Source: Heliocidaris erythrogramma
Taxonomy: Eukaryota > Echinodermata > Echinoidea > Camarodonta > Echinometridae
Direction of reading: 5' to 3'
DNA: 64,000 nucleotides
Assembly: GCA_025617745.1 (NCBI GenBank)
Contig: CM046856.1
Coordinates: 47,258,625 to 47,322,624 of the forward strand
Shown: piece after piece, positions 1 to 64,000 of the stretch
Layout: every line of letters starts with the position of its first letter
How positions within the stretch are numbered: the first letter of the stretch is position 1
Made by a program: the position numbers and the translations under genes
The notes under the pieces: generated by a model
Database searches by the model: none
What the model was told of the DNA's origin: nothing
Seen by the model: the letters and a program-made list of their open reading frames with translations, nothing else

Positions 1-246
1 ACAATATAGGATACTATGTAATACTCTAAACTGAAATTCACCGTCTAAAGTGCATAATCTCCGGGTCAAAAAGGAAGTCGCAATTGCAATGTAGTATATG
101 AATGTGCTATTTAAGCGTGTCTATAAACGCAAAGGTTTCCTTATATTATCTATTAGGATTTTATAACATAATTTAGAAGTCAGTCCTTCATTATGATATC
201 ATTATTTTTATCGCCTACTTTATACATTAATCCCTCGATCGTCCCG

Positions 247-355
247 TCCCCAGTGGCGCAATTGGTTAGCGCGCTGTACTTATAGACAGTACCCAGCGCC
301 GTCTGGCTACGCTGTAGGCATGCGGAGGTGGTGAGTTCGATCCTCACCTGGGGAA
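247..355 (+). tRNA. tRNA-Ile-UAU: tRNA-Ile(UAU), array copy 1
   Basis: Canonical D-loop AATTGGTTA and 7-bp acceptor stem. Variable loop ends in G (AGGTG), changing the base expected to pair with A15. Confidence 0.9.
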
Positions 356-362
356 ACCGGGG

Positions 363-368
363 TTTTTT
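363..368 (+). terminator. Pol III T-run terminator, representative
   Basis: TTTTTT starting 8 nt after the tRNA 3' end in copy 1. Nearly every array copy has the same run in the context CGGGGTTTTTTGC; copy 26 has seven T and copy 57 has a broken run (TATTTT). Confidence 0.85.
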
Positions 369-827
369 GCACTCAGTAGAGAGAAAACCATTCCAAAGTG
401 TACATGTGCTTTTCTGAGTTTCCATCTATCCCAAACAAAATCTTTTCCCATTTTAAAGTATCTAAGTGCATCAATTTCATTTCCAACTATCTTTTATTTT
501 TTCCACAGAAAGAACATAAGTTATATGATATAAAGCCAGATTGATACAGTTTATCATTACAATATAGGATACTATGTAATACTCTACTGAACTGAAATTC
601 ACCATCTAAAGTGCATAATCTCCGGGTCAAAAAGGAAGTCGCAATTGCAATGTAGTATATGAATGTGCTATTTTAGAGTGTCTATAAACGCAAAGGTTTC
701 CGTATATTATCTATAAGAATTTTATAACATAATTTAGAAGTCAGTCCTTCATATGATATCACTATAAATATTTTTATCGCCTACTTTATACATTAAATCC
801 GAGTAATTAATCGATCGTCCCGTCCCG

Positions 828-936
828 TCCCCAGTGGCGCAATTGGTTAGCGCGCTGTACTTATAAACAGTACCCAGCGCCGTCTGGCTACGCTGTAGGC
901 ATGCGGAGGTTGTGAGTTCGATCCTCACCTGGGGAA
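828..936 (+). tRNA. tRNA-Ile-UAU: tRNA-Ile(UAU), array copy 2
   Basis: Canonical body. The first intron base is A, not G (TATAAACAG). Confidence 0.9.
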
Positions 937-1434
937 ACCGGGGTTTTTTGCACTCAGTAGTGAGAAAACCTTTCCAAAGTATACATGTGCTTTTCTGAGT
1001 TTCCATCTAACCCAACCAAAAATCTCTTCCCATTTTACGGCATCAATTTCTTTTCCCCCTATTTCTTTCCACAATTTTGTAACAAATTGACACTTCATAA
1101 ATAAGTGATTGTATACATCAATTTTCTTTCCACAGAAAGAACATAAGTTTTAATATTAAGCCAGATTGATACAGTTGATCATTACAATATAGGATACTAT
1201 GTAATAATCTAAACTGAAATTCACCATCTAAAGTGCATAATCTCCGGGTCAAAAAGGAAGTTGCAATTGTAGATGTAGTATATGAATGTGCTATTTAAGC
1301 GTGTCTATAAACGCAAAGGTTTCCTTATATTATCTATAAGGATTTTATAACATAATTTAGAAGTCAGTCCTTCATGATATCATTATTTTTATCGCCTACT
1401 AATACACATTAATTCCGAGTAATCGATCGTCCCG

Positions 1435-1543
1435 TCCCCAGTGGCGCAATATGTTAGCGCGCTGTACTTATAGACAGTACCCAGCGCCGTCTGGCTACGT
1501 TGTAGGCATGCGGAGGTTGTGAGTTCGATCCTCACCTGGGGAA
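1435..1543 (+). tRNA. tRNA-Ile-UAU: tRNA-Ile(UAU), array copy 3, D-loop variant
   Basis: D-loop AATATGTTA: the G18G19 pair is broken, which should weaken D-loop/T-loop contact. Intron has GTTGTAGG near its 3' end. Confidence 0.75.
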
Positions 1544-2056
1544 ACCAGGGTTTTTTGCACTCAGTCGAGAGAAAACCATTCCAAAGTATACATGTGCTTT
1601 TCTGAGTTTCCATCTAACCCAACCAAAATCTCTTCCCATGCATTTTACGGTATCTAAGTGCATCAATTTCATTTCCCCCTATTTCTTTCCACAATTTTGT
1701 AACAAATTGACACTTCATAAATAAGTGATTGTATACATCAATTTTCTTTCCACAGAAAGAACATAAGTTATATGATATTAAGCCAGATTGATACAGTTTA
1801 TCATTACAATATAGGATACTATGTAATACTCTAAACTGAAATTCACCGTCTAAAGTGCATAATCTCCGGGTCAAAAAGGAAGTCGCAATTGCAATGTAGT
1901 ATATGAATGTGCTATTTAAGCGTGTCTATAAACGCAAAGGTTTCCTTATATTATCTATTAGGATTTTATAACATAATTTAGAAGTCAGTCCTTCATATGA
2001 TATCATTATTTTTATCGCCTACTTTATACATTAATTCCGAGTAATCGATCGTCCCG

Positions 2057-2165
2057 TCCCCAGTGGCGCAATATGTTAGCGCGCTGTACTTATAGACAGT
2101 ACCCAGCGCCGTCTGGCTACGCTGTAGGCATGCGGAGGTTGTGAGTTCGATCCTCACCTGGGGAA
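2057..2165 (+). tRNA. tRNA-Ile-UAU: tRNA-Ile(UAU), array copy 4, D-loop variant
   Basis: D-loop AATATGTTA; rest canonical. Followed by a tRNA-less unit piece at 2304-2640. Confidence 0.75.
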
Positions 2166-2814
2166 ACCGGGGTTTTTTGCACTCAGTAGAGAGAAAACCA
2201 TTCCAAAGTGTACATGTGCTTTTCTGAGTTTCCATCTATCCCAAACAAAATCTTTTCCCATTTTAAAGTATCTAAGTGCATCAATTTCATTTCCAACTAT
2301 CTTTTATTTTTTTCCACAGAAAGAACATAAGTTATATGATATAAAGCCAGATTGATACAGTTTATCATTACAATATAGGATACTATGTAATACTCTACTG
2401 AACTGAAATTCACCATCTAAAGTGCATAATCTCAGGGTCAAAAAGGAAGTCGCAATTGTAACAAATTGACACTTCATAAATAAGTGATTGTATACATCAA
2501 TTTTCTTTCCACAGAAAGAACATAAGTTATATGATATTAAGCCAGATTGATACAGTTTATCATTACAATATAGGATACTATGTAATACTCTAAACTGAAA
2601 TTCACCATCTAAAGTGCATAATCTCCGGGTCAAAAAGGAAGTCGCAATTGCAATGTAGTATATGAATGTGCTATTTAAGCGTGTCTATAAACGCAAAGGT
2701 TTCCTTATATTATCTATAAGGATTTTATAACATAATTTAGAAGTCAGTCCTTCATATTATGATATCATTTTATCGCCTCCTTTATGCATTAATTCCGAAA
2801 AATCGATCGTCCCG

Positions 2815-2927
2815 TCCCCAGTGGCGCATGCAATAGGTTAGCGCGCTGTACTTATAGACAGTACCCAGCGCCGTCTGGCTACGCTGTAGGCATGCGGAGG
2901 TTGTGAGTTCGATCCTCACCTGGGGAA
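2815..2927 (+). tRNA. tRNA-Ile-UAU: tRNA-Ile(UAU)-like, array copy 5, expanded D-loop
   Basis: An ATGC insertion gives a 13-nt D-loop (ATGCAATAGGTTA) and disrupts the A box spacing; may be non-functional. First copy of the 4.41-kb repeat. Confidence 0.7.
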
Positions 2928-3442
2928 ACCAGGGTTTTTTGCACTCAGTAGAGAGAAAACCATTCCAAAGTGTACACCTGTGCTTTCCTGAGTTTCCATC
3001 GAAGCCAACCAAAACCAATTCCCATTTTACGGTATCTAAGTGCATCAATTTCATTTCCCCCTATTTCTTTCCACAATTTTGTAACAAATTGACACTTCAT
3101 AAAAAAGTGATTGTATACATCAATTTTCTTTCCACAGAAAGAACATAAGTTATATGATATAAAGCCAGATTGATACATTTTATCATTACAATATAGGATA
3201 CTATGTAATACTCTAAACTGAAATGACCATCTAAAGTGCATAATCTCCGGGTCAAAAAGGAAGTCGCAATTGCAATGTAGTATATGAATGTGCTATTTAA
3301 GCGTGTCTATAAACACAAAGGTTTGCTTCTATTATCTATTAGGATTTTATAACATAATTTAGAAGTCAGTCCTTCATATGATATCATTATTTTTATCGCC
3401 TACTTTATACATTAATTCCGAGTAATCGATCGTCCCGTCCCG

Positions 3443-3551
3443 TCCCCAGTGGCGCAATTGGTTAGCGCGCTGTACTTATAGACAGTACCCAGCGCCGTCT
3501 GGCTACGCTGTAGGCATGCGGAGGTTGTGAGTTCGATCCTCACCTGGGGAA
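3443..3551 (+). tRNA. tRNA-Ile-UAU: tRNA-Ile(UAU), array copy 6
   Basis: Fully canonical body; 5' flank has a duplicated CCCGT. Confidence 0.92.
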
Positions 3552-4011
3552 ACCGGGGTTTTTTGCACTCAGTAGAGAGAAAACCATTCCAAAGTGTACA
3601 TGTGCTTTTCTGAGTTTCCATCTATCCCAAACAAAATCTTTTCCCATTTTAAGGTATCTAAGTGCATCAATTTCATTTCCAACTATCTTTTATTTTTTTC
3701 CACAGAAAGAACATAAGTTATAATTATGACATGAAGCCAGATTGATACAGTTTATCATTACAATATAGGATACTATGTAATAATCTAAACTGAAATTCAC
3801 CATCTAAAGTGCATAATCTCCGGGTCAAAAAGGAAGTTGCAATTGTAGATGTAGTATATGAATGTGCTATTTAAGCGTGTCTATAAACGCAAAGGTTTCC
3901 TTATATTATCTATAAGGATTTTATAACATAATTTAGAAGTCAGTCCTTCATATGATATCATTATTTTTATCGCCTACTTTATAAATTAATTCCGCGTAAT
4001 CGATGGTCCCG

Positions 4012-4120
4012 TCCACAGTGGCGCAATTGGTTAGCGCGCTGTACTTATAGACAGTACCCAGCGCCTTCTGGCTACGCTGTAGGCATGCGGAGGTTGTGAG
4101 TTCGATCCTCACCTGGGGAA
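4012..4120 (+). tRNA. tRNA-Ile-UAU: tRNA-Ile(UAU), array copy 7, acceptor mismatch
   Basis: Acceptor 5' strand TCCACAG puts A4 opposite G69. Intron has CCTTCTGG in place of CCGTCTGG. Confidence 0.8.
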
Positions 4121-4623
4121 ACCGCGGTTTTTTGCACTCAGTAGAGAGAAAACCATTCCAAAGTGTACACCTGTGCTTTCCTGAGTTTCCATCTAACCCA
4201 ATCAAAATCTCTTCCCATTTTACGGTATCTAAGTGCATCAATTTCATTTCCCCCTATTTCTTTCCACAATTTTGTAACAAATTGACACTTCATAAATAAG
4301 TGATTGTATACATCAATTTTCTTTCCACAGAAAGAACATAAGTTATATAAGCCAGATTGATACAGTTTATCATTACAATATAGGATACTATGTAATACTC
4401 TAAACTGAAATGACCATCTAAAGTGCATAATCTCCGGGTCAAAAAGGAAGTCGCAATTGCAATGTAGTATATGAATGTGCTCTTTAAGCGTGTCTATAAA
4501 CGCAAAGGTTTCCTTATATTATCTATTAGGATTTTATAACATAATTTAGAAGTCAGTCCTTCATATTATGATATCATTTTATCGCCTACTTTATGCATTA
4601 ATTCCGAAAAATCGATCGTCCCG

Positions 4624-4736
4624 TCCCCAGTGGCGCATGCAATAGGTTAGCGCGCTGTACTTATAGACAGTACCCAGCGCCGTCTGGCTACGCTGTAGGC
4701 ATGCGGAGGTTGTGAGTTCGATCCTCACCTGGGGAA
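4624..4736 (+). tRNA. tRNA-Ile-UAU: tRNA-Ile(UAU)-like, array copy 8, expanded D-loop
   Basis: ATGC insertion in the D-loop; other arms intact. Confidence 0.7.
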
Positions 4737-5233
4737 ACCGGGGTTTTTTGCACTCAGTAGTGAGAAAACCTTTCCAAAGTATACATGTGCTTTTCTGAGT
4801 TTCCATCTAACCCAACCAAAAATCTCTTCCCATTTTACGGCATCAATTTCTTTTCCCCCTATTTCTTTCCACAATTTTGTAACAAATTGACACTTCATAA
4901 ATAAGTGATTGTATACATCAATTTTCTTTCCACAGAAAGAACATAAGTTATAATATTAAGCCAGATTGATACAGTTGATCATTACAATATAGGATACTAT
5001 GTAATAATCTAAACTGAAATTCACCATCTAAAGTGCATAATCTCCGGGTCAAAAAGGAAGTCGCAATTGCAATGTAGTATATGAATGTGCTATTTAAGCG
5101 TGTCTATAAACGCAAAGGTTTCCTTATATTATCTATTAGGATTTTATAACATAATTTAGAAGTCAGTCCTTCATATTATGATATCATTTTATCGCCTACT
5201 TTATGCATTAATTCCGAAAAATCGATCGTCCCG

Positions 5234-5346
5234 TCCCCAGTGGCGCATGCAATAGGTTAGCGCGCTGTACTTATAGACAGTACCCAGCGCCGTCTGGCTA
5301 CGCTGTAGGCATGCGGAGGTTGTGAGTTCGATCCTCACCTGGGGAA
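5234..5346 (+). tRNA. tRNA-Ile-UAU: tRNA-Ile(UAU)-like, array copy 9, expanded D-loop
   Basis: ATGC insertion in the D-loop; unit near-identical to that of copy 8, a local duplication of 610 bp. Confidence 0.7.
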
Positions 5347-5843
5347 ACCGGGGTTTTTTGCACTCAGTAGTGAGAAAACCTTTCCAAAGTATACATGTGC
5401 TTTTCTGAGTTTCCATCTAACCCAACCAAAAATCTCTTCCCATTTTACGGCATCAATTTCTTTTCCCCCTATTTCTTTCCACAATTTTGTAACAAATTGA
5501 CACTTCATAAATAAGTGATTGTATACATCAATTTTCTTTCCACAGAAAGAACATAAGTTATAATATTAAGCCAGATTGATACAGTTGATCATTACAATAT
5601 AGGATACTATGTAATACTCTAAACTGAAATGACCATCTAAAGTGCATAATCTCCGGATCAAAAAGGAAGTCGCAATAGCAATGTAGTATATGAATGTGCT
5701 ATTTAAGCGTGTCTATAAACGCAAAGGTTTCCTTATATTATCTATTAGGATTTTATAACATAATTTAGAAGTCAGTCCTTCATATGATATCATTATTTTT
5801 AACGCCTACTTTATACATTAATTCCGAGAAATCGATCGTCCCG

Positions 5844-5952
5844 TCCCCAGTGGCGCAATATGTTAGCGCGCTGTACTTATAGACAGTACCCAGCGCCGTC
5901 TGGCTACGCTGTAGGCATGCGGAGGTTGTGAGTTCGATCCTCACCTGGGGAA
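5844..5952 (+). tRNA. tRNA-Ile-UAU: tRNA-Ile(UAU), array copy 10, D-loop variant
   Basis: D-loop AATATGTTA; followed by a tRNA-less unit piece (6161-6421). Confidence 0.75.
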
Positions 5953-6619
5953 ACCGGGGTTTTTTGCACTCAGTAGAGAGAAAACCATTCCAAAGTGTAC
6001 ATGTGCTTTTCTGAGTTTCCATCTATCCCAAACAAAATCTTTTCCCATTTTAAAGTATCTAAGTGCATCAATTTCATTTCCAACTATCTTTTATTTTTTT
6101 CCACAGAAAGAACATAAGTTATATGATATAAAGCCAGATTGATACAGTTTATCATTACAATTATAGGATACTATGTAATACTCTACTGAACTGAAATTCA
6201 CCATCTAAAGTGCATAATCTCAGGGTCAAAAAGGAAGTCGCAATTGTAACAAATTGACACTTCATAAATAAGTGATTGTATACATCAATTTTCTTTCCAC
6301 AGAAAGAACATAAGTTATATGATATTAAGCCAGATTGATACAGTTTATCATTACAATATAGGATACTATGTAATACTCTAAACTGAAATTCACCATCTAA
6401 AGTGCATAATCTCCGGGTCAAAAAGGAAGTCGCAATTGCAGATGTAGTATATGAATGTGCTATTTAAGCGTGTCTATAAACGCAAAGGTTTCCGTATATT
6501 ATCTATAAGAATTTTATAACATAATTTAGAAGTCAGTCCTTCATATGATATCACTATAAATATTTTTATCGCCTACTTTATACATTAATTCCGAGTAATT
6601 AATGGATCGTCCCGTCCCG

Positions 6620-6728
6620 TCCACAGTGGCGCAATTGGTTAGCGCGCTGTACTTATAGACAGTACCCAGCGCCGTCTGGCTACGCTGTAGGCATGCGGAG
6701 GTTGTGAGTTCGATCCTCACCTGGGGAA
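6620..6728 (+). tRNA. tRNA-Ile-UAU: tRNA-Ile(UAU), array copy 11, acceptor mismatch
   Basis: TCCACAG acceptor strand (A4 against G69); D-loop canonical, intron standard. Confidence 0.8.
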
Positions 6729-7228
6729 ACCGGGGTTTTTTGCACTCAGTAGTGAGAAAACCTTTCCAAAGTATACATGTGCTTTTCTGAGTTTCCATCT
6801 AACCCAACCAAAAATCTCTTCCCATTTTACGGCATCAATTTCTTTCCCCCTATTTCTTTCCACAATTTTGTAACAAATTGACACTTCATAAATAAGTGAT
6901 TGTATACATCAATTTTCTTTCCACAGAAAGAACATAAGTTATATGATATCAAGCCAGATTGATACAGTTTATCATTACATAATAGGATACTATATGTAAT
7001 AATCTAAACTGAAATTCACCATCTAAAGTGCATAATCTCCGGGTCAAAAAGGAAGTCGCAATTGCAATGTAGTATATGAATGTGCTATTTAAGCGTGTCT
7101 ATAAACGCAAAGGTTTCCTTATATTATCTATAAGGATTTTATAACATAATTTAGAAGTCAGTCCTTCATATTATGATATCATTTTATCGCCTCCTTTATG
7201 CATTAATTCCGAAAAATCGATCGTCCCG

Positions 7229-7341
7229 TCCCCAGTGGCGCATGCAATAGGTTAGCGCGCTGTACTTATAGACAGTACCCAGCGCCGTCTGGCTACGCTG
7301 TAGGCATGCGGAGGTTGTGAGTTCGATCCTCACCTGGGGAA
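7229..7341 (+). tRNA. tRNA-Ile-UAU: tRNA-Ile(UAU)-like, array copy 12, expanded D-loop
   Basis: Counterpart of copy 5 in the second 4.41-kb repeat; ATGC insertion retained. Confidence 0.7.
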
Positions 7342-7856
7342 ACCAGGGTTTTTTGCACTCAGTAGAGAGAAAACCATTCCAAAGTGTACACCTGTGCTTT
7401 CCTGAGTTTCCATCGAAGCCAACCAAAACCAATTCCCATTTTACGGTATCTAAGTGCATCAATTTCATTTCCCCCTATTTCTTTCCACAATTTTGTAACA
7501 AATTGACACTTCATAAAAAAGTGATTGTATACATCAATTTTCTTTCCACAGAAAGAACATAAGTTATATGATATAAAGCCAGATTGATACATTTTATCAT
7601 TACAATATAGGATACTATGTAATACTCTAAACTGAAATGACCATCTAAAGTGCATAATCTCCGGGTCAAAAAGGAAGTCGCAATTGCAATGTAGTATATG
7701 AATGTGCTATTTAAGCGTGTCTATAAACACAAAGGTTTGCTTCTATTATCTATTAGGATTTTATAACATAATTTAGAAGTCAGTCCTTCATATGATATCA
7801 TTATTTTTATCGCCTACTTTATACATTAATTCCGAGTAATCGATCGTCCCGTCCCG

Positions 7857-7965
7857 TCCCCAGTGGCGCAATTGGTTAGCGCGCTGTACTTATAGACAGT
7901 ACCCAGCGCCGTCTGGCTACGCTGTAGGCATGCGGAGGTTGTGAGTTCGATCCTCACCTGGGGAA
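7857..7965 (+). tRNA. tRNA-Ile-UAU: tRNA-Ile(UAU), array copy 13
   Basis: Canonical; counterpart of copy 6. Confidence 0.92.
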
Positions 7966-8425
7966 ACCGGGGTTTTTTGCACTCAGTAGAGAGAAAACCA
8001 TTCCAAAGTGTACATGTGCTTTTCTGAGTTTCCATCTATCCCAAACAAAATCTTTTCCCATTTTAAGGTATCTAAGTGCATCAATTTCATTTCCAACTAT
8101 CTTTTATTTTTTTCCACAGAAAGAACATAAGTTATAATTATGACATGAAGCCAGATTGATACAGTTTATCATTACAATATAGGATACTATGTAATAATCT
8201 AAACTGAAATTCACCATCTAAAGTGCATAATCTCCGGGTCAAAAGGAAGTTGCAATTGTAGATGTAGTATATGAATGTGCTATTTAAGCGTGTCTATAAA
8301 CGCAAAGGTTTCCTTATATTATCTATAAGGATTTTATAACATAATTTAGAAGTCAGTCCTTCATTATGATATCATTATTTTTATCGCCTACTTTATAAAT
8401 TAATTCCGCGTAATCGATGGTCCCG

Positions 8426-8534
8426 TCCACAGTGGCGCAATTGGTTAGCGCGCTGTACTTATAGACAGTACCCAGCGCCTTCTGGCTACGCTGTAGGCAT
8501 GCGGAGGTTGTGAGTTCGATCCTCACCTGGGGAA
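8426..8534 (+). tRNA. tRNA-Ile-UAU: tRNA-Ile(UAU), array copy 14, acceptor mismatch
   Basis: Counterpart of copy 7, with the same A4 and CCTTCTGG intron change. Confidence 0.8.
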
Positions 8535-9037
8535 ACCGCGGTTTTTTGCACTCAGTAGAGAGAAAACCATTCCAAAGTGTACACCTGTGCTTTCCTGAGT
8601 TTCCATCTAACCCAATCAAAATCTCTTCCCATTTTACGGTATCTAAGTGCATCAATTTCATTTCCCCCTATTTCTTTCCACAATTTTGTAACAAATTGAC
8701 ACTTCATAAATAAGTGATTGTATACATCAATTTTCTTTCCACAGAAAGAACATAAGTTATATAAGCCAGATTGATACAGTTTATCATTACAATATAGGAT
8801 ACTATGTAATACTCTAAACTGAAATGACCATCTAAAGTGCATAATCTCCGGGTCAAAAAGGAAGTCGCAATAGCAATGTAGTATATGAATGTGCTCTTTA
8901 AGCGTGTCTATAAACGCAAAGGTTTCCTTATATTATCTATTAGGATTTTATAACATAATTTAGAAGTCAGTCCTTCATATTATGATATCATTTTATCGCC
9001 TACTTTATGCATTAATTCCGAAAAATCGATCGTCCCG

Positions 9038-9150
9038 TCCCCAGTGGCGCATGCAATAGGTTAGCGCGCTGTACTTATAGACAGTACCCAGCGCCGTCTG
9101 GCTACGCTGTAGGCATGCGGAGGTTGTGAGTTCGATCCTCACCTGGGGAA
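9038..9150 (+). tRNA. tRNA-Ile-UAU: tRNA-Ile(UAU)-like, array copy 15, expanded D-loop
   Basis: Counterpart of copy 8; ATGC insertion. Confidence 0.7.
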
Positions 9151-9649
9151 ACCGGGGTTTTTTGCACTCAGTAGTGAGAAAACCTTTCCAAAGTATACAT
9201 GTGCTTTTCTGAGTTTCCATCTAACCCAACCAAAAATCTCTTCCCATTTTACGGCATCAATTTCTTTTCCCCCTATTTCTTTCCACAATTTTGTAACAAA
9301 TTGACACTTCATAAATAAGTGATTGTATACATCAATTTTCTTTCCACAGAAAGAACATAAGTTATAATATTAAGCCAGATTGATACAGTTGATCATTACA
9401 ATATAGGATACTATGTAATAATCTAAACTGAAATTCACCATCTAAAGTGCATAATCTCCGGGTCAAAAAGGAAGTCGCAATTGCAATGTAGTATATGAAT
9501 GTGCTATTTAAGCGTGTCTATAAACGCAAAGGTTTCCTTATATTATCTATAAGGATTTTATAACATAATTTAGAAGTCAGTCCTTCATAATGATATCATT
9601 ATTTTTATCGCCTACTTTATACATTAATTCCGCGTAATCGATCGTCCCG

Positions 9650-9758
9650 TCCCCAGTGGCGCAATTGGTTAGCGCGCTGTACTTATAGACAGTACCCAGC
9701 GCCGTCTGGCTACGCTGTAGGCATGCGGAGGTTGTGAGTTCGATCCTCACCTGGGGAA
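9650..9758 (+). tRNA. tRNA-Ile-UAU: tRNA-Ile(UAU), array copy 16
   Basis: Canonical; occupies the slot of copy 9 but with a different unit type, so the second higher-order repeat is not a pure copy of the first. Confidence 0.92.
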
Positions 9759-10268
9759 ACCGGGGTTTTTTGCACTCAGTAGAGAGAAAACCATTCCAAA
9801 GTGTACACCTGTGCTTTCCTGAGTTTCCATCTAACCCAATCAAAATCTCTTCCCATTTTACGGTATCTAAGTGCATCAATTTCATTTCCCCCTATTTCTT
9901 TCCACAATTTTGTAACAAATTGACACTTCATAAATAAGTGATTGTATACATCAATTTTCTTTCCACAGAAAGAACATAAGTTATATGATATTAAGCCAGA
10001 TTGATACAGTTTATCATTACAATATAGGATACTATGTAATACTCTAAACTGAAATGACCATCTAAAGTGCATAATCTCCGGATCAAAAAGGAAGTCGCAA
10101 TAGCAATGTAGTATATGAATGTGCTATTTAAGCGTGTCTATAAACGCAAAGGTTTCCTTATATTATCTATTAGGATTTTATAACATAATTTAGAAGTCAG
10201 TCCTTCATATGATATCATTATTTTTAACGCCTACTTTATACATTAATTCCGAGAAATCGATCGTCCCG

Positions 10269-10377
10269 TCCCCAGTGGCGCAATATGTTAGCGCGCTGTA
10301 CTTATAGACAGTACCCAGCGCCGTCTGGCTACGCTGTAGGCATGCGGAGGTTGTGAGTTCGATCCTCACCTGGGGAA
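10269..10377 (+). tRNA. tRNA-Ile-UAU: tRNA-Ile(UAU), array copy 17, D-loop variant
   Basis: D-loop AATATGTTA; counterpart of copy 10. Confidence 0.75.
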
Positions 10378-11041
10378 ACCGGGGTTTTTTGCACTCAGTA
10401 GAGAGAAAACCATTCCAAAGTGTACATGTGCTTTTCTGAGTTTCCATCTATCCCAAACAAAATCTTTTCCCATTTTAAAGTATCTAAGTGCATCAATTTC
10501 ATTTCCAACTATCTTTTATTTTTTCCACAGAAAGAACATAAGTTATATGATATAAAGCCAGATTGATACAGTTTATCATTACAATATAGGATACTATGTA
10601 ATACTCTACTGAACTGAAATTCACCATCTAAAGTGCATAATCTCAGGGTCAAAAGGAAGTCGCAATTGTAACAAATTGACACTTCATAAATAAGTGATTG
10701 TATACATCAATTTTCTTTCCACAGAAAGAACATAAGTTATATGATATTAAGCCAGATTGATACAGTTTATCATTACAATATAGGATACTATGTAATACTC
10801 TAAACTGAAATTCACCATCTAAAGTGCATAATCTCCGGGTCAAAAAGGAAGTCGCAATTGCAGATGTAGTATATGAATGTGCTATTTAAGCGTGTCTATA
10901 AACGCAAAGGTTTCCGTATATTATCTATAAGAATTTTATAACATAATTTAGAAGTCAGTCCTTCATATGATATCACTATAAATATTTTTATCGCCTACTT
11001 TATACATTAATTCCGAGTAATTAATGGATCGTCCCGTCCCG

Positions 11042-11150
11042 TCCACAGTGGCGCAATTGGTTAGCGCGCTGTACTTATAGACAGTACCCAGCGCCGTCTG
11101 GCTACGCTGTAGGCATGCGGAGGTTGTGAGTTCGATCCTCACCTGGGGAA
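11042..11150 (+). tRNA. tRNA-Ile-UAU: tRNA-Ile(UAU), array copy 18, acceptor mismatch
   Basis: A4 against G69; counterpart of copy 11. Confidence 0.8.
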
Positions 11151-11651
11151 ACCGGGGTTTTTTGCACTCAGTAGTGAGAAAACCTTTCCAAAGTATACAT
11201 GTGCTTTTCTGAGTTTCCATCTAACCCAACCAAAAATCTCTTCCCATTTTACGGCATCAATTTCTTTTCCCCCTATTTCTTTCCACAATTTTGTAACAAA
11301 TTGACACTTCATAAATAAGTGATTGTATACATCAATTTTCTTTCCACAGAAAGAACATAAGTTATATGATATCAAGCCAGATTGATACAGTTTATCATTA
11401 CATAATAGGATACTATATGTAATAATCTAAACTGAAATTCACCATCTAAAGTGCATAATCTCCGGGTCAAAAAGGAAGTCGCAATTGCAATGTAGTATAT
11501 GAATGTGCTATTTAAGCGTGTCTATAAACGCAAAGGTTTCCTTATATTATCTATAAGGATTTTATAACATAATTTAGAAGTCAGTCCTTCATATTATGAT
11601 ATCATTTTATCGCCTCCTTTATGCATTAATTCCGAAAAATCGATCGTCCCG

Positions 11652-11764
11652 TCCCCAGTGGCGCATGCAATAGGTTAGCGCGCTGTACTTATAGACAGTA
11701 CCCAGCGCCGTCTGGCTACGCTGTAGGCATGCGGAGGTTGTGAGTTCGATCCTCACCTGGGGAA
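11652..11764 (+). tRNA. tRNA-Ile-UAU: tRNA-Ile(UAU)-like, array copy 19, expanded D-loop
   Basis: ATGC insertion; third counterpart of copies 5 and 12. Confidence 0.7.
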
Positions 11765-12279
11765 ACCAGGGTTTTTTGCACTCAGTAGAGAGAAAACCAT
11801 TCCAAAGTGTACACCTGTGCTTTCCTGAGTTTCCATCGAAGCCAACCAAAACCAATTCCCATTTTACGGTATCTAAGTGCATCAATTTCATTTCCCCCTA
11901 TTTCTTTCCACAATTTTGTAACAAATTGACACTTCATAAAAAAGTGATTGTATACATCAATTTTCTTTCCACAGAAAGAACATAAGTTATATGATATAAA
12001 GCCAGATTGATACATTTTATCATTACAATATAGGATACTATGTAATACTCTAAACTGAAATGACCATCTAAAGTGCATAATCTCCGGGTCAAAAAGGAAG
12101 TCGCAATTGCAATGTAGTATATGAATGTGCTATTTAAGCGTGTCTATAAACACAAAGGTTTGCTTCTATTATCTATTAGGATTTTATAACATAATTTAGA
12201 AGTCAGTCCTTCATATGATATCATTATTTTTATCGCCTACTTTATACATTAATTCCGAGTAATCGATCGTCCCGTCCCG

Positions 12280-12388
12280 TCCCCAGTGGCGCAATTGGTT
12301 AGCGCGCTGTACTTATAGACAGTACCCAGCGCCGTCTGGCTACGCTGTAGGCATGCGGAGGTTGTGAGTTCGATCCTCACCTGGGGAA
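12280..12388 (+). tRNA. tRNA-Ile-UAU: tRNA-Ile(UAU), array copy 20
   Basis: Canonical; starts a 1193-bp dimer repeated at copy 22. Confidence 0.92.
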
Positions 12389-12848
12389 ACCGGGGTTTTT
12401 TGCACTCAGTAGAGAGAAAACCATTCCAAAGTGTACATGTGCTTTTCTGAGTTTCCATCTATCCCAAACAAAATCTTTTCCCATTTTAAGGTATCTAAGT
12501 GCATCAATTTCATTTCCAACTATCTTTTATTTTTTTCCACAGAAAGAACATAAGTTATAATTATGACATGAAGCCAGATTGATACAGTTTATCATTACAA
12601 TATAGGATACTATGTAATAATCTAAACTGAAATTCACCATCTAAAGTGCATAATCTCCGGGTCAAAAAGGAAGTTGCAATTGTAGATGTAGTATATGAAT
12701 GTGCTATTTAAGCGTGTCTATAAACGCAAAGGTTTCCTTATATTATCTATAAGGATTTTATAACATAATTTAGAAGTCAGTCCTTCATATGATATCATTA
12801 TTTTTATCGCCTACTTTATAAATTAATTCCGCGTAATCGATGGTCCCG

Positions 12849-12957
12849 TCCACAGTGGCGCAATTGGTTAGCGCGCTGTACTTATAGACAGTACCCAGCG
12901 CCTTCTGGCTACGCTGTAGGCATGCGGAGGTTGTGAGTTCGATCCTCACCTGGGGAA
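12849..12957 (+). tRNA. tRNA-Ile-UAU: tRNA-Ile(UAU), array copy 21, acceptor mismatch
   Basis: A4 against G69 and CCTTCTGG intron; downstream flank is a hybrid of two unit types. Confidence 0.8.
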
Positions 12958-13472
12958 ACCGCGGTTTTTTGCACTCAGTAGAGAGAAAACCATTCCAAAG
13001 TGTACACCTGTGCTTTCCTGAGTTTCCATCTAACCCAACCAAAACCAATTCCCATTTTACGGTATCTAAGTGCATCAATTTCATTTCCCCCTATTTCTTT
13101 CCACAATTTTGTAACAAATTGACACTTCATAAAAAAGTGATTGTATACATCAATTTTCTTTCCACAGAAAGAACATAAGTTATATGATATAAAGCCAGAT
13201 TGATACATTTTATCATTACAATATAGGATACTATGTAATACTCTAAACTGAAATGACCATCTAAAGTGCATAATCTCCGGGTCAAAAAGGAAGTCGCAAT
13301 TGCAATGTAGTATATGAATGTGCTATTTAAGCGTGTCTATAAACACAAAGGTTTGCTTCTATTATCTATTAGGATTTTATAACATAATTTAGAAGTCAGT
13401 CCTTCATATGATATCATTATTTTTATCGCCTACTTTATACATTAATTCCGAGTAATCGATCGTCCCGTCCCG

Positions 13473-13581
13473 TCCCCAGTGGCGCAATTGGTTAGCGCGC
13501 TGTACTTATAGACAGTACCCAGCGCCGTCTGGCTACGCTGTAGGCATGCGGAGGTTGTGAGTTCGATCCTCACCTGGGGAA
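13473..13581 (+). tRNA. tRNA-Ile-UAU: tRNA-Ile(UAU), array copy 22
   Basis: Canonical; repeats copy 20 at +1193 bp. Confidence 0.92.
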
Positions 13582-14042
13582 ACCGGGGTTTTTTGCACTC
13601 AGTAGAGAGAAAACCATTCCAAAGTGTACATGTGCTTTTCTGAGTTTCCATCTATCCCAAACAAAATCTTTTCCCATTTTAAGGTATCTAAGTGCATCAA
13701 TTTCATTTCCAACTATCTTTTATTTTTTTCCACAGAAAGAACATAAGTTATAATTATGACATGAAGCCAGATTGATACAGTTTATCATTACAATATAGGA
13801 TACTATGTAATAATCTAAACTGAAATTCACCATCTAAAGTGCATAATCTCCGGGTCAAAAAGGAAGTTGCAATTGTAGATGTAGTATATGAATGTGCTAT
13901 TTAAGCGTGTCTATAAACGCAAAGGTTTCCTTATATTATCTATAAGGATTTTATAACATAATTTAGAAGTCAGTCCTTCATTATGATATCATTATTTTTA
14001 TCGCCTACTTTATAAATTAATTCCGCGTAATCGATGGTCCCG

Positions 14043-14151
14043 TCCACAGTGGCGCAATTGGTTAGCGCGCTGTACTTATAGACAGTACCCAGCGCCTTCT
14101 GGCTACGCTGTAGGCATGCGGAGGTTGTGAGTTCGATCCTCACCTGGGGAA
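14043..14151 (+). tRNA. tRNA-Ile-UAU: tRNA-Ile(UAU), array copy 23, acceptor mismatch
   Basis: A4 against G69; repeats copy 21 at +1194 bp. Confidence 0.8.
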
Positions 14152-14654
14152 ACCGCGGTTTTTTGCACTCAGTAGAGAGAAAACCATTCCAAAGTGTACA
14201 CCTGTGCTTTCCTGAGTTTCCATCTAACCCAATCAAAATCTCTTCCCATTTTACGGTATCTAAGTGCATCAATTTCATTTCCCCCTATTTCTTTCCACAA
14301 TTTTGTAACAAATTGACACTTCATAAATAAGTGATTGTATACATCAATTTTCTTTCCACAGAAAGAACATAAGTTATATAAGCCAGATTGATACAGTTTA
14401 TCATTACAATATAGGATACTATGTAATACTCTAAACTGAAATGACCATCTAAAGTGCATAATCTCCGGGTCAAAAAGGAAGTCGCAATAGCAATGTAGTA
14501 TATGAATGTGCTCTTTAAGCGTGTCTATAAACGCAAAGGTTTCCTTATATTATCTATTAGGATTTTATAACATAATTTAGAAGTCAGTCCTTCATATTAT
14601 GATATCATTTTATCGCCTACTTTATGCATTAATTCCGAAAAATCGATCGTCCCG

Positions 14655-14767
14655 TCCCCAGTGGCGCATGCAATAGGTTAGCGCGCTGTACTTATAGACA
14701 GTACCCAGCGCCGTCTGGCTACGCTGTAGGCATGCGGAGGTTGTGAGTTCGATCCTCACCTGGGGAA
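14655..14767 (+). tRNA. tRNA-Ile-UAU: tRNA-Ile(UAU)-like, array copy 24, expanded D-loop
   Basis: ATGC insertion; other arms intact. Confidence 0.7.
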
Positions 14768-15266
14768 ACCGGGGTTTTTTGCACTCAGTAGTGAGAAAAC
14801 CTTTCCAAAGTATACATGTGCTATTCTGAGTTTCCATCTAACCCAACCAAAAATCTCTTCCCATTTTACGGCATCAATTTCTTTTCCCCCTATTTCTTTC
14901 CACAATTTTGTAACAAATTGACACTTCATAAATAAGTGATTGTATACATCAATTTTCTTTCCACAGAAAGAACATAAGTTATAATATTAAGCCAGATTGA
15001 TACAGTTGATCATTACAATATAGGATACTATGTAATAATCTGAACTGAAATTCACCATCTAAAGTGCATAATCTCCGGGTCAAAAAGGAAGTCGCAATTG
15101 CAATGTAGTATATGAATGTGCTATTTAAGCGTGTCTATAAACGCAAAGGTTTCCTTATATTATCTATAAGGATTTTATAACATAATTTAGAAGTCAGTCC
15201 TTCATAATGATATCATTATTTTTATCGCCTACTTTATACATTAATTCCGCGTAATCGATCGTCCCG

Positions 15267-15375
15267 TTCCCAGTGGCGCAATTGGTTAGCGCGCTGTACT
15301 TATAGACAGTACCCAGCGCCGTCTGGCTACGCTGTAGGCATGCGGAGGTTGTGAGTTCGATCCTCACCTGGGGAA
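15267..15375 (+). tRNA. tRNA-Ile-UAU: tRNA-Ile(UAU), array copy 25, acceptor wobble
   Basis: Acceptor strand TTCCCAG gives a U2.G71 wobble; all other arms canonical. Confidence 0.87.
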
Positions 15376-15392
15376 ACCGGGGTTTTTTGCAC

Positions 15393-15689
15393 TCAGTAGA
15401 GAGAAAACCATTCCAAAGTGTACACCTGTGCTTTCCTGAGTTTCCATCTAACCCAATCAAAATCTCTTCCCATTTTACGGTATCTAAGTGCATCAATTTC
15501 ATTTCCCCCTATTTCTTTCCACAATTTTGTAACAAATTGACACTTCATAAATAAGTGATTGTATACATCAATTTTCTTTCCACAGAAAGAACATAAGTTA
15601 TATGATATTAAGCCAGATTGATACAGTTTATCATTACAATATAGGATACTATGTAATACTCTAAACTGAAATGACCATCTAAAGTGCAT
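15393..15689 (-). pseudogene. LINE ORF2 zinc-knuckle (zf-RVT) fragment, representative array copy
   Basis: The minus strand of each full-length unit reads an open stretch with the spacing of the zinc-knuckle found near the C-terminus of L1/Tx1-type reverse transcriptases: an aromatic-rich lead (FQFRVLHSILYCNDKLY), then CSFCGKK, HLFMKC and KLWKEI. It is cut at both ends: no reverse transcriptase domain upstream, and reading frame is lost about 45 residues after the knuckle, just before the tRNA 3' end. Comparable stretches lie at 1614-1874, 2304-2633, 2945-3241, 4138-4428, 6161-6421, 7359-7655, 8552-8842, 9776-10072, 11782-12078, 12975-13271, 14169-14459, 16011-16307, 21222-21512, 23056-23367, 23677-23973, 24295-24582, 25479-25775, 26097-26387, 27284-27580, 27902-28216, 30949-31239, 33800-34096, 34418-34705, 35004-35333, 38992-39318, 41912-42253 and 43123-43434. 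Short units lose about 70 bp across the knuckle. Probably non-coding passenger sequence. Confidence 0.75.
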
Positions 15690-15884
15690 AATCTCCGGAT
15701 CAAAAAGGAAGTCGCAATAGCAATGTAGTATATGAATGTGCTATTTAAGCGTGTCTATAAACGCAAAGGTTTCCTTATATTATCTATTAGGATTTTATAA
15801 CATAATTTAGAAGTCAGTCCTTCATATTACGATATCATTTTATCGCCTACTTTATACATTAATTCCGAGAAATCGATCGTCACG

Positions 15885-15993
15885 TCCCCAGTGGCGCAAT
15901 AGGTTAGCGCGCTGTACTTATAGACAGTACCCAGCGCCGTCTGGCTACGCTGTAGGCATGCGGAGGTTGTGAGTTCGATCCTCACCTGGGGAA
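15885..15993 (+). tRNA. tRNA-Ile-UAU: tRNA-Ile(UAU), array copy 26
   Basis: D-loop AATAGGTTA keeps G18G19. Terminator extended to seven T. Confidence 0.88.
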
Positions 15994-16508
15994 ACCGGGT
16001 TTTTTTGCACTCAGTAGAGAGAAAACCATTCCAAAGTGTACACCTGTGCTTTCCTGAGTTTCCATCGAACCCAACCAAAATCTCTTCCCATTTTACGGTA
16101 TCTAAGTGCATCAATTTCATTTCCCCCTATTTCTTTCCACAATTTTGTAACAAATTGACACTTCATAAATAAGTGATTGTATACATCAATTTTCTTTCCA
16201 CAGAAAGAACATAAGTTATATGATATTAAGCCAGATTGATACAGTTTATCATTACAATATAGGATACTATGTAATACTCTAAACTGAAATGACCATCTAA
16301 AGTGCATAATCTCCGGGTCAAAAAGGAAGTCGCAATTGCAATGTAGTATATGAATGTGCTATTTAAGCGTGTCTATAAACACAAAGGTTTCCTTATATTA
16401 TCTATTAGGATTTTATAACATAATTTAGAAGTCAGTCCTTCATATGATATCATTATTTTTATCGCCTACTTTATACATTAATTCCGAGTAATCGATCGTC
16501 CCGTCCCG

Positions 16509-16617
16509 TCCCCAGTGGCGCAATTGGTTAGCGCGCTGTACTTATAGACAGTACCCAGCGCCGTCTGGCTACGCTGTAGGCATGCGGAGGTTGTGAGTTC
16601 GATCCTCACCTGGGGAA
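16509..16617 (+). tRNA. tRNA-Ile-UAU: tRNA-Ile(UAU), array copy 27
   Basis: Canonical body and terminator. Confidence 0.92.
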
Positions 16618-17077
16618 ACCGGGGTTTTTTGCACTCAGTAGAGAGAAAACCATTCCAAAGTGTACATGTGCTTTTCTGAGTTTCCATCTATCCCAAACAA
16701 AATCTTTTCCCATTTTAAAGTATCTAAGTGCATCAATTTCATTTCCAACTATCTTTTATTTTTTTCCACAGAAAGAGCATAAGTTATAATTATGACATGA
16801 AGCCAGATTGATACAGTTTATCATTACAATATAGGATACTATGTAATAATCTAAACTGAAATTCACCATCTAAAGTGCATAATCTCCGGGTCAAAAAGGA
16901 AGTTGCAATTGTAGATGTAGTATATGAATGTGCTATTTAAGCGTGTCTATAAACGCAAAGGTTTCCTTATATTATCTATAAGGATTTTATAACATAATTT
17001 AGAAGTCAGTCCTTCATATGATATCATTATTTTTATCGCCTACTTTATAAATTAATTCCGCGTAATCGATCGTCCCG

Positions 17078-17186
17078 TCCCCAGTGGCGCAATTGGTTAG
17101 CGCGCTGTACTTATAGACAGTCCCCAGCGCCTTCTGGCTACGCTGTAGGCATGCGGAGGTTGTGAGTTCGATCCTCACCTGGGGAA
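17078..17186 (+). tRNA. tRNA-Ile-UAU: tRNA-Ile(UAU), array copy 28
   Basis: Canonical body; intron has GACAGTCCCCAG in place of GACAGTACCCAG. Last copy before the LINE insertion. Confidence 0.9.
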
Positions 17187-17411
17187 ACCGGGGTTTTTTG
17201 CACTCAGTAGAGAGAAAACCATTCCAAAGTGTACACCTGTGCTTTCCTGAGTTTCCATCTAACCCAATCAAAATCTCTTCCCATTTTACGGTATCTAAGT
17301 GCATCAATTTCATTTCCCCCTATTTCTTTCCACAATTTTGGAACAAATTGACACTTCATAAATAAGTGATTGTATACATCAATTTTCTTTCCACAGAAAG
17401 AACATAAGTTA

Positions 17412-17417
<6 letters not shown>

Positions 17418-17453
<36 letters not shown>

Positions 17454-20400
17454 TATGTATATGTCTTTCAAAGTATATTACTTGTATGTCTTTGTGCAAT
17501 GGATGTATGAATCCCGGTCAGTTTGAAAATTCTGAAGAAAGTTTACAGCATTATTTATGTACCCAATCGTCTTTCACTGCTGATGATGATGATGACGGAG
17601 TCTATGATAGTGATACATTATATTATTCCCCTGATAGTTTTAATGATATGATTACTGATATTCAAAATCCTAGAGATATTTCACTAGTTCACATGAATTG
17701 CAGAAGCCTGAATAAGAATTATGAAGCTATATCTGTCTATCTTCAGTTACTGAAAGTTGAATTTGATGTCATTGCTTTTAGTGAAACATGGTTAACTGAT
17801 GGTTTGAATTACCTAGAAACATTACCTAATCACACATTTTATGGAAAGAACAGAGAGAGCCGTGGTGGTGGAGTTGGTGTTTTTATTAACAATAAATTCA
17901 TCGTAAAGGAACGTCTTGATTTAAATGTATTTAATGTCAATATAGAGTTTCACTGTCTTGAAATAGTACAAAAGAGTAAAAACCTTATTATTGCTGTTGT
18001 TTATAAACCACCAAAACAAAGCGATGAATGTTTTATCTCAGACCTAACATATATATTATCCAAAATGTGTAATGAGAACAAACGAAACTATATACTTGGA
18101 GATTTTAACTTGAACCTATTAGATCTGAATGCAAACCGAAATGTAAATTTGTTTCTAGAAACTATGAATGCACATTCTTTTTTCCCTATTATTATGAAAC
18201 CTACAAGAATAGTGCAATCTTGTGCTTCCCTGATTGATAACATTTTTACGAATGATAAGGACTGGATTATAAAGAGTGGTATACTGATTGCAGATATATC
18301 AGATCATCTGCCTATATTTGCTATTACTAAAACAGATACTAAACCATGTAAGTTACCTGAATCTATATGTGTCCATGACATGTCAGAAAAAAATCATAAA
18401 GAGTTTCGGAATCACCTCACTAAAATATCCTGGAGAGTGTATTACAATGTACTACAACAGAAACATCATATGATAGATTTGTTCATATCTTACAAAATAT
18501 TTATGATGTTTCTTTCCCATTAGTAAAAAGAAGAACATACAAGCACAAAAGGAAACCCTGGATAACACCTGGTATCTTGAAATCATGTAAAAAAAAATTA
18601 TACTTGTATAAAAAGTTTTTGAAAAATCCATCTGAACTTAAACATACAAATTATAAAAGATATAGAAATAATCTCACAAAGACAATTCGAATTGCTAAAC
18701 AAGATTATTATACTACAAAAATGAATGATAGTAAAAAAGATAGTAAAAAGTTATGGTATACTATTAATGAAGTCTTAGGGAGAACCAAAAAAAAAAGATA
18801 TTTTATCAAATTTTGTTGATAATGATGGTTGTATTATTAATGATCCCAGTGAAATAGCAAATAAATTTAATCAATACTTTGTAAGTATTGGAACTAAGGC
18901 TACTGATATATCGAATATTGATCTTTCTCAATGTTTGAATTATTTGAAAGGTGATGTTTCTCAGTCCATGTATTTGAAACCTATAGAAGCATATGAGATT
19001 ATAGAAATAGTCAGAAAATTTAATTCGAAGAAAAGCCCAGGTCATGATTGTATTAGTACCACAATCGTTCAACGAAATATAGATGTATTGATTTTACCTC
19101 TTAAATATATATTTAACTTGTCCTTTGAATCTGGTCAAGTTCCACAAAGTATTAAACGTGCAAAGGTATCACCCATATTTAAAAAGGGCCGTGTTGATCA
19201 GTTTGTAAATTATCGTCCTATATCAGTACTACCAGTGTTTTCAAAAATTCTTGAACGTTTATTTTATGTACGTTTGGTATCATTTTTAGAAAAAACAGCA
19301 TTTTATCTAGTTTTCAATATGGATTCAGAACTGGCCATTCTACTATACTTGCAATAACTGATTTTTTAGATCAGGTCATAAATGCTCTTGACAAGAAAAA
19401 ACATACTATTGGTTTATATTTGGATATTTCAAAGGCTTTTGATTGTATTAATCACCAATTACTACTTGCCAAACTTAGATTTTATGGAATTAGGGGACTG
19501 GTGTTTGACTGGATTAAAGATTATTTAAAGGATAGAAGACAATTTGTGAACTATAATGGTATCCACTCTAATGATTTGCAACTTTCATGTGGAATTCCGC
19601 AGGGATCTATTCTCGGCCCCCTATTTTTTCTCATTTATATAAACGACCTTCCTAATGTATCTGAGGTACTGTCATATATTATCTTTGCAGATGATACAAA
19701 TGTTTTTTTAAGTGACTCAGATCTGACGTCACTGATGTATAAAATGAATATAGAAACTAACAAGGTCTTTGATTGGTTCAAAGTTAATGGCCTACGAGTC
19801 AACCTAGATAAAACAAATTATATGCATTTTACTACTCAAAATACAAAGTTTGACAGTAATTTATTAAATATAAAAGTTGCAAATATTCCTAATAGTCTTA
19901 CTCAGATAAAATACGTACAATTCTTAGGTCTCACTATTGATGAGAAGCTCACATGGTCAAACCATATTGATCGTTTATGTTCAAAAATTGCTCGAGTTAT
20001 TGGTGTAATGAGCAAACTTAAATTTGTTTTACCCTCACATGCATTGTTACTTATTTATAACTCATTAATTTTACCACATTTATCATATGGCAGTATGTTG
20101 TGGGCAAGTAGTTCAACTTATCTTGTTAACAGAATCTTTTTATTGCAGAAACGTGCCCTGAGAGTAATAGCCAAGATACATTTTAGAGCACATACTTCAG
20201 ATATTTTTCTAAGATATAATGTTTTGACAATTTATCAGCTATGTGATTTACAACTTGGGGAATTTATGTATAAATATGTTCAAAAATCCTTACCACAAAA
20301 TTTTAGTGATTGGTACATGTTAAATGATTTTGTCCATAATTATAATACCAGGAACTCACAAAAACTTCATAGCATATACTTTAAAACAGCCCTAGGGCAA

Positions 20401-20812
20401 AAAAGTATAAGATATAGAGGGCATGTCCTCTGGAATGGGTTAAGTAATGATATTAAAAATTCTGCATCGCTCCAAAGTTTTAAAAGGAATTTAAAAAAAA
20501 CATTTATTGTTAAAAATGCAACTCTCTTCTTAGTGCCAACATTAATATTTAAAATGACCCCCTCCCTTTACAGTTTTATATTATGATTATTAGGGGGATA
20601 ACCCAGACAAGCAAATTTGCTTTTGTTATCCCCCTCCACGTACGAGATTATGAATTACTTTTCCCTTTATCAACACCTGTATGTTTGTTTCTCTTGTATA
20701 TTTGTCTCCGTTTTTTATTCTATCAAATGTAAATTGTGATTTGTATTTTGTATATTTTGTATGTCTTTTACTAGTACTGGAAATAAAATGAAATGAAATG
20801 AAATGAAATGAA
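17418..20812 (+). mobile_element. CR1/L2-type non-LTR retrotransposon inserted in the array
   Basis: A 3395-bp insertion within the array phrase TATATGATATTAAGCC, with ATGAT present on both sides (17413-17417 and 20813-20817) as a plausible 5-bp target-site duplication. The 3' end is a pentamer tail (AAATG repeated about six times) rather than poly(A), common in the CR1/L2 superfamily. The 5' junction is an odd run of about 28 T. No ORF1 is visible, so the element may be 5'-truncated. Orientation is the same as the tRNA genes. Confidence 0.88.
17486..20586 (+). pseudogene. LINE ORF2 (endonuclease + reverse transcriptase), frameshifted
   Basis: Encodes an APE-type endonuclease followed by a reverse transcriptase and a CR1/L2-like C-terminal tail. 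From the Met at 17486, endonuclease landmarks are HMNCRSLN near residue 70, SETW with Glu100, GDFN with Asp206 and SDH at 272-274. The RT fingers (KSPGHD, RPISVLPVFSKILE) lie at 18935-19357, and 19420-20586 holds motif A (LDISKAFD), motif B (GIPQGSILGPLFF) and the catalytic FADD. The C-terminal part carries NTRNS and WNGL signatures. The reading frame is broken at about 18430-18470, at an A-run near 18795 and at about 19330, so no intact protein is made from this copy. The breaks are few and in simple sequence, so this is a fairly young insertion or the sequence has indel errors. Confidence 0.88.
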
Positions 20813-21095
20813 ATGATATTAAGCCAGATTGATACAGTTTATCATTACAATATAGGATACTATGTAATACTCTAAACTGAAATGACCATCTAAAGTGCAT
20901 AATCTCCGGATCAAAAAGGAAGTCGCAATAGGAATGTAGTATATGAATGTGCTATTTAAGCGTGTCTATAAACGCAAAGGTTTCCTTATATTATCTATTA
21001 GGATTTTATAACATAATTTAGAAGTCAGTCCTTCATATTACGATATCATTTTATCGCCTACTTTATACATTAATTCCGAGAAATCGATCGTCACG

Positions 21096-21204
21096 TCCCC
21101 AGTGGCGCAATAGGTTAGCGCGCTGTACTTATAGACAGTACCCAGCGCCGTCTGGCTACGCTGTAGGCATGCGGAGGTTGTGAGTTCGATCCTCACCTGG
21201 GGAA
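21096..21204 (+). tRNA. tRNA-Ile-UAU: tRNA-Ile(UAU), array copy 29
   Basis: D-loop AATAGGTTA; first copy after the LINE insertion. Confidence 0.88.
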
Positions 21205-21707
21205 ACCGGGGTTTTTTGCACTCAGTAGAGAGAAAACCATTCCAAAGTGTACACCTGTGCTTTCCTGAGTTTCCATCTAACCCAACCAAAATCTCTTCCC
21301 ATTTTACGGTATCTAAGTGCATCAATTTCATTTCCCCCTATCTCTTTCCACAATTTTGTAACAAATTGACACTTCATAAATAAGTGATTGTATACATCAA
21401 TTTTCTTTCCACAGAAAGAACATAAGTTATATAAGCCAGATTGATACAGTTTATCATTACAATATAGGATACTATGTAATACTCTAAACTGAAATGACCA
21501 TCTAAAGTGCATAATCTCCGGGTCAAAAAGGAAGTCGCAATAGCAATGTAGTATATGAATGTGCTCTTTAAGCGTGTCTATAAACGCAAAGGTTTCCTTA
21601 TATTATCTATTAGGATTTTATAACATAATTTAGAAGTCAGTCCTTCATATTATGATATCATTTTATCGCCTACTTTATGCATTAATTCCGAAAAATCGAT
21701 CGTCCCG

Positions 21708-21820
21708 TCCCCAGTGGCGCATGCAATAGGTTAGCGCGCTGTACTTATAGACAGTACCCAGCGCCGTCTGGCTACGCTGTAGGCATGCGGAGGTTGTGAG
21801 TTCGATCCTCACCTGGGGAA
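21708..21820 (+). tRNA. tRNA-Ile-UAU: tRNA-Ile(UAU)-like, array copy 30, expanded D-loop
   Basis: ATGC insertion; anticodon stem intact. Confidence 0.7.
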
Positions 21821-22315
21821 ACCGGGGTTTTTTGCACTCAGTAGTGAGAAAACCTTTCCAAAGTATACATGTGCTTTTCTGAGTTTCCATCTAACCCAAC
21901 CAAAAATCTCTTCCCATTTTACGGCATCAATTTCTTTTCCCCCTATGTCTTTCCACAATTTTGTAACAAATTGACACTTCATAAATAAGTGATTGTATAC
22001 ATCAATTTTCTTTCCACAGAAAGAACATAAGTGATATAAAGCCAGATTTATACAGTTTATCATTACAATATAGGATACTATGTAATAATCTAAACTGAAA
22101 TTCACCATCTAAAGTGCATAATCTCCGGGTCAAAAAGGAAGTCGCAATTGTAGATGTAGTATATGAATGTGCTATTTAAGCGTGTCTATAAACGCAAAGG
22201 TTTCCTTATATTATCTATTAGGATTTTATAACATAATTTAGAAGTCAGTCCTTCATATTATGATATCATTTTATCGCCTACTTTATGCATTAATTCCGAA
22301 AAATCGATCGTCCCG

Positions 22316-22428
22316 CCCCCAGTGGCGCATGCAATAGGTTAGCGCGCTTTACTTATAGACAGTACCCAGCGCCGTCTGGCTACGCTGTAGGCATGCGGAG
22401 GTTGTGAGTTCGATCCTCACCTGGGGAA
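22316..22428 (+). pseudogene. tRNA-Ile(UAU) pseudogene, array copy 31
   Basis: Three lesions: ATGC insertion in the D-loop, C1 opposite A72 in the acceptor, and CTTTA for CTGTA in the anticodon stem. Confidence 0.8.
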
Positions 22429-22929
22429 ACCGGGGTTTTTTGCACTCAGTATAGTGAGCAAACCTTTCCAAAGTATACATGTGCTTTTCTGAGTTTCCAT
22501 CTAACCCAACCAAAAATCTCTTCCCATTTTACGGCATCAATTTCTTTTCCCCCTATTTCTTTCCACAATTTTGTAACAAATTGACACTTCATAAATAAGT
22601 GATTGTATACATCAATTTTCTTTCCACAGAAAGAACATAAGTTATAATATTAAGCCAGATTGATACAGTTGATCATTACAATATAGGATACTATGTAATA
22701 ATCTAAACTGAAATTCACCATCTAAAGTGCATAATCTCCGGGTCAAAAAGGAAGTCGCAATTGCAATGTAGTATATGAATGTGCTATTTAAGCGTGTCTA
22801 TAAACGCAAAGGTTTCCTTATATTATCTATAAGGATTTTATAACATAATTTAGAAGTCAGTCCTTCATAATGATATCATTATTTTTATCGCCTACTTTAT
22901 ACATTAATTCCGCGTAATCGATCGTCCCG

Positions 22930-23038
22930 TCCCCAGTGGCGCAATTGGTTAGCGCGCTGTACTTATAGACAGTACCCAGCGCCGTCTGGCTACGCTGTAG
23001 GCATGCGGAGGTTGTGAGTTCGATCCTCACCTGGGGAA
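22930..23038 (+). tRNA. tRNA-Ile-UAU: tRNA-Ile(UAU), array copy 32
   Basis: Canonical body; terminator context CGCGGTTTTTT. Confidence 0.92.
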
Positions 23039-23550
23039 ACCGCGGTTTTTTGCACTCAGTAGAGAGAAAACCATTCCAAAGTGTACACCTGTGCTTTCCT
23101 GAGTTTCCATCTAACCCAATCAAAATCTCTTCCCATTTTACGGTATCTAAGTGCATCAATTTCATTTCCCCCTATTTCTTTCCACAATTTTGTAACAAAT
23201 TGACACTTCATAAATAAGTGATTGTATACATCAATTTTCTTTCCACAGAAAGAACATAAGTTATATGATATAAAGCCAGATTGATACAGTTTATCATTAC
23301 AATATAGGATACTATGTAATAATCTAAACTGAAATTCACCATCTAAAGTGCATAATCTCCGGGTCAAAAAGGAAGTCGCAATTGCAATGTAGTATATGAA
23401 TGTGCTATTTAAGCGTGTCTATAAACGCAAAGGTTTCCTTATATTATCTATAAGGATTTTATAACATAATTTAGAAGTCAGTCCTTCATAATGATATCAT
23501 TATTTTTATCGCCTACTTTATACATTAATTCCGCGTAATTGATCGTCCCG

Positions 23551-23659
23551 TCCCCAGTGGCGCAATTGGTTAGCGCGCTGTACTTATAGACAGTACCCAG
23601 CCCCGTCTGGCTACGCTGTAGGCATGCGGAGGTTGTGAGTTCGATCCTCACCTGGGGAA
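23551..23659 (+). tRNA. tRNA-Ile-UAU: tRNA-Ile(UAU), array copy 33
   Basis: Canonical body; intron CAGCCCCGTC weakens the intron hairpin. Confidence 0.9.
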
Positions 23660-24168
23660 ACCGGGGTTTTTTGCACTCAGTAGAGAGAAAACCATTCCAA
23701 AGTGTACACCTGTGCTTTCCTGAGTTTCCATCTAACCCAATCAAAATCTCTTCCCATTTTACGGTATCTAAGTGCATCAATTTCATTTCCCCCTATTTCT
23801 TTCCACAATTTTGTAACAAATTGACACTTCATAAATAAGTGATTGTATACATCAATTTTCTTTCCACAGAAAGAACATAAGTTATATGATATTAAGCCAG
23901 ATTGATACAGTTTATCATTACAATATAGGATACTATGTAATACTCTAAACTGAAATGACCATCTAAAGTGCATAATCTCCGGATCAAAAAGGAAGTCGCA
24001 ATAGCAATGTAGTATATGAATGTGCTATTTAAGCGTGTCTATAAACGCAAAGGTTTCCTTATATTATCTATTAGGATTTTATAACATAATTTAGAAGTCA
24101 GTCCTTCATATTACGATATCATTTTATCGCCTACTTTATACATTAATTCCGAGAAATCGATCGTCACG

Positions 24169-24277
24169 TCCCCAGTGGCGCAATAGGTTAGCGCGCTGTA
24201 CTTATAGACAGTACCCAGCGCCGTCTGGCTACGCTGTAGGCATGCGGAGGTTGTGAGTTCGATCCTCACCTGGGGAA
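24169..24277 (+). tRNA. tRNA-Ile-UAU: tRNA-Ile(UAU), array copy 34
   Basis: D-loop AATAGGTTA; other arms canonical. Confidence 0.88.
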
Positions 24278-24783
24278 ACCGGGGTTTTTTGCACTCAGTA
24301 GAGAGAAAACCATTCCAAAGTGTACACCTGTGCTTTCCTGAGTTTCCATCGAACCCAACCAAAATCTCTTCCCATTTTACGGTATCTAAGTGCATCAATT
24401 TCATTTCCCCCTATTTCTTTCCACAATTTTGTAACAAATTGACACTTCATAAAAAAGTGATTGTATACATCAATTTTCTTTCCACAGAAAGAACATGATA
24501 TAAAGCCAGATTGATACATTTTATCATTACAATATAGGATACTATGTAATACTCTAAACTGAAATGACCATCTAAAGTGCATAATCTCCGGGTCAAAAAG
24601 GAAGTCGCAATTGCAATGTAGTATATGAATGTGCTATTTAAGCGTGTCTATAAACACAAAGGTTTCCTTATATTATCTATTAGGATTTTATAACATAATT
24701 TAGAAGTCAGTCCTTCATATGATATCATTATTTTTATCGCCTACTTTATACATTAATTCCGAGTAATCGATCGTCCCGTCCCG

Positions 24784-24892
24784 TCCCCAGTGGCGCAATT
24801 GGTTAGCGCGCTGTACTTATAGACAGTACCCAGCGCCGTCTGGCTACGCTGTAGGCATGCGGAGGTTGTGAGTTCGATCCTCACCTGGGGAA
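24784..24892 (+). tRNA. tRNA-Ile-UAU: tRNA-Ile(UAU), array copy 35
   Basis: Canonical. Confidence 0.92.
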
Positions 24893-25352
24893 ACCGGGGT
24901 TTTTTGCACTCAGTAGAGAGAAAACCATTCCAAAGTGTACATGTGCTTTTCTGAGTTTCCATCTATCCCAAACAAAATCTTTTCCCATTTTAAAGTATCT
25001 AAGTGCATCAATTTCATTTCCAACTATCTTTTATTTTTTTCCACAGAAAGAACATAAGTTATAATTATGACATGAAGCCAGATTGATACAGTTTATCATT
25101 ACAATATAGGATACTATGTAATAATCTAAACTGAAATTCACCATCTAAAGTGCATAATCTCCGGGTCAAAAAGGAAGTTGCAATTGTAGATGTAGTATAT
25201 GAATGTGCTATTTAAGCGTGTCTATAAACGCAAAGGTTTCCTTATATTATCTATAAGGATTTTATAACATAATTTAGAAGTCAGTCCTTCATATGATATC
25301 ATTATTTTTATCGCCTACTTTATAAATTAATTCCGCGTAATCGATCGTCCCG

Positions 25353-25461
25353 TCCCCAGTGGCGCAATTGGTTAGCGCGCTGTACTTATAGACAGTACCC
25401 AGCGCCTTCTGGCTACGCTGTAGGCATGCGGAGGTTGTGAGTTCGATCCTCACCTGGGGAA
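25353..25461 (+). tRNA. tRNA-Ile-UAU: tRNA-Ile(UAU), array copy 36
   Basis: Canonical body with CCTTCTGG intron; starts a 1805-bp three-unit repeat. Confidence 0.92.
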
Positions 25462-25970
25462 ACCGGGGTTTTTTGCACTCAGTAGAGAGAAAACCATTCC
25501 AAAGTGTACACCTGTGCTTTCCTGAGTTTCCATCTAACCCAATCAAAATCTCTTCCCATTTTACGGTATCTAAGTGCATCAATTTCATTTCCCCCTATTT
25601 CTTTCCACAATTTTGGAACAAATTGACACTTCATAAATAAGTGATTGTATACATCAATTTTCTTTCCACAGAAAGAACATAAGTTATATGATATTAAGCC
25701 AGATTGATACAGTTTATCATTACAATATAGGATACTATGTAATACTCTAAACTGAAATGACCATCTAAAGTGCATAATCTCCGGATCAAAAAGGAAGTCG
25801 CAATAGCAATGTAGTATATGAATGTGCTATTTAAGCGTGTCTATAAACGCAAAGGTTTCCTTATATTATCTATTAGGATTTTATAACATAATTTAGAAGT
25901 CAGTCCTTCATATTACGATATCATTTTATCGCCTACTTTATACATTAATTCCGAGAAATCGATCGTCACG

Positions 25971-26079
25971 TCCCCAGTGGCGCAATAGGTTAGCGCGCTG
26001 TACTTATAGACAGTACCCAGCGCCGTCTGGCTACGCTGTAGGCATGCGGAGGTTGTGAGTTCGATCCTCACCTGGGGAA
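25971..26079 (+). tRNA. tRNA-Ile-UAU: tRNA-Ile(UAU), array copy 37
   Basis: D-loop AATAGGTTA; recurs as copy 40 at +1805 bp. Confidence 0.88.
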
Positions 26080-26588
26080 ACCGGGGTTTTTTGCACTCAG
26101 TAGAGAGAAAACCATTCCAAAGTGTACACCTGTGCTTTCCTGAGTTTCCATCTAACCCAACCAAAATCTCTTCCCATTTTACGGTATCTAAGTGCATCAA
26201 TTTCATTTCCCCCTATCTCTTTCCACAATTTTGTAACAAATTGACACTTCATAAATAAGTGATTGTATACATCAATTTTCTTTCCACAGAAAGAACATAA
26301 GTTATATAAGCCAGATTGATACAGTTTATCATTACAATATAGGATACTATGTAATACTCTAAACTGAAATGACCATCTAAAGTGCATAATCTCCGGGTCA
26401 AAAAGGAAGTCGCAATTGCAATGTAGTATATGAATGTGCTATTTAAGCGTGTCTATAAACACAAAGGTTTCCTTATATTATCTATTAGGATTTTATAACA
26501 TAATTTAGAAGTCAGTCCTTCATATGATATCATTATTTTTATCGCCTACTTTATACATTAATTCCGAGTAATCGATCGTCCCGTCCCG

Positions 26589-26697
26589 TCCCCAGTGGCG
26601 CAATTGGTTAGCGCGCTGTACTTATAGACAGTACCCAGCGCCGTCTGGCTACGCTGTAGGCATGCGGAGGTTGTGAGTTCGATCCTCACCTGGGGAA
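26589..26697 (+). tRNA. tRNA-Ile-UAU: tRNA-Ile(UAU), array copy 38
   Basis: Canonical. Confidence 0.92.
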
Positions 26698-27157
26698 ACC
26701 GGGGTTTTTTGCACTCAGTAGAGAGAAAACCATTCCAAAGTGTACATGTGCTTTTCTGAGTTTCCATCTATCCCAAACAAAATCTTTTCCCATTTTAAAG
26801 TATCTAAGTGCATCAATTTCATTTCCAACTATCTTTTATTTTTTTCCACAGAAAGAACATAAGTTATAATTATGACATGAAGCCAGATTGATACAGTTTA
26901 TCATTACAATATAGGATACTATGTAATAATCTAAACTGAAATTCACCATCTAAAGTGCATAATCTCCGGGTCAAAAAGGAAGTTGCAATTGTAGATGTAG
27001 TATATGAATGTGCTATTTAAGCGTGTCTATAAACGCAAAGGTTTCCTTATATTATCTATAAGGATTTTATAACATAATTTAGAAGTCAGTCCTTCATATG
27101 ATATCATTATTTTTATCGCCTACTTTATAAATTAATTCCGCGTAATCGATCGTCCCG

Positions 27158-27266
27158 TCCCCAGTGGCGCAATTGGTTAGCGCGCTGTACTTATAGACAG
27201 TACCCAGCGCCTTCTGGCTACGCTGTAGGCATGCGGAGGTTGTGAGTTCGATCCTCACCTGGGGAA
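27158..27266 (+). tRNA. tRNA-Ile-UAU: tRNA-Ile(UAU), array copy 39
   Basis: Canonical body with CCTTCTGG intron; repeats copy 36 at +1805 bp. Confidence 0.92.
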
Positions 27267-27775
27267 ACCGGGGTTTTTTGCACTCAGTAGAGAGAAAACC
27301 ATTCCAAAGTGTACACCTGTGCTTTCCTGAGTTTCCATCTAACCCAATCAAAATCTCTTCCCATTTTACGGTATCTAAGTGCATCAATTTCATTTCCCCC
27401 TATTTCTTTCCACAATTTTGGAACAAATTGACACTTCATAAATAAGTGATTGTATACATCAATTTTCTTTCCACAGAAAGAACATAAGTTATATGATATT
27501 AAGCCAGATTGATACAGTTTATCATTACAATATAGGATACTATGTAATACTCTAAACTGAAATGACCATCTAAAGTGCATAATCTCCGGATCAAAAAGGA
27601 AGTCGCAATAGCAATGTAGTATATGAATGTGCTATTTAAGCGTGTCTATAAACGCAAAGGTTTCCTTATATTATCTATTAGGATTTTATAACATAATTTA
27701 GAAGTCAGTCCTTCATATTACGATATCATTTTATCGCCTACTTTATACATTAATTCCGAGAAATCGATCGTCACG

Positions 27776-27884
27776 TCCCCAGTGGCGCAATAGGTTAGCG
27801 CGCTGTACTTATAGACAGTACCCAGCGCCGTCTGGCTACGCTGTAGGCATGCGGAGGTTGTGAGTTCGATCCTCACCTGGGGAA
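27776..27884 (+). tRNA. tRNA-Ile-UAU: tRNA-Ile(UAU), array copy 40
   Basis: D-loop AATAGGTTA; repeats copy 37. Confidence 0.88.
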
Positions 27885-28397
27885 ACCGGGGTTTTTTGCA
27901 CTCAGTAGAGAGAAAACCATTCCAAACTGTACACCTGTGCTTTCCTGAGTTTCCATCTAACCCAACCAAAATCTCTTCCCATTTTACGGTATCTAAGTGC
28001 ATCAATTTCATTTCCCCCTATCTCTTTCCACAATTTTGTAACAAATTGACACTTCATAAATAAGTGATTGTATACATCAATTTTCTTTCCACAGAAAGAA
28101 CATAAGTTATAATTATGACATGAAGCCAGATTGATACAGTTTATCATTACAATATAGGATACTATGTAATACTCTAAACTGAAATGACCATCTAAAGTGC
28201 ATAATCTCCGGGTCAAAAAGGAAGTCGCAATAGCAATGTAGTATATGAATGTGCTCTTTAAGCGTGTCTATAAACGCAAAGGTTTCCTTATATTATCTAT
28301 TAGGATTTTATAACATAATTTAGAAGTCAGTCCTTCATATTATGATATCATTTTATCGCCTACTTTATGCATTAATTCCGAAAAATCGATCGTCCCG

Positions 28398-28510
28398 TCC
28401 CCAGTGGCGCATGCAATAGGTTAGCGCGCTGTACTTATAGACAGTACCCAGCGCCGTCTGGCTACGCTGTAGGCATGCGGAGGTTGTGAGTTCGATCCTC
28501 ACCTGGGGAA
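28398..28510 (+). tRNA. tRNA-Ile-UAU: tRNA-Ile(UAU)-like, array copy 41, expanded D-loop
   Basis: ATGC insertion; matches copy 30 at +6690 bp. Confidence 0.7.
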
Positions 28511-29010
28511 ACCGGGGTTTTTTGCACTCAGTAGTGAGAAAACCTTTCCAAAGTATACATGTGCTTTTCTGAGTTTCCATCTAACCCAACCAAAAATCTC
28601 TTCCCATTTTACGGCATCAATTTCTTTTCCCCCTATCTCTTTCCACAATTTTGTAACAAATTGACACTTCATAAATAAGTGATTGTATACATCAATTTTC
28701 TTTCCACAGAAAGAACATAAGTTATATGATATAAAGCCAGATTTATACAGTTTATCATTACAATATAGGATACTATGTAATAATCTAAACTGAAATTCAC
28801 CATCTAAAGTGCATAATCACCGGGTCAAAAAGGAAGTCGCAATTGTAGATGTAGTTTATGAATGTGCTATTTAAGCGTGTCTATAAACGCAAAGGTTTCC
28901 TTATATTATCTATTAGGATTTTATAACATAATTTAGAAGTCAGTCCTTCATATTATGATATCATTTTATCGCCTACTTTATGCATTAATTCCGAAAAATC
29001 GATCGTCCCG

Positions 29011-29123
29011 TCCCCAGTGGCGCATGCAATAGGTTAGCGCGCTTTACTTATAGACAGTACCCAGCGCCGTCTGGCTACGCTGTAGGCATGCGGAGGTTGT
29101 GAGTTCGATCCTCACCTGGGGAA
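29011..29123 (+). pseudogene. tRNA-Ile(UAU) pseudogene, array copy 42
   Basis: ATGC insertion plus CTTTA anticodon stem (U29 against C41); matches copy 31 but keeps T1. Confidence 0.75.
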
Positions 29124-29635
29124 ACCGGGGTTTTTTGCACTCAGTATAGTGAGCAAACCTTTCCAAAGTATACATGTGCTTTTCTGAGTTTCCATCTAAC
29201 CCAACCAAAAATCTCTTCCCATTTTACGGCATCAATTTCTTTTCCCCCTATTTCTTTCCACAATTTTGTAACAAATTGACACTTCATAAATAAGTGATTG
29301 TATACATCAATTTTCTTTCCACAGAAAGAACATAAGTTATAATATTAAGCCAGATTGATACAGTTGATCATTACAATATAGGATACTATGTAATAATCTA
29401 AACTGAAATTCACCATCTAAAGTGCATAATCTCCGGGTCAAAAAGGAAGTCGCAATTGCAATGTAGTATATGAATGTGCTATTTAAGCGTGTCTATAAAC
29501 GCAAAGGTTTCCTTATATCTATAAGGATTTCATAACATAATTTAGAAGTCAGTCCTTCATATGATATCACTATAAATATTTTTATCGCCTACTTTATACA
29601 TTAATTCCGAGTAATTAATCGATCGTCCCGTCCCG

Positions 29636-29744
29636 TCCCCAGTGGCGCAATTGGTTAGCGCGCTGTACTTATAGACAGTACCCAGCGCCGTCTGGCTACG
29701 CTGTAGGCATGCGGAGGTTGTGAGTTCGATCCTCACCTGGGGAA
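29636..29744 (+). tRNA. tRNA-Ile-UAU: tRNA-Ile(UAU), array copy 43
   Basis: Canonical. Confidence 0.92.
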
Positions 29745-30253
29745 ACCGGGGTTTTTTGCACTCAGTAGAGAGAAAACCATTCCAAAGTGTACACCTGTGC
29801 TTTCCTGAGTTTCCATCTAACCCAATCAAAATCTCTTCCCATTTTACGGTATCTAAGTGCATCAATTTCATTTCACCCTATTTCTTTCCACAATTTTGTA
29901 ACAAATTGACACTTCATAAATAAGTGATTGTATACATCAATTTTCTTTCCACAGAAAGAACATAAGTTATATGATATTAAGCCAGATTGATACAGTTTAT
30001 CATTACAATATAGGATACTATGTAATACTCTAAACTGAAATGACCATCTAAAGTGCATAATCTCCTGATCAAAAAGGAAGTCGCAATAGCAATGTAGTAT
30101 ATGAATGTGCTATTTAAGCGTGTCTATAAACGCAAAGGTTTCCTTATATTATCTATTAGGATTTTATAACATAATTTAGAAGTCAGTCCTTCATATTACG
30201 ATATCATTTTATCGCCTACTTTATACATTAATTCCGAGAAATCGATCGTCACG

Positions 30254-30362
30254 TCCCCAGTGGCGCAATAGGTTAGCGCGCTGTACTTATAGACAGTACC
30301 CAGCGCCGTCTGGCTACGCTGTAGGCATGCGGAGGTTGTGAGTTCGATCCTCACCTGGGGAA
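30254..30362 (+). tRNA. tRNA-Ile-UAU: tRNA-Ile(UAU), array copy 44
   Basis: D-loop AATAGGTTA. Confidence 0.88.
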
Positions 30363-30822
30363 ACCGGGGTTTTTTGCACTCAGTAGAGAGAAAACCATTC
30401 CAAAGTGTACATGTGCTTTTCTGAGTTTCCATCTATCCCAAACAAAATCTTTTCCCATTTTAAAGTATCTAAGTGCATCAATTTCATTTCCAACTATCTT
30501 TTATTTTTTTCCACAGAAAGAACATAAGTTATAATTATGACATGAAGCCAGATTGATACAGTTTATCATTACAATATAGGATACTATGTAATAATCTAAA
30601 CTGAAATTCACCATCTAAAGTGCATAATCTCCGGGTCAAAAAGGAAGTTGCAATTGTAGATGTAGTATATGAATGTGCTATTTAAGCGTGTCTATAAACG
30701 CAAAGGTTTCCTTATATTATCTATAAGGATTTTATAACATAATTTAGAAGTCAGTCCTTCATATGATATCATTATTTTTATCGCCTACTTTATAAATTAA
30801 TTCCGCGTAATCGATCGTCCCG

Positions 30823-30931
30823 TCCCCAGTGGCGCAATTGGTTAGCGCGCTGTACTTATAGACAGTACCCAGCGCCTTCTGGCTACGCTGTAGGCATGCG
30901 GAGGTTGTGAGTTCGATCCTCACCTGGGGAA
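30823..30931 (+). tRNA. tRNA-Ile-UAU: tRNA-Ile(UAU), array copy 45
   Basis: Canonical body with CCTTCTGG intron. Confidence 0.92.
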
Positions 30932-31440
30932 ACCGGGGTTTTTTGCACTCAGTAGAGAGAAAACCATTCCAAAGTGTACACCTGTGCTTTCCTGAGTTTC
31001 CATCTAACCCAACCAAAATCTCTTCCCATTTTACGGTATCTAAGTGCATCAATTTCATTTCCCCCTATCTCTTTCCACAATTTTGTAACAAATTGACACT
31101 TCATAAATAAGTGATTGTATACATCAATTTTCTTTCCACAGAAAGAACATAAGTTATATAAGCCAGATTGATACAGTTTATCATTACAATATAGGATACT
31201 ATGTAATACTCTAAACTGAAATGACCATCTAAAGTGCATAATCTCCGGATCAAAAAGGAAGTCGCAATAGCAATGTAGTATATGAATGTGCTATTTAAGC
31301 GTGTCTATAAACACAAAGGTTTCCTTATATTATCTATTAGGATTTTATAACATAATTTAGAAGTCAGTCCTTCATATGATATCATTATTTTTATCGCCTA
31401 CTTTATACATTAATTCCGAGTAATCGATCGTCCCGTCCCG

Positions 31441-31537
31441 TCCCCAGTGGCGCAATTGGTTAGCGCGCTGTACTTATAGACAGTACCCAGCGCCGTCTGG
31501 CTACGCTGTAGGCATGCGGAGGTTCTCACCTGGGGAA
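31441..31537 (+). pseudogene. tRNA-Ile(UAU) pseudogene, array copy 46, T-arm deletion
   Basis: A 12-nt deletion removes the 5' half of the T stem and the T-loop (GAGGTT joined directly to CTCACC), taking the B box with it. Pol III recruitment and folding should both fail. Confidence 0.93.
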
Positions 31538-32037
31538 ACCGGGGTTTTTTGCACTCAGTAGTGAGAAAACCTTTCCAAAGTATACATGTGCTTTTCTGAG
31601 TTTCCATCTAACCCAACCAAAAATCTCTTCCCATTTTACGGCATCAATTTCTTTTCCCCCTATCTCTTTCCACAATTTTGTAACAAATTGACACTTCATA
31701 AATAAGTGATTGTATACATCAATTTTCTTTCCACAGAAAGAACATAAGTGATATAAAGCCAGATTTATACAGTTTATCATTACAATATAGGATACTATGT
31801 AATAATCTAAACTGAAATTCACCATCTAAAGTGCATAATCTCCGGATCAAAAAGGAAGTCGCAATAGCAATGTAGTATATGAATGTGCTATTTAAGCGTG
31901 TCTATAAACACAAAGGTTTCCTTATATTATCTATTAGGATTTTATAACATAATTTAGAAGTCAGTCCTTCATATGATATCATTATTTTTATCGCCTACTT
32001 TATACATTAATTCCGAGTAATCGATCGTCCCGTCCCG

Positions 32038-32134
32038 TCCCCAGTGGCGCAATTGGTTAGCGCGCTGTACTTATAGACAGTACCCAGCGCCGTCTGGCTA
32101 CGCTGTAGGCATGCGGAGGTTCTCACCTGGGGAA
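32038..32134 (+). pseudogene. tRNA-Ile(UAU) pseudogene, array copy 47, T-arm deletion
   Basis: Same 12-nt deletion as copy 46, 597 bp away in a near-identical unit: the dead unit was duplicated in tandem. Confidence 0.93.
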
Positions 32135-32641
32135 ACCGGGGTTTTTTGCACTCAGTAGTGAGAAAACCTTTCCAAAGTATACATGTGCTTTTCTGAGTTT
32201 CCATCTAACCCAACCAAAAATCTCTTCCCATTTTACGGCATCAATTTCTTTTCCCCCTATCTCTTTCCACAATTTTGTAACAAATTGACACTTCATAAAT
32301 AAGTGATTGTATACATCAATTTTCTTTCCACAGAAAGAACATAAGTGATATAAAGCCAGATTTATACAGTTTATCATTACAATATAGGATACTATGTAAT
32401 AATCTAAACTGAAATTCACCATCTAAAGTGCATAATCACCGGGTCAAAAAGGAAGTCGCAATTGCAATGTAGTATATGAATGTGCTATTTAAGCGTGTCT
32501 ATAAACGCAAAGGTTTCCTTATATCTATAAGGATTTCATAACATAATTTAGAAGTCAGTCCTTCATATGATATCACTATAAATATTTTTATCGCCTACTT
32601 TATACATTAATTCCGAGTAATTAATCGATCGTCCCGTCCCG

Positions 32642-32750
32642 TCCCCAGTGGCGCAATTGGTTAGCGCGCTGTACTTATAGACAGTACCCAGCGCCGTCTG
32701 GCTACGCTGTAGGCATGCGGAGGTTGTGAGTTCGATCCTCACCTGGGGAA
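32642..32750 (+). tRNA. tRNA-Ile-UAU: tRNA-Ile(UAU), array copy 48
   Basis: Canonical; unit matches that of copy 43. Confidence 0.92.
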
Positions 32751-33147
32751 ACCGGGGTTTTTTGCACTCAGTAGAGAGAAAACCATTCCAAAGTGTACAC
32801 CTGTGCTTTCCTGAGTTTCCATCTAACCCAATCAAAATCTCTTCCCATTTTACGGTATCTAAGTGCATCAATTTCATTTCACCCTATTTCTTTCCACAAT
32901 TTTGTAACAAATTGACACTTCATAAATAAGTGATTGTATACATCAATTTTCTTTCCACAGAAAGAACATAAGTTATATGATATTAAGCCAGATTGATACA
33001 GTTTATGATTACAATATAGGATACTATGTAATACTCTAAACTGAAATGACCATCTAAAGTGCAGAAAGTGAAGAAGTCAGTCCTTCATATTATGATATCA
33101 TTTTATCGCCTACTTTATGCATTAATTCCGAAAAATCGATCGTCCCG

Positions 33148-33260
33148 TCCCCAGTGGCGCATGCAATAGGTTAGCGCGCTTTACTTATAGACAGTACCCA
33201 GCGCCGTCTGGCTACGCTGTAGGCATGCGGAGGTTGTGAGTTCGATCCTCACCTGGGGAA
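33148..33260 (+). pseudogene. tRNA-Ile(UAU) pseudogene, array copy 49
   Basis: ATGC insertion plus CTTTA anticodon stem. Its unit is a 506/526-bp recombinant with breaks near 33064 (after GTGCAGAAAGTG) and 33294. Confidence 0.75.
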
Positions 33261-33673
33261 ACCGGGGTTTTTTGCACTCAGTATAGTGAGCAAACAAAAT
33301 CTTTTCCCATTTTAAAGTATCTAAGTGCATCAATTTCATTTCCAACTATCTTTTATTTTTTTCCACAGAAAGAACATAAGTTATAATTATGACATGAAGC
33401 CAGATTGATACAGTTTATCATTACAATATAGGATACTATGTAATAATCTAAACTGAAATTCACCATCTAAAGTGCATAATCTCCGGGTCAAAAAGGAAGT
33501 TGCAATTGTAGATGTAGTATATGAATGTGCTATTTAAGCGTGTCTATAAACGCAAAGGTTTCCTTATATTATCTATAAGGATTTTATAACATAATTTAGA
33601 AGTCAGTCCTTCATATTATGATATCATTTTATCGCCTACTTTATAAATTAATTCCGCGTAATCGATCGTCCCG

Positions 33674-33782
33674 TCCCCAGTGGCGCAATTGGTTAGCGCG
33701 CTGTACTTATAGACAGTACCCAGCGCCTTCTGGCTACGCTGTAGGCATGCGGAGGTTGTGAGTTCGATCCTCACCTGGGGAA
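33674..33782 (+). tRNA. tRNA-Ile-UAU: tRNA-Ile(UAU), array copy 50
   Basis: Canonical body with CCTTCTGG intron. Confidence 0.92.
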
Positions 33783-34291
33783 ACCGGGGTTTTTTGCACT
33801 CAGTAGAGAGAAAACCATTCCAAAGTGTACACCTGTGCTTTCCTGAGTTTCCATCTAACCCAATCAAAATCTCTTCCCATTTTACGGTATCTAAGTGCAT
33901 CAATTTCATTTCCCCCTATTTCTTTCCACAATTTTGTAACAAATTGACACTTCATAAATAAGTGATTGTATACATCAATTTTCTTTCCACAGAAAGAACA
34001 TAAGTTATATGATATTAAGCCAGATTGATACAGTTTATCATTACAATATAGGATACTATGTAATACTCTAAACTGAAATGACCATCTAAAGTGCATAATC
34101 TCCGGATCAAAAAGGAAGTCGCAATAGCAATGTAGTATATGAATGTGCTATTTAAGCGTGTCTATAAACGCAAAGGTTTCCTTATATTATCTATTAGGAT
34201 TTTATAACATAATTTAGAAGTCAGTCCTTCATATTACGATATCATTTTATCGCCTACTTTATACATTAATTCCGAGAAATCGATCGTCACG

Positions 34292-34400
34292 TCCCCAGTG
34301 GCGCAATAGGTTAGCGCGCTGTACTTATAGACAGTACCCAGCGCCGTCTGGCTACGCTGTAGGCATGCGGAGGTTGTGAGTTCGATCCTCACCTGGGGAA
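34292..34400 (+). tRNA. tRNA-Ile-UAU: tRNA-Ile(UAU), array copy 51
   Basis: D-loop AATAGGTTA; unit matches copy 34 at +10123 bp. Confidence 0.88.
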
Positions 34401-34906
34401 ACCGGGGTTTTTTGCACTCAGTAGAGAGAAAACCATTCCAAAGTGTACACCTGTGCTTTCCTGAGTTTCCATCGAACCCAACCAAAATCTCTTCCCATTT
34501 TACGGTATCTAAGTGCATCAATTTCATTTCCCCCTATTTCTTTCCACAATTTTGTAACAAATTGACACTTCATAAAAAAGTGATTGTATACATCAATTTT
34601 CTTTCCACAGAAAGAACATGATATAAAGCCAGATTGATACATTTCATCATTACAATATAGGATACTATGTAATACTCTAAACTGAAATGACCATCTAAAG
34701 TGCATAATCTCCGGGTCAAAAAGGAAGTCGCAATTGCAATGTAGTATATGAATGTGCTATTTAAGCGTGTCTATAAACACAAAGGTTTCCTTATATTATC
34801 TATTAGGATTTTATAACATAATTTAGAAGTCAGTCCTTCATATGATATCATTATTTTTATCGCCTACTTTATACATTAATTCCGAGTAATCGATCGTCCC
34901 GTCCCG

Positions 34907-35015
34907 TCCCCAGTGGCGCAATTGGTTAGCGCGCTGTACTTATAGACAGTACCCAGCGCCGTCTGGCTACGCTGTAGGCATGCGGAGGTTGTGAGTTCGA
35001 TCCTCACCTGGGGAA
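34907..35015 (+). tRNA. tRNA-Ile-UAU: tRNA-Ile(UAU), array copy 52
   Basis: Canonical. Confidence 0.92.
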
Positions 35016-35511
35016 ACCGGGGTTTTTTGCACTCAGTAGTGAGAAAACCTTTCCAAAGTATACATGTGCTTTTCTGAGTTTCCATCTAACCCAACCAAAA
35101 ATCTCTTCCCATTTTACGGCATCAATTTCTTTTCCCCCTATCTCTTTCCACAATTTTGTAACAAATTGACACTTCATAAATAAGTGATTGTATACATCAA
35201 TTTTCTTTCCACAGAAAGAACATAAGTTATATGATATTAAGCCAGATTGATACAGTTTATCATTACAATATAGGATACTATGTAATACTCTAAACTGAAA
35301 TTCACCATCTAAAGTGCATAATCTCCGGGTCAAAAAGGAAGTCGCAGCAATGTAGTATATGAATGTGCTATTTAAGCGTGTCTATAAACGCAAATGTTTC
35401 CTTACATTATCTATAAGGATTTTATAACATAATTTAGAAGTCAGTCCTTCATATTACGATATCATTTTATCGCCTACTTTATACATTAATTCCGAGAAAT
35501 CGATCGTCCCG

Positions 35512-35620
35512 TCCCCAGTGGCGCAATAGGTTAGCGCGCTGTACTTATAGACAGTACCCAGCGCCGTCTGGCTACGCTGTTGGCATGCCGAGGTTGTGAG
35601 TTCAATCCTCACCTGGGGAA
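35512..35620 (+). tRNA. tRNA-Ile-UAU: tRNA-Ile(UAU), array copy 53, edge copy
   Basis: Last copy of block B. Anticodon 3' strand is TGCCG (mismatch with U28), T-loop is TTCAATC and the intron has GTTGGC: likely decaying. Confidence 0.7.
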
Positions 35621-35853
35621 ACCGGGGTTTTTTTGCACTCAGTAGAGAGAAAACCATTCCAAAGTGTACATGTGCTTTTCTGAGTTTCCATCTAACCCAA
35701 AAAATCTTTTCCCATTTTAAAGTATCTAAGTGCATCAATTTCATTTCCAACTATCTTTTATTTTTTCCACAGAAAGAACATAAGTTATATGATATAAAGC
35801 CAGATTGATACAGTTTATCATTACAATATAGGATACTATGTAATACTCCACTG

Positions 35854-36604
35854 TACGGAAGCGTTAAAGTGCCATTCGACTTGACGACTTGTCGAGATAT
35901 TTTATCTCGACAAGTCGACTTAATATCCATATTTTGTCGACTTGTAAAGATATTTATCTAACCATGTCGACTTAATAACTTTCATAAGTCGACATGGCGA
36001 TATAAATTATCTTGCCAAGTCAACTTCCCAAAAATTATAAGTCGACATGGCGACATAAATTATCTTACCAAGTCGACTTAACAAAAATACATGTCGTCAT
36101 GGCGAGATATATTATCTTGCCAAGTCGACTTCCCAAATATAATAAGTCAACATGGCGACATGAATTATCTTACCAAGTCGACTTAACAAAAAAATTATGT
36201 CGTCATGGCGAGATATGTTATCTTGCCAAGTCGACTTCCCAAAAATTATAAGTCGACATGGCGACATAAATTATCTTACCAAGTCGACTTAACAAATATA
36301 CATGTCGTAATGGCGAGATATATTATCTTGCCAAGTCGACTTCCCAAAAATTATAAGTCAACATGGCAACATAAATTATCTTAGCAAGTCGACTTAACAA
36401 AAAAATTATGTCGTCATGGCGAGATATATTATCTTGCCAAGTCGACTTCCCAAAAATTGTAAGTCAACATGGCGACATAAATTATCTTACCAAGTCGACT
36501 TAACAAAAATACATGTCGTCATGGCGAGATATATTATCTTGCCAAGTCGACTTCCCAAAAATTATAAGTCAACATGGCAACATAAATTATCTTAGCAAGT
36601 CGAC
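35854..36604. repeat. Palindromic minisatellite, period about 105 bp (two half-units of 52-53 bp)
   Basis: Half-units start AAGTCGACATGGCGACATAA or ATGTCGTCATGGCGAGATAT and end CCAAGTCGACTT, so each half-unit is an imperfect inverted repeat (AAGTCGAC...GTCGACTT). Starts seen at 35986, 36039, 36091, 36144, 36197 and 36250 give a steady 52-53 bp. The left edge (35887-35914) has a hairpin, CTTGTCGAGAT...ATCTCGACAAG. Such arrays occur inside some DNA transposon termini; no transposase is seen here. Confidence 0.85.
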
Positions 36605-36608
36605 TTAA

Positions 36609-37510
36609 AGGAGAATCAACCCTTAATTACAAATTTACTTATTTTGGAAGGTGTAATATATTCCTACTTATTGGCCTAAATCATTTTCTAATAAGATATC
36701 AGAAAAAGGGAAAAATAAAGATATTCCAACAGCCGGTATCGTCTCCTACTCATTTCCATGGGGGCTGCCATTTTCTTGCTGATTTGGAGTTGTACATGAA
36801 CCATTGAGAAATGTTCCAGTCAAGAAGATATATTGAATCCAATACCTAAATTGCTTTTCTTCATTAACTAAAATCCCATATGTGACGAAAAATATAAAGT
36901 GGGTGTTTACATGTATTATAAAAATTAAATCTTTATAATGATATTTTTAAATTGTCTGGTTTTGCTTAACAAAAATCTATTTTCTTGGGTTTGCCAAACA
37001 GAGCAGAACATAATATATGCAACATGCATTCTGACTTTTCAAATCCATTATCCGAAAGCAGGTGAATGCATAGCTTGCCGCTATAGATGCTCAGGGATGA
37101 AACATCCATAAATTTGAATTAATTTGCTCCGTCCCATACGTCACAGTATCGAGAAAATAGATTTCTATTAAGCGAATATCGATTTTCAACAGAAATATAT
37201 AAAGAAATCTTCAGTTTAAAAATAAATTGACATATCTATTCAATATGTTTAATCTAAAACTGGTTTTTAATTTTGAAAAAGGCAATTGGGCATTTGGATT
37301 AAGAAAATCTTCATGTACACATAAAAAAAATGGCAGCCTCCATGTACTGCTAGCAGACGATACATATTGGGAGCAGATGATAAATTTTGCTCAGAAAATC
37401 TTGATTCGTATCGATCTCGTATATTTTGACGCGAAGCCATATAGTCCAACAAGTAGGAATAAATAACACCTTTGAACAATATCGTCTGTATTTTTGAGCG
37501 TAATTCTCCT
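36609..37510. mobile_element. 902-bp TTAA-flanked non-autonomous element inside the minisatellite
   Basis: TTAA occurs at 36605-36608 and 37511-37514, where the uninterrupted minisatellite would read GTCGACTTAACAAAA. Ends are AGGAGAAT...ATTCTCCT, with further looser symmetry (AAGGTGT...ATTCCTACT near both ends). TTAA duplication is typical of piggyBac-type elements, but the ends do not begin with CCC and no transposase is encoded. Confidence 0.75.
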
Positions 37511-37514
37511 TTAA

Positions 37515-37605
37515 CAAAAAAAATATATCGTCATGGCGAGATATATTATCTTGCCAAGTCGACTTCCCAAAAATTGTAAGTCAACATGGCGACATAAATT
37601 ATCTT
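37515..37605. repeat. Continuation of the palindromic minisatellite
   Basis: Resumes after the TTAA-flanked insertion with the half-unit ATATCGTCATGGCGAGATAT and one more half-unit, then stops at ATCTTA. Confidence 0.85.
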
Positions 37606-37610
37606 AATGT

Positions 37611-37886
37611 GTAAACAAATCTTTCGGCATATTACTCCCAGTTTTAAAGATCGTATGCTCGATCTGTAATGAAAAACACAAGTCAGAAAAAATTGGAACC
37701 AGCGGGATTCGAACCTGTCATCTACTGCTTGCCGGGCAGCGACTTAACCACCAGGCTATTCTGGTTCACGGCCAAGTCACGACGAACTGGAATCAAATAC
37801 CCAAGATCCTCTTCTTTCTGACTCATTAATATTCAAACGGTCCGCCGTAGACAATGGTTAGTAAATATGCCGAAAGATTTGTTTAC
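37611..37886. mobile_element. Short inverted-repeat element enclosing a tRNA-like sequence
   Basis: Near-perfect 23-nt inverted repeats at 37611-37633 (GTAAACAAATCTTTCGGCAT...) and 37864-37886 frame about 275 bp. The interior holds a minus-strand tRNA-like sequence. No open frame of note. Confidence 0.7.
37695..37767 (-). pseudogene. Degenerate tRNA-like sequence
   Basis: On the minus strand: acceptor GAACCAG/CTGGTTC, A-box-like TAGCCTGGTGGTTAAG, anticodon stem GCTGC/GCAGT closing a 7-nt loop CCGGCAA, B box GGTTCGAATCC. C replaces the invariant U33 and the T stem has two mismatches. It may be a tRNA pseudogene or the head of a tRNA-derived SINE. Confidence 0.65.
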
Positions 37887-38286
37887 AAATTAAAAATTCC
37901 TCCCCAGTCAAGCTCCTTCGTTTACTAACCATTTACTAACCATGTAGCCAATCGAAAGCCAGAATAGAAAGATCAAAACTGGACCTTGTATTCTTTTAAG
38001 AAACAATTTAACTGGTTAATTTCCGCCATCAGAAACACTTCGAACCAATCACCAAAGAAACCCTTGTCAACGTGCATGGACGTACTTTCCCATAGAAACG
38101 TGTGTAAATATGGTGTTTCGGCTTGTGTTTAACATCAATTAACAGGCCGTTTTGAAACAAAATGGGCCAGAATTCTCAAAACAAGCAGTCATACACATAG
38201 TTTCATGTACAGCAGAACATTTAGGTTTTTTATATATATTTTCCTTTTTAACTGAATTAAACCAGTGTAAACTAAAAAAGATAAAA
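37887..38286. other. Intergenic, nothing recognised
   Basis: AT-rich with a short direct repeat TTTACTAACCAT near 37920-37945. No coding or RNA signal seen. Confidence 0.5.
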
Positions 38287-38846
38287 TGTGACCCGACGCC
38301 TCAAAACCTACAATAGGTCGCCAAAATGTTTATTTTTGTTTTTGTTTTGTACATTTTCTGAAAGTCGAGATTCTCAGCTTTCCAATGGTATATCACTTGC
38401 CTAGTTTACTCTGTGTTCGATCTCTGTGAGCGCCCAAGTAAAACTGGGTATTCAAAGGCCATAGGAACCAGTATGAAGGGATTATCAGATTAGGCTGAAT
38501 TTTGGCAAACTGATACAGGAGGACCTATTCATTACTCACTCCAAAAATCAATTTAATACCTTTAGAGGTAAAGTAGTAATTTGGCATTGAATGAAAGTAT
38601 TACAAAAACTCTTTAAACATTCATTAGCTGGACAGGTGAAAAAGGGAGTTATTTTAAAATACCCCAAAAACATATTTCTAAGTCGAATTACGACTCACAA
38701 ACTTGAGACATGATAGAATGATAATGAAACTACCCATTTCTATCAAACACAGAAAATTGACTGATCGAAGCAAAATTGCTATTTTGGGCTGTTTGCTACG
38801 TTGTGGTCCGTGCGACTTATTGTAGGTTTTGAGGCGGCGGGTCACA
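38287..38846. mobile_element. 560-bp MITE with 35-bp terminal inverted repeats
   Basis: Left end 38287-38321 begins TGTGACCCGACGCCTCAAAA and right end 38812-38846 is its reverse complement with two mismatches. No open frame. Target duplication unclear (AA possible). Confidence 0.8.
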
Positions 38847-39020
38847 AATGGTTTTACAAGTTGAGATTTATGGATTTTCATGATTAATGTACATGGTTCT
38901 ATGGTGGAAATTTGTTTTGGGTGATGCGCGCGCGGAAAGTTAAACTCGCGCAATGCAACACACTTTTTGGTCAATAATTCCTGGCGCCCTCCTATTGGGA
39001 AATCCTGGATACGCCCCTGG
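38847..39020. other. Transposon-end-like sequence abutting array block C
   Basis: The minus strand reads CCAGGGGCGTATCCAGGATT from the array junction, resembling the CAGGGGCG-type ends of some DNA transposons. The partner end was not located, so the element is unassigned. Confidence 0.4.
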
Positions 39021-39676
39021 AAACCATTCCAAAGTGTACATGTGCTTTTCTGAGTTTCCATCTAACCCAACCAAAATCTCTTCCCATTTTACGGTATCTA
39101 AGTGCATCAATTTCATTTCCCCCTATTTCTTTCCACAATTTTGTAACAAATTGACACTTCATAAATAAGTGATTGTATACATCAATTTTCTTTCCACAGA
39201 AAGAACATAAGTTATATGATATAAAGCCAGATTGATACAGTTTATCATTACAATATAGGATACTATGTAATAATCTAAACTGAAATTCACCATCTAAAGT
39301 GCATAATCTCCGGGTCAAAAAGGAAGTCGCAATTGCAGATGTAGTATAATTATGATTGTGCTATTTAAGCGTGTATATAATATATTGAGAGAAAACCATT
39401 CCAAAGTGTACCTGTGCTTTTCTGAGTTTCCATCTAACCCAACCAAAATCTCCTCCCATTTTACGGTATCTAAGTGCATCAATTTCATTTCCAACTATCT
39501 TTTATTTTTTTCCACAGAAAGAACATAAGTTACATGATATGAAGCCAGATTGATACAGTTTATCATTACAATATCTATCAGGATTTTACAACATAATTTA
39601 GAAGTCAGTCCTTCATATGATATCATTATTTTTATCGTCTACTTTATACATTAATTCCGAGTAATCAATCGTCCCG

Positions 39677-39785
39677 TCCCCAGTGGCGCAATTGGTTAGC
39701 GCGCTGTACTTATAGACAGTACCCAGCGCCGTCTGGCTACCCTGTAGGCATGCGGAGGTTGTGAGTTCGATCCTCACCTGGGGAA
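39677..39785 (+). tRNA. tRNA-Ile-UAU: tRNA-Ile(UAU), array copy 54
   Basis: Canonical body; intron CTACCCTG breaks the distal intron hairpin. First tRNA of block C. Confidence 0.9.
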
Positions 39786-39984
39786 ACCGGGGTTTTTTGC
39801 ACTCAGTAGAGAGAAAACCATTCCAAAGTGTACATGTGCTTTTCTGAGTTTCCATCTAACCCAACCAAAATCTCCTCCCATTTTAAAGTATCTAAGTGCA
39901 TCAACTTCATTTCCAACTATCTCTTATTTTTATCCACAGAAAGAACATAAGTTACATGATATAAAGCCAGATTGATACAGTTTA

Positions 39985-40983
39985 CCCTTACAAAAATGTC
40001 CTGTGGTAATACCACAGGACTGTACCACATCACTATACCACAGAATGTACCACAGGAACGGTCCTGTGGTAACGTCCCAATTTACCACAGGAATACCACA
40101 GGAATGGCTTAATATGTGGTAAAGGTTATCACAGAAGGGATTAGTATGTGAAATTAGATACCATAGAATTACCACAGACTACCACACACCAGTTACCACA
40201 CAGAATTACCACACCGGTTACCACACACCAGGTACCACACAGATTACCACACAAATATATGATACAGTACCACAGGAATGCAACAGGACCACAAGAATAC
40301 ATAACCAAGGAGATTTAGCTAAAATCTCTTTGACATACGGTAACACAATCATCTACTTATATTACCACACAAAATATATATGATAAAGTACGACAGGTGT
40401 ACTGTGGTAACAGATATTCCTGTAGTATTTCGGATGTTAACAATATGTACAACAGAAATACAACATCACAAGAATACCACAACTAGCAGTTGACATTACC
40501 ACACAAGTATATGGTGTGGTAATATGTATCCATGTGGTATTTTGGATGTACCACAGGAGCACAAAAAGACCACAAGAATACAACCGCCACCAGTTGACAT
40601 TATCACACAATTATATGCTAAGGTGCCACAGGTGTACCTGTGGTAACCCTGTGTCAGCAAATATTCCTGTCGTATTTCGGATGTTAACAATATGTACCAC
40701 AGGAATACAAGAGCACCACCGGAATACCACAGCTAGAAGGTGACATTACCACACAAGTATATTGTGTGGCAACTTGTATTCATGTGGTATTTCGGATGTA
40801 CCACATGTATTGAGTACAACAGGACCACAAGAATACCACACCCACCAGTTGACATTACCACACAGGTATATGGTAAAGTACCACAGGTGTACCTGTTAGC
40901 AGCTGTGGTAACATATATTCCTGTGGTATTTTGTGTGGTAAAGACAAGTACCACAGAGAATACCACAGGACATTTTGTAAGGG
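39985..40983. mobile_element. 999-bp TA-flanked MITE rich in ACCACA/TGTGGT
   Basis: Interrupts the array phrase CAGTTTATCATTAC with TA on both sides (39983-39984, 40984-40985), so the empty site can be read from other units. Termini are CCCTTACAAAAATGTCCTGT and its inverse CACAGGACATTTTGTAAGGG. The interior is almost wholly CCACAG, ACCACAC and TGTGGTA motifs in both orientations. Phrases such as GTTGACATTACCACACAAG recur near 40491, 40590, 40739 and 40850, a period of about 250 bp in pairs. Consistent with a Tc1/mariner-type non-autonomous element. No transposase. Confidence 0.88.
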
Positions 40984-41256
40984 TATCATTACAATATAGG
41001 ATACTATGTAATAATCTAAACTGAAATTCACGTAATTTACCATCTAAAGTGCATAATCTCCGGGTCAAAAAGGAAGTCGCAATTGCAGATGTAGTATAAT
41101 TATGATTGTGCTATTTAAGCGTGTCTATAAACGCAAAGGTTTCCTTATTATTATCTATAAGGATTTTATGACATAATTTAGAAGTCAGTCCTTATTATGA
41201 TCTCATTATTTTTATCGCCTACTTTATACATTAATTCCGAGTAATCGATCGTCCCG

Positions 41257-41365
41257 TCCCCAGTGGCGCAATAGGTTAGCGCGCTGTACATATAGACAGT
41301 ACCCAGCGCCGTCTGGCTACGCTGTGGGCATGGGGAGGTTGTGAGTTTGATTCTCACCTGGGGAA
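41257..41365 (+). pseudogene. tRNA-Ile(UAU) pseudogene, array copy 55
   Basis: U33 is changed to A (CATATA), T-loop is TTTGATT, anticodon 3' strand is TGGGG. The invariant U-turn base is lost. Confidence 0.85.
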
Positions 41366-41814
41366 ACCAGGGTTTTTTGCACTCAGTAGAGAGAAAACCA
41401 TTCCAAGTGTACAATGTCATGTGCTTTTCTGAGTTTCCATCTAACCCAGACAAAATCTCCTCCCATTTTCATGTATCTAAGTGCATCAATTTCATTTCCA
41501 ACTATCTCTTATTTTTTTCCACAGAAAGAACATAAGTTACATGATATAAAGCCAGATTGATACAGTTTATCATTACAATATAGGATACTATTCACCATCT
41601 AAAGTGCATAATCTCCGCGGGTCAAAAAGGAAGTCACAATTGTAGATGTAGTATATGAATGTGCTATTTAAGCGTGTCTATAAACGCAAAGGTTTCCTTA
41701 TATTATCTATAAGGATTTTATAACATAATTTAGAAGTCAGTCCTTCATATGATATCATTATAAATATTTTTATCGCCTATTTTATACATTAATTCCGAGT
41801 AATCGATCGTCCCC

Positions 41815-41923
41815 TCCCCAGTGGCGCAATTGGTTAGCGCGCTGTACTTATAGACAGTACCCAGCGCCGTCTGGCTACGCTGTAGGCATGCGGAGGTTGT
41901 GAGTTCGATCCTCACCTGGGGAA
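41815..41923 (+). tRNA. tRNA-Ile-UAU: tRNA-Ile(UAU), array copy 56
   Basis: Canonical body; 5' flank reads GTCCCCTCCCC. Confidence 0.92.
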
Positions 41924-42438
41924 ACCGGGGTTTTTTGCACTCAGTAGAGAGAAAACCTTTCCAAAGTATACAATGTGCTTTTCTGAGTTTCCATCTAACC
42001 CAACCAAAATCTCTTCCCATTTTACGGTATCTATAAGTGCATCAATTTCATTTCCAGCTATTTCTTTCCACAATTTTGTAACAAATTGACACTTCATAAA
42101 TAAGTGATTGTATACATCAATTTTCTTTCCACGGAAAGAACATAAGTTATATGATATGAAGCCAGATTGATACAGTTTATCATTACAATATAGGATACTA
42201 TGTAATAATCTAAACTGAAATTCACCATCTAAAGTGCATAATCTCGGGGTCAAAAAGGAAGTCGCAATTGCAGATGTAGTATAATTATGATTGTGCTATT
42301 TAAGCGTGTCTATAAACGCAAAGGTTTCCTTATTATCTATCAGGATTTTACAACATAATTTAGAAGTCAGTCCTTCATATGATATCATTATTTTTATCGC
42401 CTACTTTATACATTAATTCCGAGTAATCAATCGTCCCG

Positions 42439-42547
42439 TCCCCAGTGGCGCAATAGGTTAGCGCGCTGTACTTATAGACAGTACCCAGCGCCGTCTGGCT
42501 ACCCTGTAGGCATGCGGAGGTTGTGAGTTCGATCCTCACCTGGGGAA
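42439..42547 (+). tRNA. tRNA-Ile-UAU: tRNA-Ile(UAU), array copy 57, weak terminator
   Basis: D-loop AATAGGTTA. The downstream run is broken to TATTTT, leaving T4, so termination may leak into the next sequence. Confidence 0.85.
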
Positions 42548-42996
42548 ACCGGGGTATTTTGCACTCAGTAGAGAGAAAACCATTTCAAGTGTACAATGTC
42601 ATGTGCTTTTCTGAGTTTCCATCTAACCCAACCAAAATCTCCTCCCATTTTCATGTATCTAAGTGCATCAATTTCATTTCCAACTATCTCTTATTTTTTT
42701 CCACAGAAAGAACATAAGTTACATGATATAAAGCCAGATTGATACAGTTTATCATTACAATATAGGATACTATTCACCATCTAAAGTGCATAATCTCCGC
42801 GGGTCAAAAAGGAAGTCACAATTGTAGATGTAGTATATGAATGTGCTATTTAAGCGTGTCTATAAACGCAAAGGTTTCCTTATATTATCTATAAGGATTT
42901 TATAACATAATTTAGAAGTCAGTCCTTCATATGATATCATTATAAATATTTTTATCGCCTATTTTATACATTAATTCCGAGTAATCGATCGTCCCC

Positions 42997-43105
42997 TCCC
43001 CAGTGGCGCAATTGGTTAGCGCGCTGTACTTATAGACAGTACCCAGCGCCGTCTGGCTACGCTGTAGGCATGCGGAGGTTGTGAGTTCGATCCTCACCTG
43101 GGGAA
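42997..43105 (+). tRNA. tRNA-Ile-UAU: tRNA-Ile(UAU), array copy 58
   Basis: Canonical; repeats copy 56 at +1182 bp. Confidence 0.92.
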
Positions 43106-43559
43106 ACCGGGGTTTTTTGCACTCAGTAGAGAGAAAACCTTTCCAAAGTATACATGTGCTTTTCTGAGTTTCCATCTAACCCAACCAAAATCTCTTCCCA
43201 TTTTACGGTATCTATAAGTGCATCAATTTCATTTCCAGCTATTTCTTTCCACAATTTTGTAACAAATTGACACTTCATAAATAAGTGATTGTATACATCA
43301 ATTTTCTTTCCACGGAAAGAACATAAGTTATATGATATAAAGCCAGATTGGTACAGTTTATCATTACAATATAGGATACTATGTAATAATCTAAACTGAA
43401 ATTCACCATCTAAAGTGCATAATCTCCGGGTCAAAAAGGAAGTCGCAATTGCAGATGTAGTATATGAATGTGCTATTTAAGCGTGCATGTCTATAAACGC
43501 AAAGGTTTCCGTATATTATATCTACTTGATACATTAATTCCGCGTAATCGGTCGTCCCG

Positions 43560-43668
43560 TCCCCAGTGGCGCAATAGGTTAGCGCGCTGTACTTATAGAC
43601 AGTACCCAGCGCCGTCTGGCTACGCTGTAGGCATGCGGAGGTTGTGAGTTCGATCCTCACCTGGGGAA
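43560..43668 (+). tRNA. tRNA-Ile-UAU: tRNA-Ile(UAU), array copy 59, last copy
   Basis: D-loop AATAGGTTA, otherwise intact, with T6 terminator; the array ends about 40 bp downstream. Confidence 0.88.
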
Positions 43669-43708
43669 ACCAGGGTTTTTTGCACTCAGTAGAGAGAAAA
43701 CCATTCCA

Positions 43709-44671
43709 GAGTACCATTTTTTGTTCATTCCGTCGTATGCTTTGGAACGGAATACTGAGTGCACCCCCCACCCCCCTCCCCCCGGCCCGGGAGGTTGACA
43801 CTAAGCCAGGTACCGCAGAACCGGGGGGCTGGGGGCTGCAGCCCCCACTTTTTTCAGTAAACACGTGCAAAGGTATGGCAGTGCAAAACTGTGGTATACA
43901 CGCAGCCCACCCCCCCCCCCCCCCCACTAAGCCCCTCCACTTTCCAAAACGTTCCGCGGCCCCTGTATGCAGCTGGTCCCGCACTGGAAGGAAAAAGGGT
44001 GAAGACAAGAATGGGAAAATGGCGTTTTGATACGTTGCTGTACCCCTACATTGTACTTAACACGCATTAAATGTTAAGGATATATTTTCTAATCTTTGCA
44101 TAATATGCAATTCTGCCTTACTCCTAACTTGCAAGCGAGCGACCAAAAATATTATGTTCTTGTTGACGGTTATAGATGATGCTTGCATTATATTGATTTC
44201 ATGACGAAGATGCCGCAAAAGCGTTTAATTTCAGCATAATCTCTCAATAAAAGAGATAGATAAGACTTTATGTTACTGCCATGAGTTACAATAAGTGAGT
44301 GCGAGCGAGCGTAGGGAGCAAGCTTCGGGCGGGGGATATCTTAATTGCTGTAATATTATTAAACTTTTGGGCACTGTGTCCCCAGCTCTGGCTAAGTTCC
44401 TGCTCAAAGGTGTCACACTGTTATCATATCAAGAAATAAATATTCTCCCATTAAGCTTCTCTGATTCTTTTGAGCTGTGCAAACTGCTTTTTTTCAGGGG
44501 CGGCGCTACAGGGGGACGGGGCAGGGGTGGTTGCCCCCTATGATTTTTCAAGTGACCTAAAAGAGAGAGAGAAGAAAAACGACAAAAGAAGGAGAAGAAG
44601 AAAGAAGAAGAAAAAAGAGTATGCAACTACTATTATTATTATTATTATTATCCTTATCATCATCATTATTA
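43709..44671. other. GC-rich low-complexity spacer
   Basis: Contains a poly(C) run near 43908-43926 and, on the minus strand from 43965, CAGGGGCCGCGGAACGTTTT, which resembles a DNA transposon end. A second end-like phrase, CAGGGGCGGCGCTACAGGGG, begins near 44497. A purine-rich tract and an ATT microsatellite (44568-44670) precede the composite transposon. No credible gene; open frames here run through array and C-rich sequence. Confidence 0.5.
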
Positions 44672-44960
44672 TAGGTTTTTGCGGTCATTTTCGCAAGTTC
44701 GCCATTCAATTTAATAAAGAAGTCATTGAAATTCGAAAAATAAATCCGCACCATGAAGTTAGTCGTTCAAATTCGCACTTCGGTCAAGTAATTTAGCATT
44801 TACATCTTTCAATTTAAAATGCCCGTCGAGGGCATTCAAATTCGCAACCTCGCCGGGAAGCGCCGTTTCGATCATTCAAATTCGCACGTGGGCATTCGAA
44901 TTCGTAATGCGTTCATTCAAATTCGCATGGGCATATTACGCATGTGCATTCAAACTTATG
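44672..44960 (+). repeat. Left subterminal repeat region of the composite transposon
   Basis: Copies or close variants of CATTCAAATTCGCA at about 44833, 44873, 44893 and 44914, plus looser ones at about 44724 and 44765. Subterminal repeats of this kind usually serve as transposase binding sites. Confidence 0.75.
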
Positions 44961-45147
44961 TTTTAGAAATTAAATGTTTAAAATAATGTCTTTTGTGATG
45001 CACATTAACTGCTGTTACAGGTAGTATGAAGCAAGTCTTCTTCTTCAAGTCTATAGAGTTCAAGTATATAGAAGTCTTCCATTGCAACATAGGTAATCGT
45101 TCAGTGCACTTGTGTTTCACATCTCTATCTACCTTTGTCGCATAATC

Positions 45148-46239
45148 ATGGAGCCGCGCGTCAGATATAGGCGAATTTCAAACGAAGATAGGGAGAGACT
45201 TATCGACGCATTTGAGGGACATCAGGCAGATTACCTGCAACTTGCGGACACCCTGGGTATCAACAGGAGCACTGCAAGATCCAAAGTAGCTACCTACCTA
45301 AGGGCAGGTAGACGTCACAAATTGGAAAGAGGGAGAGCAAACAACGTGAAGGTTGACGAGGACATGCGAGCCCGTCTTCAGCAAATAATTGGTGCCAATC
45401 CCTTAGCAACACTTTTGCAAATGAAGCGCGACTTAGAAGCCTCCCTGCCCCAGAAGCCCGCCATTTCCGTGACATCTATCTCTAAGGCACTTGATGGGAT
45501 GCTGATAACCCTCAAACTGGCCGAAGACGTTCCTGATGCCAGAAATGCCCCCCTAACTATGGAAAAGCGCCAAGAGTACGCACAGTGGTTCATGGCCCAA
45601 GGGGTCGTCAGTCATTGTGTATACATCGATGAATGCGGCTATAACATTTGCACCAGGAGGTCTTTAGGGAGAGCTGCCAGGGGCACCCCTGTTCGTCGCG
45701 TCGTCAACCGTCAGCGTGGAAAAAACTGCAACATCACATTTGCAGTATCTGGCGAGGTGGGCCTCGTCCACCACACCGTGTCCAGCGAGACGACGACGAG
45801 GGAATCGTTCGAGGATTTCTTAGCTGCAACAGCACGAGAGTGCGCCAACATGTTCCCGGCAGACGAGGCCATCTTCTTCATTTACGACAATGCCCGGCCA
45901 CACGTTCGTGCCCAGCTCCCAGCTGACGTTGACCCCCGGATCAGCTTGAAACTCCTGCCCCCGTACTCGCCGTTTCTCAACTGCACCGAGATGGCACACT
46001 CCGCCTTTAAGGCGGCCGTCAATCGAGACTTGGCTCGTGCTGTGTGGCAGCAGCGGGTAGGGGACAGGGCAGCTGCAGAAGAAGCGGGCGTGACGATGCA
46101 GGAATGGCGAACACGTCTTGTGCAGCAAGTGGCAAGGCGGAACATCGACGCCATCACCCAAGACAAGTGTATGCGCTGGTACAGACACACCCAGACTTAC
46201 ATCCCCAGATGTCTTGACCGCCAGGAAATAGATGGCTGA
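45148..46239 (+). CDS. IS630/Tc1-mariner-type DDE transposase, intact
   Basis: An uninterrupted 363-residue frame. I start at Met 45148 (MEPRVRYRR), because the in-frame Met at 45112 adds a leader (MFHISIYLC) unlike a DNA-binding domain. Residues about 10-55 look like a helix-turn-helix (LADTLGINRSTARSKVATYL), and a second HTH-like part covers about 70-125. The catalytic domain shows YIDECGYN (Asp161), FIYDNARPH (Asp247) and PPYSPFLNCTE (Glu281), that is DD33E by my count; Tc1 itself is DD34E. The PPYSPxLN motif is the family hallmark. The product should cut and paste the element at TA sites in the nucleus. The frame is GC-rich against AT-rich surroundings and has no stop or frameshift, so the copy is young or was recently active. 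It starts about 190 bp inside the left subterminal repeats. Confidence 0.92.
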   Translation: MEPRVRYRRISNEDRERLIDAFEGHQADYLQLADTLGINRSTARSKVATYLRAGRRHKLERGRANNVKVDEDMRARLQQIIGANPLATLLQMKRDLEASLPQKPAISVTSISKALDGMLITLKLAEDVPDARNAPLTMEKRQEYAQWFMAQGVVSHCVYIDECGYNICTRRSLGRAARGTPVRRVVNRQRGKNCNITFAVSGEVGLVHHTVSSETTTRESFEDFLAATARECANMFPADEAIFFIYDNARPHVRAQLPADVDPRISLKLLPPYSPFLNCTEMAHSAFKAAVNRDLARAVWQQRVGDRAAAEEAGVTMQEWRTRLVQQVARRNIDAITQDKCMRWYRHTQTYIPRCLDRQEIDG

Positions 46240-46292
46240 ACCCTTATGATCCGGACTCAAATGCAAATGTCAAACATAATTCCCCTTACCCA

Positions 46293-46601
46293 ATGAAAAC
46301 AAATGTGAAATCAAATAAAAGCAAGAGTCGAGACTCAAGACAACAAATTGTGGACAATTGTGAACCGAGACAAGTTGGAAAAGCATTGGCTGAGTTCAGA
46401 TCACGTAGCAACAGCGCACCAAACATCGGTGGTCAATGTAAAATCACACAATACATCGAGCGATCAGCTTCTTCTGATTCATCGGAATCAGAGGACGAGC
46501 TCTCTGAAGCTACATTACAATCAACGAACCGAGCGAATGCTAATCTACGTCATACAAAAAAAGGCAGGAAGCGAAAACGCAAAAATGGGAAAAAATTGTG
46601 A
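46293..46601 (+). pseudogene. LINE ORF1 C-terminal remnant
   Basis: A 102-residue frame with an acidic serine-rich stretch (SASSDSSESEDE) followed by a strongly basic end (KKGRKRKRKNGKK), as at the tail of some LINE ORF1 RNA-binding proteins. It is placed 35 bp before the ORF2 frame. No RNA-recognition or zinc-knuckle motif remains, so the call rests mainly on context. Confidence 0.5.
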
Positions 46602-46636
46602 TTAAAGAACTTCATTTTCGGAAAGTTTTGTGATAA

Positions 46637-49600
46637 ATGATGGAACATCAACGAAAGAGTGTCAAAACTATGACGACGTCGCTACTAGCAATTTCGCAAA
46701 ATTGTAACGGACTACGAAATAAATTGAAAAGGCAAATGTGTTTTAGATGGTTTAAAAAACAAAACGCCGATATTGTTTTAATCCAAGAAACTCATTGGGC
46801 TAAAGACATGGAAAATATAATACGAACTGAATGGAATGGTATGGTATTTTTCAACCACGGTAATACCAATGCACGTGGAGTAGCAGTATTGTTTAAAAAC
46901 CAAACAGAAATAAAATATCTATCTGAATATAAAGATCACAGTGGGAGATTTCTCATTATAGAATGTGAAAAAATATACAATCGTTTAAATATGTAATTGT
47001 CAATATTTACGCCCCCAATATCCATTTAAAAAGAGAGGTATTTTTCAAAGATGTTCATAATGCACTAAAACAAAAGTTCTGTGCAAAAGATGTGCAATCA
47101 CATTTGATTATGGGCGGAGACTTCAACTGTGTGTTAAATTCAAGTGTTGATACATTTAATGTAAGAAGCAAATACAAAACCCCTCGCTCCTTAAAACAGC
47201 TTATCAAAAAACAACATCTTGTTGATATTTGGAGAAAATTTCATGTTGACAAAAGACAATTTACATGGCGTAATAAATATTTGCACATAGCATCAAGAAT
47301 TGATATGGTATTAATCAGCAAAGAACTAAAAAATAAAATTCTTAAAACTGATATAAGACCATCGGTTAATAGTGATCATAACGCTGTTACCATGACAATC
47401 AAGAGGGAAGGGACTAAAAGAGGTCCAGGCGTTTGGAAATTGAATTCAGATTTACTGACAAATGATGATTATTGTGAAGCGATAAGAAAGATTATAGCTG
47501 ATAAAGTTCAAGAAAAGAAAAAAATGTTCATGTCCTGGCGGGAAACGTGGGAATTATGCAAAATTAGAATACGAGAATACACAATTAGATATGCTCAAAA
47601 TAAGAAAAAGAGTATGAATGAAACCAGTGTTTTAGAAGAAAAACTATTCAAGATAAACGAAAGAATGTGGAACACAAAAGATAAGAATATGGAAGAAATT
47701 GTAAATGATTATGAAAAAACCATTGAAAAATTAGAACAAATATATAAACAAAAATGTATGGGTTCAATTATTAGGTCTAGAGTGAATTGGTTTGAGGAAG
47801 GTGAAAGAAACTCAAGATATTTTATGTCATTAGAAAAGAGAAATATTGATAATAATTCTATTTTGTTATTACGTAATGATAAGAGTAGAAATATAACAAA
47901 TCAGCAACACATACGAAAATATGTGCATAGTTATTATTCAGGGCTATATAGCTCCGAAATCTGTAAGCAAGATTTAGCAGGATATTTTTCTGACTTAAAA
48001 AGTTATTTTTGATTTCAATAAAAATAAATCACCGGGAAGTGATGGCTTGAGTATAGAATTTTATCAAACATTTTGGCCAGAAATTAAGGTATTAGCCATC
48101 AAAATAAAAAATGATCCAGAAATCAAAGGAGTTACACTTTTTCAAACAGTTGAAATAAAGATATTGCAGTTTGCAGACGATGCAACAATATTTGTTAACG
48201 ATACTCTGTCCTTACGCAAAGCAATCGATCAAATAGAAAAGTATAGTTCTTTTTCTGGATTGTTTTTGAATAAATCTAAATGCTCCATTGTAAATCTAAA
48301 AGATAGTTCAGTTGGTGAAAACATAAACAATATTCCCTGGATTGATTCTGTTGTAAAAATTTTGGGTGTCTACTTTGGAGAAAATGAACAGAATATATCT
48401 GATTTAAACTGGAGTTCGAAAATATCGAAAGTAGAAAGCATAATTAAGTCATGGAAGGCAAGATGTTTAACATTAAGAGGTAAAATACTTATAATCAAAT
48501 CATTCCTTATCTCACAAGTGATATATAATGCTCAAATGATTATAATGCCACAAAACATAGTAAAGCGCATGAACTCTCTATTGTATTTTTTCTTGTGGAA
48601 TGGAAAGATAGACAAGATAAAGAGAAAGGTTGTCTGCATGAAATATGAATTCGGCGGACTCAACATGGTCGATTTGAACACGTCACTACAGAGTTTTCTG
48701 TTGAAATGGATTTTATATTATTATAACAACAAAGAATCAAAGTTGAGTACAATTATTAATGGCTTCTTTTCTCAACTGGGAGGACTTGAGTTCGTGCTGA
48801 AAAGCAACTGTAAAGAAAAGGAAATAATGGTACACATAGATAAAATAAAAATGCCTCCATACTATAAGGCGATGATTTATGCTTGGTTGAATTTTAAAGA
48901 GACTGTTCAAAAGAACACAGTAAATGATTTACAGAATATCCAATTAAAGAGGAAAGTCTGTGGTTTAACACAAATATAAAAGACCAAAAAGGAAATGTAT
49001 TGTTTTTTAGAAGGTGGTTTGATGCAGGAATTCTGAATATAAAAGATATATGTTTGGATTTGAAAGTTAAATCTTTTAGAGAAATGTATCATTCATTTGA
49101 CAAGAAACATGCAACTCTATTTCAGGAGTACAGCATATTGATGAATGCTATACCGAACGTTTGGAAAAAGAGTAAATCCGAATTTAAAGGTGAAATCCTT
49201 CAACCAAAAAAAAGAAGATTTTTCAACGTTTATTTCAGTGAATATAAACAAGAAAAGAGGTTCTAAGTTATTTTATACCTTAATCTCGAATAATTTAATT
49301 ATTAAGCCTAAAGTTGAAGAAAGATGGGAAGAACATTTGCAAGAAAATATAGATTGGAAATGTATATGGTTATTTAACTTACAAGCTGTTAAAGAAAGTA
49401 AAATAATAGAGTTTAATTACAAGTTATTACATAATTTAATACCTCACCGGTATAACTTATACAAATGGAAGTTGAGCAATAGTCCGCTATGTTTAATTGA
49501 CGGTGAAATACATGACACTGTTCACCTATTTATAACGTGTGAGAAAACACAATTGTTTTGGGAAAAATTTAAATACATGTATATTGTATATCAACTTTTC

Positions 49601-49885
49601 AATATTGAGATTAACTGCAATGTTTCAACTTTGATAAAAGGATATGAGTCGAAAAACAAAAAGTACAAAATTCTCAATCTTTTGATAATCTATGCAAGAT
49701 ATGCACTTTATTCAATTTTTATTCGAAAAGAAAACCGAAATGGCATATTTCATGAGTTAGGTATACTCAGTTTATTTAAAAGATTGATTCGTAATCGTTT
49801 GGAACTGGAGAAACATTGTAAAAATAAGAATTTGTGTGTTTTTGAAAACAGCATTGTTGAAGACAACATCTCATGTTTTGTATGA
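46637..49885 (+). pseudogene. LINE ORF2 (Tx1/L1 type), frameshifted and lacking the RT core
   Basis: Endonuclease landmarks: SQNCNGLRNK, QETHW (46637-46996), then after a frameshift near 46985, GGDFNCV, SRIDMVLIS and SDHNAV (47092-48012). After another frameshift near 48010 comes the RT entry phrase NKSPGSDGLSIEFYQ. It jumps at about 48088 straight to LAIKIKNDPEIKGV, which in L1-type RTs lies after the palm motif B; some 190-200 residues containing motifs A and B are deleted. FADDATIFV with the two catalytic Asp remains. Further frameshifts lie near 48980 and 49230. The C-terminal knuckle (LCLID...HLFITC) has lost its second Cys. It belongs to the same broad family as the fragment in the tRNA array but is not the same sequence. 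Confidence 0.85.
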
Positions 49886-50052
49886 CATTGTTTTGTATCA
49901 TCTGTTATGACATTGACATGTGATTATCTATTAATAAATGTTTTTTAAAAAGAAAAAAAAAAAGTTTAAAAAGTAATCCAAACTGAATGATGCAATGACA
50001 AATCGAGAAATAATTCATGATACTGATGAAAGTCGTTATAATGCTTTTAATA

Positions 50053-51046
50053 TAGGTTTTCCCGGTCAATTTCGCAGATTTGTCATTCAATTTGATAAGG
50101 GAGTCATTCAAATTCGCGAAAAAGATCTGTGCCATGAAATTTATCATTCAAATTCATTTTGAGGTCATTCAAATTCGCACTTCGGTCAAGACATTTAGCG
50201 TTTACATCATTCAAATTCAAATATGCGTGGAGAGCATTCAAATTCGCTACCTCGCTTGGAAGCGTCTTTTCGAGCATTCAAATTCGCACGTGGGCATTCG
50301 AATTCGTAATGAGTTCATTCAATTTAGCATGTATTTAGCGTTTGTGTGTTTTTTGCTCATCTATTCAAGTCGTAATGTTTAAAATAACATGTTTTGTCAT
50401 GTACAGTTGTTGCAGCTATATATATATATAGTTAGACATGAAAAAAATCAATCAAGAAAATAAATGAAAAAAAAAAAAAGATTATGGAAAAAAATAAAAA
50501 TCAATCAAGAAAATCTGCAATTCTGCAGGCACTATAAACGTTAGAAATGAAGAACAAAAATTCCTAGAACTAAATTTCAAAATGATGATAAATCAGAAGA
50601 AAATAAAATAAAAATAATAAATCAGAAGAAAATAAAAGAATGTTATTGATTATAGAAAAACACACCCATGTGTGCAGAAAACTCATAAGGAAAGAATGAA
50701 AATACCAAATAATTATCAACTGACAAAATTTACTGGAACTACATTTGATTTTGAATGCTCAACGTGTTAAGTTGAATGATCCGAAATGAAATTGAATGCT
50801 GGAATAACAGTATTGCGCAATTCCCTTGCCATTCTTTGCTAAATTGAATGAACGTTTTGCGAACTAGGTGCATTTAGTGCGAATTTGATTGACAAAAACT
50901 TAGATTAAAATGACATAAATACAAATTCGAATGATATGAAAATGAATTTGAATTACAAATCGGCTGTGCGCGATCTAAATCCTTGAAATTGAATGCACGC
51001 AAAATGAAATTGACTGACGATCTTACGAAATTGACGGGAAAACTTA
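50053..51046. mobile_element. Nested 1-kb deletion derivative of the same transposon family
   Basis: TA-flanked (50051-50052, 51047-51048). Left end TAGGTTTTCCCGGTCAATTT pairs with the inverted right end TAAGTTTTCCCGTCAATTTC. The left 330 bp match 44672 to about 45030 of the outer copy, including AATGTTTAAAATAA just before the transposase start; the right 288 bp (from about 50760) match 53483-53768. The transposase is absent, replaced by about 350 bp of A-rich sequence. A textbook internally deleted, non-autonomous copy. Confidence 0.82.
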
Positions 51047-52629
51047 TAAAATTACGAGAATAAAGGTTAAAAAAAAGAAAAAGAAAAAAAGAGAATATAC
51101 GTTGAGATAATGATCCATACTGATCATTATTGTATAATATATACAATGCAGTTGCTAATAAGCAAATGTTATGCTATTACAGTCAAACCTGCTCTAGTGA
51201 CCACCTGTATAGAAAGACCATCTGTCTAATAAATATAAAAGACCACAATTTTTGTTTCCCTTGAAAAGTGTTTCTTATTGAAATGTGTATTAAAGGAGCC
51301 TGTACATAAAAAAAAAAATGTGAAATCAAAGAAATACTTTGCCTAACATGTAAAGCAAATGTAAAGCACATTATGAAAAAACAAAAAATATATATCTACA
51401 TAATTATATTCTTTGAGTATTCATGTAATAAATTCACAGGATGTGAAAATAAGCAATTTATAAAAAACAAAGAAATTAAACAAAATGCACGTGTATGAAT
51501 TTCCAAAGGCAAAATAAAATTGATTAGCTCTCTGAAAAATAAGCATCTGAACACAAATAGATCCCAAATATTGTGTTGTATGTTAAAACTTCATAGCGAA
51601 GCTCCTGTATCCAATTTGAAAAGAAACTTACAAAAATAAACTCAAAATCATACAGTATGCAAAGATAAGAGAATTTAGAAAACAATTGGTACATGCGTGC
51701 TGAAATTGTCCAAGCAAATGTTAAAATTACTAAATTATCATAACATTATGACCATTAGATGAAATTCAGTTGCTAATTTGAACGCTTAAAGGTTGACTAA
51801 ATTAGAGAGAAAATGGGTGCTCTTTCCATGTAGTTTTGCCTTCTAATCACGAATCTGCCAATCGATTGTCCAAATTATGTCTCGTTTTGGCGAAAAAGGG
51901 GGAAAAGTAGAGGTTTTGGGACCGTTCCTTAAAACTCGTGAGCTGATTGGCTAACCCCCCAAGTGACGTATGAAAAGTAAGAGGCACAACATCTGCAGGC
52001 TACAGCATATAATATTGTACACAGAATGCGGTATTTGACCCCTCTGAAGTTCAGCGGACAATTTATGAAAAAAGGAAATTAATCAATATAATCTTAGGAG
52101 TGAATTATCATTAGCAATATATTTTCTACAAGATCAGAAAACGCTTTTGCCCAAATATACAGCTCTTGTTTTTTTTTTTTTTTTAGCTTTTCTTTTGAAC
52201 AATGTTCTCATCCAGCTGAGCTTGCCGAACGAAAGTTTTGCATTGGTCATAAACGCCTGCACAGCCGTTTTATGCGTCTGTATATGTCCAATGTCCTACA
52301 CATCTTTAGTACGGCAGTGACTATGATGCCCTCGTACATAGCGACTGGTGAACGCGTTTGTTTTGTTTATTTCCCTTTATTTATTTCGCTTTACATAGTA
52401 CGTTGGTACTGACTTAGATTTTGGCTGAATTCAAGCAACTTATATAGAGAGAGGAAAAGTGCCCGCGATTCCGAGTTGGAGGACTTTTCTGAGCCATGCA
52501 GATACGAACTCTGATTTATCAGATGATTTATCAGACCCCGAAGGCAAAGAAGCTCGAGTGACAAGGGGAAATTCGACCATATTTATGTTTGAACCCTTCG
52601 CAGAATACGGTGAAGGGCCGTGGGTGAAG
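51047..52629. other. AT-rich interval inside the composite, no gene recognised
   Basis: No coding signal above background; several A- or T-runs (for example near 52170). Either transposon cargo or host sequence trapped between the two copies. Confidence 0.4.
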
Positions 52630-52671
52630 TAACTCCAGGGAGCTCCAACGCGTTGGAGCTCCCTGGAGTTA
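52630..52671. repeat. Perfect 42-bp palindrome
   Basis: TAACTCCAGGGAGCTCCAAC followed immediately by its reverse complement with no spacer apart from the central CG of ACGCGT. Flanked by GGGTGAAG on both sides (52622-52629 and 52676-52683). Confidence 0.95.
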
Positions 52672-52683
52672 ATACGGGTGAAG

Positions 52684-52755
52684 TAGACCGAAAATTCTGT
52701 CTCTCGTTCGTTAGGTCGTCTTAGCTAACGAACGAGAGACAGAATTTTCGGTCTA
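52684..52755. repeat. Inverted repeat with 31-bp arms and 10-nt loop
   Basis: The arm begins TAGACCGAAAATTCTGTCTC at 52684 and its exact complement ends at 52755. Preceded by ACGGGTGAAG and followed by TATACGGATGAAG, the same flanking motif as the 42-bp palindrome 12 bp away. Confidence 0.95.
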
Positions 52756-52867
52756 TATACGGATGAAGCTGCTGCAGCTGCTGTCGTGGAAAAACAAATT
52801 GGAAGACTTGACTCCAAGTCTGATCGTTGGAATAGCTAGCTATCTTTTAGCTAGCTTATCCTTCTCT

Positions 52868-53098
52868 TCATGCCAAATTCGGAATACAGGACAGGATCCT
52901 CAAAAGCATGCATCTTCGGCAAAGTGATCGCTGCAGATTGTACTCCACTCTCTTGGCCGGCCCTTGCCACTCTGCCCGCGTGAGCTTTACCTTTGCGACC
53001 CACAATTTCCGTAGATTTTCATCTTTAGGAAAATGATGTTGGCTTACACCATCTTTAGGGGTCTTGCTACAGCCCGCAACTATACACCGATTATGCAT
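52868..53098 (-). pseudogene. THAP zinc-finger exon, broken
   Basis: The frame from 53098 begins MHNRCIVAGCSK and continues with HHFPKDENLRKLW, the start of a THAP domain (C2CH zinc finger that binds DNA). The Cys-Cys pair, the FPKD phrase and the Trp are in place. The second half (ICSDHF plus AEDACF) is encoded further on but in another frame, so an indel lies near 52950-52965, and a stop follows. A trailing phrase FGMKRR near 52862 is also typical of the domain's end. THAP domains occur in host regulators and in P-element-type transposases; no further exon was found to decide which. Confidence 0.75.
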
Positions 53099-53482
53099 TA
53101 TTGATGAAACTGTGTCCCAAAATCAAAGTTATTGTGAGGAATAAAACACACGAAAATACGCAATGCAAATGGTCGATGCGGTGAATATCATGCTCGGCAC
53201 CGGGCTGGGCCTGCCGGGGGCCTCCGGGCGCGCACGGTATAGGTTAGTGGAATATTTTCCCTTACTTTTCATGCGTCACAGATCACGTGATCACGATGTC
53301 GCTTCGATGGGTATTTTTTAGGGGCGGGGCTTATGACTGTGTAAATCAGCAAAAATGTACTTTTCAAATGATTATAAAATATGACTGAATGCATAAAAAA
53401 TTGTGCGATGGATATTTTTTGGCTCCTGATGACACCTTCCTACCAAAAATGGGCAATTATTTTTTTTATTTTAGTGACCCTT
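53099..53482. other. Possible former promoter region of the THAP exon
   Basis: Holds a CpG- and GC-rich patch (about 53185-53240) and a perfect 12-bp palindrome GATCACGTGATC (53281-53292) containing the E-box CACGTG. Placement upstream of the minus-strand THAP exon suggests promoter sequence, but this is only context. Confidence 0.3.
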
Positions 53483-53768
53483 TAACGTGTTAAATGGAAT
53501 GACGCAAAATGAATTCGAACGCTGGAATAAGGTTATTGCGCAATACATTTTCGTCTCGTGCTAAATTGAATGACCGTTTTGCGAACTGGTGCAGTTTTTG
53601 GCGAATTTGAATGATAAAAATTTAGAACTGAGTGCCATGAAAACGAATTTGAAAGCTCGAAAATGAATTTGAACGACAAAACGGCTGTGTATGAACCAGA
53701 TCCTCGAAATTGAATGCACACAGTAGGAATTTGACTGGCCAACTTAAGAACATGACCGCAAATACCTA
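53483..53768 (-). repeat. Right subterminal repeat region of the composite transposon
   Basis: Inverted variants of CATTCAAATTCGCA (for example GCGAATTTGAATG near 53600), closely matching 50760-51046. Begins after AACGTGTTAAATGG, the same boundary phrase seen near 50760. Confidence 0.75.
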
Positions 53769-54480
53769 TATTATTTGTTCATCTAAAACGTAAATTAACT
53801 CGCTCGTTGGCGGGGTCACAACCACCCCCCCCCCCCCCCGCCCTTTTTCAAGCACCCAAAAAGTGTCTCCTGCTACCCACAAAAAATGCCGCTTTTTAGT
53901 CTTGTTCACTGCCTTCTTTTTCAGTGACGTATATTATGACGCCCTGGGCAAACAGTGATTTGCGCCCCCCCCCCCCTCGAGTCAAATTATGTTATGCGAG
54001 GAAGCGAAGCGACCGAGCAGCATTTTTTTTTATTCAATTTTATTTTTACCCTTCTACAGAGTTCCTTTATTCATCATCAATATAACTATTCTTACAAAAG
54101 ATCGTACATATATATATATTTTTCCCCATGATTTTTCATGTAAATACTTACCATAATATAACAAAATATGCAGCCGCACAGCGGTGTATTGGATAGTTTG
54201 ACAAAATACACGTTGTGTACAATAATATATTACATACAAAACAGGCAAAGAGAACGTAGACTCTCAGAAACATTTGGTGAAATGAAAACATTTTTTCCTC
54301 AAACTTATCGTCTTTAAGATTTATCTTTGATATATACTTTTCCATATCATAATATGTTTTGATAGCTGTCAAAACTTTTTCAAACCTTGGTAGGCCTAAT
54401 TGACTTACATTTAGCTGCTTTTTTTCTTCTTACAGGGACGGCCAACAAAATGACGCATAGTGTTATGGTAGGCTAGGTGC
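53769..54480. other. Spacer with C-runs, nothing recognised
   Basis: Poly(C) runs near 53824 and 53967 and the phrase GCGAGGAAGCGAAGCGACCGAG near 53996. No coding or RNA signal; the reversed T-rich 54025-54440 could be a decayed LINE tail but shows no motif. Confidence 0.4.
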
Positions 54481-54965
54481 GTAGACGAAAAGGGAATAGC
54501 CCAACAGGCAATTAGCCTTAGTGATAATTAGACAAAGTGATGTTTAGACAAATTGGCATTTAGACCAACTGACAATTAGACTAAATGGAAAATGGACTAA
54601 ATGAAAGTTAGACCAAGTGCACATTAGACCATATAAATGCCATGTAGACCAAATGGATACTAGACCAAGTGGATTTTAGACGAAATGCCTGTAGACCAAC
54701 TAGTTTTAGACTGACTGGGAATTAGACAAACTGACATTAGACGAACTGGTAGTAGACCAAGTGACAACAAAATAAAGTAGACGAAATGGTAATTAGGCCA
54801 AATGGTAATTAGGCCAAGTGATAATTAGCCCAAGTGGTCATTAGACCAAGTGGTCATTAGACCAAGTGCAAATTAGGCCAAATGAATTAAGAGTGGACCA
54901 AAAGGGTTTAGCCCGAATGAAGGTAGCCCATCTGGAAATTAGACCAAGTGGTTTTAACCCAAGCG
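54481..54965. repeat. 16-bp minisatellite, diverged
   Basis: About 30 imperfect copies of ATTAGACCAAGTGGTC. The cleanest stretch, near 54790-54880, has consecutive 16-bp units; elsewhere units vary between 14 and 22 bp. No frame is maintained. Confidence 0.85.
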
Positions 54966-55157
54966 TGCATAAACCATAATGATATGATGATAATCGTCTA
55001 CTGAGAGCAAAACGGGAGTTAATGCTGTGTTAAAGTATATGAGTTAACGCCCTTCTGGCTCAGGCAGACGATATAGGACATTTATATTGCGCAGCCACTA
55101 TATACTCAATACTCTGCTGAGCATTACAGCACCAACATTATACATGAATAACAATTA

Positions 55158-55410
55158 CTAATTAGCATCGAACAAATAGGTTTTTAACCTGGTCTTGAAC
55201 TGATCCAAAGTTTGTGTTTGACGAACAAAAGCTGGAAGATTATTCCACAGCTTCGGAGCAGCGTACACGAAAGCCCTATCACCAAGAGTAATTGATCTAC
55301 CAGATGGATGTTTTAATAACGTGCGGTCTTCAGAACTTCGCAAACGGTAAGAATATGATTTAGACGAGGATTTAAATTCAACAAGTTCCTGAATGTATAG
55401 AAATGTGTAA
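55158..55410 (-). pseudogene. CR1/L2-type LINE ORF2 C-terminal fragment
   Basis: The minus-strand frame carries GDRAFVYAAPKLWNNLP and a basic FKTRLKTYLF end before a stop. This is the conserved C-terminal phrase of CR1/L2-type ORF2 proteins. Everything upstream, including RT, is missing, so it is a 5'-truncated insertion. About 150 bp on its 3' side (55000-55157) may be its 3' UTR. A different subfamily from the copy at 17418-20812. Confidence 0.75.
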
Positions 55411-55883
55411 CGATTTCAACATATTTGTAAAAAAACAAATGCTAATTACGAGGATACCATATACTTTGTATATAATATATTATTATTTATGTATGTTCTT
55501 ATTTATTTTTTGTTATGAGTTTATTTTCATGATTTCGTTGGCTAATATTGTTACTTATTATTACTATCAGGGCTTCATGGAAGACCACCAATATTGATGA
55601 TAATGAGTCACCCTGTATAGATAGAAATAAATAAACTAAATAAATAATAAATTTTCTATATTTCTCTTGTACTGAGTCTGAGACTGATAATACAGTCATG
55701 TGCTTTCTCATTTTTCATTCAAAGAAAAACAAATAGGGTAATTGAAGGTACTTTTCATTCCACTCACTAATCTCTACGGAACTAATCTTCCATAGCTCAG
55801 TGATTCCAGTACCACAGAACTCCTAAAGATTCCACCAATGAACTCGACGTATAGTAGTGCAGATATTCGAGATGAGTGCGAGT
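55411..55883. other. AT-rich spacer before RPS26
   Basis: Ends of simple AAATAAATAAAC type near 55625-55655 suggest a LINE tail. ACCACAGAACTCCT at 55811 is the likely source of the palindrome just downstream. Confidence 0.4.
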
Positions 55884-55911
55884 CACAGAAGAACTCCTAA
55901 GGAGTTCTGTG
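55884..55911. repeat. 28-bp palindrome flanked by GTGCGAGT direct repeats
   Basis: CACAGAAGAACTCCT joins AAGGAGTTCTGTG. GTGCGAGT stands at 55876-55883 and 55912-55919. It lies about 95 bp before the proposed RPS26 transcription start. Confidence 0.85.
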
Positions 55912-55990
55912 GTGCGAGTGGATTAAATGGCCCTTTCTTGGATTTTGTCGCATGAGGGAGGCAAACAATAATTGATGAACTATGACCCAA

Positions 55991-56010
55991 ACCGGAAGGT
56001 CGGTCTCTTT
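55991..56010 (+). promoter_or_regulatory. Candidate RPS26 core promoter: ETS/GABP site and TOP start
   Basis: ACCGGAAG at 55991-55998 matches the ETS/GABP consensus common in ribosomal protein promoters. CTCTTT at 56005-56010 would give a transcript beginning with C and a pyrimidine tract (5' TOP), which couples ribosomal protein translation to growth signalling. No TATA box is seen at the expected distance. Confidence 0.5.
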
Positions 56011-56027
56011 GCTCGACATCCAACATG
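56005..56027 (+). CDS. RPS26: Candidate RPS26 exon 1 (5' UTR plus start codon)
   Basis: A short leader CTCTTTGCTCGACATCCAAC runs into ATG at 56025-56027, directly followed by GTAAAT as splice donor. In vertebrate RPS26 the first intron also begins right after the ATG, and exon 2 here starts at codon 2, so the phases fit exactly. This implies an intron 1 of about 6.5 kb. Other ATG-GT pairs upstream could compete, and the donor is less than ideal, so confidence is moderate. Confidence 0.55.
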
Positions 56028-56696
56028 GTAAATTTATGAAGCTAAGAACTGTTAAGAAAATGACAAATATGATGTATAAAAAGAAATCTTTGGCTTTGAT
56101 GCCAATACATGACTGATCTCTAGCAGTTTAAGTATCGTATCGAAGGAATAAGTCATGACAGAATGACATTATAATACTGAAATTATGTGAAGAAGTTCCG
56201 ATCGTTGATGACTGTCCCGCGCGCAACACTGAAAACGTGCATGTTGTAATTTGTGTGATGTATGGCGAGTGACGATGTCGATTGCATGTGTGATCAAGGA
56301 GTTGTCAAAGAACTGAGGTTACAGCAGAAGCGAGCTTCTTTGAACCGGGTTCGATGCCGCGCGATAAACTCAGCGGGTGTTCTTCCGTGATTTAATACCA
56401 GAATACAGCCGTTTACTTGGGTCTTGTGCAGAGGCTGGATCTGCACATGCTCCAGGGATCTTCAGCCGATCAAGTTAGGTTCAATAGGGAGGTCCACAAA
56501 AAAAAAAAAACAGCACTCACTGTCACAAAACATGCCTTAAAATATTGATTAATATTCCAATTATCACACAGATGGCTCAAAACTTAACTGAAAATCTCAT
56601 AAATAGTGAAAAATAAGGGCTAAATAGTCCATATCATGTGCTGAAAAATACGTTGACATATTCTGCGCGCAGCGCGTACGTGGCTTTACAAGCAAT

Positions 56697-57165
56697 GTAT
56701 GATGAGGAGCCCTATGTCTGCGCACCTAAGGTTTTGGCAGGAAAATGAACAATAATTTCTTTAATATTCATCTAAAGCTTTATTTTATTTTATTCCTGAT
56801 ATTCTAAAGAGTAAGTCTGAAAAAATCTCATCAAAATTAGAGCAAGAACAATGCCATATTCACAAGAAACGGTGGCCGTGTCATTTCAACATTGAAAAAA
56901 CAATGGTGCCCATGTCTGCGCACTCATTCATTTTACACGCAGTTCGGGAGTTTTGACGTGAAAGACAACATTTTTAGGCTTGTGAATAAAATGTCTAAAA
57001 TAAGACCGTTTTTCATTATTTTGACTCGTTTTTTGCATGAATACCTATCGCTGTGATAAAGATGAAAAGTTTGTGTTCGTTGCGTGTTTTGTTTCATTAG
57101 AATCGCGCATTTACGCATGTGCGCAGACATGGGCACTGCGCAGACTTGGGCACTCTAGCCATACT
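56697..57165. repeat. Putative degenerate inverted-repeat element
   Basis: GTCTGCGCA phrases preceded by CCCTAT or CCCAT occur at about 56710 and 56912 and inverted at about 57119 and 57139, giving loosely matching ends about 460 bp apart. No clear target duplication. Confidence 0.4.
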
Positions 57166-57358
57166 ATCGATAGTCAAACAATCATCATGCGCGAATAAAT
57201 TGGAAGAAATTCCCCCAAAATCGTAGCTCACTGCATGACAAGCCCATATCTATGCCTCTCACCTGCATAGGCGATTCACTGCGGCGCGATTATTCAATGA
57301 CTCATCGATAGATAACGAACTCAACTCCCCTAAAATACTTTTTAGGGGAGTTTTTTTT

Positions 57359-57720
57359 TTATAGGGTGAAAGGCCATATTTTTGGGGATAGTTTGTGTGC
57401 GCTCTAGCGGTCACATTTCTCAACGGATTTTGTTCAAATTTTGCATGAAGGTGTCTCTTGGTGTAATCTAAAAACCTGTAGTTTTTGGTGATGCTGCCAC
57501 CAGTGTTCCGTCTTTTATAGGGTCAAAGGTCATACTTCAGGGCATGGCGTGAGTGCACTCTGCAGGCCACATTTCTTGATGGATTTCTTTCAAATTTTGT
57601 ATGGAGATGTATCTTGGTATATCTCTCAACACATTTCTTTCAAATTTTATATGAAGATGTGTCTTAGTGAAACCTACACATCTAATTTCTACACCATCCT
57701 TTTGTTTGAGGGAGGGGATG
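57359..57720 (+). repeat. Degenerate tandem repeat of about 155 bp
   Basis: Two units each run ATAGGGTxAAAGGxCAT, then CACATTTCT, GGATTT, TTCAAATTTTG and a GTCTCTTGGT or GTATCTTGGT phrase, starting near 57360 and 57513. A third partial unit starts near 57628. Confidence 0.65.
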
Positions 57721-60350
57721 GGGGAGGGTCTTTGTCCCTCCTTCAAATTGCTGCCAGTGCCGGGGGATACATTTAGCATTGCGCGGCCCCAGCAATGCAC
57801 ATTTCTAGTTCAGTAGGAAATCGTGCCTCATGAATATATAATTCAGGTCGGGTGTCAAGAGGCCCTCGGCGCAAGCGCCTCGGTTTTTCTCCAAATCGCC
57901 AAGGATTTCAACAGCGCCAGGGCCTCGACAAGAGGCTACGCGCGGAGCTGCCCTGCCAGTCTTCACGGTGCGGTGGTGTGGCTGAGCTGCGCGGGGGAAG
58001 TCTGTGTGAAGGCTACCATTTTGTTACTCTGATCTCTATTTGCATTTTGTTGCTTAACCAAGTCCAAGGAGTTATAAATGCGCCCCCCCCCCCCCCCCCA
58101 AAAAATAAAGGAATCTGTAATTTGTCATGCTGGGGGTAAGGGCAAATCTGGCAAGCAGGAGCATCTCTAGTTAAGTAGTTAATGTTAGAGGTGTGACCCC
58201 CAACTCCCCCCCATTCAAATTCATAATTTTTATAGGCTTTCAGCAAATCTAAAAAAAAAATACTCTCTTTATTTTAGCTTGCTTGTTGGATAAAGTTGTG
58301 GAACATCTGTCGGAAAATTTGAAATTTCGACATTCTGTTTTTTCCTTCTTGGCAAATTTGAAACTCTGAGGACCCTCTTTAAAAATATATTTATTATATT
58401 TTCATTTTCCTTCATGGGGCATTTTCAGGTACCTTGCCAGTGAATTTGCTCCAGCATCCCCATTCAGAATATTCTACTATAGTGACGCCACTGAATAACT
58501 AAGGCCAAGTAAATTTGATTAATTATCTTATTAAGATTTTTTGATAAAGCCTTGAGGAGGGGGTTTCATGTTATCTGAAATATCTATTTTTCCTGAAGTC
58601 GGCATAGACTAGACTAAATTTCAACTATATTTTCTCTAAAATAATTTGTCTAATTTCATAACATTTAGGCCGACATATAGGCTTACTGCAGACATCAGAA
58701 TAACACAATATTTATGATTTTTGTTTGTCTGCATATTCTGTGAATCTTAATTTGAAATAGCTACGGGTCTACAAAGAGTTGGATCTTAAATCTAATATTA
58801 GAAGCGGGGGGGGGGGGGGGACAAGAAACGCTAACTAGGGATAAATTTTATTTCGGTTAACCTACTCCCCTAGATTAATCCAGCAAGTCCACCTCAACTG
58901 AAAACAAGAAAGAATACGCCACCAAGTTTAAAAACAAGTAGATCTAATGAAAAGTACCATATGCCATATTGACGTTATGAAATTGGCATTATTATTGACT
59001 TGGTGAGTCAGTCGGTGTTTCTACTCACAGTCACAGTCGCAGAGACAGACTCTCACTGTCACTGTCTCAAACACGTGGGAGACATCTACTTTGTCATGAT
59101 TCATTTCAATAATTGATAAAAAGAACTAAGGTGCAACAGGGAAATAGTCAAAATTTATTAGTAAAACCATAAAAATAATTATGTAAAAGACAACATACAT
59201 AGAAAAGCACAAGTGGGACCGAATGAATCCCACTTGGCAGACAAAAGAATTCGCAGAGTTTCAGAACATATTACATAAATATGAAATTGATATTTATAGA
59301 AAACATGTCATAACTAGTCCATTTTCTGGACATATTTTGACGAAATAAGCATCGGTGAATTTAGAATTTTGCGGAGCTCAAGATACAACCTACTGCGCAT
59401 GTATTGAGAGCTACAAAACTCTACTGCGCATGGGTGAACTGATTGTTAGTTCACATTCACTGAAAAATTTCTTTCCCTACTGAGGTTGAGAGTCGGCATT
59501 GAACCCCGTTCTTCAAAGAGCGAGGGAGCTGTCAAGATCGAGCGATAAGAGCGGAGTGGTACTTTGATTATCGGGTCTTATCGCTTGCGTTGCGTAACAC
59601 TTTCGGTCGTAAAAAATTCTGTTGTGACTCCAGTTCTGTGATAACTCCTTGGTGTGATTATATCTCCAGGGCAAGGTTGCCAGAGTTAGCTGTACAAGCT
59701 CCTTGGCTTATCAATCTGGTACTGGCGTCCGGAGCTGTACATGGGATCCATATACTGTGTGTGGAGATATCAACAACAAAAAAAAGATTTAAATATCACC
59801 ATTTCTCACATACTGTGACACATGCAAACCACCCTCGGGAGTTTGCTAAAGGGGTTACCTTCCAGGATCAACTAAGATTGTAAAAATTGAATGACTAAAA
59901 AAAAAAAAAAAAAAAAGAAAATCGGCAGGTGTGATCAGGTTTTTTTTTTACCTGGCATGTGTAACTTGTATATATGGGACTACACAAATCTTACCTTGCA
60001 TGGGTAGTCCCATGCATCCATACATGACTGCTGTGTAAGAAATTATGTGTTTGTTTTTTGCACACTTTATTCATTTATTTATTTGTCAATAATACTAAAG
60101 CAAATCATAACAGAACTCATATGAAATGCAATTTTACATTGGCACACTAAAGATTGGATTACTTACTTTTATTTCAACTTCAAACAAAAATCTGAGGAAA
60201 GTAGCAAGGTAACTTTGAAAGTGTTAGCCATTGACTAGCCATGCACTCTCTTGAATATACATGGGAAAGTATCATTGTAAAGATTTATTTAGTAACACTG
60301 TACCAAGACTGTTCTGTTCCTCCTGAAAAAAAAAGACAAAATACTGAATA

Positions 60351-61916
60351 CCGTATAGTCGCGTGTACACGGCGCACACGTATATAAGGCGCACCCATAC
60401 TTTCGACCCTCTGTATTTAAAAAAAAAAAATATTGCCGTCTTTGCACATGGCGCGATTCTATCGCGTGATAATACATACGAGGCTCGGAATCGGCCCCAG
60501 AATGAGTGAAAGTTTGAACTTCCAGTCATATCAGCGCCGCTACTTAGCTCCGCAAAAAATCTATCAGTACATATGTATACAGTGTGTGTATACGTAGGGG
60601 TATGTGTGTGTACAACGCCGTTAATAGCGCACACCTCATTGTATGAGCAAGACAGGGAAACTCACGCGGGAGAGCTTGGAAGAGAGAGAGCGTGAGCGAG
60701 GGAGCGAGATGAATATTTAGGGGGCAGGGCTAGGGACAGAATATAATATATCATTGCTGGTTTGCATATCTAAATCCGGTGTAAGAATATAAAAATTAAT
60801 GAAACAAATCAACGAAATTTACTCCGGAATGGAAACTCGGCGTTTGAAGAACTAACAACACCACACACACAAACGCACCAAAAAATAAAAAATAAATAAA
60901 TCACGGAAAAAGAAAAAGTCTGAGAAGAAAATATAAAATGAAAAGATAGCTTTCAGGTCTTTAGAAAAATTCGAGGCACAAATTTATTCATTGTTAGAGT
61001 ACATCAGAATTAAGAAATATTAAGATAAGGAATAGTAATAATTTTCTTTAAAAGTAGGCCTACCGAAAGAGGGAATTTACGAAGAAAAAACCTAGATCAA
61101 ATATCAAAAGCAATGGTCAACAATTAAGCCTGCCCCTCACTTAAAAATATAAGACATTGAAGAACTATAAAGGAAAACCCCTCCAAAATTTGAGGAAACA
61201 AATATTATTCATACCACAGTGACGGTACAAAATAATAATTCAAACTAGGCTACCAATCGGAAGAAAAATTATTGTTCGTTAGAATCGAAGAAAAAAAAAA
61301 TGGCGCCCGTAGGTCACATGTAAAATAGAAAAAGGAAGATGCCAGAGGCCGTTTATAAAGAGAGCTGTAACACGCGCATAATAATCCTGCACGTATGCTG
61401 TCTTTGTGTAAAACATGGCGGATCAGTGTAGATACTCTCTGTAGCTAGCTCATGCTGTTTATCGCGCGCGCGCCACCTCTTGGTCATACCACGTACAGTC
61501 ATCTACAGCCACCTTGCGAACAAATGAAAAAGACGATCTATTTTCATCATTATAGCCGCGAATTCAATCTGGTTTTCGTCATTACAGTTATGAAAGTGAA
61601 GCTTAGACTAGGATTATACTGGCCATGTATGTAGAATTTCGATAATTGTTTTATAAAGCGGAGTTTTTAATATAAAAATCGGACAATTGTCGTTCAACTG
61701 CACAATACCCCGATACAGTGCAATGACATAGGCCTAGTGTTACATGTGATATGTCCGGCCGCGCGGGGGCCTGGGGCGGCGGGTAGCGCTGGCGGGCAAG
61801 ACCCAGTAAGAGCTGCATTTCGTCGTCATTTCCTTGTACTCGTTTATATGGCGCACCCCGACTTTTGACATTCTCTGCCATGAAAAAAAGTGCGCCGTAT
61901 ACACGCGACTATACGG
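60351..61916. mobile_element. 1566-bp TA-flanked non-autonomous DNA transposon
   Basis: CCGTATAGTCGCGTGTACAC at the left and its inverse (one mismatch within 27 bp) at the right, each bordered by TA (60349-60350, 61917-61918). GGCGCAC recurs subterminally on both sides (for example 60373, 60397 and inverted at 61850). Open frames inside do not resemble a transposase. Confidence 0.85.
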
Positions 61917-62011
61917 TACAAAATGGTTGTCAGTTTTTACTGTCTTGATGGAACTGAAGAGTGTCAGTTCAAAAATTGCTGCGAATGAAAGCCTATTTTC
62001 ATTTCTTTCTC

Positions 62012-62457
62012 AAAGGCCAAGTCCACTTCAATATCAAGCTGATTTGAATAAACATAGTAAAATTAAACAAGCATAATGGTAAAAATTCAAATATTTCAAT
62101 TTTTATAGATGTGATAATAAAGAATCCCTTCCTTGTATGAAAATAAGTTACAATAATGATGATTTTACATGTTCCATATGGAGTCAAACCATGTTTTACA
62201 TTATTGAAGAAAAAAATGAAATATATGATATTTCATATAATAAAATACATAAGGAAAAGTGAGTGCATGACATCGGTTCACTCATTTGCATACTGCCCAT
62301 GTTATGCATATCACTGTTTCATGAAATAATGCAAAACTTCAAAATGCCATAACTTTCTTTTTTTACATCCGATTTCAGTGAAATTTTTACTGTTATGCTT
62401 GTTTAATTTTACTCTGTTTATTCAAATCAACTTGATATTGAGGTGGACTTGGCCTTT
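62012..62457. mobile_element. 446-bp foldback MITE with 76-bp arms
   Basis: Left arm 62012-62087 begins AAAGGCCAAGTCCACTTCAA; the right arm 62382-62457 is its reverse complement with only a few mismatches. It ends about 70 bp before RPS26 exon 2. Confidence 0.88.
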
Positions 62458-62524
62458 AAACGATGTTTTGATGTCATGAAGAAATTTTTGTACAGTGACT
62501 ATTTCCGCTCTTTCTGTTTCACAG

Positions 62525-62702
62525 ACTCAAAAGCGTCGGAACAACGGACGCAGCAAGAAGGGGCGAGGCCACGTGAGGCCTGTCCGCTGCACCAACTGTG
62601 CCCGCTGCGTGCCTAAGGACAAGGCCATCAAGAAGTTTGTCATCAGGAACATTGTTGAGGCTGCAGCGATCCGTGATATCCAGGATGCTAGCGTCTATGA
62701 AG
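62525..62702 (+). CDS. RPS26: RPS26 exon 2 (residues 2-60)
   Basis: Ribosomal protein eS26 of the small (40S) subunit, which sits near the mRNA exit channel. The acceptor TTTCACAG precedes codon 2 ([18 protein letters not shown]) and the donor is [18 protein letters not shown] at residues 22-29 supplies Cys23 and Cys26, half of the zinc site. [22 protein letters not shown] is nearly identical to the vertebrate protein. The exon is 178 bp and ends in phase 1. The open frame continuing 32 bp past the donor is intron read-through. Confidence 0.97.
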
Positions 62703-63240
62703 GTAAGTCAAAAGGAAGCCTCTGCCCTTTGTAGTGGGATGATCAGATAGCCTCTGTTCATCATATATAGAAATCAATTCATCATTGAAATTTTATATGA
62801 GGCAAAAAGTGTTACAAACCTGTAAATAATTTTTTTCTTTTCTTTCCCTTTTTTTTTTGCCTAACCTCCCGGAGTTAAATCTTATAATCAACATTCTTCT
62901 TTTCCTCACACAATGGGATAATTTTTGACATTTGTTTGAGAGGGTAATGTGTCATTCTGTATAATAATGGGCATGCATACATTGTGCATAGACTCAAAGA
63001 AAAACCAGTATGTTCAGGGAGATGTGAGTTCGTCTAACAGAACTGTCGGCTCACTGTCCTCACCTACAAACTGGATCTAGCAGACCCCCGGTCGAAATTG
63101 AGTTGTCTTTTGGACGGATCCGTCCCAGAAACGTGTCTGTTAAAAACCCAATTACACTCACACAGTATAGCTCAGGAGTGTATATAAAGCCCTTTCCCTT
63201 GAAATTTTAGTATATTTTATGAGGTACTATCTGTATTTAA

Positions 63241-63781
63241 AGGGAAAGTCCACCCTGATTACAAGTTGGTTTTAAAAGAAGCAGGACATTTTATGAAAGA
63301 GATCAGTGAAGGTTTGAGCAAAATGCAATAAGAAGTGAGAAAGTTATGAATTTTTGAAGTTGTAATCAATCAAACACAACTTGGAAACTCTATGAAGTAA
63401 CTTGCGAGCTCCTCTCCCATTTGGCCTGTACCCCCCAAATCCTTAATATTCATTTTTTTCTAAAGAAAATATTCAATCATACATGTACCTTAGATATAAT
63501 CATTGCTCATATGTTTTTACACAAAACCTATATGAAACAAATCTATTCCTTCATCAAAAACTAAGAAAATGAAAATTTATGAGATTTTCTGTATTGAGCA
63601 AATGGGAGAGGAGCTCACAAGAGACGTCATGGAGTTGCCAATTTGTGTTTGATTGATTACAACATTAAAAATTCAAAACTTGCTTATTTCTTATCGGATT
63701 TGGTCCAACTTTCGCTTAATCTGTTTCTCTCATATTTGTTCTTTTATTCAAATCGACTTAATACCAGGGTGAACTTTCCCT
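63241..63781. mobile_element. Foldback MITE in RPS26 intron 2
   Basis: AGGGAAAGTCCACCCTG at the left and the inverse of AGGGAAAGTTCACCCTG at the right. Imperfect inversion extends about 185 bp inward on each side, to GAGCTCCTCTCCCATTTG (63408-63425) and CAAATGGGAGAGGAGCTC (63599-63616), leaving a loop of about 170 nt. It occupies about half of the 1149-bp intron. Confidence 0.85.
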
Positions 63782-63851
63782 ATAAGAGAGAACTATCAAT
63801 AACTAATTGTGAACATTTTTTTCTTACATCCTTTGTATCATTTACCTTCAG

Positions 63852-63985
63852 TGTATGCTCTGCCCAAGCTCTATGCTAAGCTCCACTACTGCGTGAGCTG
63901 TGCCATCCATTCCAAGGTCGTACGTAACCGCTCCAGGGAAGCACGTCGTGATAGGACCCCACCCCCAAGATTCCGCCCAGGAATG
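63852..63985 (+). CDS. RPS26: RPS26 exon 3 (residues 61-105)
   Basis: Acceptor TACCTTCAG at 63843-63851; the exon completes codon 61 (Val) and reads [13 protein letters not shown] through [19 protein letters not shown] to [10 protein letters not shown], ending at donor ATG/GTGAGT. Cys74 and Cys77 complete the zinc site at the same numbers as in the human protein. About ten residues remain for an exon 4 beyond the window, given the usual length of about 115. Confidence 0.97.
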
Positions 63986-64000
63986 GTGAGTAGTAGTAAC

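Follow-up and report, generated by a model that had tools for sequence, protein, structure and literature searches.

Tandem arrays of tRNA genes, which the initial annotation of the present locus had given as documented elsewhere, are already known, and large animal examples have been published (PMC11067881, PMC4041453, PMC2888827). More than one such array per genome occurs in Hydractinia and Nematostella, as it does here, although the section devoted to them mentions neither a spacer of LINE origin nor an organization in blocks, unlike what is seen at this locus, and does not specify whether an intron-bearing tRNA-Ile(UAU) belongs to those arrays (PMC11067881). In Entamoeba, according to the passages on its arrays, the units are likewise tandem and nearly uniform; however, this is a protist in which almost all tRNA genes are arrayed, with up to five per unit, and in E. 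histolytica and E. dispar short tandem repeats stand between the genes, a further difference from the array here (PMC2652664). The array described below is real, and among the matches listed in open-licence PMC text no title concerned an array of tRNA-Ile(UAU).

The window, the whole stretch of 64,000 nucleotides of Heliocidaris erythrogramma DNA analysed here, contains 59 tRNA-Ile(UAU) copies between positions 247 and 43,668, as recovered by nhmmer with a single copy as query. All lie on the plus strand and none on the minus, in agreement with the number and orientation first annotated. The extent originally given, 1 to 43,708, holds for the array within the window but not for a start at base 1, because 11 further copies, nine on the plus and two on the minus strand, lie to the left; altogether the array region holds 70 copies in ~57 kb, two of them reversed. 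These ~70 copies are nearly identical and represent a single type of intron-bearing isoleucine tRNA gene. Spacing within the window is mostly 506–628 bp, with three spacings of 758–777 bp and three long gaps, and it reaches 1,539–1,715 bp in the leftmost units of the region. The unit consensus of 618 bp (~36% GC, one tRNA each) matches the ~0.6 kb proposed earlier, and the repeat runs head to tail with homologous spacers, as judged from the 59 window copies and 61 aligned regional units. A reversed-pattern control gave no match genome-wide, which excludes a chance origin. As read from sequence, the locus is probably a genuine array of tRNA-Ile(UAU) genes that was amplified recently, born by tandem duplication beside the tail of a LINE. 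That an assembly artefact multiplied one or a few units is very unlikely: some units are indeed identical at block distance, yet many distinct unit types exist (median 32 differences) and the array is broken by three different insertions. The exact copy number could nonetheless have been altered by an artefact. The array, its insertions and its copies in the window are as follows (position, strand, feature).

1..43712, +, array part in the window, extending further left; consensus unit of 618 bp, three insertions between units (by unit coverage)
17421..20812, +, LINE insertion within a unit, with RT and endonuclease domains and a GAAAT tail
35849..39020, strand not given, insertion including a 53-bp tandem repeat
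39994..40983, strand not given, insertion with short repeats
247..355, +, copy, intact, with a T-to-G change in the variable loop
828..936, +, copy, intact (Rfam and nhmmer)
1435..1543, +, copy, G18 lost
2057..2165, +, copy, G18 lost
2815..2927, +, copy, 4-nt D-loop insertion; lowest-energy fold not a cloverleaf
3443..3551, +, copy, intact, folded as an example
4012..4120, +, copy, acceptor mismatch at base 4
4624..4736, +, copy, D-loop insertion
5234..5346, +, copy, D-loop insertion
5844..5952, +, copy, G18 lost
6620..6728, +, copy, acceptor mismatch at base 4
7229..7341, +, copy, D-loop insertion
7857..7965, +, copy, intact
8426..8534, +, copy, acceptor mismatch at base 4
9038..9150, +, copy, D-loop insertion
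9650..9758, +, copy, intact
10269..10377, +, copy, G18 lost
11042..11150, +, copy, acceptor mismatch at base 4
11652..11764, +, copy, D-loop insertion
12280..12388, +, copy, intact
12849..12957, +, copy, acceptor mismatch at base 4
13473..13581, +, copy, intact
14043..14151, +, copy, acceptor mismatch at base 4
14655..14767, +, copy, D-loop insertion
15267..15375, +, copy, wobble variant of the acceptor (pair 2-71 is G-U)
15885..15993, +, copy, intact, of the AATAGG type shared with dispersed copies
16509..16617, +, copy, intact
17078..17186, +, copy, intact
21096..21204, +, copy, intact
21708..21820, +, copy, D-loop insertion
22316..22428, +, copy, D-loop insertion, first-base and anticodon-stem changes
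22930..23038, +, copy, intact
23551..23659, +, copy, intact
24169..24277, +, copy, intact
24784..24892, +, copy, intact
25353..25461, +, copy, intact
25971..26079, +, copy, intact
26589..26697, +, copy, intact
27158..27266, +, copy, intact
27776..27884, +, copy, intact
28398..28510, +, copy, D-loop insertion
29011..29123, +, copy, D-loop insertion, anticodon-stem change
29636..29744, +, copy, intact
30254..30362, +, copy, intact
30823..30931, +, copy, intact
31441..31537, +, copy, deletion of T-arm and B box
32038..32134, +, copy, deletion of T-arm and B box
32642..32750, +, copy, intact
33148..33260, +, copy, D-loop insertion, anticodon-stem change
33674..33782, +, copy, intact
34292..34400, +, copy, intact
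34907..35015, +, copy, intact
35512..35620, +, copy, T-loop variant, otherwise complete
39677..39785, +, copy, intact
41257..41365, +, copy, U33 lost and B box changed, a pseudogene
41815..41923, +, copy, intact
42439..42547, +, copy, intact
42997..43105, +, copy, intact
43560..43668, +, copy, intact, last of the array

The intron has the 35 nt first reported, without insertions or deletions across 61 aligned units, and sits after position 37, one base 3' of the anticodon. The UAU anticodon was likewise borne out, following U33 in 58 of the 59 window copies (U33 is changed in one), and the T-run terminator, previously seen in nearly all copies, proved general: within 20 nt, at least four T occur in 59/59 window copies and at least five in 58/59, and at least four occur downstream of all 70 regional copies. 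By the rules applied here, 32 of the 59 window copies are intact in every feature checked, which reproduces the earlier figure of about 32. The other 27 comprise 12 with a 4-nt D-loop insertion, six with an acceptor mismatch, four without G18, two with a T-arm deletion, and one each without U33, with a T-loop variant and with an acceptor wobble variant. Over the whole region, 38 of 70 copies are intact, with only three distinct mature sequences among them, and 32 carry changes. Each intact copy contains what we take to be internal A and B boxes, and these, together with the T-run, suggest that each should be transcribed by Pol III independently.

Low covariance-model scores for most copies had been named beforehand as a sign against such an array; instead, 43 of the 59 passed the Rfam RF00005 gathering score with fast filters, and 44 of 59 with laxer filters over bases 1–44,000. 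One copy with the D-loop insertion passed at 37.2 bits when scanned within 3.2 kb alone, and the best unspliced score, 50.7 bits, equals that of three of the four dispersed copies described below. ARAGORN found no tRNA genes in the window, probably because of the intron. Some structural observations were counted against the preferred reading. The lowest-energy fold of an intact unspliced copy is unremarkable (z -1.39, with 20 of 200 shuffles equally stable), an intact sequence, once spliced, has a minimum-energy fold other than the plain cloverleaf, and intact copies have a U1-A72 pair, the human tRNA-Ile(UAU) having G1-C72.

Besides the tRNA gene, the unit has a piece, in antisense orientation, of a LINE retrotransposon that is dispersed in the genome, and units are organized in higher-order blocks.

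16011..16358, -, spacer example, open frame in antisense that includes part of a LINE, zf-RVT (PF13966; Pfam E 2.9e-7), as in many other units
2815..7228, +, 7-unit block, 4,414 bp, repeated at 7229-11651 (by unit distances)
24784..26588, +, 3-unit block, 1,805 bp, adjoining 26589-28397 (by unit distances)

Between the paired 7-unit blocks, only 0–3 changes separate the members of five unit pairs, whereas the other two pairs differ by 8 and 16; for the 3-unit block, the first two unit pairs are identical and the third is not a close pair. Adjacent units differ by 34 changes on average, and units one block apart often by 0–3, a pattern indicating that the unit spread by duplication of multi-unit blocks. 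With a zf-RVT piece so close to the tRNA, and with tRNA-specific LINEs having been published (PMC4640811, in the part concerned with them), a LINE targeting this tRNA gene might be supposed to have built the unit, the spacer being its mark. This is highly improbable. Relatives of the piece, among the 150 scored of 3,286 first-look candidates, lie on at least 21 of 26 contigs (C1 to C21), against four tRNA-Ile(UAU) places outside the array, and the common part is internal, near the C-terminus (query residues 23–79 or 23–107 in most relatives). The proposal was rejected on this distribution, which reaches far beyond the tRNA-Ile(UAU) places, the only tRNA sites compared.

Genome-wide, the 5'-exon pattern (up to two mismatches) occurs at 70 places, 66 in the array region and only four elsewhere, so that the locus dominates this isoacceptor by gene count. 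It is in this sense only, from 66/70 places and 38/70 intact copies, that the initial suggestion of its dominating AUA decoding stands, and the intact array copies appear to be the bulk of the organism's genes for the AUA-reading tRNA. Two of the dispersed copies, on contig C17, have the same LINE-derived 5' flank as the array units but a different 3' flank, and the leftmost array units match that locus over ~1 kb. Dispersed copy L026 differs from the AATAGG type of the array by one exon and three intron changes, and its flanks look unrelated by eye. Three of the four places have 3' flanks in common beyond the T-run and two have 5' flanks in common, which indicates that the dispersed copies moved as DNA segments. 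This bears on the notion that a SINE or retropseudogene family of tRNA origin has come to lie in tandem by coincidence, to which the A and B boxes within the repeat, and tRNA-like repeats with CAT at the anticodon place scattered in the genome (among the matches listed), would be congenial. Such an origin is extremely improbable, as just four places lie outside the array region, most with common DNA flanks, and no SINE-type tail was seen by eye; the candidate was rejected, since the dispersal is not that of retroposition.

AUA accounts for 25 of 111 isoleucine codons in 12 chaperonin-family segments (1,310 codons) picked from 70 matches, and for 8 of 44 in one frame that is receptor-like by eye, in a small sample of six loci, two of them divergent by eye, with no comparison set. 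At least two further single-isoacceptor arrays, of tRNA-Lys(UUU) on contig C12 and tRNA-Ile(GAU) on contig C7, are present, so tRNA arrays are a habit of this genome and the window locus is not exceptional. Through its inosine, the tRNA-Ile(AAU) usual in eukaryotes is able to read AUU, AUC and AUA, and the tRNA-Ile(UAU) gene is usually low-copy in animals. A search with five patterns yielded no convincing tRNA-Ile(AAU) gene among the matches listed, but two of these have AAU in the loop and were counted against its loss. If no tRNA-Ile(AAU) exists, the UAU tRNA would be the sole AUA reader. It is rather unlikely that the isoleucine box has been rebuilt on two arrays, AAU being gone, the C7 GAU genes reading AUU and AUC, and the UAU array with the four dispersed genes being the sole readers of AUA; if true, this would explain the expansion of an otherwise low-copy gene. 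Genome size, TE types, CUB domains and the receptor-like frame all suggest an animal. Together with the C7 array, the locus raises the question of whether an animal-like genome can decode the isoleucine box by GAU and UAU, without an inosine-type tRNA-Ile.

In the array of recently amplified genes that we favour, the starting point would have been one tRNA-Ile(UAU) gene next to the tail of a LINE, the position that the two C17 copies still occupy, and this gene would have been tandemly duplicated; the first units were probably ~1.5 kb and may then have been cut to ~0.6 kb by deletion, after which unequal exchange would have copied blocks of several units. An intact copy, with its own A and B boxes and T-run, should be transcribed independently, and its transcript is predicted to be spliced after position 37 to give a tRNA reading AUA; the damaged copies would be birth-and-death products inside the array. 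Pairwise diversity averages 0.016 for the exons and 0.014 for the intron, as against 0.044 elsewhere. Variable sites within the array are nevertheless not significantly rarer in the gene (17/109) than in the spacer (118/509; P=0.097), which was counted against this reading and suggests that many copies may be decaying; the intron (6/35) resembles exon 1 (7/38) and exon 2 (4/36). Divergence from the C17 copies has the expected direction without being significant, at 1/109 in the gene vs 20/433 in LINE and 5' flank (P=0.094) and, in a second comparison, 2/109 vs 25/370 (P=0.058). The lack of significant constraint on the gene within the array, the satellite-type block amplification and the 32 altered copies of 70 lend something to the alternative raised at the outset, taken here as a largely silent satellite that spreads as DNA, most copies being heterochromatic and the tRNA promoters passengers, while the organism uses a few dispersed genes; the tRNA-Ser/Tyr tandem cluster of Arabidopsis is, in the portion describing its expression, silent in most tissues (PMC12308677). 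Such a satellite is possible but somewhat unlikely, given 38 intact copies with only three mature sequences and a T-run kept in 70/70. The favoured array of genes would present a satellite-style expansion of an intron-bearing tRNA gene, with about half of the copies staying usable.

Among animals, the human 1q23.3 tRNA repeat is also tandem, and its copy number varies from 9 to 43 units; as far as its published description goes, it differs in that its GC-rich unit of 7.3 kb combines several different tRNAs with a CTCF site, in place of the single-tRNA unit of 0.6 kb and ~36% GC found here (PMC4041453). The Arabidopsis SYY cluster, in the sections that treat it, is like the present array in being tandem and rich in an intron-bearing tRNA (54 clustered tRNA-Tyr genes), in combining a majority sequence with variants and pseudogene-like copies (13/54 there), and in growing by tandem duplication (PMC12308677). 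It belongs to a plant, its unit consists of Ser and Tyr genes, and 16 Tyr genes are dispersed there vs only four Ile(UAU) places here (PMC12308677).

The window is C4:47,258,625-47,322,624 in an assembly of 1.06 Gb and 26 contigs. With one copy as query, nhmmer recovered 59 plus-strand copies in the window, from 247 to 43,668, which is the number in the initial annotation; the left limit assigned there fell about 13 kb short, because the same search on the 204-kb region around the window found 70 copies, 68 plus and 2 minus, spanning about 47,245,569 to 47,302,292 on contig C4. The array therefore stands as observed and continues outside the window. Both minus-strand copies sit at its left end, and one of them shows an altered anticodon:

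C4:47245569-47245677, minus strand, reversed copy whose anticodon loop CTTACA gives UAC in place of UAU

An intact copy encodes a 74-nt tRNA, is interrupted after position 37 by a 35-nt intron and forms all seven acceptor pairs and all five T stem pairs; a run of at least four T lies within 20 nt downstream in every one of the 70 regional copies. Explicit rules class 32 of the 59 window copies as intact, reproducing the earlier estimate, and 38 of the 70 in the region, which together encode three mature sequences. Among the 27 non-intact window copies, 12 carry a D-loop insertion, 6 an acceptor mismatch and 4 lack G18, the remainder being two with T-arm deletions, one without U33 and two mild variants. 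The identification as tRNA genes also held against the Rfam covariance model, which 43 or 44 of the 59 window copies pass (two runs). The single D-loop-insertion copy that was folded has a minimum-energy structure departing from the cloverleaf; an unspliced intact copy gave a folding z of -1.39, and the minimum-energy fold of the spliced intact sequence is not a plain cloverleaf either, as is common for unmodified tRNA. Folding energy by itself lends tRNA identity no support.

A strict 5'-exon pattern matched 58 places in the whole genome, and a looser one (up to two mismatches) matched 70, with no genome-wide matches for the reversed-pattern control of either; both patterns are blind to genes whose 5' exon differs strongly. 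Four places of the looser pattern lie outside the array region, and all four pass Rfam (50.3-50.7 bits):

C5:16.6 Mb, one place
C5:37.6 Mb, one place
C17, two places

By gene count, most genes for the UAU isoacceptor sit in the array (66 of the 70 pattern places), which supports the proposal that this locus could dominate AUA decoding. One dispersed locus, L026, contains a tRNA-Ile(UAU) gene at 2493-2601 and, by eye, an apparent degenerate second copy just downstream.

The manner of spread is that of satellite DNA. Across 61 aligned units, adjacent units differ at a mean of 34 positions, and those 1,805 bp (three units) or about 4.42 kb (seven units) apart often differ at only 0-3. Of the seven unit pairs in a block at 2,815-7,228, five show 0-3 differences and the other two 8 and 16; a three-unit block at 24,784 has two identical pairs and a third that is not close. 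These distances indicate that the array grew by duplication of multi-unit blocks. A simple assembly artefact could also yield near-identical repeats, and is spoken against by the distinct unit types and by three insertions, one of them a LINE, that break up the array within the window.

On its minus strand the spacer encodes part of the zinc-finger domain (zf-RVT, E 2.9e-7) from the C-terminus of a LINE. Among the 150 scored of 3,286 first-look candidates, relatives of this piece are spread over contigs C1 to C21, so the element looks like an ordinary dispersed family; their open frames reach 1,270 aa, and most match query residues 23-79 or 23-107 only. The two C17 tRNA copies have the LINE-derived 5' flank of the array and a different 3' flank, also found at the C5:16.6 Mb copy, which in the array stops shortly past the T-run and is followed by other sequence and then the LINE piece. 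On the simplest reading, a segment consisting of the LINE piece, about 120 bp, the tRNA and about 24 bp would have been tandemly duplicated. Because spacing among the leftmost units is 1.5-1.7 kb and these units match the C17 locus over about 1 kb, longer units are suggested to have come first and to have been shortened later. Other features were seen at dispersed loci and beside the array:

L027 (C17 locus):13-1233, CUB-domain frames (Pfam) near the tRNA-Ile(UAU) copy
L028 (locus matching L027):863-1297, frame resembling the L027 CUB-domain frames
window 45097-46239, DDE_3 transposase domain encoded in an open frame
window 46637-49885, LINE-like stretch whose endonuclease, RT and zf-RVT pieces (the latter two slightly below Pfam cut-offs) are spread over several frames, with only a distant likeness to the spacer LINE piece

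Since L027 and L028 match over long stretches, a larger segment was duplicated.

Mean pairwise diversity in the array is 0.016 in exons and 0.014 in the intron, against 0.044 elsewhere. Variable sites number 17/109 in the gene versus 118/509 in the spacer (P=0.097), with the LINE piece at a roughly gene-like level (62/346). Between the array and the first C17 copy, the gene differs at 1/109 sites and the LINE with 5' flank at 20/433 (P=0.094); for the second the values are 2/109 and 25/370 (P=0.058). None of these comparisons, within the array or with the two C17 copies, is significant, and all run in the direction that constraint predicts. L026, whose flanks seem by eye to be unrelated, differs from the AATAGG type of the array, a variant shared with dispersed copies, by one exon and three intron positions. 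These patterns hint at long-term constraint on the family, with relaxed constraint on individual array copies.

This is not the sole tRNA array of the genome. In a genome-wide Rfam tRNA search, in which 63 of 104,536 candidates were scored, 59 of the 63 fell in a second array (C12:18,858,807-18,889,677), where all six copies read are intronless tRNA-Lys(UUU) and the spacing, in the stretch measured (L049), is about 280-310 bp or double. A third (C7:36,142,897-36,188,014) was found with a tRNA-Ile(AAU) pattern allowing up to three mismatches; three of its copies, and one on C8, are tRNA-Ile(GAU) by ARAGORN and score 63.7-65.5 bits. Because the bases on both sides of two pairs in the acceptor and one in the T stem differ, by eye, between the C7 and C8 sequences (L056:79-151 and L057:98-170), these genes are likely to have been kept functional long-term.

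Five tRNA-Ile(AAU) patterns, all based on animal sequences, were searched. The pattern that revealed the C7 array matched 157 places, and among the matches listed the best has two mismatches, all but two belong to that array and none has an AAU anticodon. Two further patterns, one ending before an intron site, had no match genome-wide, and another had a single C9 match that by eye lacks an anticodon stem. The remaining one matched 120 places, among the matches listed mostly a scattered repeat; many repeats of this tRNA-like kind, in which CAT takes the anticodon position, occur throughout the genome (e.g. C1, C3, C7) and are probably a SINE family. AAU stands in the loop at C19:30,788,600 (one mismatch) and C8:38,561,347 (two mismatches), among the matches listed, and either may belong to the repeat or be an atypical tRNA-Ile(AAU) gene. 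With no convincing tRNA-Ile(AAU) gene among the listed matches of the five patterns in the assembled, unmasked sequence, its loss from this genome is possible.

Eukaryotes are described as missing GAU and converting AAU to IAU, with IAU and UAU covering AUU, AUC and AUA (PMC8007984); a survey puts the share of eukaryotes with Ile(GAT) at 31% (PMC9858662), and a sea cucumber genome is described as being without it (PMC8580430). If tRNA-Ile(AAU) were truly absent, the UAU tRNA would be the sole reader of AUA. This possible loss is the point most worth pursuing. In a small chaperonin sample 25 of 111 Ile codons are AUA, and in one frame that looks receptor-like 8 of 44 are.

Tandem tRNA arrays are already known as a kind, having been described in Hydractinia and Nematostella (PMC11067881), Entamoeba (PMC2652664), human 1q23.3 (PMC4041453) and Arabidopsis (PMC12308677), and a survey counts more than 17,000 tRNA genes for Nematostella and roughly 20,000 for zebrafish (PMC2888827). 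The present array is another member. As described, the Arabidopsis cluster is nearest in kind, with many clustered copies of an intron-bearing tRNA, some of them pseudogenes, and with silence in most tissues (PMC12308677).
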